Below are positions 1-64,000 of a DNA stretch of 64,000 bases, piece by piece. How positions within the stretch are numbered: the first letter of the stretch is position 1; each line of letters starts with the position of its first letter. Source of the stretch: Sphingomonas sp. Leaf20 (GTDB lineage: Bacteria; Pseudomonadota; Alphaproteobacteria; Sphingomonadales; Sphingomonadaceae); NCBI RefSeq assembly GCF_001421535.1, contig NZ_LMKN01000008.1:381979-445978 (forward strand). The letters run 5' to 3'. Below the pieces are notes generated by a model, which saw only the letters and a program-made list of their open reading frames with translations, searched no databases and was not told the origin of the DNA. A program made the translations under genes and the position numbers.

Positions 1-131
1 AAGCCGGGACGGGACGGGAACGCCGTCCTGCTGCGTTCCCGATGCGTTCTGGCGTGTTTCCGACTCCGCTTGGCGCAACCGGGTGGTCGATGCCAGTGAC
101 ATCGACTCGCGCGCGCGTAGGCGCGGGGGCG

Positions 132-938
132 ATGGAGTATGTGTTTGATTTCATGCGTTCGCTCGGCGGAGATCGCGCCGGAGGCGGGCGTGCGAGCGGT
201 GCGCGCCGCCGCGGCGGGGTCAGCATCGCGCTACAGCTCCGGCTGGTGTTCTACGGCGTGCTGCTCGGGTTGATGATGCCGGTGATCCGCCAGATCGACT
301 GGTTCGCGCTCGTACCCCCGGGAGTGCGGATCGACTGGCCGAGCGGGTTCGGGATCGCCTGGCCCGCGGGCGGGCTGCACGTGCCCGGCGGCTGGGGCCG
401 GGCGAAGGACGCCGCGGTCGCCGCGGCGCCGTCGGTCTCGGGTATCACCGCAGGCGCGGCAGCGGCGGGGGCCGCGGCAGCCGGTGCGGCAGGGCGCGCG
501 GTGGCGGCGGGACGCGGGGCCGGCAACGGTGATGGCATTGGCGGTGCCGGCCTTGGCGGTGAGGGCCTCGGCGGTGGCGGCAAGACGGTGACCGCCCGCT
601 TCACGATCTGCGGCCATGGCAAGCGGATCACCTGCATGGTCGATGGCGACACCTTCTGGCTGCGCGGCACCAAGGTCCGGATCGCCGACATCGACACCCC
701 CGAAACGCATCCGCCGCGCTGCAAGGCCGAAGCGCGCGCGGGGAAGGCGGCGACGCTCAAGATGCAGGCGATGCTGAACGCGGGGCCGTTCACGCTGGTC
801 CCGATCAAGCGCGACGTCGACCGCTACGGCCGCAAGCTGCGCATCGTCGAGCGCGACGGGGTGTCGCTGGGGGCGGCGCTCGTCCGCCACGGCCTCGCGC
901 GGCATTATGGCGGCGGGAAGCGGTCGCCTTGGTGTTGA
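132..938 (+). CDS. Membrane-anchored thermonuclease (SNase)-like protein
   Basis: 268 aa from the ATG at 132; an in-frame ATG at 42 would add 30 residues of poor quality. Residues about 31-52 form one hydrophobic segment, followed by a Gly/Ala-rich low-complexity linker (about 95-155) and a C-terminal staphylococcal-nuclease-like domain. The visible core is VDGDTFWLRG, KVRIADIDTPE, DRYGRKLRIV and LVRHGLARHY, which carries the Arg/Glu/Arg pattern of the SNase active site. SNase-family proteins cleave nucleic acids with calcium. The anchor suggests the catalytic domain lies on the periplasmic side, but topology is inferred. It stands alone on the plus strand. Confidence is good for the fold and moderate for activity. 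Confidence 0.78.
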   Translation: MEYVFDFMRSLGGDRAGGGRASGARRRGGVSIALQLRLVFYGVLLGLMMPVIRQIDWFALVPPGVRIDWPSGFGIAWPAGGLHVPGGWGRAKDAAVAAAPSVSGITAGAAAAGAAAAGAAGRAVAAGRGAGNGDGIGGAGLGGEGLGGGGKTVTARFTICGHGKRITCMVDGDTFWLRGTKVRIADIDTPETHPPRCKAEARAGKAATLKMQAMLNAGPFTLVPIKRDVDRYGRKLRIVERDGVSLGAALVRHGLARHYGGGKRSPWC

Positions 939-1085
939 GGGGGTGCCGCGTGGATTAGCGCCGCGGCGCGTGGTTGCAGCGGTGGCCCCCCAAGGGCGAG
1001 CCGGGCCGGCCACACTCGATCAAGGCGTGGTCGCTACATCTCGCTCCTTACGCGTCTTGCATGTCACGCACCGGTGCAGGCCGCT

Positions 1086-1328
1086 TTATGCCGCCTTTGC
1101 CGTCAGTTCGAGGCCGAGCGCCTTCAGCGTCCGGATGACAGAGTCGAGCGCGATGTCGGGCTCCGCGGCGGGTGGGCGGGCAAGGCCGCGCGCCGTGGCG
1201 ACATCGCTCAGCGCGGCGGCGATCAGTGCGGGGTCGCCATCCTCGAACACGGCTTCGAGATAGGCGAGGACCGCGGCGTCGCTGTCGAGCTGGTCGGTGG
1301 CGGTCCAGCGGGTCGTTTCGATGTCCAT
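1086..1328 (-). CDS. Putative addiction-module antitoxin, short form without obvious HTH
   Basis: 80 aa. The N-terminus (ETTRWTATDQL, AYLEAVFEDGDPALIAAAL, DVATARGL) and C-terminus (VIRTLKALGLELT) match the antidote family that pairs with RelE/ParE-like killer proteins. Known members are usually about 95-100 aa and carry a Cro/CI-type helix-turn-helix in the middle. Here the stretch between ARGL and VIRTLKAL is only about 15 residues, so the recognition-helix region appears deleted. The ATG overlaps the toxin stop codon by one base (TGATG), so the pair is translationally coupled with the toxin first. It probably binds the toxin; autorepression is doubtful. Confidence 0.75.
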   Translation of the reverse strand: MDIETTRWTATDQLDSDAAVLAYLEAVFEDGDPALIAAALSDVATARGLARPPAAEPDIALDSVIRTLKALGLELTAKAA

Positions 1329-1642
1329 CAGTCGGACTCCCAGGCCGCGGCGATGTCGCGGGCGCGCGCAATATCCGCGTTCTGCCGGGATTTGTCACCT
1401 CCCGCCAGCAACACGACCAGCGTTGTGCCGCGTTGCGCGATATAGATGCGGTAGCCGGGACCATAGTCGATGCGCAGTTCGCCGATTCCGCCGCCGAGCG
1501 GTTTGACGTCGCCGAACTGGCCGAGCGACAGCCGGCGGATGCGCGCGATGATCCGTGCCTTGGCCCGGATGTCGCGAAGTCCGGCGAACCAGCGGGTAAA
1601 AATTGCGGTCTGGCGGATTTCGACGGAGGGCGACGCGTCCAT
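1328..1642 (-). CDS. RelE/ParE-family addiction module killer protein (toxin)
   Basis: 104 aa. The order is that of the RelE/ParE-like killer family: an N-terminal strand (SVEIRQTAIFTRWFAGLRD), a basic helix (KARIIARIRRLSLGQFGDVK), then GIGELRIDYGPGYRIYIAQR and a C-terminal hydrophobic strand TLVVLLAGGDKS. The core G-x-x-E-L-R-I-x-x-G-x-G-Y-R-I-Y is fully present and the length is normal. Family toxins act on translation or gyrase; which one cannot be told here. It is first in a two-gene operon, with the antitoxin overlapping its stop. No other mobile DNA is next to it. Confidence 0.85.
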   Translation of the reverse strand: MDASPSVEIRQTAIFTRWFAGLRDIRAKARIIARIRRLSLGQFGDVKPLGGGIGELRIDYGPGYRIYIAQRGTTLVVLLAGGDKSRQNADIARARDIAAAWESD

Positions 1643-1818
1643 CGTCTATCGTGCCCGGCGCGCTTCGCATGACCTTGGCACGGGTTTCTCCCTGTCGACG
1701 CCGTAGCGTAGCGTAGCAGGGCCGGGACGCGGCAAAAGGCGAAGATGGTCGGGATTGGATCGGTCGGCATGAGCAAAACCCATGCCGCCGGCCGGCGCTG
1801 GTGGCGCCGCCGGCGGGT

Positions 1819-1846
1819 GCGGGGTTTAGCGGTCGTTAAACCCCGC
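1819..1846. terminator. Hairpin downstream of nrdB
   Basis: Perfect 10-bp inverted repeat (GCGGGGTTTA / TAAACCCCGC) with an 8-nt loop, ending 13 bp beyond the nrdB stop. There is no long U-tract, so this is a terminator-like hairpin by position rather than a textbook intrinsic terminator. Confidence 0.5.
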
Positions 1847-1858
1847 GCGTGATGCGAC

Positions 1859-2914
1859 TTATTCCGCTGCCACGCCAGCGAGCGAGAACATGTCTCCGCT
1901 CTGGCCGGGATCCTCGTTGGCGGCCGGGCCCTTCTTTGCGGTCTGGCGCTTGTCGAACGAGTCCCAGACGTCGTTCCACTGGCCCTTGGTCGCGGCCTTC
2001 GAATATTCGGTGGCGCGCTGTTCGAAGAAGTTGGCGTGCTCGACGCCGTTGAGCATCGGTGCGAGCCACGGCAGCGGGTGCTCGTCGATCATGTAGATCG
2101 GCTTGAGGCCGAGCTGCGTCATGCGCCAGTCTGCGATGAAGCGGATGTACTTCTTGATCTCCTTGGGGGTCATGCCGTTGACCGGGCCCATCTCGAAGGC
2201 GAGATCGATGAAATTGTCCTCGAGGCGGATCGTCGTCTGGCAGACGTCCGCGATGTCGTCCTTGACCGCCTTGGTGAGGCACTGGCGCTCATGACAGAAG
2301 GTGTGGAACATCTTGATGATGCCCTCGCAGTGCAGCGACTCGTCGCGGATCGACCAGGTGACGATCTGGCCCATGCCCTTCATCTTGTTGAAGCGCGGGA
2401 AGTTCATCAGCATCGCGAACGACGCGAACAGCTGGACGCCCTCGGTGAAGCCGCCGAACATGGCGAGCGTGCGCGCGATGTCCTGGTCGTTCTCAACGCC
2501 GAAATTCTGCATGTAATCATGCTTTTCCTTCATCTCGGCATATTCGAGGAAGGCGCCATACTCGCTCTCGGGCATGCCGATGGTGTCGAGCAGATGGCTG
2601 TAGGCGGCGATGTGGACCGTCTCCATGTTGCTGAACGAGGTCAGCATCATCTTGATCTCGGTCGGCTTGAACACGCGGCCGTACTTCTCGTGGTAGCAAT
2701 CCTGCACCTCGACATCGGCCTGCGTGAAGAAGCGGAAAATCTGCGTCAGCAGGTTGCGCTCGTGGTCGCTGAGCTTCTGCGCCCAGTCGCGGCAATCCTC
2801 GCCCAAGGGGACTTCCTCGGGGAGCCAGTGGAGCTGCTGCTGGCGCTTCCAGAACTCGAACGCCCAGGGGTATTCGAACGGCTTGTACTGCTTGGAGGCG
2901 TGAAGGAGGGACAT
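1859..2914 (-). CDS. nrdB: Ribonucleoside-diphosphate reductase, beta subunit (class I)
   Basis: 351 aa, the diiron/tyrosyl-radical subunit that supplies the radical to NrdA for deoxyribonucleotide synthesis. Diiron ligands are visible as D67 (FTQADVEV), E98 and H101 (METVHIAAY), E158 (FTEGVQ), E192 and H195 (RDESLH). Y105, seven residues after E98, fits the radical tyrosine. No ATP-cone is fused. It is the last gene of an operon with two small membrane proteins (gap 36 bp). Its partner nrdA lies 11.5 kb away on the same strand. Confidence 0.96.
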   Translation of the reverse strand: MSLLHASKQYKPFEYPWAFEFWKRQQQLHWLPEEVPLGEDCRDWAQKLSDHERNLLTQIFRFFTQADVEVQDCYHEKYGRVFKPTEIKMMLTSFSNMETVHIAAYSHLLDTIGMPESEYGAFLEYAEMKEKHDYMQNFGVENDQDIARTLAMFGGFTEGVQLFASFAMLMNFPRFNKMKGMGQIVTWSIRDESLHCEGIIKMFHTFCHERQCLTKAVKDDIADVCQTTIRLEDNFIDLAFEMGPVNGMTPKEIKKYIRFIADWRMTQLGLKPIYMIDEHPLPWLAPMLNGVEHANFFEQRATEYSKAATKGQWNDVWDSFDKRQTAKKGPAANEDPGQSGDMFSLAGVAAE

Positions 2915-2950
2915 GGGATACTCCGAGAGAAACTGAAGATTATGAGCGAA

Positions 2951-3226
2951 TTAGAAACGGCTTGAACTGACGATCACGACGACGAGGAAGAGGATCGACG
3001 CGACCGGCGCGGCGATCATCAGAACGCGACCGCGCTGGCGGATCCTGGCGAGATCCATCGCGCCGGGGTTCCAGCCGGGGGTGGGGCCCCAGACGGTACC
3101 GCCGAGGAACTCGCCCGACCATGGATTATGGTCGAGCCGGCTCCAGTGGCGGCCGATCATCATGTTCGCGGCGCAGATGCCCGCGACCGCGAGGATCAGT
3201 ACGGCGGTGTTCATCGACATGTTCAT
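2951..3226 (-). CDS. Small membrane protein, function unknown
   Basis: 91 aa from the ATG at 3226; a longer frame to 3289 would overlap the upstream gene. Two hydrophobic helices (about residues 4-20, TAVLILAVAGICAANMMIG, and 69-86, LMIAAPVASILFLVVVIVSS) flank a polar loop with HNPWSGEFLGGTVWGPTPGW. I recognise no family. It starts 10 bp after the stop of the upstream small membrane gene and lies 36 bp before nrdB, so all three are probably one transcript. Whether it has a role in nucleotide reduction is unknown. Confidence 0.7.
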   Translation of the reverse strand: MNMSMNTAVLILAVAGICAANMMIGRHWSRLDHNPWSGEFLGGTVWGPTPGWNPGAMDLARIRQRGRVLMIAAPVASILFLVVVIVSSSRF

Positions 3227-3236
3227 GACCGGCGCA

Positions 3237-3440
3237 TCACGGCTCGATGCTCCACTGCCACATCGCACCCGCGGACATTGCGAGCACAACCGCGGCCGAT
3301 GTCAGCATGATGCCGATCATCCGGAACGCATAGACCTGTTGCTGCGTGACGTCGGTGCGGCGCAGGCGGAGCAGCAGGACGGTGCCGACCAGCCCCAGCA
3401 CGCCCGCGACGACGAACATGATTGCGCTGCCATAGGTCAT
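3237..3440 (-). CDS. Small membrane protein, function unknown
   Basis: 67 aa with two predicted membrane helices (SAIMFVVAGVLGLVGTVLLL and MIGIMLTSAAVVLAMSAGA) joined by a short basic loop, RLRRTDVTQQQVYAFR. It is the first gene of the presumed operon with the next small membrane protein and nrdB. I recognise no family. The tight spacing and the clean hydrophobic pattern support it as a real gene. Confidence 0.65.
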   Translation of the reverse strand: MTYGSAIMFVVAGVLGLVGTVLLLRLRRTDVTQQQVYAFRMIGIMLTSAAVVLAMSAGAMWQWSIEP

Positions 3441-3496
3441 GCGACCAAGTTCCTCGGCGTGCGTTCAGCACCCGACTCAAACGCAGGAGATAGACC

Positions 3497-3745
3497 ATGG
3501 TCGATGCAAGCCAGATCAAGGAACATGCCGAAGTCATCGGCGCGGACGGCGTCCATGTCGGAACCGTCGATCACGTCGACGGCGACCGCATCAAGCTGAC
3601 CAAGAACGATTCGCCGCAGTCCGAGGACGGGCAGGGCGCGAAGCATCACTACATCTCGCTCGGCCTGGTCGCCGAAGTCGAGGGCGACAAGGTTCGCCTC
3701 AGCGCGACGGGCGCGAACGCGATCAATTTCGAAGAGAGCGAGTAA
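3497..3745 (+). CDS. DUF2171 family protein (PRC-barrel-like)
   Basis: 82 aa. It begins MVDASQIKEHAEVIGADGVH, followed by VGTVDHVDGDRIKLTKNDS and HHYISLGLVAEVEGDKVRLS. These are the two halves of the DUF2171 signature, with the short beta-barrel look of PRC-barrel proteins. A good Shine-Dalgarno (CAGGAG) precedes the ATG. It is transcribed divergently from the small membrane protein/nrdB operon. Function is unknown; such proteins in sphingomonads are thought to be stress-linked, but nothing in the sequence proves it. Confidence 0.85.
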   Translation: MVDASQIKEHAEVIGADGVHVGTVDHVDGDRIKLTKNDSPQSEDGQGAKHHYISLGLVAEVEGDKVRLSATGANAINFEESE

Positions 3746-4202
3746 GGCGGCGCGGCACGCTCCCGTCGGGGGCGTGCCGGACCGGTTATTCCGTCGCGAG
3801 ATACGCGTCTCGGCAAGGGCGTTCCGGAGTAGTCCGGGACGCCCTTTTGCGTGGAGGGTGATACGGACCGACGCGCGCTGACACGGCGAAGCGCCGCGAA
3901 TCGCGACCGGGTTGGCGTCGGCGATGCGGCGCCCCGACCGACCCGCGAATCGCGGTAGGGAAGTGACGGAAAACGGCGGGATGCTGCGCATGTCGTCTCC
4001 GTCCTTGCTACGCGCTACCGGTGCCGTTTGGCGGTTTCTGCGGTGGCATCCGTCTACATGATCGGACGGGCTTTCGCTATCCTGTTTCTTTTTCGTTCGG
4101 CGACTTGAACCCAACGGGTAGTGCTGAAAGGCGGGTGGCGACACTAGATAGGCGATGTACGCGGCATCGCGGGTTTCGGCTGAAATACCCGGTCGCGGCG
4201 GC
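3746..4202. other. Gene-free interval with a terminator-like hairpin
   Basis: A strong hairpin at 3753-3779 (12-bp stem beginning CGGCACGC, loop GTC) follows the DUF2171 stop and probably ends its transcript. The rest, up to the nhaA stop at 4203, holds no convincing gene. A long minus-strand frame here has no recognisable domain and runs antisense through DUF2171. The stretch around 4060-4110 is less GC-rich than its surroundings. Confidence 0.5.
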
Positions 4203-5603
4203 TCAGGACAGTGCGTCCTCGACCGCGGCGGAGCGCAGGATCACATAGCCGATCACCGCCGACACGACCGACGCACCGAGGATCGCCAGCGACGCCATCT
4301 CCGTCCTCTGCGTATCGGGAAAGGCGAGATTGGCGATGAACAGCGAGATGGTGAAGCCGATTCCCGACAGCGCGCCGACACCCAGCACCATCCGCCATGT
4401 CACGCCGTCGGGACGCTGCGCCGCACCCGTCGTCACCGCGAGCCATGTCGCCAGCAGGAAGCCCAGCGGCTTGCCCAGCGCCAGCCCGGCGAACACGCCC
4501 ATCCCGAGCAGCGATCCCGCGGCATCCGACAGCAGGTCGGCCGAGAAATGGATCCGGACGGCAGACAGCGCGAACAGCGGCAGGACGACGTACGACACCC
4601 AGGGGTTGAGCGTCTGGACGAGCCGTTCGGCGGGTTCGTCCGTCGCCTGGGCCATTTCCTCGATATAGCCGAGCTGCTTCTGCGCGGATGCCGTCGGCGC
4701 GCCCTCGTCGTGGCCGGACTCTGCCGCTTCGTTCGTCCTTGCCGCCGCGACGGCGCGTTTGAACCGGTCGATCGGTTCCTGCACGCGGTCGGCGAAGCGA
4801 TCCTCGGACAGCCGCGAGCGCGTCGGTGACAGCAGCCCCAGCATGACCCCGGCGATCGTCGCGTGGATGCCCGACGCATAGGTCGCCGCCCATACGATCA
4901 ACCCGAGTAGGACATAGGGGATCGGCGAGACGAGCCGGAGCCGCAGCAGCGCGAAGATCGCGGCATAGGCCAGCACCGCGGTGATCACCATGCGGATGTC
5001 GATTGCCTCGGTATAGGCGGTCGCGATCACGAGCAGGCCGCCGACATCGTCGATCGCGGCAAAGGCGAGCAGCACCGCGCGCAGCGACGCGGGCAGGCGG
5101 GTGGCGAACATGCCGATGATCGCCAGCGCGAACGCGGTATCCGAGGTGATCACCGTACCCCAGCCGCTCGCGGTATCGGTGCCGTGGTTGAACGCGAGAT
5201 AGACCGCGACGGGCATGAGTATCCCGCCGATCGCGCCTGCCAGCGGGAAGGTCGCGGTGCGGATCGTCGAGAGCGAGCCCTTGGTGAATTCGCGTTTCAC
5301 CTCGGCGCCGATGATCAGGAAGAACAACGGCAACAGTGCCTCGTCGACCCAGTCGGCCAGCGGATGCGCCGCGCGGAACGTCCCCAGACGGATCTCGAGG
5401 ACATTGTCCCACAGCGCCTCATAGCCATGCGCGAGCGGCGAATTGGTGCAGACGAGCGCGATGATCGTCGCGATCAGCAACGGGCCGCCAACCACCTGGT
5501 CGGCGGCAAAGAACGGGGCGATCCGGTGGAGAAACGACGCGGCAACGGGCGAATGATGCGCACGCGCGGCAAGCTTGCCGGACAATCGGGGGGTCAGTGA
5601 CAT
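4203..5603 (-). CDS. nhaA: Na+/H+ antiporter NhaA
   Basis: 466 aa, multi-pass inner-membrane antiporter for sodium tolerance and pH control. The start is the ATG at 5603; the frame stays open much further upstream, but that part is a shadow. Key family features are FFLIIGAEVKREF, the TSDTAFALAIIGMFATRLP segment, the paired aspartates in FAAIDDVGGLLVIATAYTE, SGIHATIAGVMLG, and the C-terminal GFTISLFIANLAF. A polar insert of about 60 residues sits between the two halves. It is transcribed divergently from the coiled-coil gene at 5718 across 114 bp. Confidence 0.95.
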   Translation of the reverse strand: MSLTPRLSGKLAARAHHSPVAASFLHRIAPFFAADQVVGGPLLIATIIALVCTNSPLAHGYEALWDNVLEIRLGTFRAAHPLADWVDEALLPLFFLIIGAEVKREFTKGSLSTIRTATFPLAGAIGGILMPVAVYLAFNHGTDTASGWGTVITSDTAFALAIIGMFATRLPASLRAVLLAFAAIDDVGGLLVIATAYTEAIDIRMVITAVLAYAAIFALLRLRLVSPIPYVLLGLIVWAATYASGIHATIAGVMLGLLSPTRSRLSEDRFADRVQEPIDRFKRAVAAARTNEAAESGHDEGAPTASAQKQLGYIEEMAQATDEPAERLVQTLNPWVSYVVLPLFALSAVRIHFSADLLSDAAGSLLGMGVFAGLALGKPLGFLLATWLAVTTGAAQRPDGVTWRMVLGVGALSGIGFTISLFIANLAFPDTQRTEMASLAILGASVVSAVIGYVILRSAAVEDALS

Positions 5604-5717
5604 GGGGTTCCTAATCGCGGCGGTCAGGCTCGCGCTTTCGTGCTCAACGGAGGAACGACCCCGTGGTATCCCTTGGCCGTCTGCGCGAGGCTGTGCGCAG
5701 GCCGGGGTCCGGGATCG

Positions 5718-6320
5718 ATGGCGCGTGCGACGAAACTGAAGGTGTACCGGACGGTCGCGGGATTCCACGACGCCTATGTCGCCGCGCCGAGCCAGAAGGC
5801 GGCGCTCAGGGCATGGGGCAGCGACCGCGACCTCTTCGCGCGGGGTATCGCCGAACAGGTCACCGACCCGGCGCTGACCGCCGAACCGCTGGCCGCGCCG
5901 GGCACCGTCGTGAAGCGGTCGCGCGGGACGAGCGCCGAACAGATCGCGGCGCTGCCCGATCCGCAGCCAGACACACCGGAGCGCGATGCCTCGACGGGCA
6001 AAGCGCGCGCAAAACCACCATCGCCCGGCTCGGCCGGGGCGAAGTCCAAGGCCCCGGCCAAACCTCCGCCTCGTGCGAAGCCCGATCCGAAGCCGAGCGG
6101 AACCGCGCTCGATGCTGCCGAAGAGACGCTGGCGGCGGTCAAGGCGGACTATGCAGGACGCGAGCGCGCGCTGGCGGCACGTGAGGCGGCGCTGACACGC
6201 GAACGTCGGGTGTTCGACCGCGACCGGGCGGCGGCGCTCGACGCGGCGCAGACGGCGCGCGACGACGCGCAGGCGCGCTATGATGCGGCGCTGCGGACGT
6301 GGCGGGCGGCGCGGGGATAG
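5718..6320 (+). CDS. Coiled-coil, Pro/Ala/Lys-rich protein (TolA-like by composition)
   Basis: 200 aa from the ATG at 5718. The N-terminal 60 residues (KLKVYRTVAGFHDAYVAAPS, QKAALRAWGSDRDLFARG) are ordered and look conserved. A disordered Pro/Ala/Lys-rich stretch (about 90-140) follows, then a charged coiled coil (about 140-200, ADYAGRERALAAREAALTRE). There is no signal peptide or membrane helix. Similar sphingomonad proteins are often named TolA-like for the low-complexity part only, so I would not assign a Tol function. Neighbours are divergent nhaA and a DUF5818 gene downstream. Confidence 0.7.
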   Translation: MARATKLKVYRTVAGFHDAYVAAPSQKAALRAWGSDRDLFARGIAEQVTDPALTAEPLAAPGTVVKRSRGTSAEQIAALPDPQPDTPERDASTGKARAKPPSPGSAGAKSKAPAKPPPRAKPDPKPSGTALDAAEETLAAVKADYAGRERALAAREAALTRERRVFDRDRAAALDAAQTARDDAQARYDAALRTWRAARG

Positions 6321-6402
6321 GGCGGGCCGGCGGTTCTGCGGCGCGGCACGTCTTGCACTGCGGGGATGGACCGCTATCGGGCAGGACGATGAAGGACATG
6401 CC

Positions 6403-6606
6403 ATGACGACTATCGGGACCAAGGTCGACGAGACCGGCACGCTGATCCGCGACGGCGGCGCATTCTTCTTGCGTCGCGACCTGGGCGGCCGGTATCAGCT
6501 CGAGCTGCAGCGGACACCGGTCGATCTGGTCGAGAAGCGCGTGCGGCTGGTCGGGACGCTGGTGGCCCCCGATCTCGTCAATGCCGATGGCGTCGCGCCG
6601 GCCTGA
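6403..6606 (+). CDS. DUF5818-like small protein
   Basis: 67 aa: MTTIGTKVDETGTLIRDGGA, FFLRRDLGGRYQLELQ, then VDLVEKRVRLVGTLVAPDLV. This is the short beta-rich pattern I associate with DUF5818. No signal peptide or membrane segment. It lies 82 bp after the coiled-coil gene on the same strand. Function unknown; the family call is from memory. Confidence 0.6.
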   Translation: MTTIGTKVDETGTLIRDGGAFFLRRDLGGRYQLELQRTPVDLVEKRVRLVGTLVAPDLVNADGVAPA

Positions 6607-6717
6607 GCGATCACCGACGGCCTGGTTTCGGCCGCGCGGGTGCGTGACGGGTGGACCCCCCGACCGACGATGCTACACCGCAGCCCTGGTCCCGGAGACC
6701 GGCACAGGGAGAAAAGC

Positions 6718-8526
6718 ATGCATCGTCGTCGTTTCCTCGCAAGCGCGGCTGCCGCGTCGGTTCTGGGTGCGCTGCCGATGCGCGCGGGCGCAGCCGCGGG
6801 CGGCCGGGATGCCGCGCTCCGGACGATGCTCGACCGGTTCTTCTATGCGCGGCTCGACGAATCTCCCGAACAGGCGACGCGTCTCGGGCTCGACACGGGA
6901 AGCCGCATCGCGCTGAGGGCGAAACTCGACGACCAGTCCGCGACCGGGCGTGCGCGCGAACTGGCGCGCGCGAAGGCCGAGCTCGGCGAACTCAAGGCGT
7001 TCGGGACGCAGGGACTGTCGCGCGACGCGGCGCTCGATCACGAGATCGTGACGTATCAGCTCAGCCGCGCGACCGCCGGCGCCGCGCGGTTCACCTATGG
7101 CAGCAGCCTCGGCCGGTACGCGCCCTATGTCCTGAGCCAGTTGACCGGGCCGTACCGCGACGTTCCCGATTTCCTCGAATCGCAGGCCCGGGTGCGCGAT
7201 GCGGGCGAGGCCGACGCCTATCTCGCGCGGCTCGCAGCATTCCCCAAGGCGATCGACGACAGCAGCGAGCAACAGCGCAGCGATGCCGCGCGCGGCGTGT
7301 TCGCGCCCGATTACATCCTCGACACGACGCTGAAACAGCTCGCCAGCGCGATGGAGGGCCCCGCGGATCGCACCGTGATGGTGACGAGCTTCGCCGCCAA
7401 GCTGAAGGCGGTGAACCTGCCCGCGGACCGCGTGGCCAAGGCGACCGCGATCGTCGAGCGCGACGTGTTCCCCGCGCTGGAGCGGCAGCGCGCGCTGGTG
7501 GCGGGGTTGCGGACCAAGGCGGTCCATGACGCGGGATGCTGGCGGCTTCCCGATGGCGACGCCTATTATGCGGCGGCGGCGGAAGCGGCCACGACGGTGG
7601 CGATGACGGGGGAGGAGATCCACCGGCTCGGTCTGGCGCAGGTCGCCGAGATCGGCGCGCGGATCGACACGATCCTGAAAGCGCAGGGCATGACCCAGGG
7701 TACGGTTGGCGATCGCCTCGTCGCGCTCAACAAGCGCCCCGACCAGCTATACCCCAATACCGATCCGGGTCGTGACGCGTTGCTCGCGCAGCTCAACCGT
7801 CAGATCGCGGCGATGCAGGCGCGTCTGCCCGAGGCGTTCAACATGCTGCCAAAGGCCCCCGTCGAGGTCCGTCGCGTGCCGCCGACGATCCAGGCGGGCG
7901 CGCCGGGCGGCTATTATCAGAACGCGTCGCTCGATGGGTCGCGACCGGCGATCTATTACATCAACCTGCGCGATACGTTCGACCGGCCGAAATTCGGGCT
8001 GGCGACGCTGACTCACCACGAAGCCGTGCCGGGGCACCATCTGCAGGTCAGCGTCGCGCTTGAGAGCACGCAGATCCCGCTGATCCGGCGGCGCGGGTTC
8101 TTCAGCGGCTATTCGGAAGGCTGGGCGCTCTATGCCGAACAGCTCGCCGACGAGATGGGGATGTATGACGGCGATCCGCTGGGGCAGGTCGGCTATCTCC
8201 AGTCGCTGCTGTTCCGCGCGACGCGGCTGGTGGTCGACAGCGGCATGCACGCCAAGCGCTGGAGCCGCGAAAAGGCGACCGATTATCTGATCGCGACGAC
8301 GGGGATCGCGCGCGGGCGCAGCCAGGGCGAGATCGATCGCTATACGGTCTGGCCCGGGCAGGCGTGCAGCTACAAGATCGGCCATACGATGTGGACGCGG
8401 CTGCGTGCCGAGGCGCAGAAAAAGCCCGGCTATACGCTTAAGGGGTTCCACGACATCCTGGCAAAGGGCGCGATGCCGCTCGCGATCCTCGAACGCGTCG
8501 TGCAGCGCGGCGATATCACCACGTGA
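6718..8526 (+). CDS. Tat-exported DUF885 family protein (putative metallopeptidase)
   Basis: 602 aa. The N-terminus HRRRFLASAAAASVLGALP followed by an Ala-rich cleavage region looks like a twin-arginine signal, so the mature protein is probably periplasmic. The DUF885 hallmark HHEAVPGHHLQ (near residue 435) is a zinc-binding HExxGHH variant, followed by GYSEGWALYAEQLADEMGMY. Other family blocks are GGYYQNASLDG and RPAIYYINL, and the conserved C-terminal PGQACSYKIG. Family members behave as metallopeptidases, but substrates are mostly unknown. The gene stands alone between the DUF5818 gene and the histidine kinase. Confidence 0.9.
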   Translation: MHRRRFLASAAAASVLGALPMRAGAAAGGRDAALRTMLDRFFYARLDESPEQATRLGLDTGSRIALRAKLDDQSATGRARELARAKAELGELKAFGTQGLSRDAALDHEIVTYQLSRATAGAARFTYGSSLGRYAPYVLSQLTGPYRDVPDFLESQARVRDAGEADAYLARLAAFPKAIDDSSEQQRSDAARGVFAPDYILDTTLKQLASAMEGPADRTVMVTSFAAKLKAVNLPADRVAKATAIVERDVFPALERQRALVAGLRTKAVHDAGCWRLPDGDAYYAAAAEAATTVAMTGEEIHRLGLAQVAEIGARIDTILKAQGMTQGTVGDRLVALNKRPDQLYPNTDPGRDALLAQLNRQIAAMQARLPEAFNMLPKAPVEVRRVPPTIQAGAPGGYYQNASLDGSRPAIYYINLRDTFDRPKFGLATLTHHEAVPGHHLQVSVALESTQIPLIRRRGFFSGYSEGWALYAEQLADEMGMYDGDPLGQVGYLQSLLFRATRLVVDSGMHAKRWSREKATDYLIATTGIARGRSQGEIDRYTVWPGQACSYKIGHTMWTRLRAEAQKKPGYTLKGFHDILAKGAMPLAILERVVQRGDITT

Positions 8527-8714
8527 CATCGTGTCGCGTGGCGCCGCACACCGAGCCCCGGCGGATAGCGACGTCAGAATGCGCATGGGATCATTGATCG
8601 ACGTCAAGGCGCTGGGCTATCTGGCGTCGCAAGACCGCGGTGGCGGAAGTGCGTGTGGCAGTAGCCGGGGGGATCGTTCGTTCCGCCTGTCCGTTCGCTG
8701 TCGGTCGAAACGGG

Positions 8715-10988
8715 ATGATGGTGGACACGGTGTTTGAGCGGACGGCGTTTTTGGGAGAGGCGGGACCGCTTGCCGTGCTGATCGGCGCGCGGGACTGGTC
8801 CGCGACGTCGCTGGGGCCGATCGAGTCCTGGCCGCAGCACCTGAAAACCGCAGTGTCGATCATCCTTCGGGCGCCGGTGCCGATGGCGCTGTTATGGGGT
8901 GAGGACGGTGTCCTGCTCTACAATGAGCGATATGCCGACATCGCGCAGGACAAGCATCCTGCGATCCTCGGCATGCCCGTGCGCGCGGCATGGCCCGAGG
9001 CACACGCGTTCAACGACCATGTCGTGCGGGCCTGCATGGCGGGCGAGACGCTGAGCTATGCGCGGCAGGAAATGACGCTGTACCGGAACGGGCAGCCGGG
9101 GCTAGTCTATCTCGACCTCAATTATTCGCCCGTGCTCGACGGCAGCGGCATGCCGGCGGGGGCGCTGGCGGTGGTGGTCGAGACGACCGACGCGGTGCTG
9201 GCCGAGCGCAGCCTGCGCTGGGAGACGCATACGCTCGAGACGCTCAACGTCACGGGGGCTGCGCTCGCGGCCGAGCTCGAGCTGGAGCCGCTGATCCAGA
9301 TGGTGACCGATGCCGGGGTCAAGCTGACGGGCGCGCAGTTCGGCGCGTATTTCCACAATCTGATGGATGAGACCGGCGAGCGGCTGCACCTGTTCACGTT
9401 GGCGGGGGCGGAGCGGTCCGCGTTCGAGGCGCTGGGTCGTCCGCGTGCGACCGCGGTGTTCGGCCCGACCTTTCGCAACGAAGGCGTGATCCGGTCGGAC
9501 GATATCCGCGCCGATCCGCGTTACGGGCAGAGCGCGCCGCATTACGGGATGCCGCCGGGTCATCTGCCCGTGCGCAGCTATCTGTCCGTCCCCGTCACGT
9601 CGCGGTCGGGGATTGTGCTGGGCGGGCTGTTGTTCGGCCATTCCGAGGTCGCGCGGTTCAATGAACGCCACGAGCGGCTGCTTGTCGGCGTAGCCGCGCA
9701 GGCGGCGATCGCGATCGACAATGCCCGGCTTTTCAAGGCGGTGCAGGACGTCAACGATACGCTCGAACAGCGCGTCATCGAGCGTACGGTCGAGCTGACC
9801 GAGGCGCACGAGGCGCTGCGTCAGGCACAGAAGATGGAGACGCTCGGCCAGCTGACCGGGGGGATCGCGCATGACTTCAACAATCTGCTGACGGTGATCC
9901 GCGGCTCGGCGGACCTGCTGAAGCGCCCCGATTTGAGCGAGGATCGCCGCAACCGGTATGTCGCGGCGATCGCCGACACCGCGGACCGCGCCGCCAAGCT
10001 GACCAACCAGCTGCTCGCCTTTGCGCGGCGATCGTCGCTGACGCCCGAGATCCTCGACGTCGGCGCCGTGGTGCGCGGGATGACCGACATGCTGTCGACG
10101 CTGTCGGGGTCGTTCATCGCGATCGAGATCGCGCTGGCCGAGACCCCCTGTTTCGCCAACGCCGATGCGAGCCAGCTCGAGACCGCGATCGTCAATCTGG
10201 CCGTCAATGCGCGCGATGCGATGGCCGGTCGCGGCGCGCTGACGATCCGCGTCGACCGCGCCGACGCGATCCCCGCGGTGCGCGGGCATGAGGTCCGGGT
10301 CGGCGACTTCGTGACGATCGCGGTCAGCGATACCGGCAGCGGGATCGACCCGGCGCATATCGATCACATCTTCGAGCCGTTCTTCACGTCGAAGGCGATC
10401 GGCCACGGCACCGGCCTGGGGCTGTCGCAGGTGTTCGGATTCGTCAAGCAATCCGGTGGCGAGGTGATCGTCGAGAGCCTGCCGGGCGCGGGCGCGACGT
10501 TCGTCCTCTACCTGCCCCGCCAGCCGATCGGCCTGCCCGAGACGTTGCGCGGTTCGGTGCCCGCGCCCGAGGCCGGCGGCCCGATCCGCGTTCTGGTCGT
10601 CGAGGACAATCCCGATGTCGGCCGCTTCGCGATCTCGGCGCTGTCCGATCTGGGGCATGACGTCGTCTTTGCGGGGCATGCCGAGGAGGCGTTGCAGCTC
10701 CTCGCGGCGGCGATGCCCCCCATCGAGGTGGTCTTCTCCGACGTGATGATGCCCGGCATGAACGGCGTCGAGCTCGGCCGGCATATCCGGCGGCATTTTC
10801 CCGCCGCGCGCGTCCTGCTGACCAGCGGATATAGCGACGTGATTTCGAAGGAAGGCGCGCATGGCTTTGCGCTGCTGCGCAAACCCTATTCGATGGCCGA
10901 ACTCGCCGAGGCGCTGCGCGGGATCATCGGGACCGGGATGGATGGCAGTCATCCGGCGGCCGCGGCCGCCGGCGAATGGCCGGCCTGA
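8715..10988 (+). CDS. PAS-GAF hybrid histidine kinase with C-terminal receiver
   Basis: 757 aa from the ATG at 8715; a GTG at 8640 would add 25 residues. With the 8715 numbering, a PAS-like domain (about 20-165, ending YLDLNYSPVLDG) is followed by a GAF domain (about 180-340, FGAYFHNLMDETGERLHLF ... RSYLSVPVTS), a coiled coil, HisKA with H386 in GGIAHDFNNLLTVI, HATPase (DTGSGIDPAHIDHIFEPFF, GTGLGLSQVFG), and a receiver with phospho-acceptor D676 in SDVMMPGMNG. There are no membrane segments, so it is cytoplasmic. No separate response regulator is adjacent. It converges with the MCP-like gene 21 bp away. Confidence 0.93.
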   Translation: MMVDTVFERTAFLGEAGPLAVLIGARDWSATSLGPIESWPQHLKTAVSIILRAPVPMALLWGEDGVLLYNERYADIAQDKHPAILGMPVRAAWPEAHAFNDHVVRACMAGETLSYARQEMTLYRNGQPGLVYLDLNYSPVLDGSGMPAGALAVVVETTDAVLAERSLRWETHTLETLNVTGAALAAELELEPLIQMVTDAGVKLTGAQFGAYFHNLMDETGERLHLFTLAGAERSAFEALGRPRATAVFGPTFRNEGVIRSDDIRADPRYGQSAPHYGMPPGHLPVRSYLSVPVTSRSGIVLGGLLFGHSEVARFNERHERLLVGVAAQAAIAIDNARLFKAVQDVNDTLEQRVIERTVELTEAHEALRQAQKMETLGQLTGGIAHDFNNLLTVIRGSADLLKRPDLSEDRRNRYVAAIADTADRAAKLTNQLLAFARRSSLTPEILDVGAVVRGMTDMLSTLSGSFIAIEIALAETPCFANADASQLETAIVNLAVNARDAMAGRGALTIRVDRADAIPAVRGHEVRVGDFVTIAVSDTGSGIDPAHIDHIFEPFFTSKAIGHGTGLGLSQVFGFVKQSGGEVIVESLPGAGATFVLYLPRQPIGLPETLRGSVPAPEAGGPIRVLVVEDNPDVGRFAISALSDLGHDVVFAGHAEEALQLLAAAMPPIEVVFSDVMMPGMNGVELGRHIRRHFPAARVLLTSGYSDVISKEGAHGFALLRKPYSMAELAEALRGIIGTGMDGSHPAAAAAGEWPA

Positions 10989-11009
10989 CGATCGTCCGGA
11001 TCGCGGTCG

Positions 11010-12053
11010 CTATCGGCGGCGTTGCGCCAGGCTCGCCGCGATCGCCTGCTCGGTCGCGACATGTTCCTCGATGATGCAACACAGCGCGAGGTCGGCGATG
11101 GCCCGGTCTGATACGGACTCGACCCGCGCCTGTGCGATGTTGAGGCCGTCCGACGCCTTGACGGTCGTGGCCGCCGCCTTCGTCGCATGCGGATGCGAAG
11201 CCTGCCACGCATAGCTGCCCGTCGTGGCGACGACCTTGCCCGCATGATCGACGATCGAGGCGACCGCGTTGGTCGCGGTCCGGTTGACGACGTTCATGAT
11301 CGCGCCCGCCTGACCCTCGAAGTCGAACTCGAGGTAGCACACGCCGATCGTCGTTCCCTCCGCGCGGACCGGCGCGACGTAGATCAAGACGTGGCGATCG
11401 TTCGACCAGGGATTCCGCCAGACCGCATCGGTCATCCATTCGACCGTGGCGGGCGCCGCCATCGCGCGCTTGAACTGCGCGTAGCCGTTGAAATTGACCT
11501 CGCGCACCGCGGCGTTGTCGTGCGCGCAGACCGCGACCTCGCCATCCGCGTTCACCGCGAACGCGTTCAGAAAATAGGGAGAACAGCCGAGCAGCGCGCG
11601 AAGCCGGTCGAGCGCGCGCGTCTCGATCCGCGCCGCGCCGCGATCGACGAGCAATGCCTCGACGATCGAGTAATCGGTCGCCAGCATGCGGATATCGATC
11701 GAGCGATCGTAGAGCGTGCGCGCGAGCGTGTCCGCGATCGACTGCGCCAGATCGGCGAGACGCCCGCCCTCCATGTCGCGGGCGAGGTCGTCGGCGAGCT
11801 CTGCGCCGTGTTCGAGGTGACCCAGCACGTCGTCGCGGAATGTCGCGGCAGCCGAGCGCGCGGCGCCGGCGAGCGATTTCACCTCCTGCGCGACCACCGA
11901 GAAACCGCGTCCGGCGTTACCCGCGCGCGCCGCCTCGATCGTGGCGTTGAGCGCGAGCAGGTTGGTGCGGTCCGCAATGTCTTCGGCCTGTTTGGCGTGG
12001 GACGAAACCTCTGCGCTGAGCGCGTTGAGCAAGGAACGAATACGACGCGGCAT
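11010..12053 (-). CDS. Soluble MCP-like protein with signalling tip at the N-terminus
   Basis: 347 aa, no transmembrane helix. Residues about 10-65 contain the chemoreceptor hairpin tip ([35 protein letters not shown]). Usual receptors keep this at the C-terminus after a sensor. Here the rest of the protein (about 100-330) is a Cache/PDC-like sensory fold: [54 protein letters not shown]. The order is therefore signalling first, sensor last. No che genes are in the window. It may dock onto a chemosensory array or act as a stand-alone adaptor; function is inferred. Confidence 0.8.
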
Positions 12054-12184
12054 GGACGGCTTTCGTAAGAAGTCTGCCGCCGTTACCGTATGTTATCAGG
12101 TCCATCTAGGTCCGATATGGGGCTTTTCCGGCAATTTTTCCGATCCGGCACCGGGGGGCAGCGACCGCCAGCGCGCGGTCGGTC

Positions 12185-12733
12185 TCAGCTCCAGTGCCGC
12201 ACCGCGCCCGTGTCGACATGGACGAACCCGTCACGCGGGTAATAGCCGACGCCCCCGCCGTGCAGCGACATGGCCGCGCTGCGCAGCCGGTCGAGACGGA
12301 TCCCGGGGATCGCGATGTCGGTCGCCTTGCCGAGCATGTGCTGGCTCTTGCTCGCGACGCCGTGCGATCGTGCATGGAGCGCTCCGTTCGTCTTGGGACT
12401 GCGATAGGCGGAGACGAGGCGCAACGGCTTGTGCGGTGCGACGTCGAGGCGATCGCGCACCTGGACCAGCAGATCGAGAAGCTTCGGGTCCATGGTCCGC
12501 GTCGCGCCGGTGCGCCAGTCGCGCATCGCATGATTGAGTTCGGCAAGCCCATCGGCGCGGTAGCGGCCATTGGCGAAGAAACAGGCGTCGTACCGCTCGC
12601 CGGTGTTGGCGTTGACGAAGGCCAGCCGGCGTTCGGGAGTCCGGGCGGACACGCGTTCCGACAGCGCGGCCATCGCAAGCGCGGCAGTCCCACCGCTGAT
12701 CAGGCCACGGCGCGTAAGAAGAGTGTGAGACAA
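12185..12733 (-). CDS. YcbK/DUF882 family peptidoglycan-related protein
   Basis: 182 aa. A twin-arginine-like signal (LTRRGLISGGTAALAMAAL) leads to a DUF882/peptidase M15A-like domain: LRLVSAYRSPKTNGALHARS, GVASKSQHMLGKATDIAIPG, GGVGYYPRDGFVHVDTG. The H-x6-D and HVD zinc positions of M15-type peptidases are present. The family is linked to peptidoglycan processing. It is divergent from the L,D-transpeptidase at 12930; the same two families (YcbK and YcbB/LdtD) are neighbours in E. coli. Confidence 0.88.
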   Translation of the reverse strand: MSHTLLTRRGLISGGTAALAMAALSERVSARTPERRLAFVNANTGERYDACFFANGRYRADGLAELNHAMRDWRTGATRTMDPKLLDLLVQVRDRLDVAPHKPLRLVSAYRSPKTNGALHARSHGVASKSQHMLGKATDIAIPGIRLDRLRSAAMSLHGGGVGYYPRDGFVHVDTGAVRHWS

Positions 12734-12929
12734 ATCATAATTCCGGTGAATGGCAGAGCCCGGGCTTACACCATGATGTCGTAAAAGTTTCCTTTAGGCA
12801 CAGTCGCTTGTCGCAGCGGACCAACCGCCTGCCCGATTGCGTGTCGACGACGGTCGCGGCAGAGGGCGCGCTGCGGCGGGAGCCGACTGCGCAGCGGTGC
12901 GTTTTCCGGACAGGTCTTGGGAGTATGTC

Positions 12930-14360
12930 ATGCGTTCACCGTGGGGAAAATCACTCATGCTCGGGCTGTTGCTGTCCGCATGCAGCGTGGAGATCGGGTC
13001 GGACCAGAACGCGACCGCCAACGCAGGAGAGGCGGCGGCGCCCGCACGCTGGAGTGACTCGACCGCGGGGCAGCTGCGCAAGGCGATCGATGCGCGCGGA
13101 ATCCACGCGCTCGATCATGTGGACTTCGGTCCGTCACCGAAGGACGATGCCGCGCTGACCGCGCAGGCGCTGCGCTTTGCAGCCGCGCTCGGGCGCGGCG
13201 CGACCGACCCGACGAAATTATACGAGGTCTATACGGTCCCGCGGCCGGCGCCCGATATCAAGGCGGGGCTGGCGGCGGCATTGCGCGCGGGCGACCTGAC
13301 GCCGTGGCTCGAAGGTCTTGCCCCGCAGGATGCGAACTACCGGAAATTGTCCGTCGCGTACCGTAAGCTCCAGCGGCAGCCGGATGCGCCGGCGGCGGCG
13401 ATCGTCACCACCGGCGAGGCGATCGAGCCGGGCGGGACCGATCCGCGGATACCTTCGATCGCGCGCGAACTCGTGATCCTCGAATATCTCGACAACGGGT
13501 TGGCGCAGGGTGACCGCTACACCCCCGACATGGTTGCGGCGGTCCGTCGGATGCAGGCGGACTATGCGATGAAGCCCGACGGGATCATCGGCAGCGAGGC
13601 GCTGGCGATCCTCAACATGTCCGACGTCGACCGGTCACGGGCGATCGCCGTGGCGATGGAGCGGCTGCGCTGGCTCGAGCGCACGCCGCCGGCGACGCGC
13701 ATCGACGTCAACCTCGCCGCGGCACGGCTGACCTATTGGCGGGATGGCAAGATCGTCGACAGTCGCAAGGTCATCGTCGGTGAGCCCGACACCGAAACCC
13801 CGCAGCTGGGGTCGCCGATCTTCCGCCTGGTGGCCAACCCGACCTGGACGGTCCCGCGGTCGATCCAGAAGAAGGAGATTGCCGGCAAGGGGGCAGGTTA
13901 TATGAGGGCGAACAACATGGTCTGGAAGGATGGCTGGATCGTGCAGCAGCCGGGCCCGAAGAACTCGCTCGGCCTGGTCAAGTTCGACATGCAGAACGAC
14001 CACGCCATCTACCTGCACGACACCCCCGCAAAGCCGATCTTCGCGATGGTGCAGCGGCAGCGCAGTCACGGCTGCGTCCGGGTCGAGGACGCGCTGGGGT
14101 TCGCCGAGATGCTCGCGACCGATGCCGGCCTGCTCGACCAGTGGCACGCCGCGCGCGCCACGGGGAAGGAGACGTTCGTGAAGCTGCCGCGGCAGATCCC
14201 GGTCCGGATGCTCTATCAGACGGTATTGTTCGACGATGCGGGCGAACCGATCGTCCGCAACGACCCCTATGGCTGGGACGACCGCGTCGGCGCGGCCCTG
14301 GGGTTCAAGGCAGGCCGGGCGCTGCGGGTCGAGAGCGGCGCGGTGGACGTCGGGCCCTGA
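12930..14360 (+). CDS. L,D-transpeptidase (YcbB/LdtD type), probable lipoprotein
   Basis: 476 aa from the ATG at 12930. The signal MRSPWGKSLMLGLLLSAC ends in a lipobox (LLSA-C), so the protein is probably lipid-anchored. A peptidoglycan-binding-like helical region (MVAAVRRMQADYAMKPDGII) precedes the YkuD catalytic domain: KVIVGEPDTETPQLGSPIF, ISLHDTP-like IYLHDTPAKP, and the catalytic SHGCVRVEDA. Such enzymes make 3-3 crosslinks or attach proteins to peptidoglycan in the periplasm. It is divergent from the YcbK-type gene over 196 bp that must hold both promoters. Confidence 0.93.
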   Translation: MRSPWGKSLMLGLLLSACSVEIGSDQNATANAGEAAAPARWSDSTAGQLRKAIDARGIHALDHVDFGPSPKDDAALTAQALRFAAALGRGATDPTKLYEVYTVPRPAPDIKAGLAAALRAGDLTPWLEGLAPQDANYRKLSVAYRKLQRQPDAPAAAIVTTGEAIEPGGTDPRIPSIARELVILEYLDNGLAQGDRYTPDMVAAVRRMQADYAMKPDGIIGSEALAILNMSDVDRSRAIAVAMERLRWLERTPPATRIDVNLAAARLTYWRDGKIVDSRKVIVGEPDTETPQLGSPIFRLVANPTWTVPRSIQKKEIAGKGAGYMRANNMVWKDGWIVQQPGPKNSLGLVKFDMQNDHAIYLHDTPAKPIFAMVQRQRSHGCVRVEDALGFAEMLATDAGLLDQWHAARATGKETFVKLPRQIPVRMLYQTVLFDDAGEPIVRNDPYGWDDRVGAALGFKAGRALRVESGAVDVGP

Positions 14361-14381
14361 CCTGACCGGAGCGCGCGAGGA

Positions 14382-14413
14382 GAGGACGGCTCGAACCCGA
14401 TCGAGCCGTCCTC
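14382..14413. terminator. Bidirectional terminator-like hairpin between ldt and nrdA
   Basis: Perfect 13-bp inverted repeat (GAGGACGGCTCGA / TCGAGCCGTCCTC) with a 6-nt loop, between the converging L,D-transpeptidase and nrdA genes. There is no clear U-tract on either strand, so termination is inferred from position and stem strength. Confidence 0.6.
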
Positions 14414-14435
14414 CGCGATCACGCCGTGCGCGCCG

Positions 14436-16349
14436 TCACTGGCAGGCGAGGCACTCGTCATAATCCTTCGATTCCACGTCGATCTGACGCAGGTCGATGG
14501 TGTTGTCGGTCTCGACTCCCCCTGCGAACCCGGCGCGCTGCACCGACTTCGAGCGCAGGTAGTAGAGCGACTTGATGCCAAGCTCCCAGGCGCGGAAGTG
14601 AAGCATGAGAAGGTCCCACTTTTCCACGTCCGCCGGGATGAACAGGTTCAGCGACTGCGCCTGGTCGATATAGGGCGTGCGGTCCGCGGCGAGTTCGAGC
14701 AGCCAGCGCTGGTCGATCTCGAAGCTGGTCTTGTAGCAGTCCTTTTCCTCGACCGAGAGGAAGTCGAGATGCTGGACCGAACCGCCCTGTTCGAGGATCG
14801 AGTTCCACACCGCGTCCGAGTTCTTCGACTTCTCGGCGAGCATCTTTTCAAGATACGGATTCTTGATCGAGAAGCTGCCCGACAGCGTCTTGTGCGTGTA
14901 GATGTTCGCGGGGATCGGCTCGATGCACGCCGACGTGCCGCCGCAGATGATGCTGATCGACGCGGTCGGCGCGATCGCCATCTTGCAGCTGAACCGCTCC
15001 ATCGCGCCGGTATCGGCGGCATCGGGGCAGGGCCCGCGCTCGATCGCGAGCTGCATCGAGGCTTCGTTCGCTTGGCTGCTGATGTGCTTGAACATCCGCA
15101 GGTTCCACGACTTGGCCATCGCGCCCTCGAACGGGATGCCGCGCGCCTGGAGGAAGCTGTGGAAGCCCATCACGCCAAGGCCGACCGAGCGCTCGCGGCC
15201 CGCCGAATAGGCGGCGCGTTCCATACCGGGCTCGTGACGGTCGATATAGTCCTGCAGCACGTTGTCGAGGAAGCGCATGACGTCCTCGATCAGACCCTTC
15301 TCGTCCTTCCACTGATCCCAGGTCTCGAGGTTCATCGACGACAGGCAGCACACCGCGGTGCGGTCGTTGCCGAGATGGTCCTTGCCGGTGGGCAGCGTGA
15401 TCTCGCTGCACAGGTTCGAGGTCGAGACCTTGAGGCCGAGCTCGCGGTGGTGCTTTGGCATCGCCTTGTTCACGTGATCGGCGAAGACGATGTACGGCTC
15501 GCCGGTCTGAAGACGCGTCTCGACGAGCTTCTGGAACAGCGAGCGCGCGTCGACGGTCGCGCGGATCGCCTGGTCCTTGGGCGAACGCAGATGCCATTCC
15601 TCGCCGTTGCGGACGGCTTCCATGAAGTCGTCGGTGATCAGCACGCCGTGGTGCAGGTTGAGCGCCTTGCGGTTGAAATCGCCCGAGGGTTTGCGGATCT
15701 CGAGGAACTCCTCGATCTCGGGGTGCGAGACGTCGAGGTATACGGCGGCCGACCCGCGGCGCAGCGAGCCCTGCGAGATGGCGAGCGTCAGCGAATCCAT
15801 GACGCGGACGAACGGGATGATGCCGCTGGTCTTGCCGTTGAGGCCGACCGGCTCGCCGATGCCGCGGACATTGCCCCAATAGGTGCCGATGCCGCCGCCG
15901 CGCGAGGCGAGCCAGACATTCTCGTTCCAGGTGTCGACGATGCCGCCGAGGCTGTCGGGGACCGAGTTGAGGTAGCAGGAGATCGGCAGGCCGCGGCCGG
16001 TGCCGCCGTTCGACAGAACGGGGGTGGCGGGCATGAACCAGAGCTTCGAGATCGCGTCGTACAGGCGCTGCGCATGGCCGGCGTCATCGGCATAGGCCGA
16101 CGCGACACGGACGAACAGGTCCTGATAGCTCTCGCCCGGGAGCAGATAGCGGTCCTTCAGCGTCTCCTTGCCGAATTCGGTCAGCAGCGCGTCGCGGCTG
16201 TGATCGACCTCGACCGGGTAGATCTGCGCGCGCACCGAATGGCTGTCCTGCGCCTGGCGCGGCGCCTTGGCGGCTGCGGGCGTTTCGGTGGTCTGTTCGA
16301 TCGTGTCGGTCGTCATGTCGCTATCCCGGCTGCTGTCTCTGAAATCCAA
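14436..16349 (-). CDS. nrdA: Ribonucleoside-diphosphate reductase, alpha subunit (no ATP-cone)
   Basis: 637 aa catalytic subunit. Active-site cysteines are seen at C125 (PISCYLN), C314 in the N-L-C-S-E loop (N312, E316) and C334/C335 (AVCCLSS), plus the C-terminal redox pair in DYDECLACQ. Only about 40 disordered residues precede the core, so the roughly 90-residue ATP-cone of E. coli NrdA is absent. The start is chosen as TTG at 16349 because AGGAG lies 7 nt upstream at 16357-16361; the ATG at 16316 has only a weak site. It is separated from nrdB by eight or so unrelated genes. Confidence 0.95.
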   Translation of the reverse strand: MDFRDSSRDSDMTTDTIEQTTETPAAAKAPRQAQDSHSVRAQIYPVEVDHSRDALLTEFGKETLKDRYLLPGESYQDLFVRVASAYADDAGHAQRLYDAISKLWFMPATPVLSNGGTGRGLPISCYLNSVPDSLGGIVDTWNENVWLASRGGGIGTYWGNVRGIGEPVGLNGKTSGIIPFVRVMDSLTLAISQGSLRRGSAAVYLDVSHPEIEEFLEIRKPSGDFNRKALNLHHGVLITDDFMEAVRNGEEWHLRSPKDQAIRATVDARSLFQKLVETRLQTGEPYIVFADHVNKAMPKHHRELGLKVSTSNLCSEITLPTGKDHLGNDRTAVCCLSSMNLETWDQWKDEKGLIEDVMRFLDNVLQDYIDRHEPGMERAAYSAGRERSVGLGVMGFHSFLQARGIPFEGAMAKSWNLRMFKHISSQANEASMQLAIERGPCPDAADTGAMERFSCKMAIAPTASISIICGGTSACIEPIPANIYTHKTLSGSFSIKNPYLEKMLAEKSKNSDAVWNSILEQGGSVQHLDFLSVEEKDCYKTSFEIDQRWLLELAADRTPYIDQAQSLNLFIPADVEKWDLLMLHFRAWELGIKSLYYLRSKSVQRAGFAGGVETDNTIDLRQIDVESKDYDECLACQ

Positions 16350-16361
16350 AGGACCGCTCCT
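16347..16361 (-). promoter_or_regulatory. Shine-Dalgarno deciding a TTG start for nrdA
   Basis: AGGAG (read on the minus strand at 16361-16357) followed after 7 nt by TTG GAT TTC. The alternative ATG 33 bp downstream is preceded by GGGATAGCGAC only. The spacing favours the TTG, giving an N-terminus MDFRDSSRDS. Confidence 0.55.
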
Positions 16362-16788
16362 AATGTTCTGTTTTCGTTCGAATCGGGAGCAAGCCCCATG
16401 CTATCACCGCGCGGCCCGGGAGGAGAACAAAATATGATCATGCATGCTGCGTAAAGCAGCGGATCGATCACCGCGGCGGCTTTGGCAGCGCCGCGTCGTT
16501 CTACCAGAGATGGGGCCTGTCCGTCGTTCTAGCCCCAACAGATTGTGCCAAAGCGCCGCGTCATGCAAGCGGGTCTGGCGCGCGATCGCGCCGTTTCGAC
16601 GATCGCCGCGGGGCTGAGCGGCGGATCGCCGGCCGCGACGCGTGGACTTGAGCCGGTTTCGCGATACGCAAGGATTTAAGTGGGCGCGCGAAAAAATTTC
16701 GTCGCAAATGGGGCGGTGGTATCCGCCTACCGCTGCCCGCTCACCCCCGGCGTCAGCGGACCCGGGGGCACTGACGTGGCGAAACGCG
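16350..16788. other. nrdA upstream region / 3' end of the GGDEF-EAL gene
   Basis: A 439-bp interval with no gene I can support. It must carry the nrdA promoter. A direct repeat CGTCGTTCTA occurs at 16494-16503 and 16522-16531 (28-bp period). A 7-bp-stem hairpin (CCCCCGG / CCGGGGG, 16744-16768) lies just past the GGDEF-EAL stop and may end that transcript. I did not find a convincing NrdR box pair. Confidence 0.45.
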
Positions 16789-19470
16789 TCAGCCCGTGCG
16801 GCGCAGCCCGCGCGAGGCGGGGGGCGGGCCGAGATGTTCGAGGTCGATCGGGTGATCGAACGCGATTCCCGCCTTGCCGTCGCGCGCCCAGCAGATGCGC
16901 GCACCGACACGCTGATTCTCCACCAGCTCGATCGCGAGCATGATGCCGACGGCGTCGCCGCGAATCGAGAGGCCGTCGATCATCGCGCCGCTCGTCGAGA
17001 TGTCGCGGATGCGGATGTCGGCGGTCGCGCCGTCGATCGTGACCCGTGCGGACCGGAGCATCCGGACTCGCGGCGCGCGACTGGTCTTGAACCCCGCGGC
17101 GGTCGCGACGCCCGCATCGACGCCGAGCTGGAGAAGCACCTCCTCGGCGGGCACCGGGCGGCCATAGACATAGCCCTGGATATGGCTGCACCCCAGGTCG
17201 CGGACGAGTTCGATCTCGTCCTGCAACTCGACGCCTTCCGCGGTCGTCTCCATGCCGAGCGTGTCGGCGAGCATGACGATCGCCTTGATGATCGCCGCGT
17301 TGCGGTTGCCGGGCTCCGCGGCGCCCTTCACGAACGACTGGTCGATCTTGATCTTGTCGAACGGCGCGGTGCGCAAGTAGCCGAGCGAGGAATAGCCGGT
17401 ACCGAAGTCGTCGAGCGCAAGGCGGACGCCGATGCCTTTGAGCGCCTTGAACATCTGGTCGGACGAGGCGGTTTCGTCGAGGAACACGCCTTCGGTGATC
17501 TCGAGCTCGAGCCGGTTCGCGGACAGGCCCGATTGCGCGAGCGCGCTGGTGACGAGCGAGGGCAGCGCGGGGTTGGCGAACTGGATCGGCGAGACGTTGA
17601 CCGCGACGCGGACATCGGCGGGCCAGCGCGCCGCGGCGGCGCAGGCGGTGCGCAGGACCCAGGTGCCGATCGCCTCGATCAACCCGCATTCCTCGGCGAT
17701 CGGGATGAAATCGGCGGGTGACACCATGCCGCGCGTCGGATGCTTCCAGCGGATCAGCGCCTCATAGCCGACGATCCGCGTCGTGTTCGTGCTGACCACG
17801 GGCTGATAGCAGAGGTGGAACGACCCCTCCGACACCGCCGCACGCAGATCGTCCTCGAGCTGTTTGCGCGACTTGGCACCCGCGAGCATCTCGTCCGAAT
17901 AGAAGCGGTGGACGCCGCGGCCATCCGCCTTTGCGGCGTAGAGCGCGAGGTCGGCGTTGCGGACGAGCGTCTCCGAATCGCGACCATGTTGCGGCGTGAG
18001 CGCGATGCCGATCGAGCAGCCGATCGAGACCGACGCGCCGCTGATGAAATAGGGTTGCGAGATCGCGTCGATCAGCTCGCGCGAGAGCGTCCCCAACGTG
18101 TCGCGGTCGTCGATACCGGGGACAACGAGCTGGAATTCGTCGCCGCCCAGACGCCCGACGAGCCCGGTGTCGCCGACCACGCGCTGCAGCCGCTGCGCGA
18201 CCTGTTTCAACAGCAGGTCGCCGGCCTGGTGCCCGAGCGTGTCGTTGACGGCCTTGAACCGGTCGAGGTCCATGAGGAACAGCGCGGTCGGACGATAGGG
18301 GCCAGCCTTTTGCGCGAGCGTCTTGTCGAGCGACAGCCGCATCCGCTGACGGTTGGCGAGCCCGGTCAAGCCGTCGAACAACGCCAGCCGGTTGATCTCC
18401 GCCTCCGCCCGGCGCTGCTCGGTCAGATCGGAGCCCGAGCCGATGAACCCCTGGAAACGGCCGATCTCGTCGATGACCGGACGGCCCGAGATCGACCACC
18501 AGCGCTCGGCCGACGAGTCGCACGCGGCGCACACCGAATAGTCCGAGAAGGAGGTGCGCGACGAGATATGGAATGCCAGCGTCCGTTCGGTGCCCGGCTG
18601 GTCGCTGTCCATCCGGAATATGTCGGTCAGCAGGCTGCCGACGACCGCGGTGGCCGCCGGTTCCCCGCCCTCCTGCGCGTCGTCGGCGGCGCAGGCAGTC
18701 AGCGCGTCGGCGACCTTGGCGGACATATAGGTGATGCGGCCGCGCCGGTCGGCTTCCCACAGCCAGCCTGCGCCCTGTTCCTCGAACTCCGCCATGAGCT
18801 TCATCGCGCGGCGGCCCTCGCTGGCGTCGTCCGCCTGATCGAGCGCGGCGTGATAATCGACCCGCGCCATCCGGTGCGCCGCGAAGACCAGCGCGGCAAA
18901 GGCGAGAACCGCCATCGCGAACGCGACGTCGAGGCCGGACACGATCCCGAGCAGCACCACCAGACCTGCTCCGAAGCCCAGCGATGCGGCACGGACGGGC
19001 TGGATCGTGATCGCGGTGATGATCAGCGCGGCGATCACGGTGACGAAACTCGCGAGCTCCCATCGTCCGGGGGGCAGATCCGTGGTCACCCACAACAACG
19101 CGGCGAGCGCCGCGGTGAGCCCTGCGATGCACACCGCCAGCACGGCATGACGCCGGTGGATCGGCCATCGCTGCAGCAGCGGCGCGCGCAGCAGTGCGAG
19201 GATCGCGAGCGACAACAATGCGACCAGCGCGACGTTCACCACGGTCGCGACGACCAGCTCCGGCAGGCTGACGAACACGACGCCGAGTATGAACGCGCAC
19301 GCGGTCAGATGCGCGAGCGCGGCGACCGGCCACACGGTCGCCGACAACAGGAGCCGGGCATGCTGCGCGGCACTGATCTGTTCGTGATCGTTCTCGTTCA
19401 GGCCGAACAGGGTGGTGATCGAGGCCTGGGGGTGATCACGCACAGGGAGAGGGGGAAATCGCCAGGACAT
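16789..19470 (-). CDS. Membrane PAS-GGDEF-EAL-PilZ cyclic-di-GMP protein
   Basis: 893 aa. Residues about 40-200 hold several hydrophobic helices (MASE-like sensor), then a PAS domain (about 225-350), GGDEF (about 360-525, intact RLGGDEF at 440-446), EAL (about 540-785; YEALIRWKHP, NVSPIQF, LEITEGVF, DDFGTGYSSLGYL, KIDQSFV, AEGVE) and a C-terminal PilZ domain (about 797-875; RAPRVRML and DISTSGAMIDG). Both catalytic motifs are intact, so synthesis and hydrolysis of c-di-GMP are both possible. The RxxD inhibitory site expected five residues before GGDEF is absent. The PilZ end could give product feedback instead. Confidence 0.93.
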   Translation of the reverse strand: MSWRFPPLPVRDHPQASITTLFGLNENDHEQISAAQHARLLLSATVWPVAALAHLTACAFILGVVFVSLPELVVATVVNVALVALLSLAILALLRAPLLQRWPIHRRHAVLAVCIAGLTAALAALLWVTTDLPPGRWELASFVTVIAALIITAITIQPVRAASLGFGAGLVVLLGIVSGLDVAFAMAVLAFAALVFAAHRMARVDYHAALDQADDASEGRRAMKLMAEFEEQGAGWLWEADRRGRITYMSAKVADALTACAADDAQEGGEPAATAVVGSLLTDIFRMDSDQPGTERTLAFHISSRTSFSDYSVCAACDSSAERWWSISGRPVIDEIGRFQGFIGSGSDLTEQRRAEAEINRLALFDGLTGLANRQRMRLSLDKTLAQKAGPYRPTALFLMDLDRFKAVNDTLGHQAGDLLLKQVAQRLQRVVGDTGLVGRLGGDEFQLVVPGIDDRDTLGTLSRELIDAISQPYFISGASVSIGCSIGIALTPQHGRDSETLVRNADLALYAAKADGRGVHRFYSDEMLAGAKSRKQLEDDLRAAVSEGSFHLCYQPVVSTNTTRIVGYEALIRWKHPTRGMVSPADFIPIAEECGLIEAIGTWVLRTACAAAARWPADVRVAVNVSPIQFANPALPSLVTSALAQSGLSANRLELEITEGVFLDETASSDQMFKALKGIGVRLALDDFGTGYSSLGYLRTAPFDKIKIDQSFVKGAAEPGNRNAAIIKAIVMLADTLGMETTAEGVELQDEIELVRDLGCSHIQGYVYGRPVPAEEVLLQLGVDAGVATAAGFKTSRAPRVRMLRSARVTIDGATADIRIRDISTSGAMIDGLSIRGDAVGIMLAIELVENQRVGARICWARDGKAGIAFDHPIDLEHLGPPPASRGLRRTG

Positions 19471-19545
19471 GATGCCGTATAGCGCGCGAGGCGTTGCACA
19501 ATTGCTTATCGATCATGCTTAACGGACCGGCCTCGCCGCCAGGAT

Positions 19546-20544
19546 TCAGGTGAACAGCCCTGTCAGCCAATAGGTCCCGGCGCCGATCGCGGCGGCGGCC
19601 GGCAACGTCACGGTCCAGGCGACGATGATGTTGCTGGCGACGTTCCAGCGCACCGCGGACAGCCTGCGCGCGGCGCCGACGCCGACGATCGCGCCGGTGA
19701 TCGTGTGCGTCGACGACACCGGCACGCCCCAGAAGGTTGCCGCGAACAGTGTGATCGCGCCGCCTGTCTCCGCGCAGAAGCCCTGCGCGGGCGTCAGCCG
19801 GGTGATCTTCGACCCCATGGTGTGGACGATCCGCCAGCCGCCCGACAGCGTGCCGAGCGCCATCGCCGCCTGGCACGACAGCACGACCCAGAAGGGCACG
19901 TGGAATTCGCCGCCGAGCAGCCCTTGCGAATAGAGCAGCACCGCGATGATCCCCATCGTCTTCTGCGCATCGTTGCCGCCGTGCCCGAGCGAATAGAGGG
20001 CGGCGGAGATCAGCTGGAGCTTGCGGAACCGCTTGTCGACGCCGAGCGGGGTGAGCTTGAGGCTGGTCCAGGCGACGAGCAGGACGAGCAGCAGCGCGAG
20101 CAGCAGCCCGACCGCGGGCGAGACGAAGATCGCGCTGACGGTCTTGATCACGCCGCTCCAGACGATCGCGCCGAAGCCGATCTTCGCGACGCCAGCGCCG
20201 AGCAGCCCGCCGATCAGCGCGTGGCTGCTGCTCGAGGGGATGCCGAGCACCCAGGTGATGACGTTCCACGCGATCGCGCCGATCAGCGCGGCGAAGATCA
20301 CCTGCGCGTCGATCACCTGCGCGTGGACGATGCCGGTGCCGACGGTCTGCGCGACGTGCAGCCCGAAGACGGCAAAGGCGATGAAGTTGAAGAACGCCGC
20401 CCAGAGCACGGCATATTGGGGTTTGAGCACGCGCGTCGAGACGACCGTCGCGATCGAGTTCGCGGCGTCGTGCAGGCCGTTGAGAAAATCGAACAGCAGC
20501 GCGATCCCGATCAGCCCGATCAGGACGGGGAGCGAGAGGATCAT
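19546..20544 (-). CDS. pit: PiT-family inorganic phosphate transporter
   Basis: 332 aa, about ten hydrophobic helices. It carries the two PiT repeats: FDFLNGLHDAANSIATVVST near the start and GGNDAQKTMGIIAVLL in the second half, plus GVPVSSTHTITGAIVGVG and IPSSSSHALIGGLLGAG. PiT carriers take up phosphate with protons or as metal-phosphate. It follows the DUF47 gene on the same strand; a 104-bp inverted-repeat element sits in the 165-bp gap. PiT plus DUF47 is a common partnership. Confidence 0.95.
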   Translation of the reverse strand: MILSLPVLIGLIGIALLFDFLNGLHDAANSIATVVSTRVLKPQYAVLWAAFFNFIAFAVFGLHVAQTVGTGIVHAQVIDAQVIFAALIGAIAWNVITWVLGIPSSSSHALIGGLLGAGVAKIGFGAIVWSGVIKTVSAIFVSPAVGLLLALLLVLLVAWTSLKLTPLGVDKRFRKLQLISAALYSLGHGGNDAQKTMGIIAVLLYSQGLLGGEFHVPFWVVLSCQAAMALGTLSGGWRIVHTMGSKITRLTPAQGFCAETGGAITLFAATFWGVPVSSTHTITGAIVGVGAARRLSAVRWNVASNIIVAWTVTLPAAAAIGAGTYWLTGLFT

Positions 20545-20571
20545 GCGGTGATGCCTGTCGGTGCCAAACTA

Positions 20572-20675
20572 CCACCCCGGCGCAGGCCGGGGCCCAAAAG
20601 CGAAGGCCGCGGTAACGGTGCGCAGTCCGCAGGTATTGCCGTCCCCCAATTGGGCCCCGGCCTTCGCCGGGGTGG
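20572..20675. repeat. REP/BIME-like inverted pair of mini-hairpins (element R1)
   Basis: Left arm 20572-20596 and right arm 20651-20675 are reverse complements at 24 of 25 positions. Each arm is itself a hairpin: CCCCGGC-GCAG-GCCGGGG on the left, and, on the opposite strand of the right arm, CCCCGGC-GAAG-GCCGGGG. The spacer is 54 bp. It lies inside the presumed DUF47-pit transcript. Confidence 0.8.
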
Positions 20676-20709
20676 CGCTTTCGGGGAGGTCTCGGGCCGA
20701 AACGACGCT

Positions 20710-21357
20710 TCACGCATGGTCGATGACGAGCCCCTGGATCTCGTTGGCGACGTCCTCGAACCGGTCGACGATCTTTTCGAGGCTCGAATAGATTTCGCGG
20801 CCGATGATGAACGCCATCGGGTCGGCATGGCTCTTCGACGCGGCGAACAGCGCGCGCAGCCCGGTGTCGTGGATGTCGTCGGCATGACCCTCGATCTGGA
20901 TCAGCCGCGCGGTGAGGTCGTGCAGCCGGCCGGCGTTGCTGCCGAGCGAGCGGAGCAGTGGGATCGCCTCCGCGGTGATTCGCGCGGCCTCGACGATGAT
21001 GCCCGCCATGTCGCGCATCTCGGGCGCGAAGTCGGTCACTTCGTACAGCGCGATCGCGTTGGCGGTACCGTTCATCTGGTCGATCGCGTCGTCCATCACG
21101 CCGATCAGGTCGGTGATCGCGCTGCGGTCGAACGGCGTGACGAACACGCGGCGGACGTCCTGCAGGACTTCGCGCGTGATGTCGTCGGCCTCATGCTCGC
21201 GGCGGACGATCTCGGCGATCTGGCCCTCGATCGAGCCCTCGCCGTGGAGCAGCCGTGCGAGCGCATCCGCGCCGGCGACGAGCGTCGCGGCATGCGCGTC
21301 GAACAGTTCGAAGAACCGTCCCTGCTTGGGCATGAGTGCCTGGAACCAGCCCAGCAT
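20710..21357 (-). CDS. DUF47 (PhoU-like) phosphate transport accessory protein
   Basis: 215 aa, all-helical: MLGWFQALMPKQGRFFELFD, REHEADDITREVLQDVRRVF, TPFDRSAITDLIGVMDDAID, then DDIHDTGLRALFA and GREIYSSLEKIVDRFEDVAN. The repeated E/D-rich helices fit the PhoU-like metal-binding fold. The ATG at 21357 has a strong AGGAGG 9 nt upstream, so it is translated independently. The same reading frame stays open upstream into a NUDIX domain with no stop between. It is followed by pit and probably controls or supports that transporter. Confidence 0.92.
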   Translation of the reverse strand: MLGWFQALMPKQGRFFELFDAHAATLVAGADALARLLHGEGSIEGQIAEIVRREHEADDITREVLQDVRRVFVTPFDRSAITDLIGVMDDAIDQMNGTANAIALYEVTDFAPEMRDMAGIIVEAARITAEAIPLLRSLGSNAGRLHDLTARLIQIEGHADDIHDTGLRALFAASKSHADPMAFIIGREIYSSLEKIVDRFEDVANEIQGLVIDHA

Positions 21358-21828
21358 TGGAAATCGCCTCCTCATTCGCGTCCGGAGCACCGGCATAACG
21401 CGTTGTTCGAACGCCACCGGAATCGGTGGCTCGCGGAATCCTCTGATCAGAGCCTTCAGCTCTGGTTCGTCGACCGCGGCGGCGGCCTTATCAGGCGGAA
21501 ACCACCGTGTCTCGCGCTGATCCCGCTCGGGCCATTCGCCGACCTGCTCGACGAATTGCAGCGGATACACGGTCACGATCGTCGGCCGCAGCCGCCCCGT
21601 GCGACGACGCTTGTCATAGACGAAATCGCCGACGGGCGTGGGACAGGGGATACCGCGTATGCCCGCTTCCTCAAAGGCTTCCTGCGCCGCGGCCTCGTGC
21701 GAGGTGAGGCCGGTGATCGGATTCCCCTTGGGAATCACCCAGCGCCGCGTCTCGCGCGAGGTGATGAGCAGGATCTCGGCGCGTCCGTCGACGGTGATCC
21801 GATAAGGGAGTGCAGCGATCTGGCGGAT
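21358..21828 (-). CDS. NUDIX hydrolase domain, in frame with DUF47; no canonical start or stop
   Basis: The minus-strand frame encodes IRQIAALPYRITVDG, EILLITSRETRRWVIPKGNP, then the NUDIX box GLTSHEAAAQEAFEEAGIRG with the REx2EExG-like end EAFEEAG, and VGDFVYDKRR, a DIPP-like NUDIX hydrolase. The first GTG (21738) is already inside the domain. Upstream of it no ATG, GTG or TTG is in frame back to the GST stop. An ATC at 21826-21828 follows GAGGA by 8 nt. At the other end no stop occurs before the DUF47 ATG, so translation would give a 372-aa NUDIX-DUF47 fusion. It may be a gene with an unusual start, or one broken by a frameshift. Confidence 0.6.
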
Positions 21829-21928
21829 CGTCGGGGTCCTCGTGACGGGAGAATTGGATCGTTTCGCACGCGCGGGCGACGAGCGCCAGCCTCTCGGTTT
21901 CGGGGGCAGCGCCTCTGTAAGGTACCGA

Positions 21929-22552
21929 TCAGGCGGGAAAAGCCATGGGTGTCGCGTGCGGAGCCCAGGGTTCGAACTTCGGCATGATCGCGGCGAAGAC
22001 GGGGCTCACCAGATACCTGTCCCGCCAATCGCGCAGCGTGGGCAGCGGGAGCGCGTCGAAATAGCCGGGGTCGGTCGCGGCGAACTGCCGCACGAACGGT
22101 GCGATCGCCATGTCGGCGAGCGCGAACCACGGCGTGACGAGGTGGCCATTTGCCTGGAGACGCGTGTCGAGCGCCGCGAGGATGTCGGTGGCGGCGGCGC
22201 GGTGCGCGAGCGGGTCCGACCCGTGACGCTCTGGATATTTGTAGCGGTCGAGATGGTGTTTGAAGACGCCGTCGTTGATCGCGATCAGCGCCTGGTCGTC
22301 GCCATCGAGCCAGTGCTGCGGATCGGCAACGCCCAGCGCCCAGCGCATGATGTCGAGGCTCTGGTCGACGACGCGGCCACCGGGCAGGACGAGGACGGGC
22401 ACGGTGCCCTTGGCGGAGGCGGCGAGCAGCGCGGCGGGCTTGGCACGCAGCACGACCTCGCGGAGCTCGACCTGCACGCCGCTCGCCACCACCGCGCTGC
22501 GCGCGCGCATCGCATAGGGGCAGCGGCGGAAGCTGTAGAGGATCGGGCGCAT
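21929..22552 (-). CDS. Glutathione S-transferase family protein
   Basis: 207 aa. The thioredoxin-like N-terminal domain has LYSFRRCPYAMRARSAVVAS, with a CPYA redox-site variant, TVPVLVLPGG (cis-Pro) and VVDQSLDIMRW (the glutathione gamma-Glu-binding turn). The helical C-terminal domain includes LALADMAIAPFVRQ-like WFALADMAIAPFVRQF. Substrate is unknown. It precedes the NUDIX frame on the same strand. Confidence 0.88.
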   Translation of the reverse strand: MRPILYSFRRCPYAMRARSAVVASGVQVELREVVLRAKPAALLAASAKGTVPVLVLPGGRVVDQSLDIMRWALGVADPQHWLDGDDQALIAINDGVFKHHLDRYKYPERHGSDPLAHRAAATDILAALDTRLQANGHLVTPWFALADMAIAPFVRQFAATDPGYFDALPLPTLRDWRDRYLVSPVFAAIMPKFEPWAPHATPMAFPA

Positions 22553-22650
22553 CGATCGCGCTATACGATTGGTACGGGCCGCCAGCTACCCCGTGCGCCC
22601 AAGCGTGGTGGGTCGCGAGGAAGACACCCCCCCCCCGCGACCGGACGTCT

Positions 22651-24819
22651 TCAGAGTCCGAAGCGCAGCGTCGCGCGGATGTCGCGGCCGGCGAGCGGGG
22701 CGAAGTCCTTGAGGAAGCTCGCATGGCGGCGCGCCTCGACATCGAACAGGTTGTTCGCGCTGACCAGGATCGAGGTCTTGCTGTCCTTGCCGAACGGGCT
22801 GAACCCGATCGTCGCGTTGACCATCGTATAGTCGCGCGTCGTGGTCTCGAATGCGGCGATGCGGTCCTGTTCGAAGACGTGCTCGACCTCGAGCCGGCCG
22901 TTGACGCGGTCGCCCTGCGCCTCGATCCCGCCGAGCACGCGCATCGGCGGGATGCGGGGAACGGGGCCGTCGTCGACGATCGTCGCGCGGACATAGTCGC
23001 CAAGAAGATCAGCGTTGATCAGATAGCCACCGATCTGCGCGACGCGGACCGACGCGTTGGCCTCGAACCCGTAATAGCGTGCATCGGCCTGCTGATACTG
23101 GAAGCAGGGCAGATCGACCTCGCGGCCCGACGGATCTGCGGCAAGCTGGCAGACGTCCTGCGCCACCTGGTTCTCCGAGATATAGTTCGAGAACCAGTTG
23201 TAATAGGCCGACGCGTCGAAGCTGAAGCCGTCGCCATGCGCGTGGAGCGTGCCTTCGAGACCCCAGCTCTTTTCGAGCCGGAAGTCGGGGCTGCCGAATT
23301 CATATGCCTGCGTCCCGGCATGCCCGCCATTGGCGAACAGTTCCTCCGCGGACGGTGCGCGTTCGGTGCGCGAGACGTTCACGCCGACCCGCACCGCGTC
23401 GGTCAGGCCATAGGATCCGCCGAGCGACCCCGACACCGCATCGAAGCTGCGCGTCCCGCGGAAGAACCGGAGATCGTCGAGCGGCGTCTTGGCGTCGAGC
23501 GCGGTGTGCTCGTAGCGCAGCCCGCCTTCCGCGCGGAACGCGCCGGCGCTGTATTGCTGAAGCGTGAAGAGGCCGGTCTGGTTGGTCTCGTTGCGCGGCA
23601 GGAACGCCTCGTCGCCGTTCACGTCGAACAGGCGGTTGAAATATTGCACGCCCGACGCGCCCTGCCAGCCGCCACGGTTGGCCTGGACGAGCTCGATGCG
23701 ACCTTCGGTGCCGTTGTTGAAGAAGGCGGTGCCGACCCCGCCATCGGGCTCGAGCTCGAAGTGGCGATAGGTCGCGTGGCCCGCGCGGACGCGGATCCTG
23801 TCGAGAAACCCGCCGCCGGTGTTGATCTCGCCGCGCAGATCGAACCGGTTCTGGACGACGTCGAGCCGGGGTGCCTCCTGCTCCTGACCGACTTCGGTCG
23901 CGTAGCGGATGGGGACGCCGTAGAGGCTGTCGTAATGGCTGTACGAGATGCCGAGATTGCCCGTGTCGGTGATGACCGAGGCGCCGACGCCCGCGGTCCA
24001 GGTCTCCGACTGCGTGTTGGGAAGCTTGCCGCGGAGCGATGCCGACCGGGCAAAGTCGATCGGCTCGTCGGTGTCCTGCGGCAGGCCGACCTGGCTGCGT
24101 GCGGCGGCGCGCGCCTCGGGCGACAGGATGTTGCCGCCGGTGCGCAGGTTGCCCGACTTCAGATACGAGCCGTCGGCATGGAGCACGAGATGCTCGCCGA
24201 CCGCGACGTCACCCGCGGCGCCGCCCGAGCGCTCGTTGGCGGCCGATCCGTAGCTGGCGATGCCGTTCACGCGGTAGCCGTTCTCGGGCACGGTGCGCGG
24301 AATGCGCGTGTCGATGACGTTGACGACGCCGCCGACCGCGGATGATCCGAACAGAAGCGCGGAGGGGCCGCGCAGCACTTCGATCCGCTCGGCGAGCAGC
24401 GGATCGATGATCACCGCGTGATCGACCGAGGTGTTCGAGACGTCGATCGAGCCGATCCCGTCGGTCAGCACGCGAATCCGCTCGCCCTGGAAGCCGCGCA
24501 GGATCGGGCGCGACGCGCTCGGACCGAACGAGGTCGCGGAGACGCCCGGCTGGCGCGCGAGCGTCTCGCCGATCGTCGGGCGCAGGTTGCGCGTCAGTTC
24601 GGCGCCGGACAGGATCGAGGTGCCCTGCAGGACGTCGGTCTCGCTCTGGCGAACGGGGGCGGTGACGATGATCTCGCCGCGGCTCGCTTGCGCCGCTGGG
24701 GCGGCGGGCTTCGGCGCGGGCCTGGCGGCGGGCGTGTCGAGCGTCTGCGCGGTCGCGGTGGGTGATGTGGCGAGCGCGGTGGCGATCGCCAGTGCGCTGA
24801 TCCCGAAAACAGTCTTCAT
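22651..24819 (-). CDS. TonB-dependent receptor, ZnuD-like (probable zinc uptake)
   Basis: 722 aa from the ATG at 24819, with signal peptide MKTVFGISALAIATALATSP. A plug domain (about 60-175; EIIVTAPVRQSE, IGETLARQPGVSATSFGPSA, EVLRGPSALLFGSSAVGGVV) is followed by an outer-membrane beta-barrel ending RDIRATLRFGL with C-terminal aromatic-type signature. Barrel blocks such as ELFANGGHAGTQAYEFGSPD, the His-containing LHAHGDGFSFDASAYYNWFS and GFLDRIRVRAGHATYRHFEL resemble zinc receptor ZnuD. Two palindromes upstream could bind Zur. The zinc call is by similarity; another metal or ligand is possible. Confidence 0.85.
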   Translation of the reverse strand: MKTVFGISALAIATALATSPTATAQTLDTPAARPAPKPAAPAAQASRGEIIVTAPVRQSETDVLQGTSILSGAELTRNLRPTIGETLARQPGVSATSFGPSASRPILRGFQGERIRVLTDGIGSIDVSNTSVDHAVIIDPLLAERIEVLRGPSALLFGSSAVGGVVNVIDTRIPRTVPENGYRVNGIASYGSAANERSGGAAGDVAVGEHLVLHADGSYLKSGNLRTGGNILSPEARAAARSQVGLPQDTDEPIDFARSASLRGKLPNTQSETWTAGVGASVITDTGNLGISYSHYDSLYGVPIRYATEVGQEQEAPRLDVVQNRFDLRGEINTGGGFLDRIRVRAGHATYRHFELEPDGGVGTAFFNNGTEGRIELVQANRGGWQGASGVQYFNRLFDVNGDEAFLPRNETNQTGLFTLQQYSAGAFRAEGGLRYEHTALDAKTPLDDLRFFRGTRSFDAVSGSLGGSYGLTDAVRVGVNVSRTERAPSAEELFANGGHAGTQAYEFGSPDFRLEKSWGLEGTLHAHGDGFSFDASAYYNWFSNYISENQVAQDVCQLAADPSGREVDLPCFQYQQADARYYGFEANASVRVAQIGGYLINADLLGDYVRATIVDDGPVPRIPPMRVLGGIEAQGDRVNGRLEVEHVFEQDRIAAFETTTRDYTMVNATIGFSPFGKDSKTSILVSANNLFDVEARRHASFLKDFAPLAGRDIRATLRFGL

Positions 24820-24857
24820 CGATACGCTCCTACAACCCGGAGCCGTCATTTAGCCTC

Positions 24858-24930
24858 GATGATGTATCATATCAAAGATGTTGTTCGCAGCTGCGGCATT
24901 AGGCGCGTCGCTGTGGCAATGTTGCAACAT
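24858..24930 (-). promoter_or_regulatory. Candidate Zur-type operators upstream of the ZnuD-like receptor
   Basis: Two AT-rich dyads stand out in GC-rich DNA: GATGATGTATCATATC at 24858-24873 (40-55 bp before the start codon) and a perfect 12-bp palindrome ATGTTGCAACAT at 24919-24930, itself followed by ATATCATC. The layout resembles alphaproteobacterial Zur boxes (dyads of the ATGTTATAACAT kind). Assignment to Zur is inference. Confidence 0.4.
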
Positions 24931-24993
24931 ATCATCGAGAGGGCGCGTCGCGCTCGCGACAGGGCCTGCCGCCGGTCATCCGTTCAGCCGCGC

Positions 24994-25362
24994 CTAGGGA
25001 CGGTCGGGTTTGTCGTAGGGCGTGAAATTCCCGAACCGGCAATAGCTCGAGGGGATCGTCATGCCGTAGGAGAGGAGGCGGAAGCGGTCGTTGCGGCAGA
25101 GCTGTCCGCCATAGACGTCGACGATGATGGTCGCGGGCGGGCGCAGCGCTTCGCAGGATCCGATCGGCACGGCGCGCCAGACGCGCTTGCCCGACTGGCG
25201 GTAGAGTATCGTCTTGTCGTCGAGGATCGTCGGCCCCTGGACGCGGGCGAGATCGATGCAGGCGACGGGTGGCCCCGCGATCCGGCCGGCGAGCGGATCG
25301 TCGCGCGACGCAACAAGCGCGATGCCGGTCGCCAGCAGTGCTGCGATTCGCCGGCCACGCAT
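24994..25362 (-). CDS. Small exported four-cysteine protein, paralogue of the upstream gene
   Basis: 122 aa, N-terminal hydrophobic signal (RRIAALLATGIALVAS). Four cysteines at 35, 70, 89 and 108 with spacings 35/19/19, and an ending CRFGNFTPYDK. The upstream neighbour has the same plan (34/18/19 and CSFGEFVPYRK), so the two arose by tandem duplication. Its ATG overlaps the neighbour's stop (TGATG). The cysteines probably form disulfides in the periplasm. I do not recognise the family. Confidence 0.75.
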   Translation of the reverse strand: MRGRRIAALLATGIALVASRDDPLAGRIAGPPVACIDLARVQGPTILDDKTILYRQSGKRVWRAVPIGSCEALRPPATIIVDVYGGQLCRNDRFRLLSYGMTIPSSYCRFGNFTPYDKPDRP

Positions 25363-25775
25363 CAGCGCTTCCGATAGGGGACGAACTCCCCGAAGCTGCA
25401 GCTTCCCGTCATGAAGCGGCTTGCGGTGTCGATCGTCGTGGCAATGTCGCCGCGGCAGGTCTGCCCCGTGGGGGTGCGCGTGATCAGGATGTTGCGGTCG
25501 AGATCCGCGCAGCCACCGGTCGTGTCGGTCCGGTAGATGAGCGAGTTGCTCACCCGGTAGAGCAGCGTCGGGCCGTAGCTGCTCACCTGCGGATTGCCGA
25601 ACTGCGGCATGCAGCTGGTGGGCTTGCCCGGGGTCAGCCCGGCGAGCCTGGCGTCGAGCTTCTGTTGTTCCGTTTTGAGCCGCTGGTCGATCGCGAGCTG
25701 TTCGCGCGGGGTCGGCGTGCACGCCGCCGCCACCGTCAGGACTGAGAGGGACAGGATCCGGCCGAGGTTGCGCAT
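25362..25775 (-). CDS. Four-cysteine lipoprotein, first of a tandem paralogue pair
   Basis: 137 aa. A lipobox VAAA-C at residue 19 after MRNLGRILSLSVLTVAAAC marks a lipoprotein. A short charged coiled segment (EQLAIDQRLKTEQQKLDARL) is followed by a cysteine domain with C55, C89, C107, C126 and a closing CSFGEFVPYRK. It is translationally coupled to the downstream paralogue, which lacks the lipobox. The two may form a heterodimer, but that is a guess. Function unknown. Confidence 0.75.
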   Translation of the reverse strand: MRNLGRILSLSVLTVAAACTPTPREQLAIDQRLKTEQQKLDARLAGLTPGKPTSCMPQFGNPQVSSYGPTLLYRVSNSLIYRTDTTGGCADLDRNILITRTPTGQTCRGDIATTIDTASRFMTGSCSFGEFVPYRKR

Positions 25776-25848
25776 GCGATGCTCCTTCGTCCCCCATATA
25801 AGGGTGCGCCCGCGGAATAGCTTGCCCTGCGGCGCGTGCCCTGCCGTA

Positions 25849-26577
25849 TCAACCCTTGAACGCGTCTTTGGCTGCGCGATAGTCGCCGAGCTGCGTAGCC
25901 GATGTCGCCCGGAGGAACGGGTTGGTCGCCTTTTCGAGTGCGATCGTCGTCGGGACGGTCGCCTCGCCGCGCGCCCGCGCGGCGTCGACGTCGATCATGC
26001 GACGCGCGATCGCGGCATTGTCGGGCTCCGCGACCAGCGCGTAGCGGCCGTTCGACTGCGTATATTCATGCCCGCAGAAGACTGCGGTTTCGTCGGGCAT
26101 CGCCGCATAACGCTGCATGTTGGCGAACATGTCGGCGGGCGTGCCCTCGAACAGGCGGCCGCAACCCATCGCAAACAGCGTGTCGCCGGTGAAGATCACC
26201 GCGTCGTCGGGAAAGTGGAAGGCGATGTGGCCCTGAGTGTGTCCCGGCACGGTCATCACGCGCGCGACATGCGCGCCGAGCGAAACGCTGTCGCCTTCGC
26301 CGACCCGGAGGTCGAGCGTCGGGATCTTCGCGGCCTCGGCGCCGGGACCGGTGATGGTCGCGCCCTGCGCCTTGATCGCGGCGTTGCCGCCGGTGTGATC
26401 GGGGTGCCAGTGCGTGGTCCACACATGGTCGATCCGCCAGCCCCGATCGGCCGCCGCCGCAAGCACGGGATCCGCCTCGCCAGGGTCGATGGCGACCGTC
26501 TCGCCGCTCTCGGTGTCGTGAACGAGCCACGCGTAATTGTCGCTGAGGACGGGGACGCGGACGATGTCGAGGGGCAT
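25849..26577 (-). CDS. gloB: Hydroxyacylglutathione hydrolase (glyoxalase II)
   Basis: 242 aa from the ATG at 26577. Metallo-beta-lactamase fold with the binuclear site: THWHPDHTGG (HxHxDH), PGHTQGHIAFH, FTGDTLFAMGCGRLFEGTP and FCGHEYTQSN. The C-terminal ALEKATNPFLRA is the usual GloB substrate-binding end. It hydrolyses S-D-lactoylglutathione to lactate and glutathione in methylglyoxal detoxification. It follows the acyl-CoA dehydrogenase gene on the same strand by 132 bp. Confidence 0.94.
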   Translation of the reverse strand: MPLDIVRVPVLSDNYAWLVHDTESGETVAIDPGEADPVLAAAADRGWRIDHVWTTHWHPDHTGGNAAIKAQGATITGPGAEAAKIPTLDLRVGEGDSVSLGAHVARVMTVPGHTQGHIAFHFPDDAVIFTGDTLFAMGCGRLFEGTPADMFANMQRYAAMPDETAVFCGHEYTQSNGRYALVAEPDNAAIARRMIDVDAARARGEATVPTTIALEKATNPFLRATSATQLGDYRAAKDAFKG

Positions 26578-26709
26578 GTGGGGGCTTTCGAAGGCGATTG
26601 CGCGGTCCGGCATATGGGGGTGGCGGTGCGGCGCGGGCAAGGTTGCGGGGAGGGTCGCTCCGATGCGTCCTGGGTGCGTGGCCCGGCATGGCGCGTCGAC
26701 GGCGTGGCG

Positions 26710-27864
26710 CTACAGCTTGCGGCCGATCACTTCCTTCATGATCTCGCTGGTTCCGCCATAGATCCGGCTGACGCGCGCCGCGCGCCAGCTCCGGGCAATC
26801 GGATATTCGTTCATATACCCCGCGCCGCCATGAAGCTGAAGGCACTGGTCCATCACCTCCCACTGCAGTTCGCTGTGCCACAATTTGGCAGCGGCCCCCT
26901 CCTCGTTGGTGAGCGCCCCCTTCAGGTGCCGCGCGATCGCCCAGTCGAGATGCGCCCAGCCGACCTGCAGCTTCGCCTTCAGTCCCGCGAGCACGAAGCG
27001 GGTGTTCTGAAAATCGAAGACGACGCCGGCAAACGCCTTGCGATCTTTCGTAAAGGCAACGGTCTCGTCGAACGCCTTTTGCGCCGACGCCTGAACGCTA
27101 ATCGCGATCGACAGCCGTTCCTGCGGCAACTGGCTCATCAGATACGTAAAGCCCTTGCCCTCCTCGCCGAGGCAATGCGTGATCGGCACGCGGACGTCGT
27201 CGAAGAACAGTTCGGAGGTGTCGGCGGCCTCCTGGCCGATCTTGTCGAGGTTCCGGCCCTTGCGGAACCCCGCGCGGTCGCTCTCGACCAGGATGATCGA
27301 CATGCCCTTCCACGCGGGGATCGCGTCGGGATCGGTCTTGGCGACGACCAGCGTCAGGTCGGTATTCTGGCCATTGGTGATGTAGGTCTTCGTGCCGTTG
27401 AGGACATAATGGTTGCCGTCCTTCCGCGCGGTGGTGCGGATCGCCTGCAGGTCGCTGCCGGTGCCGGGCTCGGTCATCGCGATCGCGGTGATGACCTCGC
27501 CCGAGACCATCCGGGGCAGCCACTGCGCCTTTTGCTCGTCGGAGCCATAATGTTCGAGATAGCCGACGACGATATCGGATTGCAGCGAGAAGCCGGCGGG
27601 GACGCCTGCATAGGCCATCTCCTCGTCGACCACCGCGTTATAGCCGAAATCGAGCCCGGGCCCGCCATAGCGTTCCGCCACGCTCGGGCAGAGCATGCCG
27701 ATCGCGCCCGCCTTGCACCAGAAGTCGCGCGGGACGAGCCGTTCGGCCTCCCACGCGGCGACATGCGGGACGCCTTCGCGTTCGAGGAAGCTGCGCACCG
27801 TCCGGCGGAACGCCTCATGATCGTCGTTATACGCGAATCGGCCAGCGAGCGTGTCGAGCGTCAT
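26710..27864 (-). CDS. Acyl-CoA dehydrogenase (catalytic base placed as in isovaleryl/long-chain types)
   Basis: 384 aa FAD enzyme introducing a 2,3 double bond into acyl-CoA. Family blocks are ITAIAMTEPGTGSDLQ, YVLNGTKTYITNGQNTDLTL, LHGGAGYMNEYPIARSWRAA and the C-terminal RIYGGTSEIMKEVIGRKL. In short/medium-chain enzymes the base is the Glu of IYEGT; here that residue is Gly. A Glu at 249 in LPQERLSIA matches the position used by isovaleryl-CoA and long-chain enzymes. With the branched-chain dehydrogenase genes 2 kb away, branched acyl-CoA is a likely substrate, though not proven. Confidence 0.92.
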   Translation of the reverse strand: MTLDTLAGRFAYNDDHEAFRRTVRSFLEREGVPHVAAWEAERLVPRDFWCKAGAIGMLCPSVAERYGGPGLDFGYNAVVDEEMAYAGVPAGFSLQSDIVVGYLEHYGSDEQKAQWLPRMVSGEVITAIAMTEPGTGSDLQAIRTTARKDGNHYVLNGTKTYITNGQNTDLTLVVAKTDPDAIPAWKGMSIILVESDRAGFRKGRNLDKIGQEAADTSELFFDDVRVPITHCLGEEGKGFTYLMSQLPQERLSIAISVQASAQKAFDETVAFTKDRKAFAGVVFDFQNTRFVLAGLKAKLQVGWAHLDWAIARHLKGALTNEEGAAAKLWHSELQWEVMDQCLQLHGGAGYMNEYPIARSWRAARVSRIYGGTSEIMKEVIGRKL

Positions 27865-28022
27865 GGCAATCCTCTCGATCGTCCGGCGTGTGTCCGCCGT
27901 TTGCCGAAGCGTGCTGGCGATCGGCCGGAGCGTCAAGTCGTGCGGCGTTCGGCCACGCGCGCCACTCGACTTCCGCGCCGCCCCGGGCGTAGGAAGGCGA
28001 AAACAACGAGAGGATCCGCCGC

Positions 28023-29039
28023 ATGAAACTCGCCAGCCTGAAGGACGCAGATCCAGCCCGGGGCCGTGACGGCCGGCTTGTCGTCGTGTCGAACGACCTC
28101 GCCTGGTATGCCGATGCGACGCATATCGCGCCGACGCTGCAGGCCGCACTGGACGACTGGGACCGGCTCGCGCCCATGCTCGAGAATCTGTCGACCGATC
28201 TCGAGCACGAGATGATCCCGATGCGGCGGTTCCACGAGCATGACGCGGCGTCGCCCTTGCCGCGCGCCTATCAGTGGGCGGATGGCTCGGCCTATGTGAA
28301 CCATGTCGCGCTCGTGCGGCAGGCACGCGCCGCCGAGATGCCCGACAGCTTCTGGCACGATCCATTGATGTATCAGGGCGGATCGGACGGGTTTCTGGGG
28401 CCGCGCGACCCGATCCCGCTTTCCGACGAGAGCTGGGGCTGCGACATGGAGGGCGAGGTCGTCGTCGTCACCGGCGACGTGGCGATGGGGGCGAGCCGCG
28501 AGGAGGCGCTGGCGGCGGTGCGGCTGGTCGGGCTGACCAACGACGTGTCGCTGCGCAACCTGATCCCGGGCGAGCTGGGCAAGGGGTTCGGGTTCTTCCA
28601 GTCCAAGCCCGCCAGTGCGTTTTCACCGGTGTTCGTGACGCCCGAATCGCTTGGCGACTGGTGGCAGGACGGCAAGCTGCACCGCAAGCTGATGGTCGAC
28701 CTGAACGGCCAGCCCTTTGGCCGCGCCGAGGCGGGCGAGGACATGACGTTCGATTTCGGCACGCTGATCGCTCATGCCGCCAAGACACGGAAGCTCGGTG
28801 CGGGAACGATCGTCGGGTCGGGCACGGTGTCGAACCGCGGCGCGGATGGCGGGCCGGGCAAGCCGATCGCAGAGGGCGGGGTCGGCTATTCCTGCCTGGC
28901 CGAAGTGCGGACGATCGAGACGATCGCAGGCGGCGCGGCGGTGACCCCGTTCCTGAAGAAGGGCGACACGGTGCGGATCTGGGCGGAGGACGACCGGCAT
29001 CGCCCGATCTTCGGGGTGATCGAGCAGACGGTAGAGTAG
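28023..29039 (+). CDS. Fumarylacetoacetate hydrolase (FAH) family protein
   Basis: 338 aa. The FAH fold is shown by AYQWADGSAYVNHVALVRQA, the metal-site region WGCDMEGEVVVVTGDVAMGA, VGLTNDVSLRNLIPGELGKG and the GSGTVSNRG catalytic loop near residue 265. Family members hydrolyse or decarboxylate beta-diketo acids, often in aromatic degradation. There is no hmgA or maiA nearby, so tyrosine degradation is not supported by context. It is divergent from the acyl-CoA dehydrogenase and converges with the YjbR gene 13 bp away. Confidence 0.88.
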   Translation: MKLASLKDADPARGRDGRLVVVSNDLAWYADATHIAPTLQAALDDWDRLAPMLENLSTDLEHEMIPMRRFHEHDAASPLPRAYQWADGSAYVNHVALVRQARAAEMPDSFWHDPLMYQGGSDGFLGPRDPIPLSDESWGCDMEGEVVVVTGDVAMGASREEALAAVRLVGLTNDVSLRNLIPGELGKGFGFFQSKPASAFSPVFVTPESLGDWWQDGKLHRKLMVDLNGQPFGRAEAGEDMTFDFGTLIAHAAKTRKLGAGTIVGSGTVSNRGADGGPGKPIAEGGVGYSCLAEVRTIETIAGGAAVTPFLKKGDTVRIWAEDDRHRPIFGVIEQTVE

Positions 29040-29051
29040 CGCGCGAGTCGG

Positions 29052-29399
29052 CTAGGGCCGCTCGCCATAGGCCTTGCGCTGAGCCGCGGTAGCGCGGTCC
29101 CACCAGGCGCGGGCGAGCAGATCCGCGATCCGCTCGCCCGCGCCGGTGCCGTAGCGGACCAGCACCGCGGGCCAGCCGTCATAATGATCGGTCTGCCAGA
29201 AGGTCGCGGGGTCGGTGTCGAGCAGGATCTCCTTCTCGTCGCGGCCGATATGGAGCACGAAGCTGCCGGGATCGGGCGCGGTGGTCGACGCGAGTGTCTT
29301 GCCGCGGAACCTGAGTGCGGGCCGGCCGTAGCTGGTGCCCGGCTCGACACCCGGCAGCGTGCATCCGATCGCGACGACGGCGTTCCAGTCCTGCAGCAT
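29052..29399 (-). CDS. MmcQ/YjbR family protein
   Basis: 115 aa from the ATG at 29399. The YjbR pattern is complete: LPGVEPGTSYGRPALRFRGK, LHIGRDEKEILLDTDPATFW, then DGWPAVLVRYG and LLARAWWDRATAAQRKAYGE. This is a small alpha/beta, DNA-binding-like fold of unknown role. It is divergent from bkdA1. Confidence 0.85.
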   Translation of the reverse strand: MLQDWNAVVAIGCTLPGVEPGTSYGRPALRFRGKTLASTTAPDPGSFVLHIGRDEKEILLDTDPATFWQTDHYDGWPAVLVRYGTGAGERIADLLARAWWDRATAAQRKAYGERP

Positions 29400-29605
29400 G
29401 TCGCGCTGTCCCTCCCCCTGTCTGCCCGTGTATCCCCGCGTCCGCAGGGTGCTGCTATCGCACTGATCGCACGGCGTTGCACGCGGCCGGTGCGAATGCG
29501 GCAACCGGGCAAAACTCCCTCTCGCCAATGCCGTTGAAATTTTATAACAAGGCCGCGAAGAGCGATCCGGCGCGTACGCCGCCGGGCGATGGAGATGGAG
29601 TGACG

Positions 29606-30913
29606 ATGGCCAGCGAGCACCCTCGCGCCGATTCGCAGCCGCTGCGCAATCTACCCGGATTGACGCTGCATGTGCCCGAACCGAAGTTTCGACCCGGCGA
29701 TCCGGTCGATTTCGCCGAAGTCGACGTGCCGCCCGCGGGGCAGGCGCGACGCCCCGACACCGCGGACAAGGCGAGCGATTTCACCGACCTGGCCTATACG
29801 CTGGTCCGCGTTCTCGACGACGAGGGCCATGCGGTGGGGCCGTGGGATCCCAAGCTTTCGCCCGATATGTTGCGCCGTATGCTGCGCAGCATGGCGCTGC
29901 TCCGCGCGTTCGACGAGCGCATGTTCCGCGCGCAGCGGCAGGGCAAGACGAGCTTCTACATGAAGGCGCTGGGCGAGGAGGCGGTCGCGGTCGCGGCGGC
30001 CTATGCGCTCGATTACGAGGACATGTGCTTCCCCTCCTACCGCCAGCAGGGGTTGCTGATCGCGCGGGGCTGGAGCCTCGTCGACATGATGAACCAGATC
30101 TATTCGAACACCGCGGACCGGCTTGGCGGCAAGCAGCTGCCGATCATGTATTCGGTCAAGGAAGCCGGGTTCTTCTCGATCTCGGGCAACCTCACGACGC
30201 AATATCCGCAAGCCGTGGGCTGGGCGATGGCGTCGGCGGCGAAGGGCGACACGCGGATCGCGGCGACCTGGTGCGGCGAGGGATCGACCGCGGAGGGGGA
30301 TTTTCATTCGGCGTGCACCTTTGCCGCGGTCTACCGCGCGCCGGTGATTTTCAACGTCGTCAACAACCAGTGGGCGATCTCCAGCTTCTCCGGGTTCGCC
30401 GGCGCCGAGGCGACGACGTTCGCCGCGCGCGCGGTCGGCTACGGTATCGCCGGGCTTCGGGTCGATGGGAACGACGCGCTGGCGGTGTACGCCGCGACGC
30501 AGTGGGCCGCCGAGCGGGCGCGGACCAATCAGGGGCCGACGCTGATCGAGCATTTCACCTACCGCGCGGAAGGTCATTCGACCTCGGACGATCCGGGCCA
30601 GTATCGCAGCGAGGGCGAGCCCAATGCGTGGCCGCTCGGCGACCCGATCAAGCGGTTGAAGGACCACCTTATCGCGATCGGCGAATGGGACGATGAGCGT
30701 CACGCCGCGCAGGACAAGGAGCTCGCCGAGCAGGTCAAAGCCGCGCAGAAGGAGGCCGAGAAGAACGGCATCCTCGGCCACGGGCTGCACCAGCCGCTCG
30801 AATCGCTGTTCGACGGCGTGTTTGAGGAGCTGCCCTGGCATCTGAAGGAGCAGCGTCAGCAGATGCTCGATGAAGAGACGGCAAGCGGCCGTCCATGGGA
30901 TCGCAAGGCATGA
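29606..30913 (+). CDS. bkdA1: Branched-chain 2-oxoacid dehydrogenase E1, alpha subunit
   Basis: 435 aa from the ATG at 29606 (GGAG 5 nt upstream). Thiamine-diphosphate binding is seen in ATWCGEGSTAEGDFHSA and NVVNNQWAIS (the GDG-to-NN motif with GEG here). Other family blocks are FRAQRQGKTSFYMKALGEEA, CFPSYRQQGLLIARGW, and the phosphorylation-loop-like RAEGHSTSDDPGQYRS. With E1-beta it decarboxylates the 2-oxoacids of valine, leucine and isoleucine. Its stop overlaps the bkdA2 start (ATGA). No E3 gene is in the window. Confidence 0.95.
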   Translation: MASEHPRADSQPLRNLPGLTLHVPEPKFRPGDPVDFAEVDVPPAGQARRPDTADKASDFTDLAYTLVRVLDDEGHAVGPWDPKLSPDMLRRMLRSMALLRAFDERMFRAQRQGKTSFYMKALGEEAVAVAAAYALDYEDMCFPSYRQQGLLIARGWSLVDMMNQIYSNTADRLGGKQLPIMYSVKEAGFFSISGNLTTQYPQAVGWAMASAAKGDTRIAATWCGEGSTAEGDFHSACTFAAVYRAPVIFNVVNNQWAISSFSGFAGAEATTFAARAVGYGIAGLRVDGNDALAVYAATQWAAERARTNQGPTLIEHFTYRAEGHSTSDDPGQYRSEGEPNAWPLGDPIKRLKDHLIAIGEWDDERHAAQDKELAEQVKAAQKEAEKNGILGHGLHQPLESLFDGVFEELPWHLKEQRQQMLDEETASGRPWDRKA

Positions 30914-31977
30914 CCGACATGATCGAAGCACCCGCTTCCGAAGCAGCGGACGGCGGCGAAACCACCCGCATGAACATGATCCAGGCGATCAACTCCGCCA
31001 TGGACATCATGATGGAGCGCGATCCCGACGTGATCGTGATGGGCGAGGATGTCGGCTATTTCGGCGGCGTGTTCCGCGCGACCGCGGGGTTGCAGGCGAA
31101 ACACGGCAAGACGCGCGTGTTCGACACGCCGATCACCGAATGCGGGATCATTGGTGTCGCGGTCGGCATGGGCGCCTACGGCCTGCGTCCCGTCCCCGAG
31201 ATCCAGTTCGCGGATTACATCTATCCCGCGCTCGACCAGCTCGTGTCGGAAGCCGCGCGGCTACGCTATCGCTCGGCGGGCGAGTTCACCTCGCCGATCA
31301 CGGTGCGATCGCCGTTCGGCGGCGGCATCTTCGGCGGGCAGACGCACAGCCAGAGCCCCGAGGGGCTGTTCACGCACATGTCGGGGATCAAGACGGTGAT
31401 CCCGTCGACGCCCTATGACGCGAAGGGCCTGCTGATCGCGGCGATCGAGGACAATGACCCGACGCTCTTCTTCGAGCCAAAGCGCATCTATAACGGGCCG
31501 TTCGACGGATATTGGGATCGCCCGTCGCAGAACTGGTCGAAGCATCCGGCCGGTGAAGTGCCGACGGGATACTACAAGATCGAGCTCGGCAAGGCGAAGA
31601 TCGTCCGGGCGGGCGAGGCGCTGACCATCCTTGCCTACGGCACGATGGTGCATGTCTGCGCGGCGGTGATCGCCGAGACGGGGATCGACGCGGAGATCGT
31701 CGACCTGCGCACGCTCGTCCCGCTCGACATCGAGACGATCGAGGCGTCGGTGAAGAAGACCGGGCGCTGCATGATCGTCCACGAGGCGACGCGGACCAGC
31801 GGGTTCGGCGCCGAGCTGTCGGCGCTGGTGCAGGAGCGGTGCTTCTACCATCTCGAGGCACCGATCGAGCGCGTGACCGGGTTCGACACGCCCTATCCGC
31901 ACAGCCTGGAATGGGCTTATTTCCCGGGGCCGGTTCGTATCACCGAGGCCCTCAAGAAGATCATGAAGGACGCATAA
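30910..31977 (+). CDS. bkdA2: Branched-chain 2-oxoacid dehydrogenase E1, beta subunit
   Basis: 355 aa from the ATG at 30910. Typical E1-beta order: MNMIQAINSAMDIMMERDPD, VMGEDVGYFGGVFRATAGL, DTPITECGIIGVAVGMGAYG, VRSPFGGGIFGGQTHSQSPE, and the C-terminal DLRTLVPLDIETIEASVKKT transketolase domain. It forms the heterotetramer with BkdA1. It overlaps both neighbours by a few bases (ATGA upstream, TAATG downstream), a tightly coupled operon. Confidence 0.95.
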   Translation: MTDMIEAPASEAADGGETTRMNMIQAINSAMDIMMERDPDVIVMGEDVGYFGGVFRATAGLQAKHGKTRVFDTPITECGIIGVAVGMGAYGLRPVPEIQFADYIYPALDQLVSEAARLRYRSAGEFTSPITVRSPFGGGIFGGQTHSQSPEGLFTHMSGIKTVIPSTPYDAKGLLIAAIEDNDPTLFFEPKRIYNGPFDGYWDRPSQNWSKHPAGEVPTGYYKIELGKAKIVRAGEALTILAYGTMVHVCAAVIAETGIDAEIVDLRTLVPLDIETIEASVKKTGRCMIVHEATRTSGFGAELSALVQERCFYHLEAPIERVTGFDTPYPHSLEWAYFPGPVRITEALKKIMKDA

Positions 31978-33335
31978 TGGCTCGCTTTACCTTCAAGCTG
32001 CCGGATATCGGCGAGGGCATTTCGGAAGCCGAGATCGTCGCGTGGCACGTCGCGGTGGGCGACCGCGTCGAGGAGGACTCGCCGATCGCGGACATGATGA
32101 CCGACAAGGCGACCGTCGAGATGGAGTCGCCTGTCACGGGCGTCGTCGTCGAGCTCGCGGGCGAGGTCGGCGATCAGGTGTCGATCGGTGCTGCGCTGGT
32201 CGTGATCGAGACGGATGCGGTGGATGTCGCGGACGAGGTCGTGGCCGCGCCGCTAACCGCGGCGCAGGCGGAGACGGCCGAGCAATACGAGGCCGAGAAC
32301 CCCGGAGTCGAAGAGGTCGCAACCGAAACTCCCTCTCCCCTCGGGGGAGAGGGGCGGGGTGAGGGGCAGCCCCAGGCGGAAACGCCGGCACCTGCCCCAG
32401 CCCCTCACCCCAGCCCTCTCCCCCAAGGGGAGAGGGAGCAGAAGGGGGCCGCTGGCGCTCCGGCCGAGCAGCAGGCGCATGCGCTGGCATCGCCTGCGGT
32501 GCGCGCTCGTGCGCGGGATCTGGGGATTGATCTCGCCTCGGTGAAGACCGAGTCCGACCGGGTCCGTCATGCCGATCTCGACGCGTATCTGCGGTACGGT
32601 GCGGGTCAGGGCTATCAGGCGCCGGGCGCGACCCGAGCGCGCGCGGACCAGCCGATCAAGGTCATCGGCATGCGGCGCAAGATCGCCGAGAACATGGCCG
32701 CGTCGAAGCGCGCGATCCCGCATTTCACCTATGTCGACGAGATCGACGTCACCGCGCTGGAGGCGATGCGCGCGGATCTGAACGCCAATCGCGGCGGGCG
32801 GCCCAAGTTGACGATGCTGCCGCTGATGATCGTCGCGATATGCAAGACGATCCCCGATTTTCCGATGCTCAACGCGCGGTATGACGACGAGGCGGGCGTG
32901 GTGACGCGGCACGGCGCGATCCATCTGGGCATGGCGGCGCAGACCGATGCGGGGCTGACCGTGCCCGTCATCCGCGACGCGCAGGACCGCAATGTCTGGC
33001 AGCTCGCGACCGAGATCGGCCGGCTTGCCGAAGCCGCGCGCGCGGGCAAGCTCGCGCCGAACGAGATGGGCGGCGGGACGATCACGGTAACCTCGCTCGG
33101 GCCGCTTGGCGGGATCGCGACGACGCCGGTGATCAACCGGCCCGAGGTCGCGATCATCGGGCCGAATAAGATCGTCGAACGCCCCGTCTTCAAGGGAGAC
33201 GAGGTGGTCCGTGCGAAGCTGATGAATCTGTCGATCAGCTGCGACCACCGTGTCGTCGATGGCTGGGATGCGGCGAGCTTCGTCCAGGGGCTGAAGAAAT
33301 ATCTCGAGACGCCGGTCCTGCTGTTCGCGGACTGA
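31977..33335 (+). CDS. bkdB: Branched-chain 2-oxoacid dehydrogenase E2 (lipoamide acyltransferase)
   Basis: 452 aa. An N-terminal lipoyl domain (FKLPDIGEGISEAEIVAWHV; lipoyl-lysine in MMTDKATVEMES), a linker, a peripheral-subunit-binding domain (ASPAVRARARDLGIDLASVK), and the catalytic acyltransferase domain with SCDHRVVDGWDAA at the end. The start overlaps the bkdA2 stop (TAATG). The linker (about residues 118-154) is encoded by an inverted-repeat element of intergenic type; its peptide reads PSPLGGEGRGEG then PHPSPLPQGERE. The frame is kept and the flexible linker should tolerate it. Confidence 0.95.
   Translation: MARFTFKLPDIGEGISEAEIVAWHVAVGDRVEEDSPIADMMTDKATVEMESPVTGVVVELAGEVGDQVSIGAALVVIETDAVDVADEVVAAPLTAAQAETAEQYEAENPGVEEVATETPSPLGGEGRGEGQPQAETPAPAPAPHPSPLPQGEREQKGAAGAPAEQQAHALASPAVRARARDLGIDLASVKTESDRVRHADLDAYLRYGAGQGYQAPGATRARADQPIKVIGMRRKIAENMAASKRAIPHFTYVDEIDVTALEAMRADLNANRGGRPKLTMLPLMIVAICKTIPDFPMLNARYDDEAGVVTRHGAIHLGMAAQTDAGLTVPVIRDAQDRNVWQLATEIGRLAEAARAGKLAPNEMGGGTITVTSLGPLGGIATTPVINRPEVAIIGPNKIVERPVFKGDEVVRAKLMNLSISCDHRVVDGWDAASFVQGLKKYLETPVLLFAD
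32328..32439. repeat. REP-like inverted hairpin pair inside bkdB (element R2)
   Basis: Left arm about 32328-32370 and right arm about 32398-32439 are near-perfect reverse complements. Each contains a mini-hairpin (CCCTCTCCCC-TC-GGGGGAGAGGG left; CCCTCTCCCC-CAA-GGGGAGAGGG right) followed or preceded by CCCCTCACCCC. The whole element is translated in frame as part of the E2 linker. Confidence 0.85.
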
Positions 33336-33354
33336 GGTCCCGGACCGTGGGGCG

Positions 33355-34026
33355 TCAGCGCGGCCGTGGCGGGGTGGGGCGCGTCTTCATCAGCCATGGT
33401 CGCGGGCCGCTGGTCGGGCGGGGCGTGCCGTCGAGCCGCTTCGCGCTGATCAGCGCGACGCGGTTGAGGATCATCTGACCCTTGAACGCGTCGAGCCCGC
33501 CGCCGGTCGGCTTGGTGAGGATGCGGCGGACCGTGTCCATGCCGCCGACGACATGGCCGAACGCCGCATAGCCCAGATAACCAGGGCGTGCGTCCATCGC
33601 GGGCGTCGGGCCGACGGTGATGAAGAAATTGCCGCCCGCCGAGCCGGGCTCGCTGCCGCGCGCCATCGAGATCGTCGCGTCGAGATGGCGGATGCCGGTC
33701 TGCGTCGTCGTCTCGAGCGGGAAGGCGGGCAGGATGCGCCGCGCATCGGTGCGGATGCCGCCCTGGACGAAGCCGAATTTCGGCGCCTTCTTGCTGCGCG
33801 CGGCGCGGTAGAAGTCGGTGCCGTCGAAGCGGCCGTCATCGACATAGGCGAGGAAGTTCGCGCTGGTCTTGGGGGCATGGCGCGTGTCGAGCGCGAGCGT
33901 GATCGGGCCTTCGGAGGTGGTGAGGCGGACGCGGACGGTGCCGGGTTTGGCAGGGGCTTGTTTCTGGGGGGCGGCGACGACCGGGGCGGCCAGCAGCGCG
34001 AGCGCCGGGAGGAACAGGAAACGCAT
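33355..34026 (-). CDS. Periplasmic cyclophilin-type peptidyl-prolyl isomerase
   Basis: 223 aa. Signal peptide MRFLFLPALALLAAPVVAA, then the cyclophilin domain: VRLTTSEGPITLALDTRHAP, KTSANFLAYVDDGRFDGTDF, GFVQGG, ISMARGSEPGSAGGNFFITV, and GYAAFGHVVGGMDTVRRIL. The arginine of the active site (FYRA) is present. A Pro-rich C-terminal tail follows. It acts on folding of exported proteins. It converges with bkdB 20 bp away. Confidence 0.92.
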   Translation of the reverse strand: MRFLFLPALALLAAPVVAAPQKQAPAKPGTVRVRLTTSEGPITLALDTRHAPKTSANFLAYVDDGRFDGTDFYRAARSKKAPKFGFVQGGIRTDARRILPAFPLETTTQTGIRHLDATISMARGSEPGSAGGNFFITVGPTPAMDARPGYLGYAAFGHVVGGMDTVRRILTKPTGGGLDAFKGQMILNRVALISAKRLDGTPRPTSGPRPWLMKTRPTPPRPR

Positions 34027-34076
34027 ACGCGGGGCACGACCTTGTCATTCTGAACAGGGGTCGCCCTCTATACCCC

Positions 34077-34160
34077 CCGTCATCCTGACGAAAGTCAGGA
34101 TCCAGAGCCAGGAGCGCTGTGGCCGGTTACCCTGGATCCTGACTTTCGTCAGGATGACGG
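34077..34160. repeat. REP/BIME-like inverted hairpin pair (element R3)
   Basis: Arms 34077-34105 and 34132-34160 are perfect 29-bp reverse complements with a 26-bp spacer. Each arm holds the mini-hairpin TCCTGAC-GAAA-GTCAGGA between CCGTCA and TCCAG. It lies between the thiolase stop and the cyclophilin start, both on the minus strand. Confidence 0.9.
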
Positions 34161-34199
34161 GAGGGGTTAGGGCGCGGCATCCTAGCCCCTCCCGCCGCG

Positions 34200-35396
34200 T
34201 CAGACGATCTCGAACAGGCCGGCGGCACCCATGCCGCCCGCGGTGCACATCGAGACCACGACATAGCGGACGCCGCGCTTGCGCCCCTCGATCAGCGCGT
34301 GGCCGACGAGGCGCGAGCCGGTCATGCCGAAGGGGTGGCCGACCGCGATCGCGCCGCCATTGACGTTGTACCGCTCGGGATCGATGCCGAGATGGTCGCG
34401 GCAGTACAGGCATTGCGACGCAAACGCCTCGTTCAGCTCCCACAGGCCGATATCCGCCACCGACAGCCCGGCGCGGTCGAGCAGCTTCGGGATCGCGAAG
34501 ATCGGGCCGATGCCCATCTCCGCGGGGTCGCAACCCGCAGCCTGGAAGCCGCGATAGATGCCGAGAATGTCCTTGCCCTCCGCCTCCGCGGTCCGCCGGT
34601 CCATCAGCAGCTGTGCGGACGCGCCGTCGGACAGTTGGCTGGCATTGCCCGCGGTGACGCTGGTGCCTGGCCCTGAGAAATCGCCGCCCGGCCAGACCGT
34701 CTTGAGCCCCGCGAGCGCCTCGCGCGTGGTACCGGCGCGAATGCCCTCGTCCTGCGCGAGCGTGACGGTCTCGCTGCCGGTCCGATTGCCCTGCTTGTCG
34801 AACAGCGCCTTTTCGACGGTGATCGGCGCGATCTCCTCGGCAAAGGCACCGTTCGCAATGCCGGCCGCGGCGCGTTGCTGGCTCATCGCGGCATAGGCGT
34901 CCTGCGACTCGCGGCTGATCCCGTATTTCGCCGCGACGATCTCCGCGGTCTCGATCATCGGGATATAGGCGGCGGGCTGCTTCTCGGTGACGCTCTGGTT
35001 GACGAAGCGGGGGGCGTCCTTCGTCACGGTGTAGCTGATCGACTCCATCCCGCCCGCCAGCGCGACGTCGGCCTCGTCGCAGATGATCGTGCGCGCGGCG
35101 AGCGCGACCGCGGTCAGCCCCGACCCGCATTTCCGGTCGAGCGTGAACGCCGGCACCGATTCGGGAAGCCCGCCCGCGAAAATCGCCATCCGCCCGGCAT
35201 TGCCCCCTTGCGTCCCCCATTGGTTGCCGACCCCCCAGAACACCTCGTCGATGCGCGCCGGATCGATCCCGGCACGCTCGACCGCGGCGTTCATCACATG
35301 CCCCGCCAGCACCGGGGCCTCGGTCGCGTTGAACGCGCCGCGATAGGCTTTGCCGATGGCGGTACGGGCAGTCGAGACGATGGCGGCTTCACGCAT
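34200..35396 (-). CDS. Thiolase family acetyl-CoA C-acyltransferase
   Basis: 398 aa. The nucleophile cysteine is in DRKCGSGLTAVALA, the catalytic His in NGGAIAVGHPFGMTGSRL, and the second Cys in SMCTAGGMGAAG; all three thiolase signatures are present. Near the N-terminus RTAIGKAYRGAFN is typical. It either cleaves 3-ketoacyl-CoA in beta-oxidation or condenses acetyl-CoA; the neighbourhood of acyl-CoA dehydrogenase and BCKDH favours degradation. Confidence 0.93.
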   Translation of the reverse strand: MREAAIVSTARTAIGKAYRGAFNATEAPVLAGHVMNAAVERAGIDPARIDEVFWGVGNQWGTQGGNAGRMAIFAGGLPESVPAFTLDRKCGSGLTAVALAARTIICDEADVALAGGMESISYTVTKDAPRFVNQSVTEKQPAAYIPMIETAEIVAAKYGISRESQDAYAAMSQQRAAAGIANGAFAEEIAPITVEKALFDKQGNRTGSETVTLAQDEGIRAGTTREALAGLKTVWPGGDFSGPGTSVTAGNASQLSDGASAQLLMDRRTAEAEGKDILGIYRGFQAAGCDPAEMGIGPIFAIPKLLDRAGLSVADIGLWELNEAFASQCLYCRDHLGIDPERYNVNGGAIAVGHPFGMTGSRLVGHALIEGRKRGVRYVVVSMCTAGGMGAAGLFEIV

Positions 35397-35433
35397 GCTA
35401 AGACCTTTCGAGGACCGGGTATGGTCGGGCGGT

Positions 35434-35847
35434 CTAGATCGTCGGGGCCGCGTTTGGAAGGGGGCGGCGCGACAGCCGCCATTGCCAGAGCATCAGCAGC
35501 GGCACGACAACGGTTTCCATGCCGAGCCCGAGGACGTGGCCGGGCGAGGGGACGCCGACGTCGATCAGCGAGACGAGCCGCGCCAGCCCGCCGATCACGA
35601 TCAGCCCGCCCAGCAGTCTGAACCGCGGCCCCTTCGTCTCGATCCGCGGGATGCAGCTCGCGAACCCGATCCCCGTCGCGAAGAAGATGCCCGAGATATA
35701 GCGGAAGTGGCTGTCGAGATCGCGCGGGACATCGGCGAGGTGTCCGAACGGGGCGGGGCCGTGGAGGACGCCCTGACCGCCGACGAGCAGCGGCAACAGG
35801 CACGCAACCGCGACCACGGCCTGCAACAGGCGCCGTTCGCGCATCAT
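35434..35847 (-). CDS. DUF4345 family membrane protein
   Basis: 137 aa, four predicted helices. The recognisable block is LDSHFRYISGIFFATGIGFA, then IPRIETKGPRFRLLGGLIVI, GGLARLVSLIDVGVPSPGH and VVPLLMLWQWRLS, the DUF4345 pattern. Its ATG overlaps the stop of the upstream DUF2721 gene (ATGA), so the two are coupled. Function unknown. Confidence 0.82.
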   Translation of the reverse strand: MMRERRLLQAVVAVACLLPLLVGGQGVLHGPAPFGHLADVPRDLDSHFRYISGIFFATGIGFASCIPRIETKGPRFRLLGGLIVIGGLARLVSLIDVGVPSPGHVLGLGMETVVVPLLMLWQWRLSRRPLPNAAPTI

Positions 35848-36332
35848 GACAGCTTGTCGATCAGTTCGGCGGTGTCGAGCAGTTCGGGACGGATCCTGAA
35901 GGCGACCAGCGAGATCCGCACCTCGATCATGAAGCTGGCAAAGGCGGCGATCAGCAGGACCATCGCGAGGATGAAGGAGACCGCGACATAGGTGCCGAAA
36001 TGCAGCTTGGCGAGCTCGGCGATGAACAGCAATGCGATCACGATACACGTCATGATCGCGCTGGAGACCGCGAGAAAGAGCGCGGCGTTGATGATCGTCA
36101 TCCGCCGGTCGAGTAGCCGCAATTCCCAGATATGGCGGACGCGTTCGCGTCCCGCGCTGCTCGGGTGGAGCTTTTCGAGCTGTCGGGCGCGGTCGATCAC
36201 GCGCGACAGCCGGCCGGCCAGCACGTTGAGCAACTGGCCGATGCCCGCGAGCATGAAGACGGGGGCAAGCGACAGCTGGATCGTCTGCGCGATCGTCGAA
36301 AGGGCGGGAAGCGGTATCATCGCGGCCACCAT
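35844..36332 (-). CDS. DUF2721 family membrane protein
   Basis: 162 aa from the ATG at 36332 (ATG at 36320 is an alternative). STIAQTIQLSLAPVFMLAGI, GQLLNVLAGRLSRVIDRARQ and LLDRRMTIINAALFLAVSSA give the DUF2721 signature; three hydrophobic helices. The frame stays open far upstream but only as a shadow. It overlaps the DUF4345 gene downstream. Function unknown. Confidence 0.85.
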   Translation of the reverse strand: MVAAMIPLPALSTIAQTIQLSLAPVFMLAGIGQLLNVLAGRLSRVIDRARQLEKLHPSSAGRERVRHIWELRLLDRRMTIINAALFLAVSSAIMTCIVIALLFIAELAKLHFGTYVAVSFILAMVLLIAAFASFMIEVRISLVAFRIRPELLDTAELIDKLS

Positions 36333-36446
36333 GCGGAATAACCGCGTCCTAGGGAAGCGCCGTGCGCGCCATCGCCATCGCGCGCTCCTCCATCGCGGGG
36401 GTGTTCGCAGCGAAGAAGGGGCACGGCTTGGTAACGCATCGATGCT

Positions 36447-37583
36447 ATGCAGCGATCGATGTCCAAGCCCATGCTCCTGTCCGACTTCGTGCAGTTGCCA
36501 CCCGACGTCCGTGTGGGGCTGGTCGAGGGGCTCAGCGCGGCGATCGACACGGTCGCCGAACGCGCCGCGGAGAGCCACCGCTTCCTGCGCTATGGCTGGT
36601 ATGCCGCGGCGCTCGCCGCCTATGGCGGGCAGGCGCGCACGCTCGTCGTCGAGGAAGACGACGTGCCCGTGCTGGCATTGCCGTTCGTGCCGCTCGGGCC
36701 AGCGATGCTGCGGCTCGCGACGGTGCCGGGCTGTTACTGGCCGTTTCGCAGCTTCGGCATGGCGATCGGCGCGAGCGAGGCGGCGCAGGCGGCTGCCCTC
36801 ACCACGCTCGCCACGCATATCAACGGCTTGCGGATAGGCCCGGTCGAGGACGGCGATCCGGCGGCGACCGCGTTGATCGCGCGCGCGCGCGGAGCGGGCT
36901 GGACCGCGATCGACCGGCATGTCGGTGACAGCTGGGTGCTCGATCTCGCGCCGGTCGTCGACGGCCAGCCCTGGCCGCGCAATTCGACGCTGCGCAAGAA
37001 CCGCTTTCACGAAAAGCATCTGGCCGGGCATGGCGCGCTCGACTGGCGGTTCCTCGATGGTGCCGACTGGCCGCAGGGTTTCGCCGACCTTGGCGCGGTC
37101 GAGGCGACGAGCTGGGTCGCGCACGACACCGATCGGCGCGACATGAAGTTCGTCGCGGAGGGCCATCTCGCCTTCTGGACCGCGGCGGTGGTCGACCCGG
37201 TGCTCGGCGACATGTTCCGGGCCGCGGTGCTCGACGTCGACGGCGCGCCCGCCGCCTTCTCGTTCGACATCGACACGGGCGCGCTGATCTACGCGATCGC
37301 CAACAGCTATGATCCGCGCTTTGCCAAGCATTCGCCGGGCAAGCTGCTCTACTGGCGCAACCTCGTGGCGGCGATGGCGCGGGGCGCGGCGCGCGTCGAC
37401 TGGGGCGCCGGCGACAGCGGGTACAAGCAGGTGATCGGCGCGACGCAGGGCGCACCGATCCGTGACTGGCTGCTGCTCAGGCCCGGGCTGCCGGCGCTGG
37501 CGGGACGGATGCTGCGTCACGCATGGCGACGCAGCGGCGGCCGCCAGACGCGGGCTGAGTCGCGGGCTCAGTCGCGGATATAG
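36447..37583 (+). CDS. GNAT-like acetyltransferase (BioF2/CelD-type double fold)
   Basis: 378 aa (ATG at 36459 is an alternative start). Two GNAT-like halves: the N-terminal LLSDFVQLPPDVRVGL ... TLVVEEDDVPVLALPFVPLG, and a C-terminal half with LRKNRFHEKHLAGHGALDWR and YDPRFAKHSPGKLLYWRNLV, the latter close to the CelD/BcsL and BioF2-like acetyltransferase pattern, then DWGAGDSGYKQVIGA. Substrate unknown; relatives act in polysaccharide or cell-surface pathways. The last 16 bp overlap the 3' end of trmB on the other strand. Confidence 0.8.
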   Translation: MQRSMSKPMLLSDFVQLPPDVRVGLVEGLSAAIDTVAERAAESHRFLRYGWYAAALAAYGGQARTLVVEEDDVPVLALPFVPLGPAMLRLATVPGCYWPFRSFGMAIGASEAAQAAALTTLATHINGLRIGPVEDGDPAATALIARARGAGWTAIDRHVGDSWVLDLAPVVDGQPWPRNSTLRKNRFHEKHLAGHGALDWRFLDGADWPQGFADLGAVEATSWVAHDTDRRDMKFVAEGHLAFWTAAVVDPVLGDMFRAAVLDVDGAPAAFSFDIDTGALIYAIANSYDPRFAKHSPGKLLYWRNLVAAMARGAARVDWGAGDSGYKQVIGATQGAPIRDWLLLRPGLPALAGRMLRHAWRRSGGRQTRAESRAQSRI

Positions 37584-38248
37584 CGAAAGTACCAGACCTC
37601 GTGGCCCTGCCGCCGTGCCTTGCGCTCGTAGCGCGTTTCGGGCCAGTCGTCGGGGCGCGTCAGAAAGTCGGCGGGGGTCCGCGCCTGCCAGGTGAAGTCG
37701 CGGCGCTGGTCCATGATCATCATCGACCAGCGGCAATAAGTCGGATCGTCGGTGCCGAGCCGGAATTCGCCGCCCGGCTTGAGCTTGGCGGCGATCGTGT
37801 CGAGCGGACCGTGGTTGACCATCCGGCGCTTGGCGTGGCGCGCCTTGCGCCACGGATCGGGATGCAGCAGGTACAGCCGGTCGAGACTCTCATCGGGTAG
37901 CCGCTCGATCACCTCGAGCGCGTCGCCCATATAGAGGCGGACATTGTCCAGCGCGCCATCGCGGATATGGCCAAGCGCGCCGACGACGCCGTTGAGGAAC
38001 GGCTCGCAGCCGATAAAGCCGATATCGGGGTTCGCCGCGGCCTGCCCCGCCAGATGTTCGCCTGCGCCGAAGCCGATCTCGACGTGCAGCGGGCGGTCGT
38101 CGCCGAACAGCCGCATCGCGTCGATCGGCCCGTCTTCGGGCACCGACAGGCGTGGCAGCATGTCCTCGACAAGCGCGGACTGGCCCTGGCGGAGCTTATG
38201 GCCCTGGCGACGGCCATAGAGGCGGCGGATAATGGAGGGGTCGGTCAT
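37568..38248 (-). CDS. trmB: tRNA (guanine-N7-)-methyltransferase
   Basis: 226 aa from the ATG at 38248. SAM-binding block HVEIGFGAGEHLAGQA, then IGCEPFLNGVVGALGHI, NVRLYMGDALEVIERLP, and the TrmB motif LYLLHPDPWRKARHAKRRMV; the C-terminus YERKARRQGHEVWYFRYIRD is also typical. It makes m7G46 in tRNA. In many alphaproteobacteria it follows metK; here AI-2E, lipoprotein and PAP2 genes on the other strand lie between them. Confidence 0.95.
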   Translation of the reverse strand: MTDPSIIRRLYGRRQGHKLRQGQSALVEDMLPRLSVPEDGPIDAMRLFGDDRPLHVEIGFGAGEHLAGQAAANPDIGFIGCEPFLNGVVGALGHIRDGALDNVRLYMGDALEVIERLPDESLDRLYLLHPDPWRKARHAKRRMVNHGPLDTIAAKLKPGGEFRLGTDDPTYCRWSMMIMDQRRDFTWQARTPADFLTRPDDWPETRYERKARRQGHEVWYFRYIRD

Positions 38249-38418
38249 CGCCGCGCGCTCTAGCGGTCGATTGCCACGGAGCAAAGCGTCGAGCGACCCG
38301 TTACAATGGCGTAATGGCCAAATCCGGTGGGTCCGGATCGCCCGGATGGGCAGGCAGACCGAGTCGCGAGGGTGCCGCCGCCTGCGGTATCGGGCGGACG
38401 GCGACGGGAGACGCAACG

Positions 38419-39030
38419 ATGACGGCGAAGAACGATACGGCGGCGGCACTCGTCGAGGCGGACCGCAAGACGACGTACAAGCTCGCCGAGAAGCGTGATG
38501 CGCCGCTGGTCAAGGCGACGGGGTTCCTCGCCGAAGTCGCGGACCAGCCGCAACTGATCGCGACGTCCATCGGGACGTTGGTGATCGGCCTGATCGCGCG
38601 ACGGCCCGACCTGACGCGGGGTGGCGCACGCATGCTGGCCGCGCATTTTGCCGCGACGATGGCAAAATCGGCGATCAAGCACTCGGTCGATCGCACGCGC
38701 CCCGCGCCCGCGATCGAGAAGGGGCGCGCACGCTTCGAACCCGGCGACAGCGAGGATCATGAGGAAACCTCGTTCCCGTCGGGGCATACCGCCGGCGCGG
38801 TCGCGGTCTCGCGCGCGGCGTCGCGCGATATCGACGGCGTGGCAGCGCCCTCCGCGCTCGCGACGATCGCGGTCGCCGCCGCGCAACCCGTCAACGGCAA
38901 GCATTATCTGTCGGATCTCGTCGTCGGTGCAGCCGTCGGCTGGATCGCCGAGGCGATGGTGAGTGCGGTATTCGACCGGGTATTTCCGCCGGTCGACGAC
39001 GCGCACATCGTCGCGGCCGGGCGGGCCTGA
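38419..39030 (+). CDS. PAP2-superfamily phosphatase
   Basis: 203 aa from the ATG at 38419; an ATG at 38314 would add 35 residues of low quality. The three PAP2 motifs are present: KHSVDRTRP, SFPSGHTAGAVAVSRAASRD and GKHYLSDLVVGAAVG (His and Asp of motif 3). An N-terminal amphipathic region and only about two to three hydrophobic stretches suggest a short form. It is likely a membrane lipid-phosphate phosphatase. Confidence 0.88.
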   Translation: MTAKNDTAAALVEADRKTTYKLAEKRDAPLVKATGFLAEVADQPQLIATSIGTLVIGLIARRPDLTRGGARMLAAHFAATMAKSAIKHSVDRTRPAPAIEKGRARFEPGDSEDHEETSFPSGHTAGAVAVSRAASRDIDGVAAPSALATIAVAAAQPVNGKHYLSDLVVGAAVGWIAEAMVSAVFDRVFPPVDDAHIVAAGRA

Positions 39031-39098
39031 TACGCAAGACTGATAGGCGCGTGGATCGCACGGCATCGTCGCCACGAAAGGCGTGATTCATCGCCGAG

Positions 39099-39124
39099 GG
39101 AACCGTTACACCTGCGTGACGGTT
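39099..39124 (+). promoter_or_regulatory. Candidate EcfG-type general stress promoter
   Basis: GGAAC at 39099-39103, 17 nt, then GGTT at 39121-39124, 28 bp before the lipoprotein ATG. This is one base off the alphaproteobacterial sigma-EcfG consensus GGAAC-N16/17-CGTT. It would put the small lipoprotein under general stress response control. Inference from motif only. Confidence 0.45.
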
Positions 39125-39152
39125 ACGTCGGCCTTAGAAAGGGATTTTTCCA

Positions 39153-39437
39153 ATGAAGACAATTGCTACCGCACTGATCTTGGGCATGCTCACGGTCCCG
39201 CTCGCCGCTTGTGGCGGCAAGGGCGACGACAAGCTCGGCAGCCAGGTCGAGGGTGCCGCCGAGAATCGCGCGGACGCGCTTGAAGCGGCTGCCGACAATC
39301 TCGAGGATCGCGCCGAGGCCGTGCGTGACCAGGGCGAGAAGCAGGGCGAAGCGATCGACGATGCGGACGTGAACGCCGCCGCAATGTCGGACACGCAGAA
39401 GGCGGCACTCGTCAACGGCAGCGCAAAGCTCCGTTGA
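39153..39437 (+). CDS. Small alanine/glutamate-rich lipoprotein
   Basis: 94 aa. Lipobox VPLAA-C after MKTIATALILGMLTVPLAAC. The mature part is a single charged helix with seven-residue periodicity (EGAAENRADALEAAADNLED, RAEAVRDQGEKQGEAIDDAD), like small envelope lipoproteins. It ends GSAKLR. A stress-type promoter sits just upstream and a strong hairpin just downstream, so it is probably monocistronic. Function unknown. Confidence 0.85.
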   Translation: MKTIATALILGMLTVPLAACGGKGDDKLGSQVEGAAENRADALEAAADNLEDRAEAVRDQGEKQGEAIDDADVNAAAMSDTQKAALVNGSAKLR

Positions 39438-39443
39438 TCGATC

Positions 39444-39481
39444 CACCCGATCCCCGTCGGCAGGTGCTGGGGGATCGGGTG
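39444..39481 (+). terminator. Terminator-like hairpin after the lipoprotein gene
   Basis: Perfect 12-bp stem (CACCCGATCCCC / GGGGATCGGGTG) with a 14-nt loop, beginning 7 bp after the lipoprotein stop. No U-tract. Confidence 0.6.
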
Positions 39482-39556
39482 TCGACCGGAGCACCGGCGC
39501 CGTACCGCCATGACGCCCGGGGGAGTCATGCGGCGGGGATTCATGGGGGATACACG

Positions 39557-40666
39557 ATGATCGATCGGCGTCGGCTCGAAACGGGCGGCTTTCTGATATT
39601 CTTGATGGTGATCACGGTCGCGCTTGCGGTCGTGGTGTCGACCTTTGCGCTCGCGCTGCTGTGGGCGGCGCTGGCGGCGATACTCTTCCAGCCATTGTAC
39701 CAGTGGCTGCTGACGCGGATGCCCGGCAGGCGCAACCTCGCCGCGGCGCTGACGTTGCTGATCATCCTGTTCGCGGTGGTCGTTCCGAGCATGATCATCG
39801 GCGGTATGATCGTCGACCAGGCCGGGACGGTCTATACGCGCATCCAGAGCGGCGACATCAACTTCGCCGCCTATTTCAATCAGGTGCACGACGCACTGCC
39901 GACGCGCCTGCAGACGCTGCTCGACAAGGCCGGGTTCGATTCGATCGAACGCATCCAGGCGCGGCTGTCGGAGACGATGGGCAACAGCGTGCGGACGATC
40001 GCGAGCCAGGCGCTCTCGATCGGTCGCAACGCGGCGGCGTTCCTGCTGGCGTTCGGTATCGCGCTCTACGTGATGTTCTTCCTGCTCCGCGACGGCGAGA
40101 CGATCGGACCCAAGGTGTGCGACGCCTTGCCGCTCGAGCGTTGGGTGACCGGTGCACTGGTGGAGAAGTTCGTGTCGGTCGTCCGTGCGACGATCAAGGG
40201 GACCGTGATAGTCGCGCTGGTGCAGGGCGGCCTCGGCGCGCTGACGTTCTGGATCGTCGGGTTGCCGGCCGCATTGCTGTGGGGGCTGTTGATGGCGCTG
40301 ACGTCGCTGCTGCCCGCGCTCGGACCGGCGATCGTCTGGGTGCCGGTCGCGGTGTACCTGCTCGCGACCACGGCGATCTGGCAGGGCCTCGCGGTGATCG
40401 TGTCGGGCGTGGTGGTGATCGGGCTGGCGGACAACATCCTGCGTCCGATCCTCGTCGGTCGCGACACGGGGATCCCCGACTATATCGTGCTGGTGACGAC
40501 GCTGGGCGGGATCGAACTCGTCGGTCTCAGCGGGATCGTCGTCGGACCGCTCGTCGCGGCGCTGTTCCTGACGGCATGGCAGATCCTGACCGACCAGCGA
40601 CATCGTCAGCCCGCGGGTGCGCCGCTGGTCGTCGAGCGGGATACGGGCAGGGCGGGGCCGGACTGA
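39557..40666 (+). CDS. AI-2E family transporter (UPF0118)
   Basis: 369 aa from the ATG at 39557 with GGGGGA upstream. Eight or so hydrophobic helices in the AI-2E arrangement: FLIFLMVITVALAVVVSTFA, LAAILFQPLYQWLLTRMPGR, then a long amphipathic segment, FGIALYVMFFLLRDGETI, KGTVIVALVQGGLGALTFWI, and GLADNILRPILVGRDTGIPD near the end. Members have been linked to AI-2 export or sodium/proton exchange, so the substrate is uncertain. Confidence 0.9.
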   Translation: MIDRRRLETGGFLIFLMVITVALAVVVSTFALALLWAALAAILFQPLYQWLLTRMPGRRNLAAALTLLIILFAVVVPSMIIGGMIVDQAGTVYTRIQSGDINFAAYFNQVHDALPTRLQTLLDKAGFDSIERIQARLSETMGNSVRTIASQALSIGRNAAAFLLAFGIALYVMFFLLRDGETIGPKVCDALPLERWVTGALVEKFVSVVRATIKGTVIVALVQGGLGALTFWIVGLPAALLWGLLMALTSLLPALGPAIVWVPVAVYLLATTAIWQGLAVIVSGVVVIGLADNILRPILVGRDTGIPDYIVLVTTLGGIELVGLSGIVVGPLVAALFLTAWQILTDQRHRQPAGAPLVVERDTGRAGPD

Positions 40667-40700
40667 CCGGCCCGCCCCCGCGCACGCTGCTCCAGATACG

Positions 40701-40737
40701 AAAAAGCCTCCCCCGGACCGTCCGGGGGAGGCTTTTT
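40701..40737. terminator. Bidirectional intrinsic terminator between AI-2E gene and metK
   Basis: AAAAAGCCTCCCCCGGAC then GTCCGGGGGAGGCTTTTT: a perfect inverted repeat with A-tract on one side and T-tract on the other, so it works as a rho-independent terminator for both converging genes. Confidence 0.95.
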
Positions 40738-40758
40738 CATGAGCCGATACGCGCCGTG

Positions 40759-42000
40759 TTACGCGGTGGCGGCCTTCAGCTTCTCGACCAGATCGGTCTT
40801 TTCCCAGGTGAAGCTGTCGCCCTCGGGATCGCGCCCGAAATGGCCGTAGGCGGCGGTCTTCTTGTAGATCGGTGCGTTGAGCTTGAGGTGCTCGCGGATG
40901 CCCTTTGGCGTCAGGCGCACGAGCTTCGGCAAAACCGCCTCGAGCTTGGCCTCTTCCACGGTGCCCGTGCCATGCGTGTCGACATAGACCGACAGCGGCT
41001 CGGCGATGCCGATCGCGTAGCTCAGCTGGATCGTGCAGCGACGCGCGAGCCCGGCGGCGACGACGTTCTTCGCCAGATAGCGCGCGACATAGGCGGCCGA
41101 ACGATCGACCTTCGTCGGATCCTTGCCCGAGAACGCGCCGCCGCCATGCGGGGCTGCGCCGCCGTACGTGTCGACGATGATCTTGCGGCCGGTGACGCCG
41201 GCGTCGCCGTCAGGGCCACCGATCTCGAACTGGCCAGTCGGGTTGATGTAGATCGCGGTCGCGTCGGTGATGAAGCCGTCGGGCAGCACGTCCTTGAACA
41301 CGCCCATGACATAGTCACGCAGCACCGCGTACTTGGCGGGATCGGCGTTGTCGCCCTTCTCGCAATAGCCCGGCGCGTGCTGGGTCGAGACGACGAGGGC
41401 GGTCGCACCGACCGGCACTTCGTTCTCGTACGACAGCGTCACCTGGCTCTTGGCGTCGGGCTCGAGGAACGGTGCTGCGCCCGAATGACGGTCTTCGGCC
41501 ATTTTGGCGAGGATCTTGTGGCTGTAATACAGCGTCGCGGGCATCAGGCCGGGGGTCTCGTCAGTGGCGTAACCGAACATGATGCCCTGGTCGCCAGCGC
41601 CCTCGTCCTTGTTGCCGCTCTCGTCGACGCCCATCGCGATGTGCGCGGACTGGCCATGAAGGTTGTTCTCAAAGCGGAACGTTTCCCAGTGGAAGCCGGT
41701 CTGCGCGTAGCCGATTTCCTTGACGGTGTTGCGGACGGCCGCCTCGATCTCGTCCTTGGCTCCGGGGGCCCAGTAGTCAGTGTCCTTCCACTCGACCTTC
41801 CCGAATTCATAGACGCCACGGCAGCGGATTTCGCCGGCAAGGACGACGAGCTGCGTGGTTGTCAGCGTCTCGCAGGCGATGCGGGCCTCGGGATCCTTGG
41901 CGAGGAACAGGTCGACGATGGTGTCGCTGATCTGGTCGGCGACCTTGTCGGGATGGCCTTCGGAGACCGACTCGGAGGTGAAGAGAAAGGACTTGCGCAT
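40759..42000 (-). CDS. metK: S-adenosylmethionine synthetase
   Basis: 413 aa from the ATG at 42000. All signatures are present: [18 protein letters not shown], the methionine/ATP loop [35 protein letters not shown] and the C-terminal [20 protein letters not shown]. It makes SAM from methionine and ATP. It follows lnt on the same strand, a widespread alphaproteobacterial order. A 12-bp perfect dyad 41 bp upstream may be an operator. Confidence 0.97.
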
Positions 42001-42040
42001 GGAACCTCTTCGCAAAAGGCCTGCCGCGAAAGGGTCGGCA

Positions 42041-42072
42041 AGCGTCATATAAGGAAAGCTTTATATGACGCT
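42041..42072 (-). promoter_or_regulatory. Perfect dyad upstream of metK, candidate operator
   Basis: AGCGTCATATAA (42041-42052) and TTATATGACGCT (42061-42072) form a perfect 12-bp inverted repeat with an 8-nt spacer, AT-rich in its centre, between the lnt stop and metK. It could bind a methionine/SAM regulator (an ArsR-type SahR-like repressor is one possibility) or form an RNA stem. Confidence 0.5.
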
Positions 42073-42073
42073 T

Positions 42074-43612
42074 CTAACGATCGCGGCGGCGCAGGGCAAC
42101 GGCCATCGCGATCATCGCCGCGGCCACCAGTGCCGCCGCAAGATTGCCGAGCCGCGCGAACGGCGTGACGACGAGCGCGGGGGGGATGGGGACGTCGACC
42201 GCGCCCGCCTTTTCATGCGCGACGGTGCCGACCAGCCGCCCGTCGGCGCCGATCACGGCGGATATGCCGGTCGGGGTCGCGCGGACGATCGGCAGCCCCT
42301 CCTCGATCGCGCGCATCCGCGCCTGGGCAAGGTGCTGGGGCGGCCCCCAGCTTCCGAACCAAGCGTCGTTCGATGGATTGAACAACAGCTTCGGGCGGTG
42401 CGCGCGGTCGACGGTCTGCCCCGAAAAGATGATCTCGTAGCAGATCTGCATGCCGACTGCGCCGAACCCGGGCAGCGTGAGACTGGCGGGGCCCTTGCCC
42501 GAGGTGAAGTCGATATCGCCGGGCACGAGGCGGGCGAGGCCGAGTGGCTTCAGCAGCCACGGGAGGGGCAGATATTCGCCATAGGGGACGAGGTGTGCCT
42601 TGTCGTAGCGGCCGCGCAGTCGCGCCTGCGCGTCGATCGCGAATACCGAGTTGGTCGCGCCCGTGATCTTGTCGTCGCGGTCGAACGACAAGGCGGTACC
42701 GCCGGTCAGCAGGATGTCGTCGGGGCCGAGCAGGCGCGCGATGCGGCGGCGGAGGTAAAGCGGGCTCGACCAGTCATAGGCGTAGAACGGGTAGCCATCC
42801 TCGAGATAGTCGCGCACGACGCCCTCGGGCCAGACGATCAGTCGCGGTGCGCGGCCGGGCGTGCCCGACAGCCGTTCGAGTGCGGACAGCACGCGTTCAC
42901 CGTCCGATTCGCTGCGATCCTCCTGCCCGATATCGGGCTGGACGACGCGGACTCGCGGTGCGTCGGCCGGTGCGGACGGGGCATCGGTCCAGAGCGCGGA
43001 CAGCGCCGCCAGCGCGAGCGCGGGGACGACGACAAGCGGCATCGTCCAGCGCCGCTGCGCCAGCATCAGCAGCGCACCCGCCGCGACGATCGTCACGCCC
43101 GACAGCGCATAGGTGCCGATCCAGGCCGACAACCGGGCGACGCCGATCAGCGGCAGCCATGCGACGCCGAGCGGATCCCAGGCATAGCCGGTGAACAGGA
43201 CGCTGCGCAGCCATTCGGACGCGATCCAGGCCGCGGCGAAGACGAGCACGAACGCCGGGTCGGGGCCGCGGCGCCCACTGCCGCGGCCGAACCGCCAGGC
43301 GATCGCCGCGGCGGCCATCGGGAACACCGCGAGATACAGCGCCAGACCCACCGCGGCGAAATAGCCGAGCACCGGCGGCATCGCGTCCTGGAAGTCGAAC
43401 GCGTGCTGGAACCAGTTGTTGTTGACCGTGAAGTGGCCGACGCCGAACACCCAGCCGCGCCACAGCGCGCTGCGCAGGCTCGGCGCCGCATGGACAAGCC
43501 AAAGCCACGCCGCGATCGCGACGAGCATCAATGGCCACAGGTCGAGCGGGGCAAAGCCGGTCGCGGCGATGGCGCCGAGGATGAGCGATGCGGAGGCGGG
43601 AAAACGGATCAC
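42074..43612 (-). CDS. lnt: Apolipoprotein N-acyltransferase
   Basis: 512 aa. Six to eight N-terminal helices, then a nitrilase-like periplasmic domain with the Glu-Lys-Cys triad visible in LIVWPEGVVRDY, RYDKAHLVPYGEYLP and GMQICYEIIFSG. C-terminal single helix NLAAALVAAAMIAMAVAL. It adds the third acyl chain to lipoproteins in the inner membrane. The window encodes several lipoprotein substrates. It is followed by metK. Confidence 0.96.
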   Translation of the reverse strand: MIRFPASASLILGAIAATGFAPLDLWPLMLVAIAAWLWLVHAAPSLRSALWRGWVFGVGHFTVNNNWFQHAFDFQDAMPPVLGYFAAVGLALYLAVFPMAAAAIAWRFGRGSGRRGPDPAFVLVFAAAWIASEWLRSVLFTGYAWDPLGVAWLPLIGVARLSAWIGTYALSGVTIVAAGALLMLAQRRWTMPLVVVPALALAALSALWTDAPSAPADAPRVRVVQPDIGQEDRSESDGERVLSALERLSGTPGRAPRLIVWPEGVVRDYLEDGYPFYAYDWSSPLYLRRRIARLLGPDDILLTGGTALSFDRDDKITGATNSVFAIDAQARLRGRYDKAHLVPYGEYLPLPWLLKPLGLARLVPGDIDFTSGKGPASLTLPGFGAVGMQICYEIIFSGQTVDRAHRPKLLFNPSNDAWFGSWGPPQHLAQARMRAIEEGLPIVRATPTGISAVIGADGRLVGTVAHEKAGAVDVPIPPALVVTPFARLGNLAAALVAAAMIAMAVALRRRDR

Positions 43613-43803
43613 GCGTGCGATATGACGTGATGCGGCAGGGTCGGCAACGACTTAGCAAGCCGCGGCATCGCTGCCGTTTTCGCACAACACAGCGCGCCAT
43701 CGGGTGTCGCCGCATGGCGCCGTGCGTGCTCGCGATCGCTCATCTGGCCCGACATGCAAATGTCCGGGGTGACTCATGCGACCGGCCGACCTATCCTTGA
43801 GGC

Positions 43804-44223
43804 ATGACCTTGCGCCCTTTTCATCTCGCCTTTCCTGTCCATGACCTTGACGCAGCGCGTAAATTCTACAGCGAGACGCTCGGCTGCCCCGAGGGGCGGA
43901 GCAGCGAAAGCTGGATCGATTTCGACCTGTTCGGTCACCAGATCGTCGCGCATCTCGATGCCTCGGCCAGGCCCGTCGCGATCGAGAACGAAGTCGACGG
44001 CCATCACGTCCCCGTGCCGCATTTCGGCGTCGTGCTGACGATGGACGACTGGAGCCTGTTGTCCGAACGCGTCAATGCCGCAGGCGTGGTGTTCGGAATC
44101 GCGCCGCATATCCGCTTCAAGGGCGAGCCCGGCGAACAGGCGACGATGTTCTTTATGGACCCGAGCGGCAACGCGCTCGAGTTCAAGGCGTTCGCACATG
44201 ATGCGATGCTGTTCGCAACCTGA
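43804..44223 (+). CDS. VOC (glyoxalase/dioxygenase-fold) family protein
   Basis: 139 aa. [20 protein letters not shown] starts the first beta-alpha-beta-beta-beta module and [29 protein letters not shown] ends the second. His and Glu metal-ligand positions (H7-like in FHLAF, H-x in FGHQIVAH, E in ALEFK) are present. Substrate is unknown. It is followed 10 bp later by a PHA-system-like gene, so they are probably co-transcribed. Confidence 0.85.
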
Positions 44224-44233
44224 GGATCACAGA

Positions 44234-44536
44234 ATGTCCAATCCCATTTCGGTCGATATCCCCCACAAGCTCGGCAAGGCGGGGGTGCGCTCGCGGCTCG
44301 ACAGCGGCATCGACACGATCGGGTCTAAGATCCCCGGCGGATCGGTGACCGATCGGCGCTGGGAGGGCGATACGCTGCACTTCACCGTCAGCGCGATGGG
44401 GCAGGTCATCGGCAGCAAGGTCACGGTGTTCGAGGACACTGTCCATGCGATCGTCGATCTGCCCGGGCTGCTCGGCCTGTTCGCGGGCAAGGTGCAGGAC
44501 ATGATCCGCAAGGAAGGGCCGAAGCTGCTGCGCTGA
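44234..44536 (+). CDS. Polyhydroxyalkanoic-acid-system family protein
   Basis: 100 aa. ISVDIPHKLGKAGVRSRLDS, then SAMGQVIGSKVTVFEDTVHA and LPGLLGLFAGKVQDMIRKEG match the short PHA-granule-associated family. Its role is unclear; no phaC or phasin gene is near. It is probably cotranscribed with the upstream VOC gene. A repeat element (R4) follows it. Confidence 0.78.
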   Translation: MSNPISVDIPHKLGKAGVRSRLDSGIDTIGSKIPGGSVTDRRWEGDTLHFTVSAMGQVIGSKVTVFEDTVHAIVDLPGLLGLFAGKVQDMIRKEGPKLLR

Positions 44537-44566
44537 GGGTTTGCGCGGTCTGATACGGCCCCCGCT

Positions 44567-44648
44567 CGTCATCCTGACGAACGTCGGGACCCAGAGTTAC
44601 ACACGGCGCGCTCGTGATCCTGGGTCCTGACTTTCGTCAGGATGACGG
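44567..44648. repeat. REP/BIME-like inverted hairpin pair (element R4)
   Basis: Right arm 44620-44648 contains the same TCCTGAC/GTCAGGA hairpin as R3; the left arm 44567-44594 differs at two positions (GAAC loop, one stem base). It separates two converging genes. Confidence 0.85.
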
Positions 44649-44660
44649 GGGAGGAGGCAC

Positions 44661-45986
44661 TTACTTCGCGCTGACGCGCCAGATCGCGTTGCCGACGTCG
44701 TCCGCGACAAGCAACGCGCCGGTCTTGTCGGTGATGACGCCGACCGGGCGACCCTGCGCTTCGCCGTCCGCGTTGAGGAACCCGCCGAGGATGTCGACGG
44801 GCTTGGCCTTCGCCGCCGGGAAGCCCGTATCGCCGAACGGGATATACACGACCTTGTACCCCGAGAGCGGCTTGCGGTTCCACGAGCCGTGCTCGCCGAC
44901 GAACGCGCCGTTGGTGAAGCGGGCGCCGAGCTTGGCGTCGTTCGCAAACGTCAGGCCGAGCGCGGCGACATGCGGTCCGAGCGCATAATCGGGACGCTTG
45001 GCATATTGCTGCAGCGCGGGGTTCTTGGGCTCGACGCGGCTGTCGGGATAGCCGCCCCAATAATACCAGGGCCAGCCGAAATGGTCGCCGAACTCGACCT
45101 GGGTCAGGTAATCGGGGGCAAGGTCGGAGCCGAGCATGTCGCGTTCGTTGACCACGGTCCACAGCTGGCCCGAGCGCGGGTTGATCGCCATGCCGTTGGG
45201 ATTGCGCAGGCCGGCGGCGTAGATCCGCCAGTTCTTGTCGGCGGGCCAGACCTGCAGGATGTTCGCGCGGTATTTCTCCGCGTCCATGCCGTTTTCGGCG
45301 ATGTTCGACGACGAGCCGACGCCGACATACAGCGTCTTGCCGTCCGCAGCGGCGATCACGTTGCGCGCCCAGTGGTTGCCGCCGCCGTTGAGCTTGATCA
45401 CGCGTTCGGGCTTGGCGGTGATCTTCGTCGCGCCATCGGCATAGGGGACGCGGACGAGCGCGTCGGTGTTGCCGATGTAGAGCTGGCCGTTCATCAGCGT
45501 CATGCCGAATGGCGAGTTCAGCCCCGTCATGAAGGTCGAGCGCGTCTCCGCGGTGCCGTCGCCGTCCGCGTCGCGCAGCAGCGTGATGCGGTTGGCGGAA
45601 GGAACGCCCGCACCGGCGCGCCCCATGAGGAAGTTCATCACGCGCGTGACGATCCCCGGCCCTTCGCGCGGCGGCGAATTAGTCTCGGCGACGAGCACGT
45701 CGCCATTGGGGAGGCGGTACATCCAGCGCGGATGGTCGAGCCCGGTGGCGAAAGGCTGCACGCCGAGGCCCGCGGCCGGCGTCGGCATCGCACCCTTTGG
45801 CCAGCCGACCGCCTTCGCCACGCCGATCGTCGGGAGCATCTGGATCCGCGGGGCGGTGATGTCGGGCGTCTTGCCCGCGACCTGATTGACGTCGAGCTTC
45901 GCGGTATCCGGCCACGCCAGATAGGCGAATCCAGCGATGCCGACGAGGACGATCAGGCCCAGGACGATGAGGATATGTTTGCGCAT
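44661..45986 (-). CDS. PQQ-dependent sugar dehydrogenase family protein, membrane-anchored
   Basis: 441 aa. N-terminal anchor (ILIVLGLIVLVGIAGFAYLA), then the six-bladed sorbosone/glucose dehydrogenase fold: ATGLDHPRWMYRLPNGDVLV, LNGGGNHWARNVIAAADGKT, YAAGLRNPNGMAINPRSGQL, WTVVNERDMLGSDLAPDYLT, GEHGSWNRKPLSGYKVVYIP and GRPVGVITDKTGALLVADDV. Related enzymes oxidise sugars in the periplasm using PQQ and calcium. No PQQ synthesis genes are in the window. Confidence 0.9.
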   Translation of the reverse strand: MRKHILIVLGLIVLVGIAGFAYLAWPDTAKLDVNQVAGKTPDITAPRIQMLPTIGVAKAVGWPKGAMPTPAAGLGVQPFATGLDHPRWMYRLPNGDVLVAETNSPPREGPGIVTRVMNFLMGRAGAGVPSANRITLLRDADGDGTAETRSTFMTGLNSPFGMTLMNGQLYIGNTDALVRVPYADGATKITAKPERVIKLNGGGNHWARNVIAAADGKTLYVGVGSSSNIAENGMDAEKYRANILQVWPADKNWRIYAAGLRNPNGMAINPRSGQLWTVVNERDMLGSDLAPDYLTQVEFGDHFGWPWYYWGGYPDSRVEPKNPALQQYAKRPDYALGPHVAALGLTFANDAKLGARFTNGAFVGEHGSWNRKPLSGYKVVYIPFGDTGFPAAKAKPVDILGGFLNADGEAQGRPVGVITDKTGALLVADDVGNAIWRVSAK

Positions 45987-46122
45987 CCTCGAGAGTTAGT
46001 CCGGGGCGCGGGCCGGGGCAATGGCGGCGTCGGCCTATGGTGTATCGGCGCGCGTTTGCGCCGCGCGGGCGATCGGCGTGAAACGGGTTCAGCTTGCGCG
46101 CCGACGGCGCTATAGGCGCACG

Positions 46123-47466
46123 ATGTCGCTTCCCACCCAAACGCCCCCGAAGACACCGCCCAAGACCTATCACGTCAAGTCGTTCGGCTGCCAGATGAAC
46201 GTCTATGACGGCGAGCGCATGGCCGAACTGATGGCCGCGCAGGGGATGACTCAGGCCGATGCGGTCGATGCCGACATCGTCGTGCTCAACACCTGCCACA
46301 TCCGCGAGCGCGCCACCGAAAAGGTCTATTCGGATATCGGCCGGCTGCGAAAGGACCAGCGCCGCAAATCGGGCAAGACGCCGATGATCGCGGTCGCGGG
46401 CTGTGTCGCGCAGGCCGAGGGGGAGGAGATCTTCACGCGGGCCAAGGTCGACGTGGTCGTCGGCCCGCAGGCCTATCACAACTTGCCCGAACTCGTCGCG
46501 CGGGCCGCGGCGGGGGCGCCGTCGCTCGACACCGACATGCCGCTGCTGTCGAAATTCGGCGCACTGCCGTCGCGGCGCAAGGTCGCGCCCTCGGCGTTCC
46601 TGACGGTCCAGGAAGGGTGCGACAAGTTCTGCACCTATTGCGTCGTCCCCTACACCCGCGGCGCCGAGATCAGCCGGCCGTTCGCGGCGATCGTCGACGA
46701 GGCGAAGGCGCTGGTCGACGCAGGCGCGCGCGAGATCACCTTGCTCGGGCAGAACGTCAACGCGTGGTCCGAAGACGCGCGCGGGCTCCACGACCTGATC
46801 CGCGACCTCGACCGCATCCCGGGGCTTGCCCGAATCCGCTATACGACGAGCCACCCCAACGACATGACGCAGGGCCTGATCGACGCGCACCGCGACGTCG
46901 AGAGCCTGATGCCGTTCCTCCATCTGCCCGTCCAGAGCGGCAGCGACCGCGTGCTCAAGGCGATGAACCGGTCGCACAGTCGCGATTCCTATCTCCGCCT
47001 GCTCGACCGCGTCCGTGCGGTCCGTCCCGACATCGCGCTGTCGGGCGACTTCATCGTCGGCTTTCCCGGCGAGACCGATGCCGAGTTCGCCGATACGCTC
47101 AGCCTCGTCGACGCGGTCGGCTATGCGCAGGCGTACAGCTTCAAATACAGCCCGCGCCCCGGCACCCCCGCCGCAGCGATCGTCGAGCAGGTGCCCGAGG
47201 ACGTGATGGACGACCGCCTCCAGCGGCTCCAGGCGGCGCTCAATCGCGACCAGCATGCGTTCAACGCGGCGAGCGTCGGCCGGACCTGTTCGGTGCTGCT
47301 CGAACGCAACGGCAAGCTGCCGGGGCAGCTGATCGGCAAGTCGCCCTGGCTGCAATCGGTCCACCTGATCGGCGACCATGCGATCGGCGACCTCGTCGAC
47401 GTCACGCTCGCCGCCGCCGGCCCCAATTCGCTGACCGGCGTGGAGCGGATCGCCGAGGCCGCCTGA
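46123..47466 (+). CDS. miaB: tRNA-2-methylthio-N6-dimethylallyladenosine synthase
   Basis: 447 aa from the ATG at 46123. An N-terminal UPF0004 domain with three cluster cysteines ([26 protein letters not shown]), a radical-SAM CxxxCxxC in [17 protein letters not shown], and a C-terminal TRAM domain ([20 protein letters not shown]). It methylthiolates A37 in tRNA. It is first of miaB-phoH-ybeY-corC on the plus strand. Confidence 0.96.
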
Positions 47467-47876
47467 CGGCTCCGACCAATCCTCCCCCGCCAGGGGGAGG
47501 TGGCAGGCGCAGCCTGACGGAGGGGGCGGTAAGCGATGGCCCGCGTTCCGTGTCCTCCCCCTCCGGCGCCTTCGGCGCCACCTCCCCCTGGCGGGGGAGG
47601 ATCGGCGGCCCCCCATGAGGCGCGGCGGCAACACCCCGGCGTGTTCCCGCATGCCTCCCGCGATTTCGCTGTCCACCACCCGAATCGCCTGCCACACTCA
47701 CCCTCGATGCAGCTTCGCCCACGCGACACGAATCATCTCCGGCCGGGCCCCCCGGCGCCGCTTGAACGCGCGGCCTCCCATGCTCATCTCTGGTCGGACG
47801 CCATCCCAGGCGTGATGCGTGTCGGCCGGAATTTGCCCCATTACCGTTCCGACACGCCTGCCCCCGAAAGGACCGC
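47467..47876. other. miaB-phoH gap containing an inverted-repeat element
   Basis: 410 bp. The first 135 bp hold element R7 (47479-47602). The rest up to the phoH ATG shows no credible gene or tRNA; frames here are open only because of base composition. GAAAGGACCGC immediately precedes the phoH ATG. Confidence 0.55.
47479..47602. repeat. REP-like inverted hairpin pair (element R7)
   Basis: Outer hairpins CCTCCCCCGCCAGGGGGAGG (left) and CCTCCCCCTGGCGGGGGAGG (right) are reverse complements, and the inner parts (ACGGAGGGGGCGG / CCTCCCCCTCCG) also pair roughly. Same two-hairpin plan as R1-R6 but a different sequence family. Confidence 0.85.
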
Positions 47877-48881
47877 ATGAGCCGTAAACCCGTTCCCGCC
47901 CAGTCCGGTGACCGCGCCCGAGTCGAACTGCTGTTCGACAAGCCCCAATTGCTCGTCCGGCTCTTCGGCCAGTACGACCAGAATCTGGTGGCGCTCGAAA
48001 ACCGCCTCGGCGTGTACATCACCGCGCGCGGCAACAAGATCGGGCTGGAGGGGACCGCCGAACAGGTCGCGCGTGCGCGTGACGTGCTCCACGATCTCTA
48101 CGCCCGGATCCAGCGCGGCGAGGACATCGATACCGGCCTCGTCGACGCGTCGATCGCGATGGCCGACGAGCCGGTGCTCGCCGGAATCATCCGTGCCGAT
48201 GCGGGCGGCGGTGCCGCGCCGCCGATCATGATCCGCACGCGCAAGAAGACGATCGTCCCGCGCACGCCCGCACAGGCGCATTATATGCGCGAACTGACCA
48301 GTAACGACATGATCTTCGCGCTCGGACCGGCAGGTACCGGCAAGACCTATGTCGCGGTCGCGCAGGCGGTGCAGCAGCTGATCACCGGCAGCGTCCAGCG
48401 GCTGATCCTGTCGCGGCCCGCGGTCGAGGCGGGCGAGCGCCTCGGCTTCCTGCCCGGCGACATGAAGGAGAAGGTCGATCCGTATCTGCGCCCGCTCTAC
48501 GACGCGCTGTACGATTGCCTGCCCGCCGAACAGGTCGAGCGCCGTCTTGCGAGCGGCGAGATCGAGGTTGCGCCGATCGCGTTCATGCGCGGCCGGACGC
48601 TGGCCGACGCGTTCATTATTCTCGACGAGGCGCAGAACACGACGCCCGCGCAGATGAAGATGTTCCTGACCCGCTTCGGCGAGAACAGCCGGATGGTGAT
48701 CTGTGGCGATCCCAAGCAGGTCGACCTGCCCGGCGGGGTCGCGGCGTCGGGGCTGGCGGATGCGGTCGCGCGGCTCGATGGGGTCGAGAGCATCTCGATG
48801 TGCCGCTTCACGTCGGGCGACGTGGTCCGCCATCCGATCGTCGGTCGGATCGTCGAGGCCTATGAGGGAACCGACGGCTGA
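47877..48881 (+). CDS. phoH: PhoH family protein (YbeZ type)
   Basis: 334 aa. A KH-like N-terminal part (ENRLGVYITARGNKIGLEGT) precedes a P-loop ATPase: Walker A GPAGTGKTYVA at about 150-160, LSRPAVEAGERLGFLPGDMK, Walker B AFIILDEAQNTTPAQMKMFL, and the sensor region CGDPKQVDLPGG. It works with YbeY in ribosome/RNA quality control in other bacteria. It lies upstream of ybeY with a 149-bp gap. Confidence 0.95.
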   Translation: MSRKPVPAQSGDRARVELLFDKPQLLVRLFGQYDQNLVALENRLGVYITARGNKIGLEGTAEQVARARDVLHDLYARIQRGEDIDTGLVDASIAMADEPVLAGIIRADAGGGAAPPIMIRTRKKTIVPRTPAQAHYMRELTSNDMIFALGPAGTGKTYVAVAQAVQQLITGSVQRLILSRPAVEAGERLGFLPGDMKEKVDPYLRPLYDALYDCLPAEQVERRLASGEIEVAPIAFMRGRTLADAFIILDEAQNTTPAQMKMFLTRFGENSRMVICGDPKQVDLPGGVAASGLADAVARLDGVESISMCRFTSGDVVRHPIVGRIVEAYEGTDG

Positions 48882-49030
48882 GCACCGGTGCGCGGCGGCC
48901 GTTCCGCCGCGCACCCCGGACGGGTCACTGACACCGCGCGCGTGAAAACCCGGGCGGCACGAAAACATGATGCGGAACTTCTGCGCGCGGCTAATGATTT
49001 CGCGGACACCGGTTTTGCCTGAGGATCTGC

Positions 49031-49540
49031 ATGCTTGAAATCGCGCTATCGTCGGACGCACCTTGGCCCGACCAGGACTGGGACGCGCTCGCGCTGCGCG
49101 CGGTGCGTGCCGCGATCGAACGGACCCCGCATGGCGAGTTGCTGACTAGCCCGGCGACCGTCGAGATCTCGGTCCGTCTCGCCTCGGACGACGAGGTGCA
49201 CACGCTCAACAAGCAATATCGCCAGAAGGACAAGCCGACCAACGTCCTGTCCTTCCCGATGGTCCAGCCCGACCTGCTCGAGACGATCGCGCAGAATTCG
49301 GACGACGGCGAGGTCCTGCTCGGCGACATCATCCTCGCACACGGCGTCTGCGTTGCCGAGGCCGGGGAGCGCGGCATTTCGGTTGAGGATCATGCGATGC
49401 ATCTGATGGTGCATGGCGCGCTGCATCTGCTAGGCTATGACCATATCGACGACGACGAGGCGGAGGGCATGGAGCAGATCGAACGCGACGCGCTCGCAGC
49501 ACTCGGACTCCATGATCCCTATCTCATCACAGAGGACTGA
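49031..49540 (+). CDS. ybeY: rRNA maturation endoribonuclease YbeY
   Basis: 169 aa. Zinc site HLMVHGALHLLGYDH (HGxLHLxGYDH), preceded by KQYRQKDKPTNVLSFPM and LLGDIILAHG. It takes part in 16S rRNA 3'-end maturation and ribosome quality control. The N-terminal half carries EISVRLASDDEVHTLNKQYR. It is followed by corC with 8 bp between. Confidence 0.96.
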   Translation: MLEIALSSDAPWPDQDWDALALRAVRAAIERTPHGELLTSPATVEISVRLASDDEVHTLNKQYRQKDKPTNVLSFPMVQPDLLETIAQNSDDGEVLLGDIILAHGVCVAEAGERGISVEDHAMHLMVHGALHLLGYDHIDDDEAEGMEQIERDALAALGLHDPYLITED

Positions 49541-49548
49541 CGACCACG

Positions 49549-50454
49549 ATGGCCGATGGCCCCAATACCGGAAACGGCGACAGTAGTACCGAGAGCGGCA
49601 TATGGCGCGGGCTGAAGGGCCTGATCTTCGGAGCACCCGAGGAAACGCTGCGCGACCAGCTCGAACATGCGATCAACCAGCATGAGGGCGATCCGACCCC
49701 CGACGCGGTCGGCGACCTGACCCCGCTCGAGCGGCAGATGGTCCGCAACCTGCTCCATTTCGGCGAGCGCGATGCGGGCGACGTCGGCGTGCCGCGCGCG
49801 GACATCGTCGCGGTCGAGGAGGGGACCAGTTTCGCCGATCTCGTCCAGCTGTTCGCCGAGGCGGGACACAGCCGGCTGCCGGTGTACCGCGAAAAGCTCG
49901 ATACGATCATCGGCATGGTCCATATCAAGGACGTGTTCAACATTCTCGCCACGGGTGCCGAGCATCCCGCCGCGATCGCCGATCTCATCCGTGAACCGCT
50001 CTATGTGCCGATGTCGCGCGGCGCGCTCGATCTGCTGGCCGACATGCGTCAGAAGCGCGTGCACCTCGCGGTCGTGCTCGACGAGTATTTCGGAACCGAG
50101 GGGCTCGTGACGATCGAGGATCTGATCGAGGAGATCGTCGGCGACATCGAGGACGAGCATGACGACGCCCCCGAGGCACTGCTGGTACCGATCGATGGCG
50201 GGGCATGGGATGCCGATGCGCGTGCCGAGCTCGAGGACGTCGCGCAGTTGATCGACGCACGCCTCGCCGAGGCCGACGGCGATATCGACACGCTTGGCGG
50301 ACTGGCCGCGCTGCTCGCGGGCCATGTTCCGCAACGCGGCGAATGCGTCGATCATGCGAGCGGCTGGAAGCTGGAGATCACCGAAGCCGACGAGCGTCGC
50401 GTCAACCGGCTGCGGCTGCATCCGCCGGTGGTCCCGCTCGACGAGGAGGACTGA
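49549..50454 (+). CDS. corC: CBS-pair / CorC_HlyC domain protein
   Basis: 301 aa, no membrane helix. Two CBS motifs (VPRADIVAVEEGTSFADLVQ ... HSRLPVYREKLDTIIGMVHI; and REPLYVPMSRGALDLLADMR ... HLAVVLDEYFGTEGLVTIED, LIEEIVGDIEDEHDD) and a C-terminal CorC_HlyC domain ending LEITEADERRVNRLRLHPP. It is linked to magnesium/cobalt homeostasis and envelope. In related genomes lnt usually follows; here it does not. Confidence 0.94.
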   Translation: MADGPNTGNGDSSTESGIWRGLKGLIFGAPEETLRDQLEHAINQHEGDPTPDAVGDLTPLERQMVRNLLHFGERDAGDVGVPRADIVAVEEGTSFADLVQLFAEAGHSRLPVYREKLDTIIGMVHIKDVFNILATGAEHPAAIADLIREPLYVPMSRGALDLLADMRQKRVHLAVVLDEYFGTEGLVTIEDLIEEIVGDIEDEHDDAPEALLVPIDGGAWDADARAELEDVAQLIDARLAEADGDIDTLGGLAALLAGHVPQRGECVDHASGWKLEITEADERRVNRLRLHPPVVPLDEED

Positions 50455-50575
50455 TCCGCGGGCGTCGAACCGGTTAATACGGCCACAGCCTGTCCCGGGC
50501 CGACCTGCTCGTCCTCACCGGCAATGGCGCGCTCGGATCGATGGGATTTGCGAAAAAGACCGGCGGCGTTGTCGT

Positions 50576-51289
50576 TTACAGCGCGAGGATGCGACGTCGT
50601 GCCTCAGCGGTGATCGCCTTCCGGTCGCCGATCTGCGCCGGGTCGAAGGGTTCGGCAAAGTGCAGCGTCGGCGCGAAACTGCCTTTGCGGCGCAGCACGC
50701 GCAGCGCGTGATGCTGGCCGGTTTCCTCGCCGACCCAGGCCAGTTCGCCGGTCGCTGCGCCATAGTCGATACGCACCGGCTGGACGACGATATTCGGTGG
50801 CGCAGGGTCGAGCGCTGCCATCAGCGCGGCCTTGAACGGGAGCAGCACGACGCCGTCACCCGTCGTCCCCTCCGGGAACAGCGTGACGGGCCAGTCCTGG
50901 GAAAGCGTCGCCCGAACCTGCGCGATCTGCGCGGTGACCGCCATGCGGTCGGCGCGCGACACGAAGATCGTCGCGTTGAGCGTGCACAGCCAGCCGACGA
51001 GCGGGACGCCGCGCAGCTCGGCCTTTGCGACGAACGCGCTGCCCGTGGCACCGGCCAGCAGCAGGATGTCGATCCAGCTCAGATGGTTCGAGACGAAGAC
51101 GACGTCGTGACGCCGAGGCGTACCGACGATTCGCGGCCTTGCCCCGACGATCCGCGCCACCAGCCCGAGAAACCGCCGCGGCCAGGGTGATTTGGCTCCG
51201 ACCAGCCGCCAGGCACCGTGCAGCGGCAGCGCGGTGACCAGCGCGAGCAGAAGCGCCGCGAGCCGTGCGGAGAGACGCAGGCCGTCGAT
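50576..51289 (-). CDS. plsC: 1-acyl-sn-glycerol-3-phosphate acyltransferase; start codon unusual
   Basis: The acyltransferase core is clear: VFVSNHLSWIDILLL (HxxxxD), FVAKAELRGVPLVGWLCTLN, TLFPEGTTGDG (EGT). It makes phosphatidic acid. The first GTG in frame (51160) would give 194 aa and drop an N-terminal helix (RLAALLLALVTALPLHGAW) that the family usually has. Upstream of it no ATG/GTG/TTG exists back to a stop, but an ATC at 51287-51289 follows AAGGA by 8 nt and sits 5 bp after the fur stop, giving 237 aa. The gene call is firm, the start is not. Confidence 0.85.
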   Translation of the reverse strand: MDGLRLSARLAALLLALVTALPLHGAWRLVGAKSPWPRRFLGLVARIVGARPRIVGTPRRHDVVFVSNHLSWIDILLLAGATGSAFVAKAELRGVPLVGWLCTLNATIFVSRADRMAVTAQIAQVRATLSQDWPVTLFPEGTTGDGVVLLPFKAALMAALDPAPPNIVVQPVRIDYGAATGELAWVGEETGQHHALRVLRRKGSFAPTLHFAEPFDPAQIGDRKAITAEARRRILAL

Positions 51290-51293
51290 GGGA

Positions 51294-51722
51294 TCAGTCC
51301 TTGCGGGTCAGCGCGACGCCGTAGAGTTCCATCCGGTGGTCGACGAGGCGGAAGCCGAGCTTTTCGGCGATCGCCTTCTGCAATTGCTCCAGCTCGGGAT
51401 CGACGAACTCGATGACCTTGCCGCTCTCGACGTCGATCAGGTGATCGTGATGCGCCTCGGGTGCGGGTTCGTAGCGTGCACGGCCGTCGCCGAAGTCATG
51501 ACGGTCGAGGATCCCGGCCTCTTCGAACAGGCGAACGGTGCGGTAGACGGTGGCGATCGAGATACCGGGGTCGATCGCGGATGCGCGCTCATACACCTTC
51601 TCGACATCGGGATGATCGTCCGCCTCGGACAGGACGCGCGCGATCACCCGGCGCTGTTCGGTGATACGCAAGCCCTTCTCGTTGCAGAGTGCTTCCAGAT
51701 CGATCTTGCGTGGCATTGTCAT
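51294..51722 (-). CDS. fur: Fur-family transcriptional regulator
   Basis: 142 aa (ATG at 51716 also possible). Winged helix with RITEQRRVIARVLSEADDHP and ISIATVYRTVRLFEEAGILD, then metal-binding HHDHLIDVESGKVIEFVDPE. No C-terminal CxxC zinc motif is present; the only cysteine is near residue 13. It is most likely the iron-responsive Fur, or an iron/manganese variant common in alphaproteobacteria. Downstream plsC follows 5 bp later, upstream is rimI. Confidence 0.93.
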   Translation of the reverse strand: MTMPRKIDLEALCNEKGLRITEQRRVIARVLSEADDHPDVEKVYERASAIDPGISIATVYRTVRLFEEAGILDRHDFGDGRARYEPAPEAHHDHLIDVESGKVIEFVDPELEQLQKAIAEKLGFRLVDHRMELYGVALTRKD

Positions 51723-51789
51723 TCCCTCGTTGCGACCCCTTTAGGGCCTTCACGCTGTTGCGAAAAGGGATACTGACTCGCAATAAGTA

Positions 51790-52293
51790 CTATCGGGCGA
51801 TCTCACGCGAGAATGTATGGGCGTCGAACGCCTGACCCGTGCTTCCACGGTAATAGGCGCGACGCTCGCCGACCTTTGCAAAGCCATGCGCCTGATACAG
51901 GTCGACCGCGGCGTTTCCCGCGCGGACCTCAAGGTGGAGCCGGGTGATCGCCGCGGTCTGGCACGCCGCGATCACGCCGCGGAGCAGCGCGGTTCCCACG
52001 CCGCGTCGGTGGAAGTCGGGTGCGACCGCGATCAGCAGTAGCTCGGCTTCGTCCGCAATCATCCGGGTCATCGTGAAGCCGGCGGGCTGGTCGTCGACGA
52101 GCGCGATCGTGAGGTGGACGCCCGTCAGCGCGAGAACGCCGAGACACTGGCTGCGCGTCCAGGCTTCGCCGTAGCGGGGGTCGAACGCGCTGCGCATGAT
52201 CATGTCGACGAGCGCGAGGTCGCGCGCGTCGCCCGCGCGCAGCGTGACGATCTGGCCCGCGGCCCTGCGCGCGCCGACGGATCGGCCGAGCAT
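51790..52293 (-). CDS. rimI: Ribosomal-protein-alanine-like N-acetyltransferase
   Basis: 167 aa from the ATG at 52293, which overlaps the tsaB stop (TGATG). GNAT fold: AELLLIAVAPDFHRRGVGTA, LLRGVIAACQTAAITRLHLE and VRAGNAAVDLYQAHGFAKVG, with the R/Q-x-x-G-x-G/A acetyl-CoA loop. The order tsaB-rimI is standard and supports RimI rather than a generic acetyltransferase. Confidence 0.9.
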   Translation of the reverse strand: MLGRSVGARRAAGQIVTLRAGDARDLALVDMIMRSAFDPRYGEAWTRSQCLGVLALTGVHLTIALVDDQPAGFTMTRMIADEAELLLIAVAPDFHRRGVGTALLRGVIAACQTAAITRLHLEVRAGNAAVDLYQAHGFAKVGERRAYYRGSTGQAFDAHTFSREIAR

Positions 52294-52910
52294 CACCGCG
52301 GCACGGACGGCTTGGCGTCGGGCGCACGACCATAGATCGGCCGCGGCGCGAGGCGGGTCAGCGTCGCCGGCAGCAACGCGGCGGCGGCGGCATCGGGAAG
52401 CATGTCGGTAAGATCGAGATCGACGCCAAGATCGGCGAGCCAGCGCACGCCGTTGCCCACTGCGCGCCGTCCCGCCAGCGCAGCAAGCGCATCGCCAGGC
52501 TTCAGCGACTCCATCGGGGAGCACGGCGTCAGATCGGCATTGAAGGCCTGCATGAAGACCTCACCGTGACCGCCTTCGAGAATCACTGCAATATCATCGG
52601 TTAACCGGTCGGAAAAACCCATCGCTGCGATAAGCGGTAACGCCGAGAAGCCCGCGATCTCGGCGCCCCAGCCAAGCGCCAATCCGCGCGCGGCGGCGAT
52701 CCCGACCCGGATGCCGGTGAAGCTGCCAGGACCACAGTCGACCAGCACCCGCCCGGCGCGACCGCCACCCGGCAGCGCGGCGACCATCGGGATCAGCCGT
52801 TCCGCATGCCCGCGACCGACGACGTCGTGGAGGCGCGCAACGACCGCGCCGTCCTCGATCAGCGCGACCGAACATGCGGTGGTGGATGTCTCGATGATCA
52901 GCGTGCGCAC
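52293..52910 (-). CDS. tsaB: tRNA threonylcarbamoyladenosine biosynthesis protein TsaB
   Basis: 205 aa. Actin/Hsp70-like N-terminal half: RTLIIETSTTACSVALIEDG, CGPGSFTGIRVGIAAARGLA, ILEGGHGEVFMQAF (usually D-A-R-R/G). It is the non-catalytic partner of TsaD/TsaE in t6A37 formation. The gene is translationally coupled to rimI. Confidence 0.94.
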   Translation of the reverse strand: MRTLIIETSTTACSVALIEDGAVVARLHDVVGRGHAERLIPMVAALPGGGRAGRVLVDCGPGSFTGIRVGIAAARGLALGWGAEIAGFSALPLIAAMGFSDRLTDDIAVILEGGHGEVFMQAFNADLTPCSPMESLKPGDALAALAGRRAVGNGVRWLADLGVDLDLTDMLPDAAAAALLPATLTRLAPRPIYGRAPDAKPSVPR

Positions 52911-52997
52911 GTCGTTGTTCCTGTCGCCCCGGGAAGGGACCTCACCCTGAAGACGTCCCGATGCCCGCCATAACCCATTCCGCGGAACGGGCCGTCG

Positions 52998-53591
52998 TCA
53001 CGCGACCGTGTTGAATTTTGCGAAATCGGGGCGCGGCGAGCGATCGTGGATCGAGGCGGGGTCGCCATGGCCGAGCGTCGAGATGAAGTTCGTCCGCACC
53101 GCAGGCGTGTCGGAGAAGAACGCCGCGTCCACCTTGCCTGCGTCGAACCCCGACATCGGTCCGGTGTCGAGCCCGAGCATCCGTGCCGCGATGATGAAAT
53201 ACGCGCCCTGCAGGGTCGAGTTGCGGAACGCCGATGCTGCGCGAAGTTCGGCATTGCCGTCGAACCAGGACTTCGCATCGACGTGCGGGAACAGTTCGGG
53301 CAGATGCTCGTGAAATTCGGTATCCATGCCGATGATCACCGATACCGGCGCGTTCAGGATCTTGGGCTGGTTCTGCGCGCTGCAGGCGTCGGCGAGCTTG
53401 CGCTTCGATTCGTCGCTGACGCACCAGATCAATCGCGCAGGCATCTGATTGGCAGATGTCGGGCCCCATTTCATCAGATCCCAGATCGCGACGAGCTCCG
53501 CCTGCGAGACGGGCGTGTCGGTATAGCCGTTATAGCTGCGCGCCTGGCGGAAGACCGCATCGAGAACGCCGTCGTCGAGTTTGGCGGGCAT
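52998..53591 (-). CDS. Nitroreductase family protein (malonic semialdehyde reductase/RutE type)
   Basis: 197 aa from the ATG at 53591, which overlaps the nfu stop (TGATG). FMN-nitroreductase fold: FRQARSYNGYTDTPVSQAEL, WDLMKWGPTSANQMPARLIW, SAFRNSTLQGAYFIIAARML, GLDTGPMSGFDAGKVDAAFF. These match RutE/YcdJ-like reductases of 3-hydroxypropanoate metabolism. No other rut genes are in view, so a general nitroreductase role is possible. Confidence 0.88.
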   Translation of the reverse strand: MPAKLDDGVLDAVFRQARSYNGYTDTPVSQAELVAIWDLMKWGPTSANQMPARLIWCVSDESKRKLADACSAQNQPKILNAPVSVIIGMDTEFHEHLPELFPHVDAKSWFDGNAELRAASAFRNSTLQGAYFIIAARMLGLDTGPMSGFDAGKVDAAFFSDTPAVRTNFISTLGHGDPASIHDRSPRPDFAKFNTVA

Positions 53592-54163
53592 CAAACGGCT
53601 CTCACCTCGGTAACCTCGGGGACATAATATTTGAGCAGCTGCTCGATCCCGTTCTTCAACGTCGCGCTCGACGACGGGCAGCCCGCGCAGGCGCCCTGGA
53701 GCTGGAGGAACACCTTGCCCTTGTCGAACCCGCGATAGACGATGTCGCCGCCGTCATTGGCCACCGCAGGGCGAACGCGCGTGTCGATCAGCTCGCGGAT
53801 CTGCGCGACGATGTCGGCATCCGCAGGATCGTCGCTCAACACGGTCTCGTCGGCGGGGACCGAGAATCCAGCGCTGGCGGGGCGGAACAACGGCATCGCC
53901 GCGGAGAAATGATCGAGCATGATCGCCAGCACGTCGGGCTTCAGGTCGGACCAGGCGGTGCCGGGCGCGGCGGTGACCGAGACGAAGTCGCGACCGAAGA
54001 ACACGCCCGTCACGTCGCCGAGGCCAAAGATCGCATCGGCGAGCGAACTCGCTTCGGCCTCCTCTGGCGTGGCGAAGTCGCGGGTGCCGGATTCCATGAC
54101 GGTGCGTCCGGGCAGGAACTTCAGCGTCGCGGGGTTCGGGGTGGATTCCGTTTCGATCAACAT
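53591..54163 (-). CDS. nfu: NfuA/Nfu-type iron-sulfur scaffold protein
   Basis: 190 aa from the ATG at 54163. An Nfu_N domain (IETESTPNPATLKFLPGRTV, LADAIFGLGDVTGVFFGRDF) and a NifU C-terminal domain with the CxxC site (LQLQGACAGCPSSSATLKNG). It carries Fe-S clusters to apo-targets such as lipoyl synthase and MiaB. It is coupled to the nitroreductase gene. Confidence 0.95.
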   Translation of the reverse strand: MLIETESTPNPATLKFLPGRTVMESGTRDFATPEEAEASSLADAIFGLGDVTGVFFGRDFVSVTAAPGTAWSDLKPDVLAIMLDHFSAAMPLFRPASAGFSVPADETVLSDDPADADIVAQIRELIDTRVRPAVANDGGDIVYRGFDKGKVFLQLQGACAGCPSSSATLKNGIEQLLKYYVPEVTEVRAV

Positions 54164-54241
54164 AGAAGGGCATGTGGCCCGGGCGGGGCGGGGGATCAAG
54201 CGGGGAACGGGAAACGGTTTCTTTCGCGCGGCACAGCGCGA

Positions 54242-54979
54242 TCAGACGTCGAGCTGTTTGACCGCGGCGTTCCAGTCGCCGATGTTGCGGACCGCATCCT
54301 GGACGAACGCCGAACGCCGGACGACGTTGAGGAACAGGTCGGCGATCCACTTGCCCGGATTGCGCAACGGGCGTTCGAACTGGATCAGCAACACCACGCG
54401 CGTCCCGCACGTGTCGTTCCAGACCTCGTGGTTATAGGTGTCGTCGAAGACCAAAGTCTCGCCCTCCGACCAGCGAACCGTGCGGTTGTGGACGCGCATG
54501 CGGACATCGCCGTCGCGCGGCACGATCAGGCCGAGGTGGCAGGTGATCAGCCCCTTGGTCACGCCGCGATGCTCGGGGATATGCGTGCCGGGTGCCAGGA
54601 TCGAGAAGAACGCGCTGTTGAGCCCGGGAATCGTCGCGACCAGATCGCGGGTCTTCGGGCAGCGATCGAGATTGTCGTCGATCGGATAGCCATAGCCCCA
54701 CAGGAAGAAGGACCGCCATTTGTCGACCTCGGCGATCGCGCGGTGATCGGGCGAGATCGTGGCCAGGCTGGGCGAGGCCTCGCCGCGCAGCGCGACCGAT
54801 ACCGCCTCGTCGCGAATGTCCTGCCAATGCTCGCGCAGATGCTGCGTCCAGGCGAAGTCGCGAACGTCGAGGACGGGCTCGTTCGAGACCAGCGACGAGG
54901 AGGCGATGAGCGTGTCGAAGACGCCGCGCAGATGCTTGCCGACGCGGATGATCAGCGGGCGGCCGGGTTCGGCCTGCAT
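54242..54979 (-). CDS. Aspartyl/asparaginyl beta-hydroxylase family protein
   Basis: 245 aa from the ATG at 54979; ATGs at 55108 (with GGAG 5 nt upstream) and 55126 would add 43-49 low-complexity residues. Fe(II)/2-oxoglutarate-dependent fold: FSILAPGTHIPEHRGVTKGL (first His), DGDVRMRVHNRTVRWSEGET, VFDDTYNHEVWNDTCGTRVV (second His). Relatives include LpxO, which hydroxylates lipid A acyl chains, and others of unknown target. It is divergent from the M16 protease gene. Confidence 0.85.
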   Translation of the reverse strand: MQAEPGRPLIIRVGKHLRGVFDTLIASSSLVSNEPVLDVRDFAWTQHLREHWQDIRDEAVSVALRGEASPSLATISPDHRAIAEVDKWRSFFLWGYGYPIDDNLDRCPKTRDLVATIPGLNSAFFSILAPGTHIPEHRGVTKGLITCHLGLIVPRDGDVRMRVHNRTVRWSEGETLVFDDTYNHEVWNDTCGTRVVLLIQFERPLRNPGKWIADLFLNVVRRSAFVQDAVRNIGDWNAAVKQLDV

Positions 54980-55288
54980 CTTCGCCCCGGGGACGGGCGC
55001 GCCGGATATGACGTTCAGATCGGGGACCAGGTGATCGCCCCGCGACGGCCCGCGGCCAAATTTTCGCGATTGTACAGGCAGGTGTCCTGCATGGCCTTCC
55101 ACAAGCATTCGCGCTCCATTTGGCATCCGCCGTCAACATCGTCGGCTCGCGGCCTTCGAATGGTCGGCCGATATTGCAACTATGAGACGAAATGATGGCG
55201 TTTCTATGGGTTTGCCCGGATATCACGTCCGCACCCGCCACGGCGCCGCAGCGCTGGCGGAGCGCGGCGCGGGGCGCTACAGGGCGTC

Positions 55289-58282
55289 ATGGTGTCTTTA
55301 CCGCGTGCGCTCGGCGCTGCTCTTCTCCTGTCCCTCGTGGCCGGTCTTGCGATCCCCGTCAGCGGACAATCGGACTCCCCCGCCAAGCGTCGGGTCCCCG
55401 CGAAACCAGCGCCTGTCTCCAGCCAGGCGGCCGCCCCGCAGCCGCAGCGTCCCGTCCAGGTCGCGATGCCCGGCGAGGCGCCGACGCTGCCCGGACTGAC
55501 CGGCGTCGACACGACGGCCTGGCTGTACAAGGGCAGCGACCTCACGCGCGATCCCGAATGGAAGTTCGGGACGCTGCCCAACGGCGTGCGTTTCGCGGTG
55601 CGCAAGAACGGCGTTCCCCCCGGCCAGGTCTCGGTGCGCGTGCGGATCGACGCGGGATCGCTCAACGAGACCGATGACGAGCGCGGATACGCGCATTTCA
55701 TCGAGCATCTGTCGTTCCGCGGATCCGAATATGTTCCCGACGGCGAGGCGAAGCGCGTCTGGCAGCGGTTCGGCGCGACGTTCGGGTCGGACACCAACGC
55801 GCAGACGACGCCGACCTCGACGACGTACAAGCTCGACCTGCCCTCGGCGACCGAGGCGGGGCTCGACGAAAGCCTCAAGATCCTGTCGGGGATGATGGAA
55901 AAGCCCGTCCTGACCGATGCGACGGTCACGGCCGAACGTCCCGTCGTGCTCGCCGAGCAGCGTGAACAGCCGGGGCCGCAAGTGCGGATCGGGGATGCCG
56001 TGCGCTCGACCTTCTTTGCAGGCCAGCCGCTGGCGGATCGCTCGCCGATCGGCAGCATCAAGACGCTCGAGGCCGCGACCGGCGCGAGCATCAAGGCATT
56101 CCACGACCGCTGGTACCGGCCCGAGAACACCGTCGTGATCATTTCGGGCGACATGGACCCGACACTGTTCGGGCGGCTGGTCGTCAAGAACTTCGCCGAC
56201 TGGAAGGGCGCGGGTCCGTTCACCCCGGCGCCGAGCTTCGGCAAGCCCGACCCGAGCGCGCCCGCCGCGACGACGATCGCCGAATCGTCGCTGCCCGCGA
56301 TCGTCACGCTCGGCGTGGTACGCCCCTGGGTCTACAAGGACGACACCGCGATCATGAACCAGACGCGGCTGGTCGACGTTCTCGCCACCCGCCTGATCAG
56401 CCGCCGGCTCGAAACGCGCGCGCGTGCGGGCGGCAGCTATCTCCAGGCGGGCGTGTCGATCGACGACGTATCGCGCTCCGCGAACCTGACCAGCGTCAAC
56501 ATCGTGCCGATCGGTACGAACTGGGAAGCCGCGCTGAAGGACGTGCGCGCGGTCATCTTCGACGCGCAGACCAACGCGCCGAGCCAGGCCGAGGTCGACC
56601 GCGAATATGCCGATTTCGACACCATCATGCGCACGCAGGTCGAAACCGCCCGCGTCGAGGCGGGGGCGCGACAGGCCGACGACATGGTCGGAGCCCTCGA
56701 CATCCGCGAGACGGTCGCCGGGCCTGAAACCTCGTACAAGATCCTTCAGGATGCCAAGGCCAAGGGCATGTTCACGCCCGCCACGTTGCTGGCGGCGTCG
56801 AAGCGCATCTTCGAAGGAACCGCGACGCGTGCGCTGGTCAACACGATCACGCCCGATTCGACCGCAGCCGCCAAGCTTGAAGCGGCGCTGAAGGCGGATG
56901 TCAGCGGGCTTGCGGGCACGCGTCGCCAGCAGAATGCGGTGACATTCGCCGCGCTGCCGTCGCTCGGCAAGCCCGGCGCGATCGCGTCGCGCGCCAAGAT
57001 CGCCGCGTTCGACATGGAGCAGGTGAATTTCGCGAACGGCACGCGGTTGCTGCTGTTTCCCAACACGGGCGAGACCGGCCGCGTCTATGTGCGGGTCCGG
57101 TTCGGACGCGGGTATCAGGCGATCCCGTCCAACCGTCCAAGCCCCGCATGGGCGGGCGATCTCGCGCTGGTCGCAAGTGGCGTCGGCAAGCTCGACCAGG
57201 GCGATCTCGACCAGCTGACGGCGGGACGGCGGATCGGGCTCGATTTCGGGATCGACGACGATGCCTTCACGCTCGGCGCGCTGACGTCGCCGGCCGACTA
57301 TGCGGATCAGCTGAAGCTGATGGCGGCCAAGCTCGCTTTCCCGGCATGGGACGCGGCGCCGGTGGCGCGCGCGCGCGCGGCGGCACTGGCGGCGTTCGCG
57401 GGGTATGACTCGTCCCCCGACGGCGTCCTGTCGCGCGATCTCGAAGGCCTGCTCCGCGATGGCGATCCGCGCTGGGGCACGCCATCGCGCAAGGCGGTCG
57501 AGACGCTCAACGCAAAGGACTTCCGCAAGTTCTGGGAGCCGGTGCTCGCGACGGGGCCGATCGAGGTCTCGGTGTTCGGCGACGTGAAGACCGAAGAGGC
57601 GGTGGCGGCGGTTGCCAACAGCTTCGGCGCGATGGCGGCGCGCAAGGCGTCGACCAGCACCGGCGCACCGGTCGGCTTCCCCGCCCACGTGGCGACGCCG
57701 GTGATGCGGACGCATACCGGCCCGGAGAACCAGGCGGCGGCGGTCATCGCCTGGCCGACCGGCGGGGGCATCGCGGCGATCACCGACAGCCGCCGGCTCG
57801 ACGTGCTGGCACAGGTGTTCGCCGACAGGCTGTTCGAGCGGCTGCGGCAGGCGGCGGGCGCCAGCTACAGTCCGAACGTCCAGAGCCAGTGGCCGGTCGG
57901 AATGGACAGCGGCGGGCGGCTCGTCGCGATCGGCCAGGTCGCGCCCGAAAAGGTCGCGTTCTTCTTCGAGACCGCGCGCAAGATCGCGGCCGAGCTTGTC
58001 TCGACGCCGATCGCCGAGGACGAACTGCAGCGGATCAAGCGGCCGATGGGGCAGTACATCCTGCGTGCCTCGACCGGGAACCAGTTCTGGTTGCAGCAGC
58101 TCGGCGGCGCCACCTACGATCCGCGACGGATCGACGCGACCAAGCGGATCGCCGAGGATCTGGTCGCGACGACGCCTGCGGAGTTGCAGGCGATCGCGGC
58201 GAAGTATCTGCGGCCGGACCGCGACTGGACGATGGCAGTGGTGCCCGCTGCCGCGGCCGGGCCAAAGGCGCCAGCAAAATAG
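55289..58282 (+). CDS. M16 (insulinase/pitrilysin) family peptidase, exported
   Basis: 997 aa. Signal peptide (LGAALLLSLVAGLAIPVSGQ), Pro/Ala-rich spacer, then the catalytic M16 domain with YAHFIEHLSFRG, the inverted zinc motif HxxEH, and a downstream Glu in ERPVVLAEQRE. Further inactive-like M16 halves follow (HDRWYRPENTVVIISGDMDP; LFERLRQAAGASYSPNVQSQ). The four-domain length fits family M16. It probably degrades peptides in the periplasm or outer membrane. It is followed by a hairpin and a lipoprotein gene. Confidence 0.93.
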   Translation: MVSLPRALGAALLLSLVAGLAIPVSGQSDSPAKRRVPAKPAPVSSQAAAPQPQRPVQVAMPGEAPTLPGLTGVDTTAWLYKGSDLTRDPEWKFGTLPNGVRFAVRKNGVPPGQVSVRVRIDAGSLNETDDERGYAHFIEHLSFRGSEYVPDGEAKRVWQRFGATFGSDTNAQTTPTSTTYKLDLPSATEAGLDESLKILSGMMEKPVLTDATVTAERPVVLAEQREQPGPQVRIGDAVRSTFFAGQPLADRSPIGSIKTLEAATGASIKAFHDRWYRPENTVVIISGDMDPTLFGRLVVKNFADWKGAGPFTPAPSFGKPDPSAPAATTIAESSLPAIVTLGVVRPWVYKDDTAIMNQTRLVDVLATRLISRRLETRARAGGSYLQAGVSIDDVSRSANLTSVNIVPIGTNWEAALKDVRAVIFDAQTNAPSQAEVDREYADFDTIMRTQVETARVEAGARQADDMVGALDIRETVAGPETSYKILQDAKAKGMFTPATLLAASKRIFEGTATRALVNTITPDSTAAAKLEAALKADVSGLAGTRRQQNAVTFAALPSLGKPGAIASRAKIAAFDMEQVNFANGTRLLLFPNTGETGRVYVRVRFGRGYQAIPSNRPSPAWAGDLALVASGVGKLDQGDLDQLTAGRRIGLDFGIDDDAFTLGALTSPADYADQLKLMAAKLAFPAWDAAPVARARAAALAAFAGYDSSPDGVLSRDLEGLLRDGDPRWGTPSRKAVETLNAKDFRKFWEPVLATGPIEVSVFGDVKTEEAVAAVANSFGAMAARKASTSTGAPVGFPAHVATPVMRTHTGPENQAAAVIAWPTGGGIAAITDSRRLDVLAQVFADRLFERLRQAAGASYSPNVQSQWPVGMDSGGRLVAIGQVAPEKVAFFFETARKIAAELVSTPIAEDELQRIKRPMGQYILRASTGNQFWLQQLGGATYDPRRIDATKRIAEDLVATTPAELQAIAAKYLRPDRDWTMAVVPAAAAGPKAPAK

Positions 58283-58288
58283 CACGGG

Positions 58289-58308
58289 GGCCGGGGGCAA
58301 CCCCGGCC
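58289..58308 (+). terminator. Terminator-like hairpin after the M16 peptidase gene
   Basis: GGCCGGGG-GCAA-CCCCGGCC, an 8-bp perfect stem beginning 7 bp past the stop. The loop GCAA is GNRA-type. No U-tract. Confidence 0.55.
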
Positions 58309-58461
58309 GACCCGAAGCGCGCGCTCCCGGCGGCAAAAAGTTCCCTCGCCCGGCGTCGAACGGCGTAATTTCAGCGCAGTTGGTCGAACATCGCGCCCGG
58401 GGGCCGGATCGATCGCCGGGTCGCGGGCGTTGCTAAGTCGTTCATACCCGGGAGTGTATTG

Positions 58462-58965
58462 ATGAATAAGACGTGGTTAGCGCTGGCGGTTGCCGGCGGA
58501 CTGGGCGTGTCCGCCTGTTCGGGCTCGGCCTCGAACGAAATGGGCACTGCGAACGATACGGGCGCAACGAATGACTCGGGCGACGCGATGGTGTCACTGC
58601 GCAATCTGGGCGAATCGAACATCGCGGCGCCGGCACCGGCGTCGTTCACGGTGAAGGGCGATCTGATCCCCACCCCGTCGGACACCGCGTCGCGGTATTT
58701 CCTGTTGCGCGAACGGCGGGCGATCGGCGGCACCGTGATCGCGATCATCCGGCAGGAGCATGCCGGGCGCGTCGCCTATGCCCGCACCGAAGTCGATTGC
58801 GAGCACCGCCTGTTCCATGTGCTCGGCGTCGCCGCCCGACGCTCGCTGGTCGAGACGACGATCGCGTATGACGGCCCGCTGCGGCCGATCGAGGGGCTGC
58901 CCCTGCGCGAGGAGCTTGCGACCTATGTGTGCAAGCGGAGCAACATCCCGCTCGGCGCGGCCTGA
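58462..58965 (+). CDS. Lipoprotein of unknown function
   Basis: 167 aa from the ATG at 58462 (a TTG directly before it is also in frame); GGGAG lies upstream. Lipobox VSA-C in LAVAGGLGVSACSGS. A Thr/Asn/Ser-rich spacer is followed by a compact domain, SRYFLLRERRAIGGTVIAII and ARTEVDCEHRLFHVLGVAAR, ending RSNIPLGAA with two further cysteines (DCEH, VCKR). I recognise no family. Confidence 0.75.
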   Translation: MNKTWLALAVAGGLGVSACSGSASNEMGTANDTGATNDSGDAMVSLRNLGESNIAAPAPASFTVKGDLIPTPSDTASRYFLLRERRAIGGTVIAIIRQEHAGRVAYARTEVDCEHRLFHVLGVAARRSLVETTIAYDGPLRPIEGLPLREELATYVCKRSNIPLGAA

Positions 58966-58971
58966 ACGAGC

Positions 58972-58995
58972 GGGGCCCGCCACCGGCGGGTCCCC
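58972..58995. terminator. Hairpin between the lipoprotein and acyl-CoA synthetase genes
   Basis: GGGGCCCGCC / GGCGGGTCCCC: a ten-pair stem with one bulged T, between converging genes. Probably a shared terminator. Confidence 0.5.
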
Positions 58996-59015
58996 CGTGT
59001 CCGGGTGCGGTACGA

Positions 59016-60803
59016 TCAGCTTTTGTAAAGCGCGTCGAGCCGTTCGCCATAGGCCTGCCGAATGACGTGACGCCGGATCTTCAGGCTCGGCGTCAGTTGT
59101 TCGTTCTCGATCGCGAACGGCCCGTCCGCAAGGACGAAGCGCCGGACGCGTTCGGTCACCGTCAGATCCTTGTTCACGCGCTCGATCGCATGACCGATCG
59201 CGGTGCGATATTCGCTGTTCTCGGCGAGTTTTCCGAAGCTGCAGACGTCACCATTCGCCGCACACCATTGCTGCGTCCATTCGGGATCGGCGACGACCAG
59301 CGCGACCATGTACGGACGCTTGTCGCCCGCGATCATCGCCTGGACGATCTCGGGCTGGAGCGTGAGCATCCCCTCGATCTTCTGCGGGGCGACATTCTCG
59401 CCCTTGTCGTTGATGATCAGGTCCTTCTTGCGATCGGTGATGCGGATGCGACCCTTGTCGTCGATCTCGCCGACGTCGCCGGTGTGCAGCCACCCGTCCT
59501 TGAGCACCTTCGCGGTCTCGGCGTCGTTGCGCCAATAGCCGTGCATGACGAGCTCGCCGCGCACCAGGATCTCGCCATCCTCGGCGATCCGCACCTCGGT
59601 ATCCTTGAGCGGCGGGCCGACCGAGTCCATCCGCACGCCGGCTTGCGGGCGGTTGCACGAGATGACGGGCGCGGCCTCGGTCTGGCCATAGCCCTGGAGG
59701 AAGGTCAGGCCGATCGATTCGAAGAACAGCCCGACCTCCGGATTGAGCGGCGCGCCGCCGGAGATCATCGCCTTCAGTCGGCCGCCGAACTTCTTCGCGA
59801 TCTTCGGCTTGAACAGGGTCGCGACGGCGGCCTGCGCCGGGCGGTCGATCAGGCGGAGCTTGCCCGCATAGCGCCTGGCGCCGATGTCGAGCGCGCGGGC
59901 GAGCAGATAGGCGGACGCGCCGCCCTGTTTCTCGATGGTCTTCGAGATGCGCGTGCGCAGCACCTCGAACAGACGGGGGACGACGAACATGATCGTCGGG
60001 CGCGTCTCCTCGATGTTCGCGGCGAGCTTTTCGAGGCCTTCGGCATAATAGATCTGGCCGCCCAAGGAGATCGGGAAATGCTGGCCGCCGGTATGTTCAT
60101 AGGCGTGGCTGAGCGGCAGGAACGAGAGGAAGACCTCGTCGTCCCAGCCGAAATCCTCCGAGATCACCGTGGCGCATCCGGCGCAATTGTGGAGGATCGC
60201 GCCGTGATGCTGCATCACGCCGCGCGGGGCGCCGCCGGTGCCCGAGGTGTAGATGATGCAGGCGAGATCGTCGCGGGTGAAAGTCGCACGCGCCGCCGCC
60301 GCCTCGGGCGTGGTCGGGTGCGCGGCGATCAGCGCGTGCCAGTTGTGGAAATCGATCGAGGCGGGGACGCGCATGTCCTCGAGCCCGATCACGATCTGCG
60401 CCTGGTTCGAGCGCAGGACCGCGGGGAGCACGGTCTTCGCCAGCTTCGCGGTCGAGACGATGATCGCGCAGGCGCCCGCATTCTCGATGATGTGGAGGTG
60501 ATCGCGTTCGGTGTTGGTGACATAGGTCGGCACCGTCACGCAGCCCGCCGCCATGATCGCGAGGTCGCTGAGGCACCATTCGGGGCGATTCTCGGCGACC
60601 AGCATCACCCGGTCGCCGGGCTTCAGGCCGATCGCGGTCAGTGCGGTGGCGAGGCTCGCCACCTGACGCGCGGCGTCCGCCCAGCTGGTTGCGACCCAGC
60701 TGCCGCTCTGCTTGGTCCAGAGGAACGGTGCGTCACCCCGCTCGGCGGCGCGCGTGAAGAACATCGTGACGAGGTTCGGGAATCGTTCGAGCTGGCGGGG
60801 CAT
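59016..60803 (-). CDS. AMP-dependent long-chain acyl-CoA synthetase
   Basis: 595 aa from the ATG at 60803. ANL-superfamily motifs: IIYTSGTGGAPRGVMQHHGA, the core GYGQTEAAPVI, WLHTGDVGEIDDKGRIRITD and the C-terminal lysine region KIRRHVIRQAYGERLDALYK. The N-terminal FPNLVTMFFTRAAERGDAPF and LKPGDRVMLVAENRPEWCLS are typical of FadD15-like synthetases. It activates fatty acids for beta-oxidation or lipid synthesis. Confidence 0.93.
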   Translation of the reverse strand: MPRQLERFPNLVTMFFTRAAERGDAPFLWTKQSGSWVATSWADAARQVASLATALTAIGLKPGDRVMLVAENRPEWCLSDLAIMAAGCVTVPTYVTNTERDHLHIIENAGACAIIVSTAKLAKTVLPAVLRSNQAQIVIGLEDMRVPASIDFHNWHALIAAHPTTPEAAAARATFTRDDLACIIYTSGTGGAPRGVMQHHGAILHNCAGCATVISEDFGWDDEVFLSFLPLSHAYEHTGGQHFPISLGGQIYYAEGLEKLAANIEETRPTIMFVVPRLFEVLRTRISKTIEKQGGASAYLLARALDIGARRYAGKLRLIDRPAQAAVATLFKPKIAKKFGGRLKAMISGGAPLNPEVGLFFESIGLTFLQGYGQTEAAPVISCNRPQAGVRMDSVGPPLKDTEVRIAEDGEILVRGELVMHGYWRNDAETAKVLKDGWLHTGDVGEIDDKGRIRITDRKKDLIINDKGENVAPQKIEGMLTLQPEIVQAMIAGDKRPYMVALVVADPEWTQQWCAANGDVCSFGKLAENSEYRTAIGHAIERVNKDLTVTERVRRFVLADGPFAIENEQLTPSLKIRRHVIRQAYGERLDALYKS

Positions 60804-60881
60804 GGTCTCTCCTGGGGCGCTCTTGCTGCTCGATATTCGACACTGCGGCATGCTTCAAAGCACGGGCAGTATAACAATATT

Positions 60882-60964
60882 CGTCATCCCAGCGAAAGCT
60901 GGGATCCAGAGCCGCGACCGGCGTCGCCTTTGGCTCTGGATCCCGGGTCGAGCCCGGGATGACG
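60882..60964. repeat. REP/BIME-like element, hetero-pair of hairpins (element R5)
   Basis: Left hairpin TCCCAGC-GAAA-GCTGGGA (60887-60904) and right hairpin TCCCGGG-TCGAG-CCCGGGA (60941-60959). The flanking CGTCA...TCCAGAGCC and GGCTCTGGA...TGACG are exact reverse complements. It lies 13 bp past the ggt stop. Confidence 0.9.
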
Positions 60965-60977
60965 ATGGTTTAAACGC

Positions 60978-62732
60978 TCATTCCGGCGCGCGTTGCAGCG
61001 CACCCACGCGCTGGATCTGTGTCACCGTGCCGTCCTGCGCGATCGCGACGCCTTCGCTGCGCGGGTCCGCAGCACCGACCCAGCGGCCACCCACGCGCTC
61101 GACCGCGTTCGCCTTGAGGCCGAGCGCGGTAACCTGCACCGTCTCGCCGAGCGCCTCGAGCGCGGGGACCATCGCCTCGCGCTCGGTGCCCTTCTCGACC
61201 GCGGCGACATGGCCGGGCGCGTAGATCAGCCCGAGCGCGATCGAATCCTGCGCGGACAGCTTCCAGTCGACGACGCCGATGATCGCCTTCGCGACCTGCG
61301 CGATGATCGTCGAGCCGCCCGCCGCGCCGACCGCGAGCCGGACCTTGCCGTCGGGGCCGTAGACGATCGTCGGGCTCATCGAACTGCGCGGCCGCTTGCC
61401 GCCCTCGACGCGGTTGGCGACGAGATAGCCGTCCTTGTCGGGCACGGTGTCGAAGTCGGTGAGCTGGTTGTTGAGCACGGTGCCGTCGACGCTCAGCCCC
61501 GAGCCGAAATAGCCCTCGACCGTGGTCGTCACCTCGACGACGTTGCCGCGCGCATCGGCGATCGCGAGATCAGTCGTGCCGGCGACCTCGCTGACGGGTG
61601 CGGACTGCCGCGCGGGGGCGCCGGGGGGCGAGCCTGCGCTGACGCTCGGCATCGTCGCGGTCGGCTGGATCAGCGCCGACCGCGACGCGAGATAGGCGGG
61701 GTCGAGCATGCCCTTGACCGGCACCGGCACGAAATCGGGATCGCCGACATAGAGGTCGCGGTCGGCATAGGCGAGCCGCGAGCTTTCCGCGAACAGGTGC
61801 CAGGCCTGCGCGCTGTCCTTGCCGAGCTTGCCCATGTCGAAGCGTTCGAGCTGCTTCAGGATCATCAGCACGGTGATGCCGCCCGATGAGGGCGGGCCCA
61901 TGCCGCAGACGCGGTAGACGCGGTATCTGACGCAGACGGGCGGGCGCGACTTCGCGTCGTAGGTGGCGAGGTCGCCCGTCGTCATCTTCGACGGATTGCG
62001 CGCGGCGGTGTTGACCGCGGTGACGATCTTCTGCGCCTGCGGGCCGACATAGAAGCTGTCGGCGCCCTGGGTCGCGATGCGCTGGAGGAGCGCGGCCTGC
62101 GCGGGGTTCCGGATCGTCGCGCCGACCGCGACGGGCGATCCGTCGGGGGCGGAGAACAGCGCGCGCGTCTCGGGCGTGATGTGGCTGCCATAGGCCTTCA
62201 TCCCGTTGACGAGTCGCGGCGTGGCCTTGAAGCCGGTGGTCGCGAGCCGGATCGCGGGGTCGAACAGCCGCGCCCAGGGGAGCTTGCCCGACGCCCGGTG
62301 CGCGAGCGCCATGCCGCGCAGCGCGCCGGGGACGCCGACGCTCCGACCGCCGGGAACCGCGTCGCGGTGGGTGAGCGGGGTGCCGTCGGGAGCGTAGAAC
62401 CAGCGCGGATCGGCGGCGGCGGGCGCCTTTTCACGCGCGTCGATCGTGCTGATCGCGCCGTTCGCCGCGTGGCTGACCCAGAAGCTGCCGCCGCCGATGC
62501 CGGAGCTTTGCGGCTCGACGACGTTGAGCGCCAGCATCGTCGCGATCGCCGCGTCGGTCGCGCTGCCGCCCGCGCGCAGGATCTCGGCACCCGCCGCGGC
62601 GGCGCGCGGGTCGGCGGCGCTGACCATGCCTTGGTCCTTCGCCGGAGTGGGGCCGGGGGCGGGGGCGGTCTGGTGGGCTTCGGCGGTGGCGGTGGGGAGG
62701 AGGAGGGCGAGCGCGAGGAGGGGAGTCTTCAT
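60978..62732 (-). CDS. ggt: Gamma-glutamyltransferase
   Basis: 584 aa from the ATG at 62732. Signal peptide MKTPLLALALLLPTATAEA. The autoprocessing threonine is T386 in VAGTTDLAI, starting the small subunit, followed by GNVVEVTTTVEGYFGSGLSV and VLNNQLTDFDT. GMGPPSSGGITVLMILKQLE and MSPTIVYGPDGKVRLAVGAA are also typical. The usual TTH(F/Y)S is TTDLA here, so the His after the nucleophile pair is replaced by Asp. It hydrolyses glutathione in the periplasm. The gene is bracketed by repeat elements R5 and R6. Confidence 0.94.
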   Translation of the reverse strand: MKTPLLALALLLPTATAEAHQTAPAPGPTPAKDQGMVSAADPRAAAAGAEILRAGGSATDAAIATMLALNVVEPQSSGIGGGSFWVSHAANGAISTIDAREKAPAAADPRWFYAPDGTPLTHRDAVPGGRSVGVPGALRGMALAHRASGKLPWARLFDPAIRLATTGFKATPRLVNGMKAYGSHITPETRALFSAPDGSPVAVGATIRNPAQAALLQRIATQGADSFYVGPQAQKIVTAVNTAARNPSKMTTGDLATYDAKSRPPVCVRYRVYRVCGMGPPSSGGITVLMILKQLERFDMGKLGKDSAQAWHLFAESSRLAYADRDLYVGDPDFVPVPVKGMLDPAYLASRSALIQPTATMPSVSAGSPPGAPARQSAPVSEVAGTTDLAIADARGNVVEVTTTVEGYFGSGLSVDGTVLNNQLTDFDTVPDKDGYLVANRVEGGKRPRSSMSPTIVYGPDGKVRLAVGAAGGSTIIAQVAKAIIGVVDWKLSAQDSIALGLIYAPGHVAAVEKGTEREAMVPALEALGETVQVTALGLKANAVERVGGRWVGAADPRSEGVAIAQDGTVTQIQRVGALQRAPE

Positions 62733-62788
62733 CGCGCGCGAACCTAGCGCGGATCGGGTGGGTGGCAAGGCGTCCGCCTCAATCTCAC

Positions 62789-62871
62789 CGTCATCCTGGG
62801 CTCGACCCAGGATCCAGAGCCACGAAGATCACCGTGTGTGGCTCTGGATCCCAGCTTTCGCTGGGATGACG
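62789..62871. repeat. REP/BIME-like element, hetero-pair in the opposite orientation to R5 (element R6)
   Basis: Left hairpin TCCTGGG-CTCGA-CCCAGGA (62793-62811) and right hairpin TCCCAGC-TTTC-GCTGGGA (62850-62867). The outer flanks pair as in R5, but the two hairpin types appear in reverse order. It lies between pyrD and ggt. Confidence 0.9.
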
Positions 62872-62878
62872 AAATGTG

Positions 62879-63910
62879 TCAGCGGGCGTCGACGCCGACC
62901 GCGTCTGCGATGGTGGCGAAGCCGTCGCGCATCAGCAGTGCGTCTAGGTCGCGCAGCATCCGTGCGGGGAGGCCGGGGCCTTCGTACACCAAGGCTGTGT
63001 AGAGCTGGACGAGGCTCGCCCCCGCGCGCAGCCGGGCATAGGCTTCCGCACCGCTGCCTATGCCGCCGACGGAGATCAGCGGGATCGCCGCACCGGTCGC
63101 CTTGCGGAAATCGGCAAGGCGCTGGCGGGCGAGCGGGGCGAGCGGGGCACCCGACAGGCCGCCGGTTTCCTTGGCGTTCGCCGAGCGCAGGCCGGGGCGG
63201 CCGATCGTCGTGTTGTTGACGATCAGCGCGTCGATCCGGTTGTCGATCGCGGCGCGGGCGATGTCGTCGATATCCGCGGGCTCGAGGTCGGGCGCGACCT
63301 TGAGGAAGATCGGCGTGGTGCCCTTGGCGGCGGTACAGTCGGCGAGCAGGTCGCGCAGTGCTGCGCCATGTTGCAGGTCGCGCAGGCCGGGCGTGTTGGG
63401 TGAGCTGATGTTGATCGTGATGTAATCGGCGTGCGGCGCGGCGCGGGTGACGCCGTGGACGTAATCCGCGGTGCGATCGGCCGCGTCCTTGTTCGCGCCG
63501 ACGTTGATGCCCAGCACGCCCTTGCTGCGCGTGTGTGCTCTCGCGCGGTCGAGCGCCGCGTCGAGGCCGCCATTGTTGAAGCCGAGGCGGTTGATCACCG
63601 CGCGGTCTTCGGGGAGGCGGAAGATGCGCGGCTTCGGGTTGCCGGGCTGGGGCAGGGGGGTGAGCGTGCCGATCTCGACGCTGCCAAGGCCAAGGCCGAA
63701 AAAGCCGTCGATCGCGCGGCCGTCCTTGTCGACGCCGGCGGCGAGACCGACCGGGTTGGGGAAGGCGATCCCCGCCACTGTCGTTGCAAGCCGCGGGACG
63801 GATGGGGCGAGCGGCGTGCCCGCTTTGCCCCAGGCGGCGAGCGCGGCGATCGTCAGGCCATGCGCGCGTTCGGCGTCGAGGCGGAAGAGAAGCGGGTGGT
63901 AGAAGGCCAT
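62879..63910 (-). CDS. pyrD: Dihydroorotate dehydrogenase, class 2 (quinone-dependent)
   Basis: 343 aa. The N-terminal amphipathic helix region (FYHPLLFRLDAERAHGLTIA) marks the membrane-associated class. FMN and substrate residues are seen in NPVGLAAGVDKDGRAIDGFF, NRLGFNNGGLDAALDRARAH, the catalytic-Ser loop NISSPNTPGLRDLQHGA, IFLKVAPDLEPADIDDI, VNNTTIGRP and ISVGGIGSG. It oxidises dihydroorotate to orotate in pyrimidine synthesis. It runs toward ggt on the same strand, with R6 in between. Confidence 0.95.
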   Translation of the reverse strand: MAFYHPLLFRLDAERAHGLTIAALAAWGKAGTPLAPSVPRLATTVAGIAFPNPVGLAAGVDKDGRAIDGFFGLGLGSVEIGTLTPLPQPGNPKPRIFRLPEDRAVINRLGFNNGGLDAALDRARAHTRSKGVLGINVGANKDAADRTADYVHGVTRAAPHADYITINISSPNTPGLRDLQHGAALRDLLADCTAAKGTTPIFLKVAPDLEPADIDDIARAAIDNRIDALIVNNTTIGRPGLRSANAKETGGLSGAPLAPLARQRLADFRKATGAAIPLISVGGIGSGAEAYARLRAGASLVQLYTALVYEGPGLPARMLRDLDALLMRDGFATIADAVGVDAR

Positions 63911-64000
63911 GCCCCGTCCTCGCGTCCCGGCGGGGGAGCGTCAAGGTGCAGCCTTGGCTATGCCGCATTCCGGTGTCCGCCACACGCCGTCACCCCAGCG

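What the first reader, a model, noticed from the sequence alone, without database searches (positions are those of the whole stretch)
34077..62871. Four dispersed repeats whose stems change together while the loop is kept
R3, R4, R5 and R6 share one plan: CGTCA, a mini-hairpin, TCCAG, spacer, then the mirror image. The hairpin appears as TCCTGAC-GAAA-GTCAGGA in R3/R4 and as TCCCAGC-GAAA-GCTGGGA in R5/R6. A second hairpin type appears as TCCCGGG-TCGAG-CCCGGGA and TCCTGGG-CTCGA-CCCAGGA. Several stem positions differ on both sides in a compensating way, and the GAAA (GNRA-type) loop is constant. This suggests the folded form matters, as RNA or as extruded DNA. REP/BIME elements moved by RAYT transposases have this architecture in other bacteria; membership of a known family is not shown.
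Basis: partly seen in the sequence, partly recalled or inferred. Interest (0 to 1): 0.75.

Follow-up and report, generated by a model that had tools for sequence, protein, structure and literature searches.

The report
Paired DNA hairpins with fixed spacing
Four short mirror-image DNA repeats belong to a family with more than 300 half-copies in this (likely Sphingomonas) genome; each is predicted to fold into two hairpins, the gap between the two halves stays at 25-27 bases while its letters change between related species, and they likely serve as long-lived DNA landmarks rather than as elements still on the move.

Summary
R3-R6 are head-to-head dimers of CGTC-tagged REPs (CGTC, 8-bp stem, 4- or 5-nt loop, CCAG tail), a class described by Di Nocera et al. 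2013 without a known mover. The genome has 340 half-unit matches (control 0). Half-units collected by flanks alone show stem covariation. The RAYT link fails: no Y1 transposase gene in G000 or in 16 of 18 other genomes with these repeats. Loops fit stable DNA-loop motifs better than RNA GNRA. Best reading: an old, constrained DNA structure with a spacing ruler, likely read by a host factor. Function and original mover are unproven.

The parts
34078..34159 (.). R3: head-to-head CGTC-REP dimer, left half 34078-34105, spacer 34106-34131 (26 nt), right half 34132-34159; both hairpins TCCTGAC-GAAA-GTCAGGA; between two genes on the - strand (cyclophilin, thiolase)
44567..44647 (.). R4: dimer, left half 44567-44594 (loop GAAC), spacer 44595-44619 (25 nt), right half 44620-44647 (loop GAAA on - strand); between convergent genes (PHA_gran_rgn +, GSDH -)
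   Evidence: collapsed to one hairpin in G319
60882..60964 (.). R5: hybrid dimer, left half 60882-60909 (loop GAAA), spacer 60910-60935 (26 nt), right half 60936-60964 (5-nt loop, CTCGA on - strand); between two - strand genes (AMP-binding, gamma-glutamyltranspeptidase)
   Evidence: dimer shared with G018, other palindromes in other relatives
62789..62871 (.). R6: hybrid dimer, left half 62789-62817 (5-nt loop CTCGA), spacer 62818-62843 (26 nt), right half 62844-62871 (loop GAAA on - strand); between two - strand genes (gamma-glutamyltranspeptidase, dihydroorotate dehydrogenase)
   Evidence: 83-nt dimer at the same site in seven species, one hairpin in G319 and G462

Best explanation
R3-R6 are four copies of a large family of CGTC-tagged REP head-to-head dimers: two half-units, each predicted to fold into a hairpin, face each other across a 25-27 nt spacer, sit in chromosomal sites shared with related species, and likely work as a DNA structure read by a host factor rather than as elements now on the move. 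Shown: anatomy, copy number, stem covariation, narrow spacer length, slow change of the halves against fast change of the spacer at shared sites, inheritance of the sites, no Y1 transposase gene in this genome at the tested sensitivity. Inferred: that the acting form is folded DNA (the loops fit c[GNAN]g and CNNG plus one base; hybrid dimers fold into a four-armed cross, homodimers into a long hairpin); that the narrow spacer length means two half-sites measured by a protein or a junction of fixed geometry; that turnover is by replication slippage at built-in direct repeats (ATCC..ATCC, GGAT..GGAT), which leaves one hairpin inside CGTCA/TGACG, by strand switching that flips a dimer in place, and by tandem copying of dimer plus linker. 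The enzyme that first spread the family is unknown and probably absent from this genome.
For: Same plan in 340 half-unit matches and 35 to 336 per genome in 17 of 17 clade genomes. Covariation. Spacer 25-27 nt in 215 of 215 distinct main-family dimers though gaps up to 100 nt would have counted, while linkers between dimers in the same G000 stretches range from 22 to 130 nt (7 of 47 in 25-27). Eight ungapped orthologous dimers: halves 13 of 451 positions differ, spacer 54 of 207, flanks 164 of 766; without the flipped site 10 of 395, 36 of 181, 150 of 667 (rows). 41 of 51 matched sites in G319 keep CGTC-tagged sequence. Paired changes at R3 (G000/G319) and R5 (G000/G018). Loops GNAN 53 of 58, closing C-G 53 of 58, CNNG 30 of 36.
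Against: No binding factor or phenotype is known; the ruler rests on spacing alone, and PMC3733652 already notes REP spacers of differing sequence but similar length. The 8 sites are those of 21 aligned that kept an ungapped dimer; 13 had lost, shortened or replaced it. Different palindrome families occupy the same gaps and the dimers are readily lost, so no single copy looks essential. Spacing differs in other lineages (CCCCGC-type 37 and 39 nt; Herbaspirillum 31-38 nt). ViennaRNA DNA energies give no clear preference for the strand with the GNAN loop. Conservation could also come from conversion among copies.
Confidence: 0.6

Rival explanations
1. Miniature transposons still moved in trans by a RAYT/TnpA-REP (Y1 HUH) enzyme, as for GTAG REPs and REPINs.
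For: REP-like inverted hairpin pairs, high copy number, many identical halves.
Against: No PF01797 match in G000 or in 17 of 19 repeat-bearing genomes in all; no association with copy number in 296 genomes; of 30 Y1 loci examined 3 have one candidate half-unit nearby (one a good CGTC half, in L071) and none a pair, and none of the 3 loci has one; GTAG tag absent; matched sites are shared between species.
Confidence: 0.07
2. RNA-level elements: transcribed hairpins at gene ends that terminate or protect mRNA.
For: All four window copies lie downstream of at least one gene; convergent gaps are enriched, 26 of 72 clusters against 33 of 162 gaps, p=0.014; very stable RNA folds.
Against: 12 of 72 clusters lie in divergent gaps, the same share as 27 of 162 gaps (crude gene calls); half of the distinct loops are not GNRA; a 1-nt tolerance of a 26-nt loop is not expected for an RNA hairpin; no Rfam match.
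Confidence: 0.2
3. Neutral palindromes: halves and stems stay alike because the arms template each other (quasi-palindrome correction) or are converted from other copies, without any function.
For: Changes come as matched pairs (R3, R5); dimers flip and collapse.
Against: Self-templating explains matched changes but not the slow rate of the halves (2.5-2.9%) or the held spacer length with free sequence.
Confidence: 0.12
4. Sites used or spread by an IS element (IS110-type or another) or MITEs of a DDE transposase.
For: Neisserial dRS3 is classed as CGTC-1, and REPs can be IS targets.
Against: No IS110 gene in G000 or G319; 4 of 9 genomes have one, and 0 of 15 IS110 loci have a half-unit in the stretch held, about 1.5 kb each side. 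Target duplications could not be judged, since no clean empty site was found. DDE families were not searched.
Confidence: 0.01

Closest known systems
CGTC-1 and CGTC-2 REPs (Di Nocera, De Gregorio and Rocco 2013, PMC3733652), including neisserial dRS3
   Same: CGTC tag, 8-bp stem, 4- or 5-nt loop, CCA tail, mostly head-to-head dimers, no associated transposase gene, present in Sphingomonas wittichii and S. chlorophenolicum
   Different: Here 43 of 98 dimers in the G000 stretches join a 4-nt-loop half to a 5-nt-loop half, and tandem arrays are common, whereas the paper calls CGTC clusters rare
GTAG REPs, REPINs and RAYT/REPtrons
   Same: Short hairpins in inverted pairs with a short spacer, high copy, intergenic
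   Different: No GTAG tag and no Y1 transposase in this genome
BIMEs of E. coli (recalled and as described in PMC3733652)
   Same: Alternating inverted units, tandem arrays with constant period
   Different: Other sequence; binding of gyrase or other proteins not tested here

Membership tests
CGTC-tagged REP | Unpaired CGTC at one end, 8-bp stem (families 1, 2) starting with A-T and T-A pairs, 4- or 5-nt loop, tail CCA | tested here: met
   fold of R3 left half and R5 right half: 4 unpaired, 8 bp, loop 4 or 5, 4 unpaired CCAG; definition
CGTC-tagged REP | Mostly head-to-head dimers | tested here: met
   98 dimers (196 of 240 half-units) in the G000 stretches examined, 44 half-units unpaired
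CGTC-tagged REP | Many dispersed copies | tested here: met
   340 matches, control 0
CGTC-tagged REP | No dedicated transposase gene | tested here: met
   Y1_Tnp: none in G000, 2 of 19 genomes; IS110: none in G000; other transposase families were not searched
GTAG REP / RAYT (REPtron) | GTAG tag | tested here: not met
   tag is CGTC in all 8 window halves
GTAG REP / RAYT (REPtron) | RAYT (Y1) gene flanked by the repeats | tested here: not met
   no Y1 gene in G000; 0 of 30 Y1 loci from the order with a pair
MITE of a DDE transposase | Target-site duplication | tested here: inconclusive
   no clean empty site among 51 matched sites
Rfam family | Match at gathering score | tested here: not met
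   0 matches in the window
BIME-2 type gyrase site | Gyrase binding or cleavage | not testable with these tools
   needs bench work

The most novel reading that the evidence does not exclude
CGTC dimers are not transposon debris but maintained chromosomal sites: a two-part DNA code in which a host protein reads two hairpins, one on each strand, held 25-27 bp apart (about 54 bp centre to centre, near five helical turns) while the letters of the spacer do not matter. Related species may exchange whole palindrome families at the same gap yet keep a palindrome there, and the sites can flip in place.
Probability: 0.3. Interest if true: 0.8.

Novelty: new member of a known kind. Interest (0 to 1): 0.5.

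Why it matters
CGTC REPs have been described since 2013 without a mover or a role. Following single sites across species separates insertion from upkeep: sites are inherited, the halves and their distance are held, the spacer is free. That gives a testable prediction (a factor that measures spacing) and a picture of how dimers decay, flip and multiply that needs no transposase.

Tried and rejected
RAYT mover: not supported. IS110: not supported. Plasmid and phage copies of R3: none at E<=1e-4 and 1e-3 (the tool may leave out records near the window's genome). Rfam: none in the window. Clean empty sites to read insertion junctions: none found; the closest relative is 79-94% identical over the aligned window segments. 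Strand-specific hairpin stability by computed DNA energies: no clear difference. Spacers as captured foreign DNA (CRISPR-like): rejected, they resemble each other (AGCCA...GTAACC and its reverse) and align between species. Strict downstream-of-genes rule: not upheld. Model R1, built from the 8 window halves: its genome search scored 150 of 2390 candidates, so pattern counts are used instead. The 5-kb DNA search of the genus scored 188 of 295 genomes; 107 were left out by the tool.

In one search the class 'remnant' includes L031:7912, where the match lies in what reads like a gene and is probably chance, and at least 3 of the 15 'half-unit' sites (R5, L037:4516, L038:4846) hold another CGTC subtype in G319. 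One search, with a looser caller, finds a dimer on both sides at 23 sites; one search finds 21.

Literature: PMC3733652, parts 1-3 of the text, part 1 of the Discussion and searched passages; PMC12306157, searched passages only; PMC2984261, one reference entry, which gives the title of Nakano et al. 2002 (that paper itself not read); all others only as search listings. I made no search aimed at whether fixed spacing, in-place conservation or flipping of CGTC dimers is in print.
Full report
What is there. Each of the four elements has a left half (CGTC, 8-bp stem, loop, CCAG), a spacer and a right half that mirrors the left. R3 and R4 carry 4-nt-loop hairpins on both sides; R5 and R6 carry one 4-nt-loop and one 5-nt-loop (CTCGA) hairpin. 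As single strands the homodimers R3 and R4 fold into one long hairpin and the hybrids R5 and R6 into a four-armed cross (RNA for all four; DNA for R3, R5 and R6). R4 lies between convergent genes, R3, R5 and R6 between genes on the same strand; all seven flanking proteins tested have Pfam matches.

Copy number and covariation. The genome holds 340 matches to a half-unit pattern against 0 for the reversed control. Half-units gathered only by CGTCAT and ATCCAG, in all DNA held, have interiors of 16 or 17 nt in 552 of 560 hits. In the 58 distinct 16-nt interiors pairs 1, 3, 4 and 5 exceed all 1000 permutations; pair 2 is nearly invariant and pair 6 (closing C-G) varies too little to tell (p 0.138). 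In the 36 distinct 17-nt interiors pairs 1 and 6 exceed all permutations and pair 3 has p 0.012. The permutations ignore relatedness, and part of the DNA was fetched because it holds the commonest half-unit, so identical interiors were counted once. In other Sphingomonadales the stems differ while the flanks stay: 172 of 296 genomes have at least one match to GTCATYCN{8,18}GRAYCCAG, some of them, in genomes with one or two matches, possibly by chance.

What it is called. The plan is that of the CGTC superfamily of REPs of Di Nocera et al. 2013, which names S. wittichii and S. chlorophenolicum among its hosts, places neisserial dRS3 in it and states that no dedicated transposase is known. The RAYT idea was tested and not met: PF01797 has no match in G000, matches 2 of 19 genomes that bear the repeats, and is not associated with copy number in 296 genomes (3 of 20 with 20 or more matches, 52 of 276 others). 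Of 30 Y1 loci examined none has a pair of CGTC halves.

Sites are old. The nearest genome found, G319, has contig lengths equal to those of Sphingomonas aerolata NW12. Of 84 repeat clusters in the fetched G000 stretches 51 had both flanks in the fetched G319 stretches; for the other 33 no joint match was found there, which may only mean that the matching stretch was not fetched. In G319 those 51 hold: intact dimer 21, half-unit(s) 15, one hairpin 5, scrap 3 (one probably chance), another palindrome family only 7. I have no baseline for how often unrelated gaps of G319 hold such palindromes. R6 is an 83-nt dimer in seven species (G000, G018, G450, G423, G442, G444, G356) and a single hairpin in G319 and G462, while G024 and G446 have another repeat there. 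At the R5 gap five palindrome types are found across the clade, and in seven of the loci examined (G356, G332, G380, G441, G017, G374, G435) almost no gap is left (0-20 nt). The 17 clade genomes tested hold 35 to 336 matches each.

What is held and what is free. In 8 ungapped orthologous dimers, of 21 single dimers aligned (the other 13 had lost, shortened or replaced the dimer), halves differ at 13 of 451 positions (2.9%), spacers at 54 of 207 (26%) and flanks at 164 of 766 (21%, with 260 gapped columns); without the flipped site 10 of 395, 36 of 181 and 150 of 667 (from the rows). Yet spacer length is 25-27 nt in 215 of 215 distinct main-family dimers (G000 100, G319 36, G018 1, other named Sphingomonas contigs and one uncultured isolate 78), although gaps up to 100 nt would have counted. 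Linkers between dimers in the same G000 stretches run from 22 to 130 nt, 7 of 47 in the range 25-27. Two CCCCGC-type dimers of G319 have 37 and 39 nt and four dimers of Herbaspirillum 31-38 nt, so the length belongs to the family. [quoted passage not shown]

How it changes. At R3 an inner pair went from T-A to C-G on both sides between G000 and G319, and at R5 a stem pair differs on both sides between G000 and G018. Two sites are flipped: L034:1195, where spacer and loop variants are both swapped (forward score 9.5, reverse complement 17.0), and L035:2244, where the spacer is reversed and one half is decayed (12.0 against 20.0; best of 500 shuffles 13.0 and 14.0). Of 24 sites compared (23 plus L035:2244) these are the two seen. 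Collapsed copies keep one hairpin inside CGTCA/TGACG (R4, R6, L032:11136, L048:758 and L050:16459 in G319; R6 in G462), as slippage between built-in repeats ATCC..ATCC or GGAT..GGAT would give (inference). Arrays repeat dimer plus linker, several with near-constant period.

DNA or RNA. The 4-nt loops are GNAN in 53 of 58 distinct half-units, with closing C-G in 53 of 58; 25 are GNRA. The 5-nt loops are CNNG plus one base in 30 of 36. Nakano et al. [quoted passage not shown] paper not read; the use made of it for 5-nt loops is mine). This favours a DNA fold and does not prove it; computed energies do not separate the strands. Gene context is mildly biased: convergent 26 of 72 clusters against 33 of 162 gaps (p 0.014), divergent 12 of 72 against 27 of 162. 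The gene calls were simple (GC by codon position) and misassigned a gene beside R4; 7 clusters inside called ORFs and 5 at stretch ends were left out.

Verdict. Ordinary in kind, a REP family of the CGTC class, but with evidence that its pieces are kept: held distance, slow halves, inherited sites. I commit to a DNA-structure site read by a host factor, at 0.6 for the whole statement, with RNA-level and neutral rivals open.

Noticed in passing
window 32329-32438 and 47476-47605: Two other palindromic repeats (CTCCCTCTCCCC... and CCAATCCTCCCCCGCC... inverted pairs). Repeats of the same kinds sit at sites of CGTC dimers in relatives.
   Followed up: partly
R5 site in relatives (L083, L086, L088, L098 and others) and G319 stretches: Two related palindrome families with other tags (TTGTTTCCCCGCGAAGGCGGGGACCCAG... 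and CCCCGGCGGAGGCCGGGGTCCAGTTGG...) share the CCAG-like tail and GNAG loops.
   Followed up: partly
G000 C1 900-960 kb and 1115-1262 kb (L031-L038): Dimer arrays are dense here, and their linkers and spacers are rich in C and poor in T on the + strand; unexplained.
   Followed up: no
L195, L209, L219 (Herbaspirillum), L216 (Maricaulis), L193, L223, L235 (Sphingobium): The exact 27-nt half-unit GTCATCCTGACGAAAGTCAGGATCCAG occurs in distant genera.
   Followed up: partly
window 42041-42072: A separate palindrome AGCGTCATATAAGGAAAGCTTTATATGACGCTT that shares GTCAT/ATGAC but not the CCAG tail.
   Followed up: no
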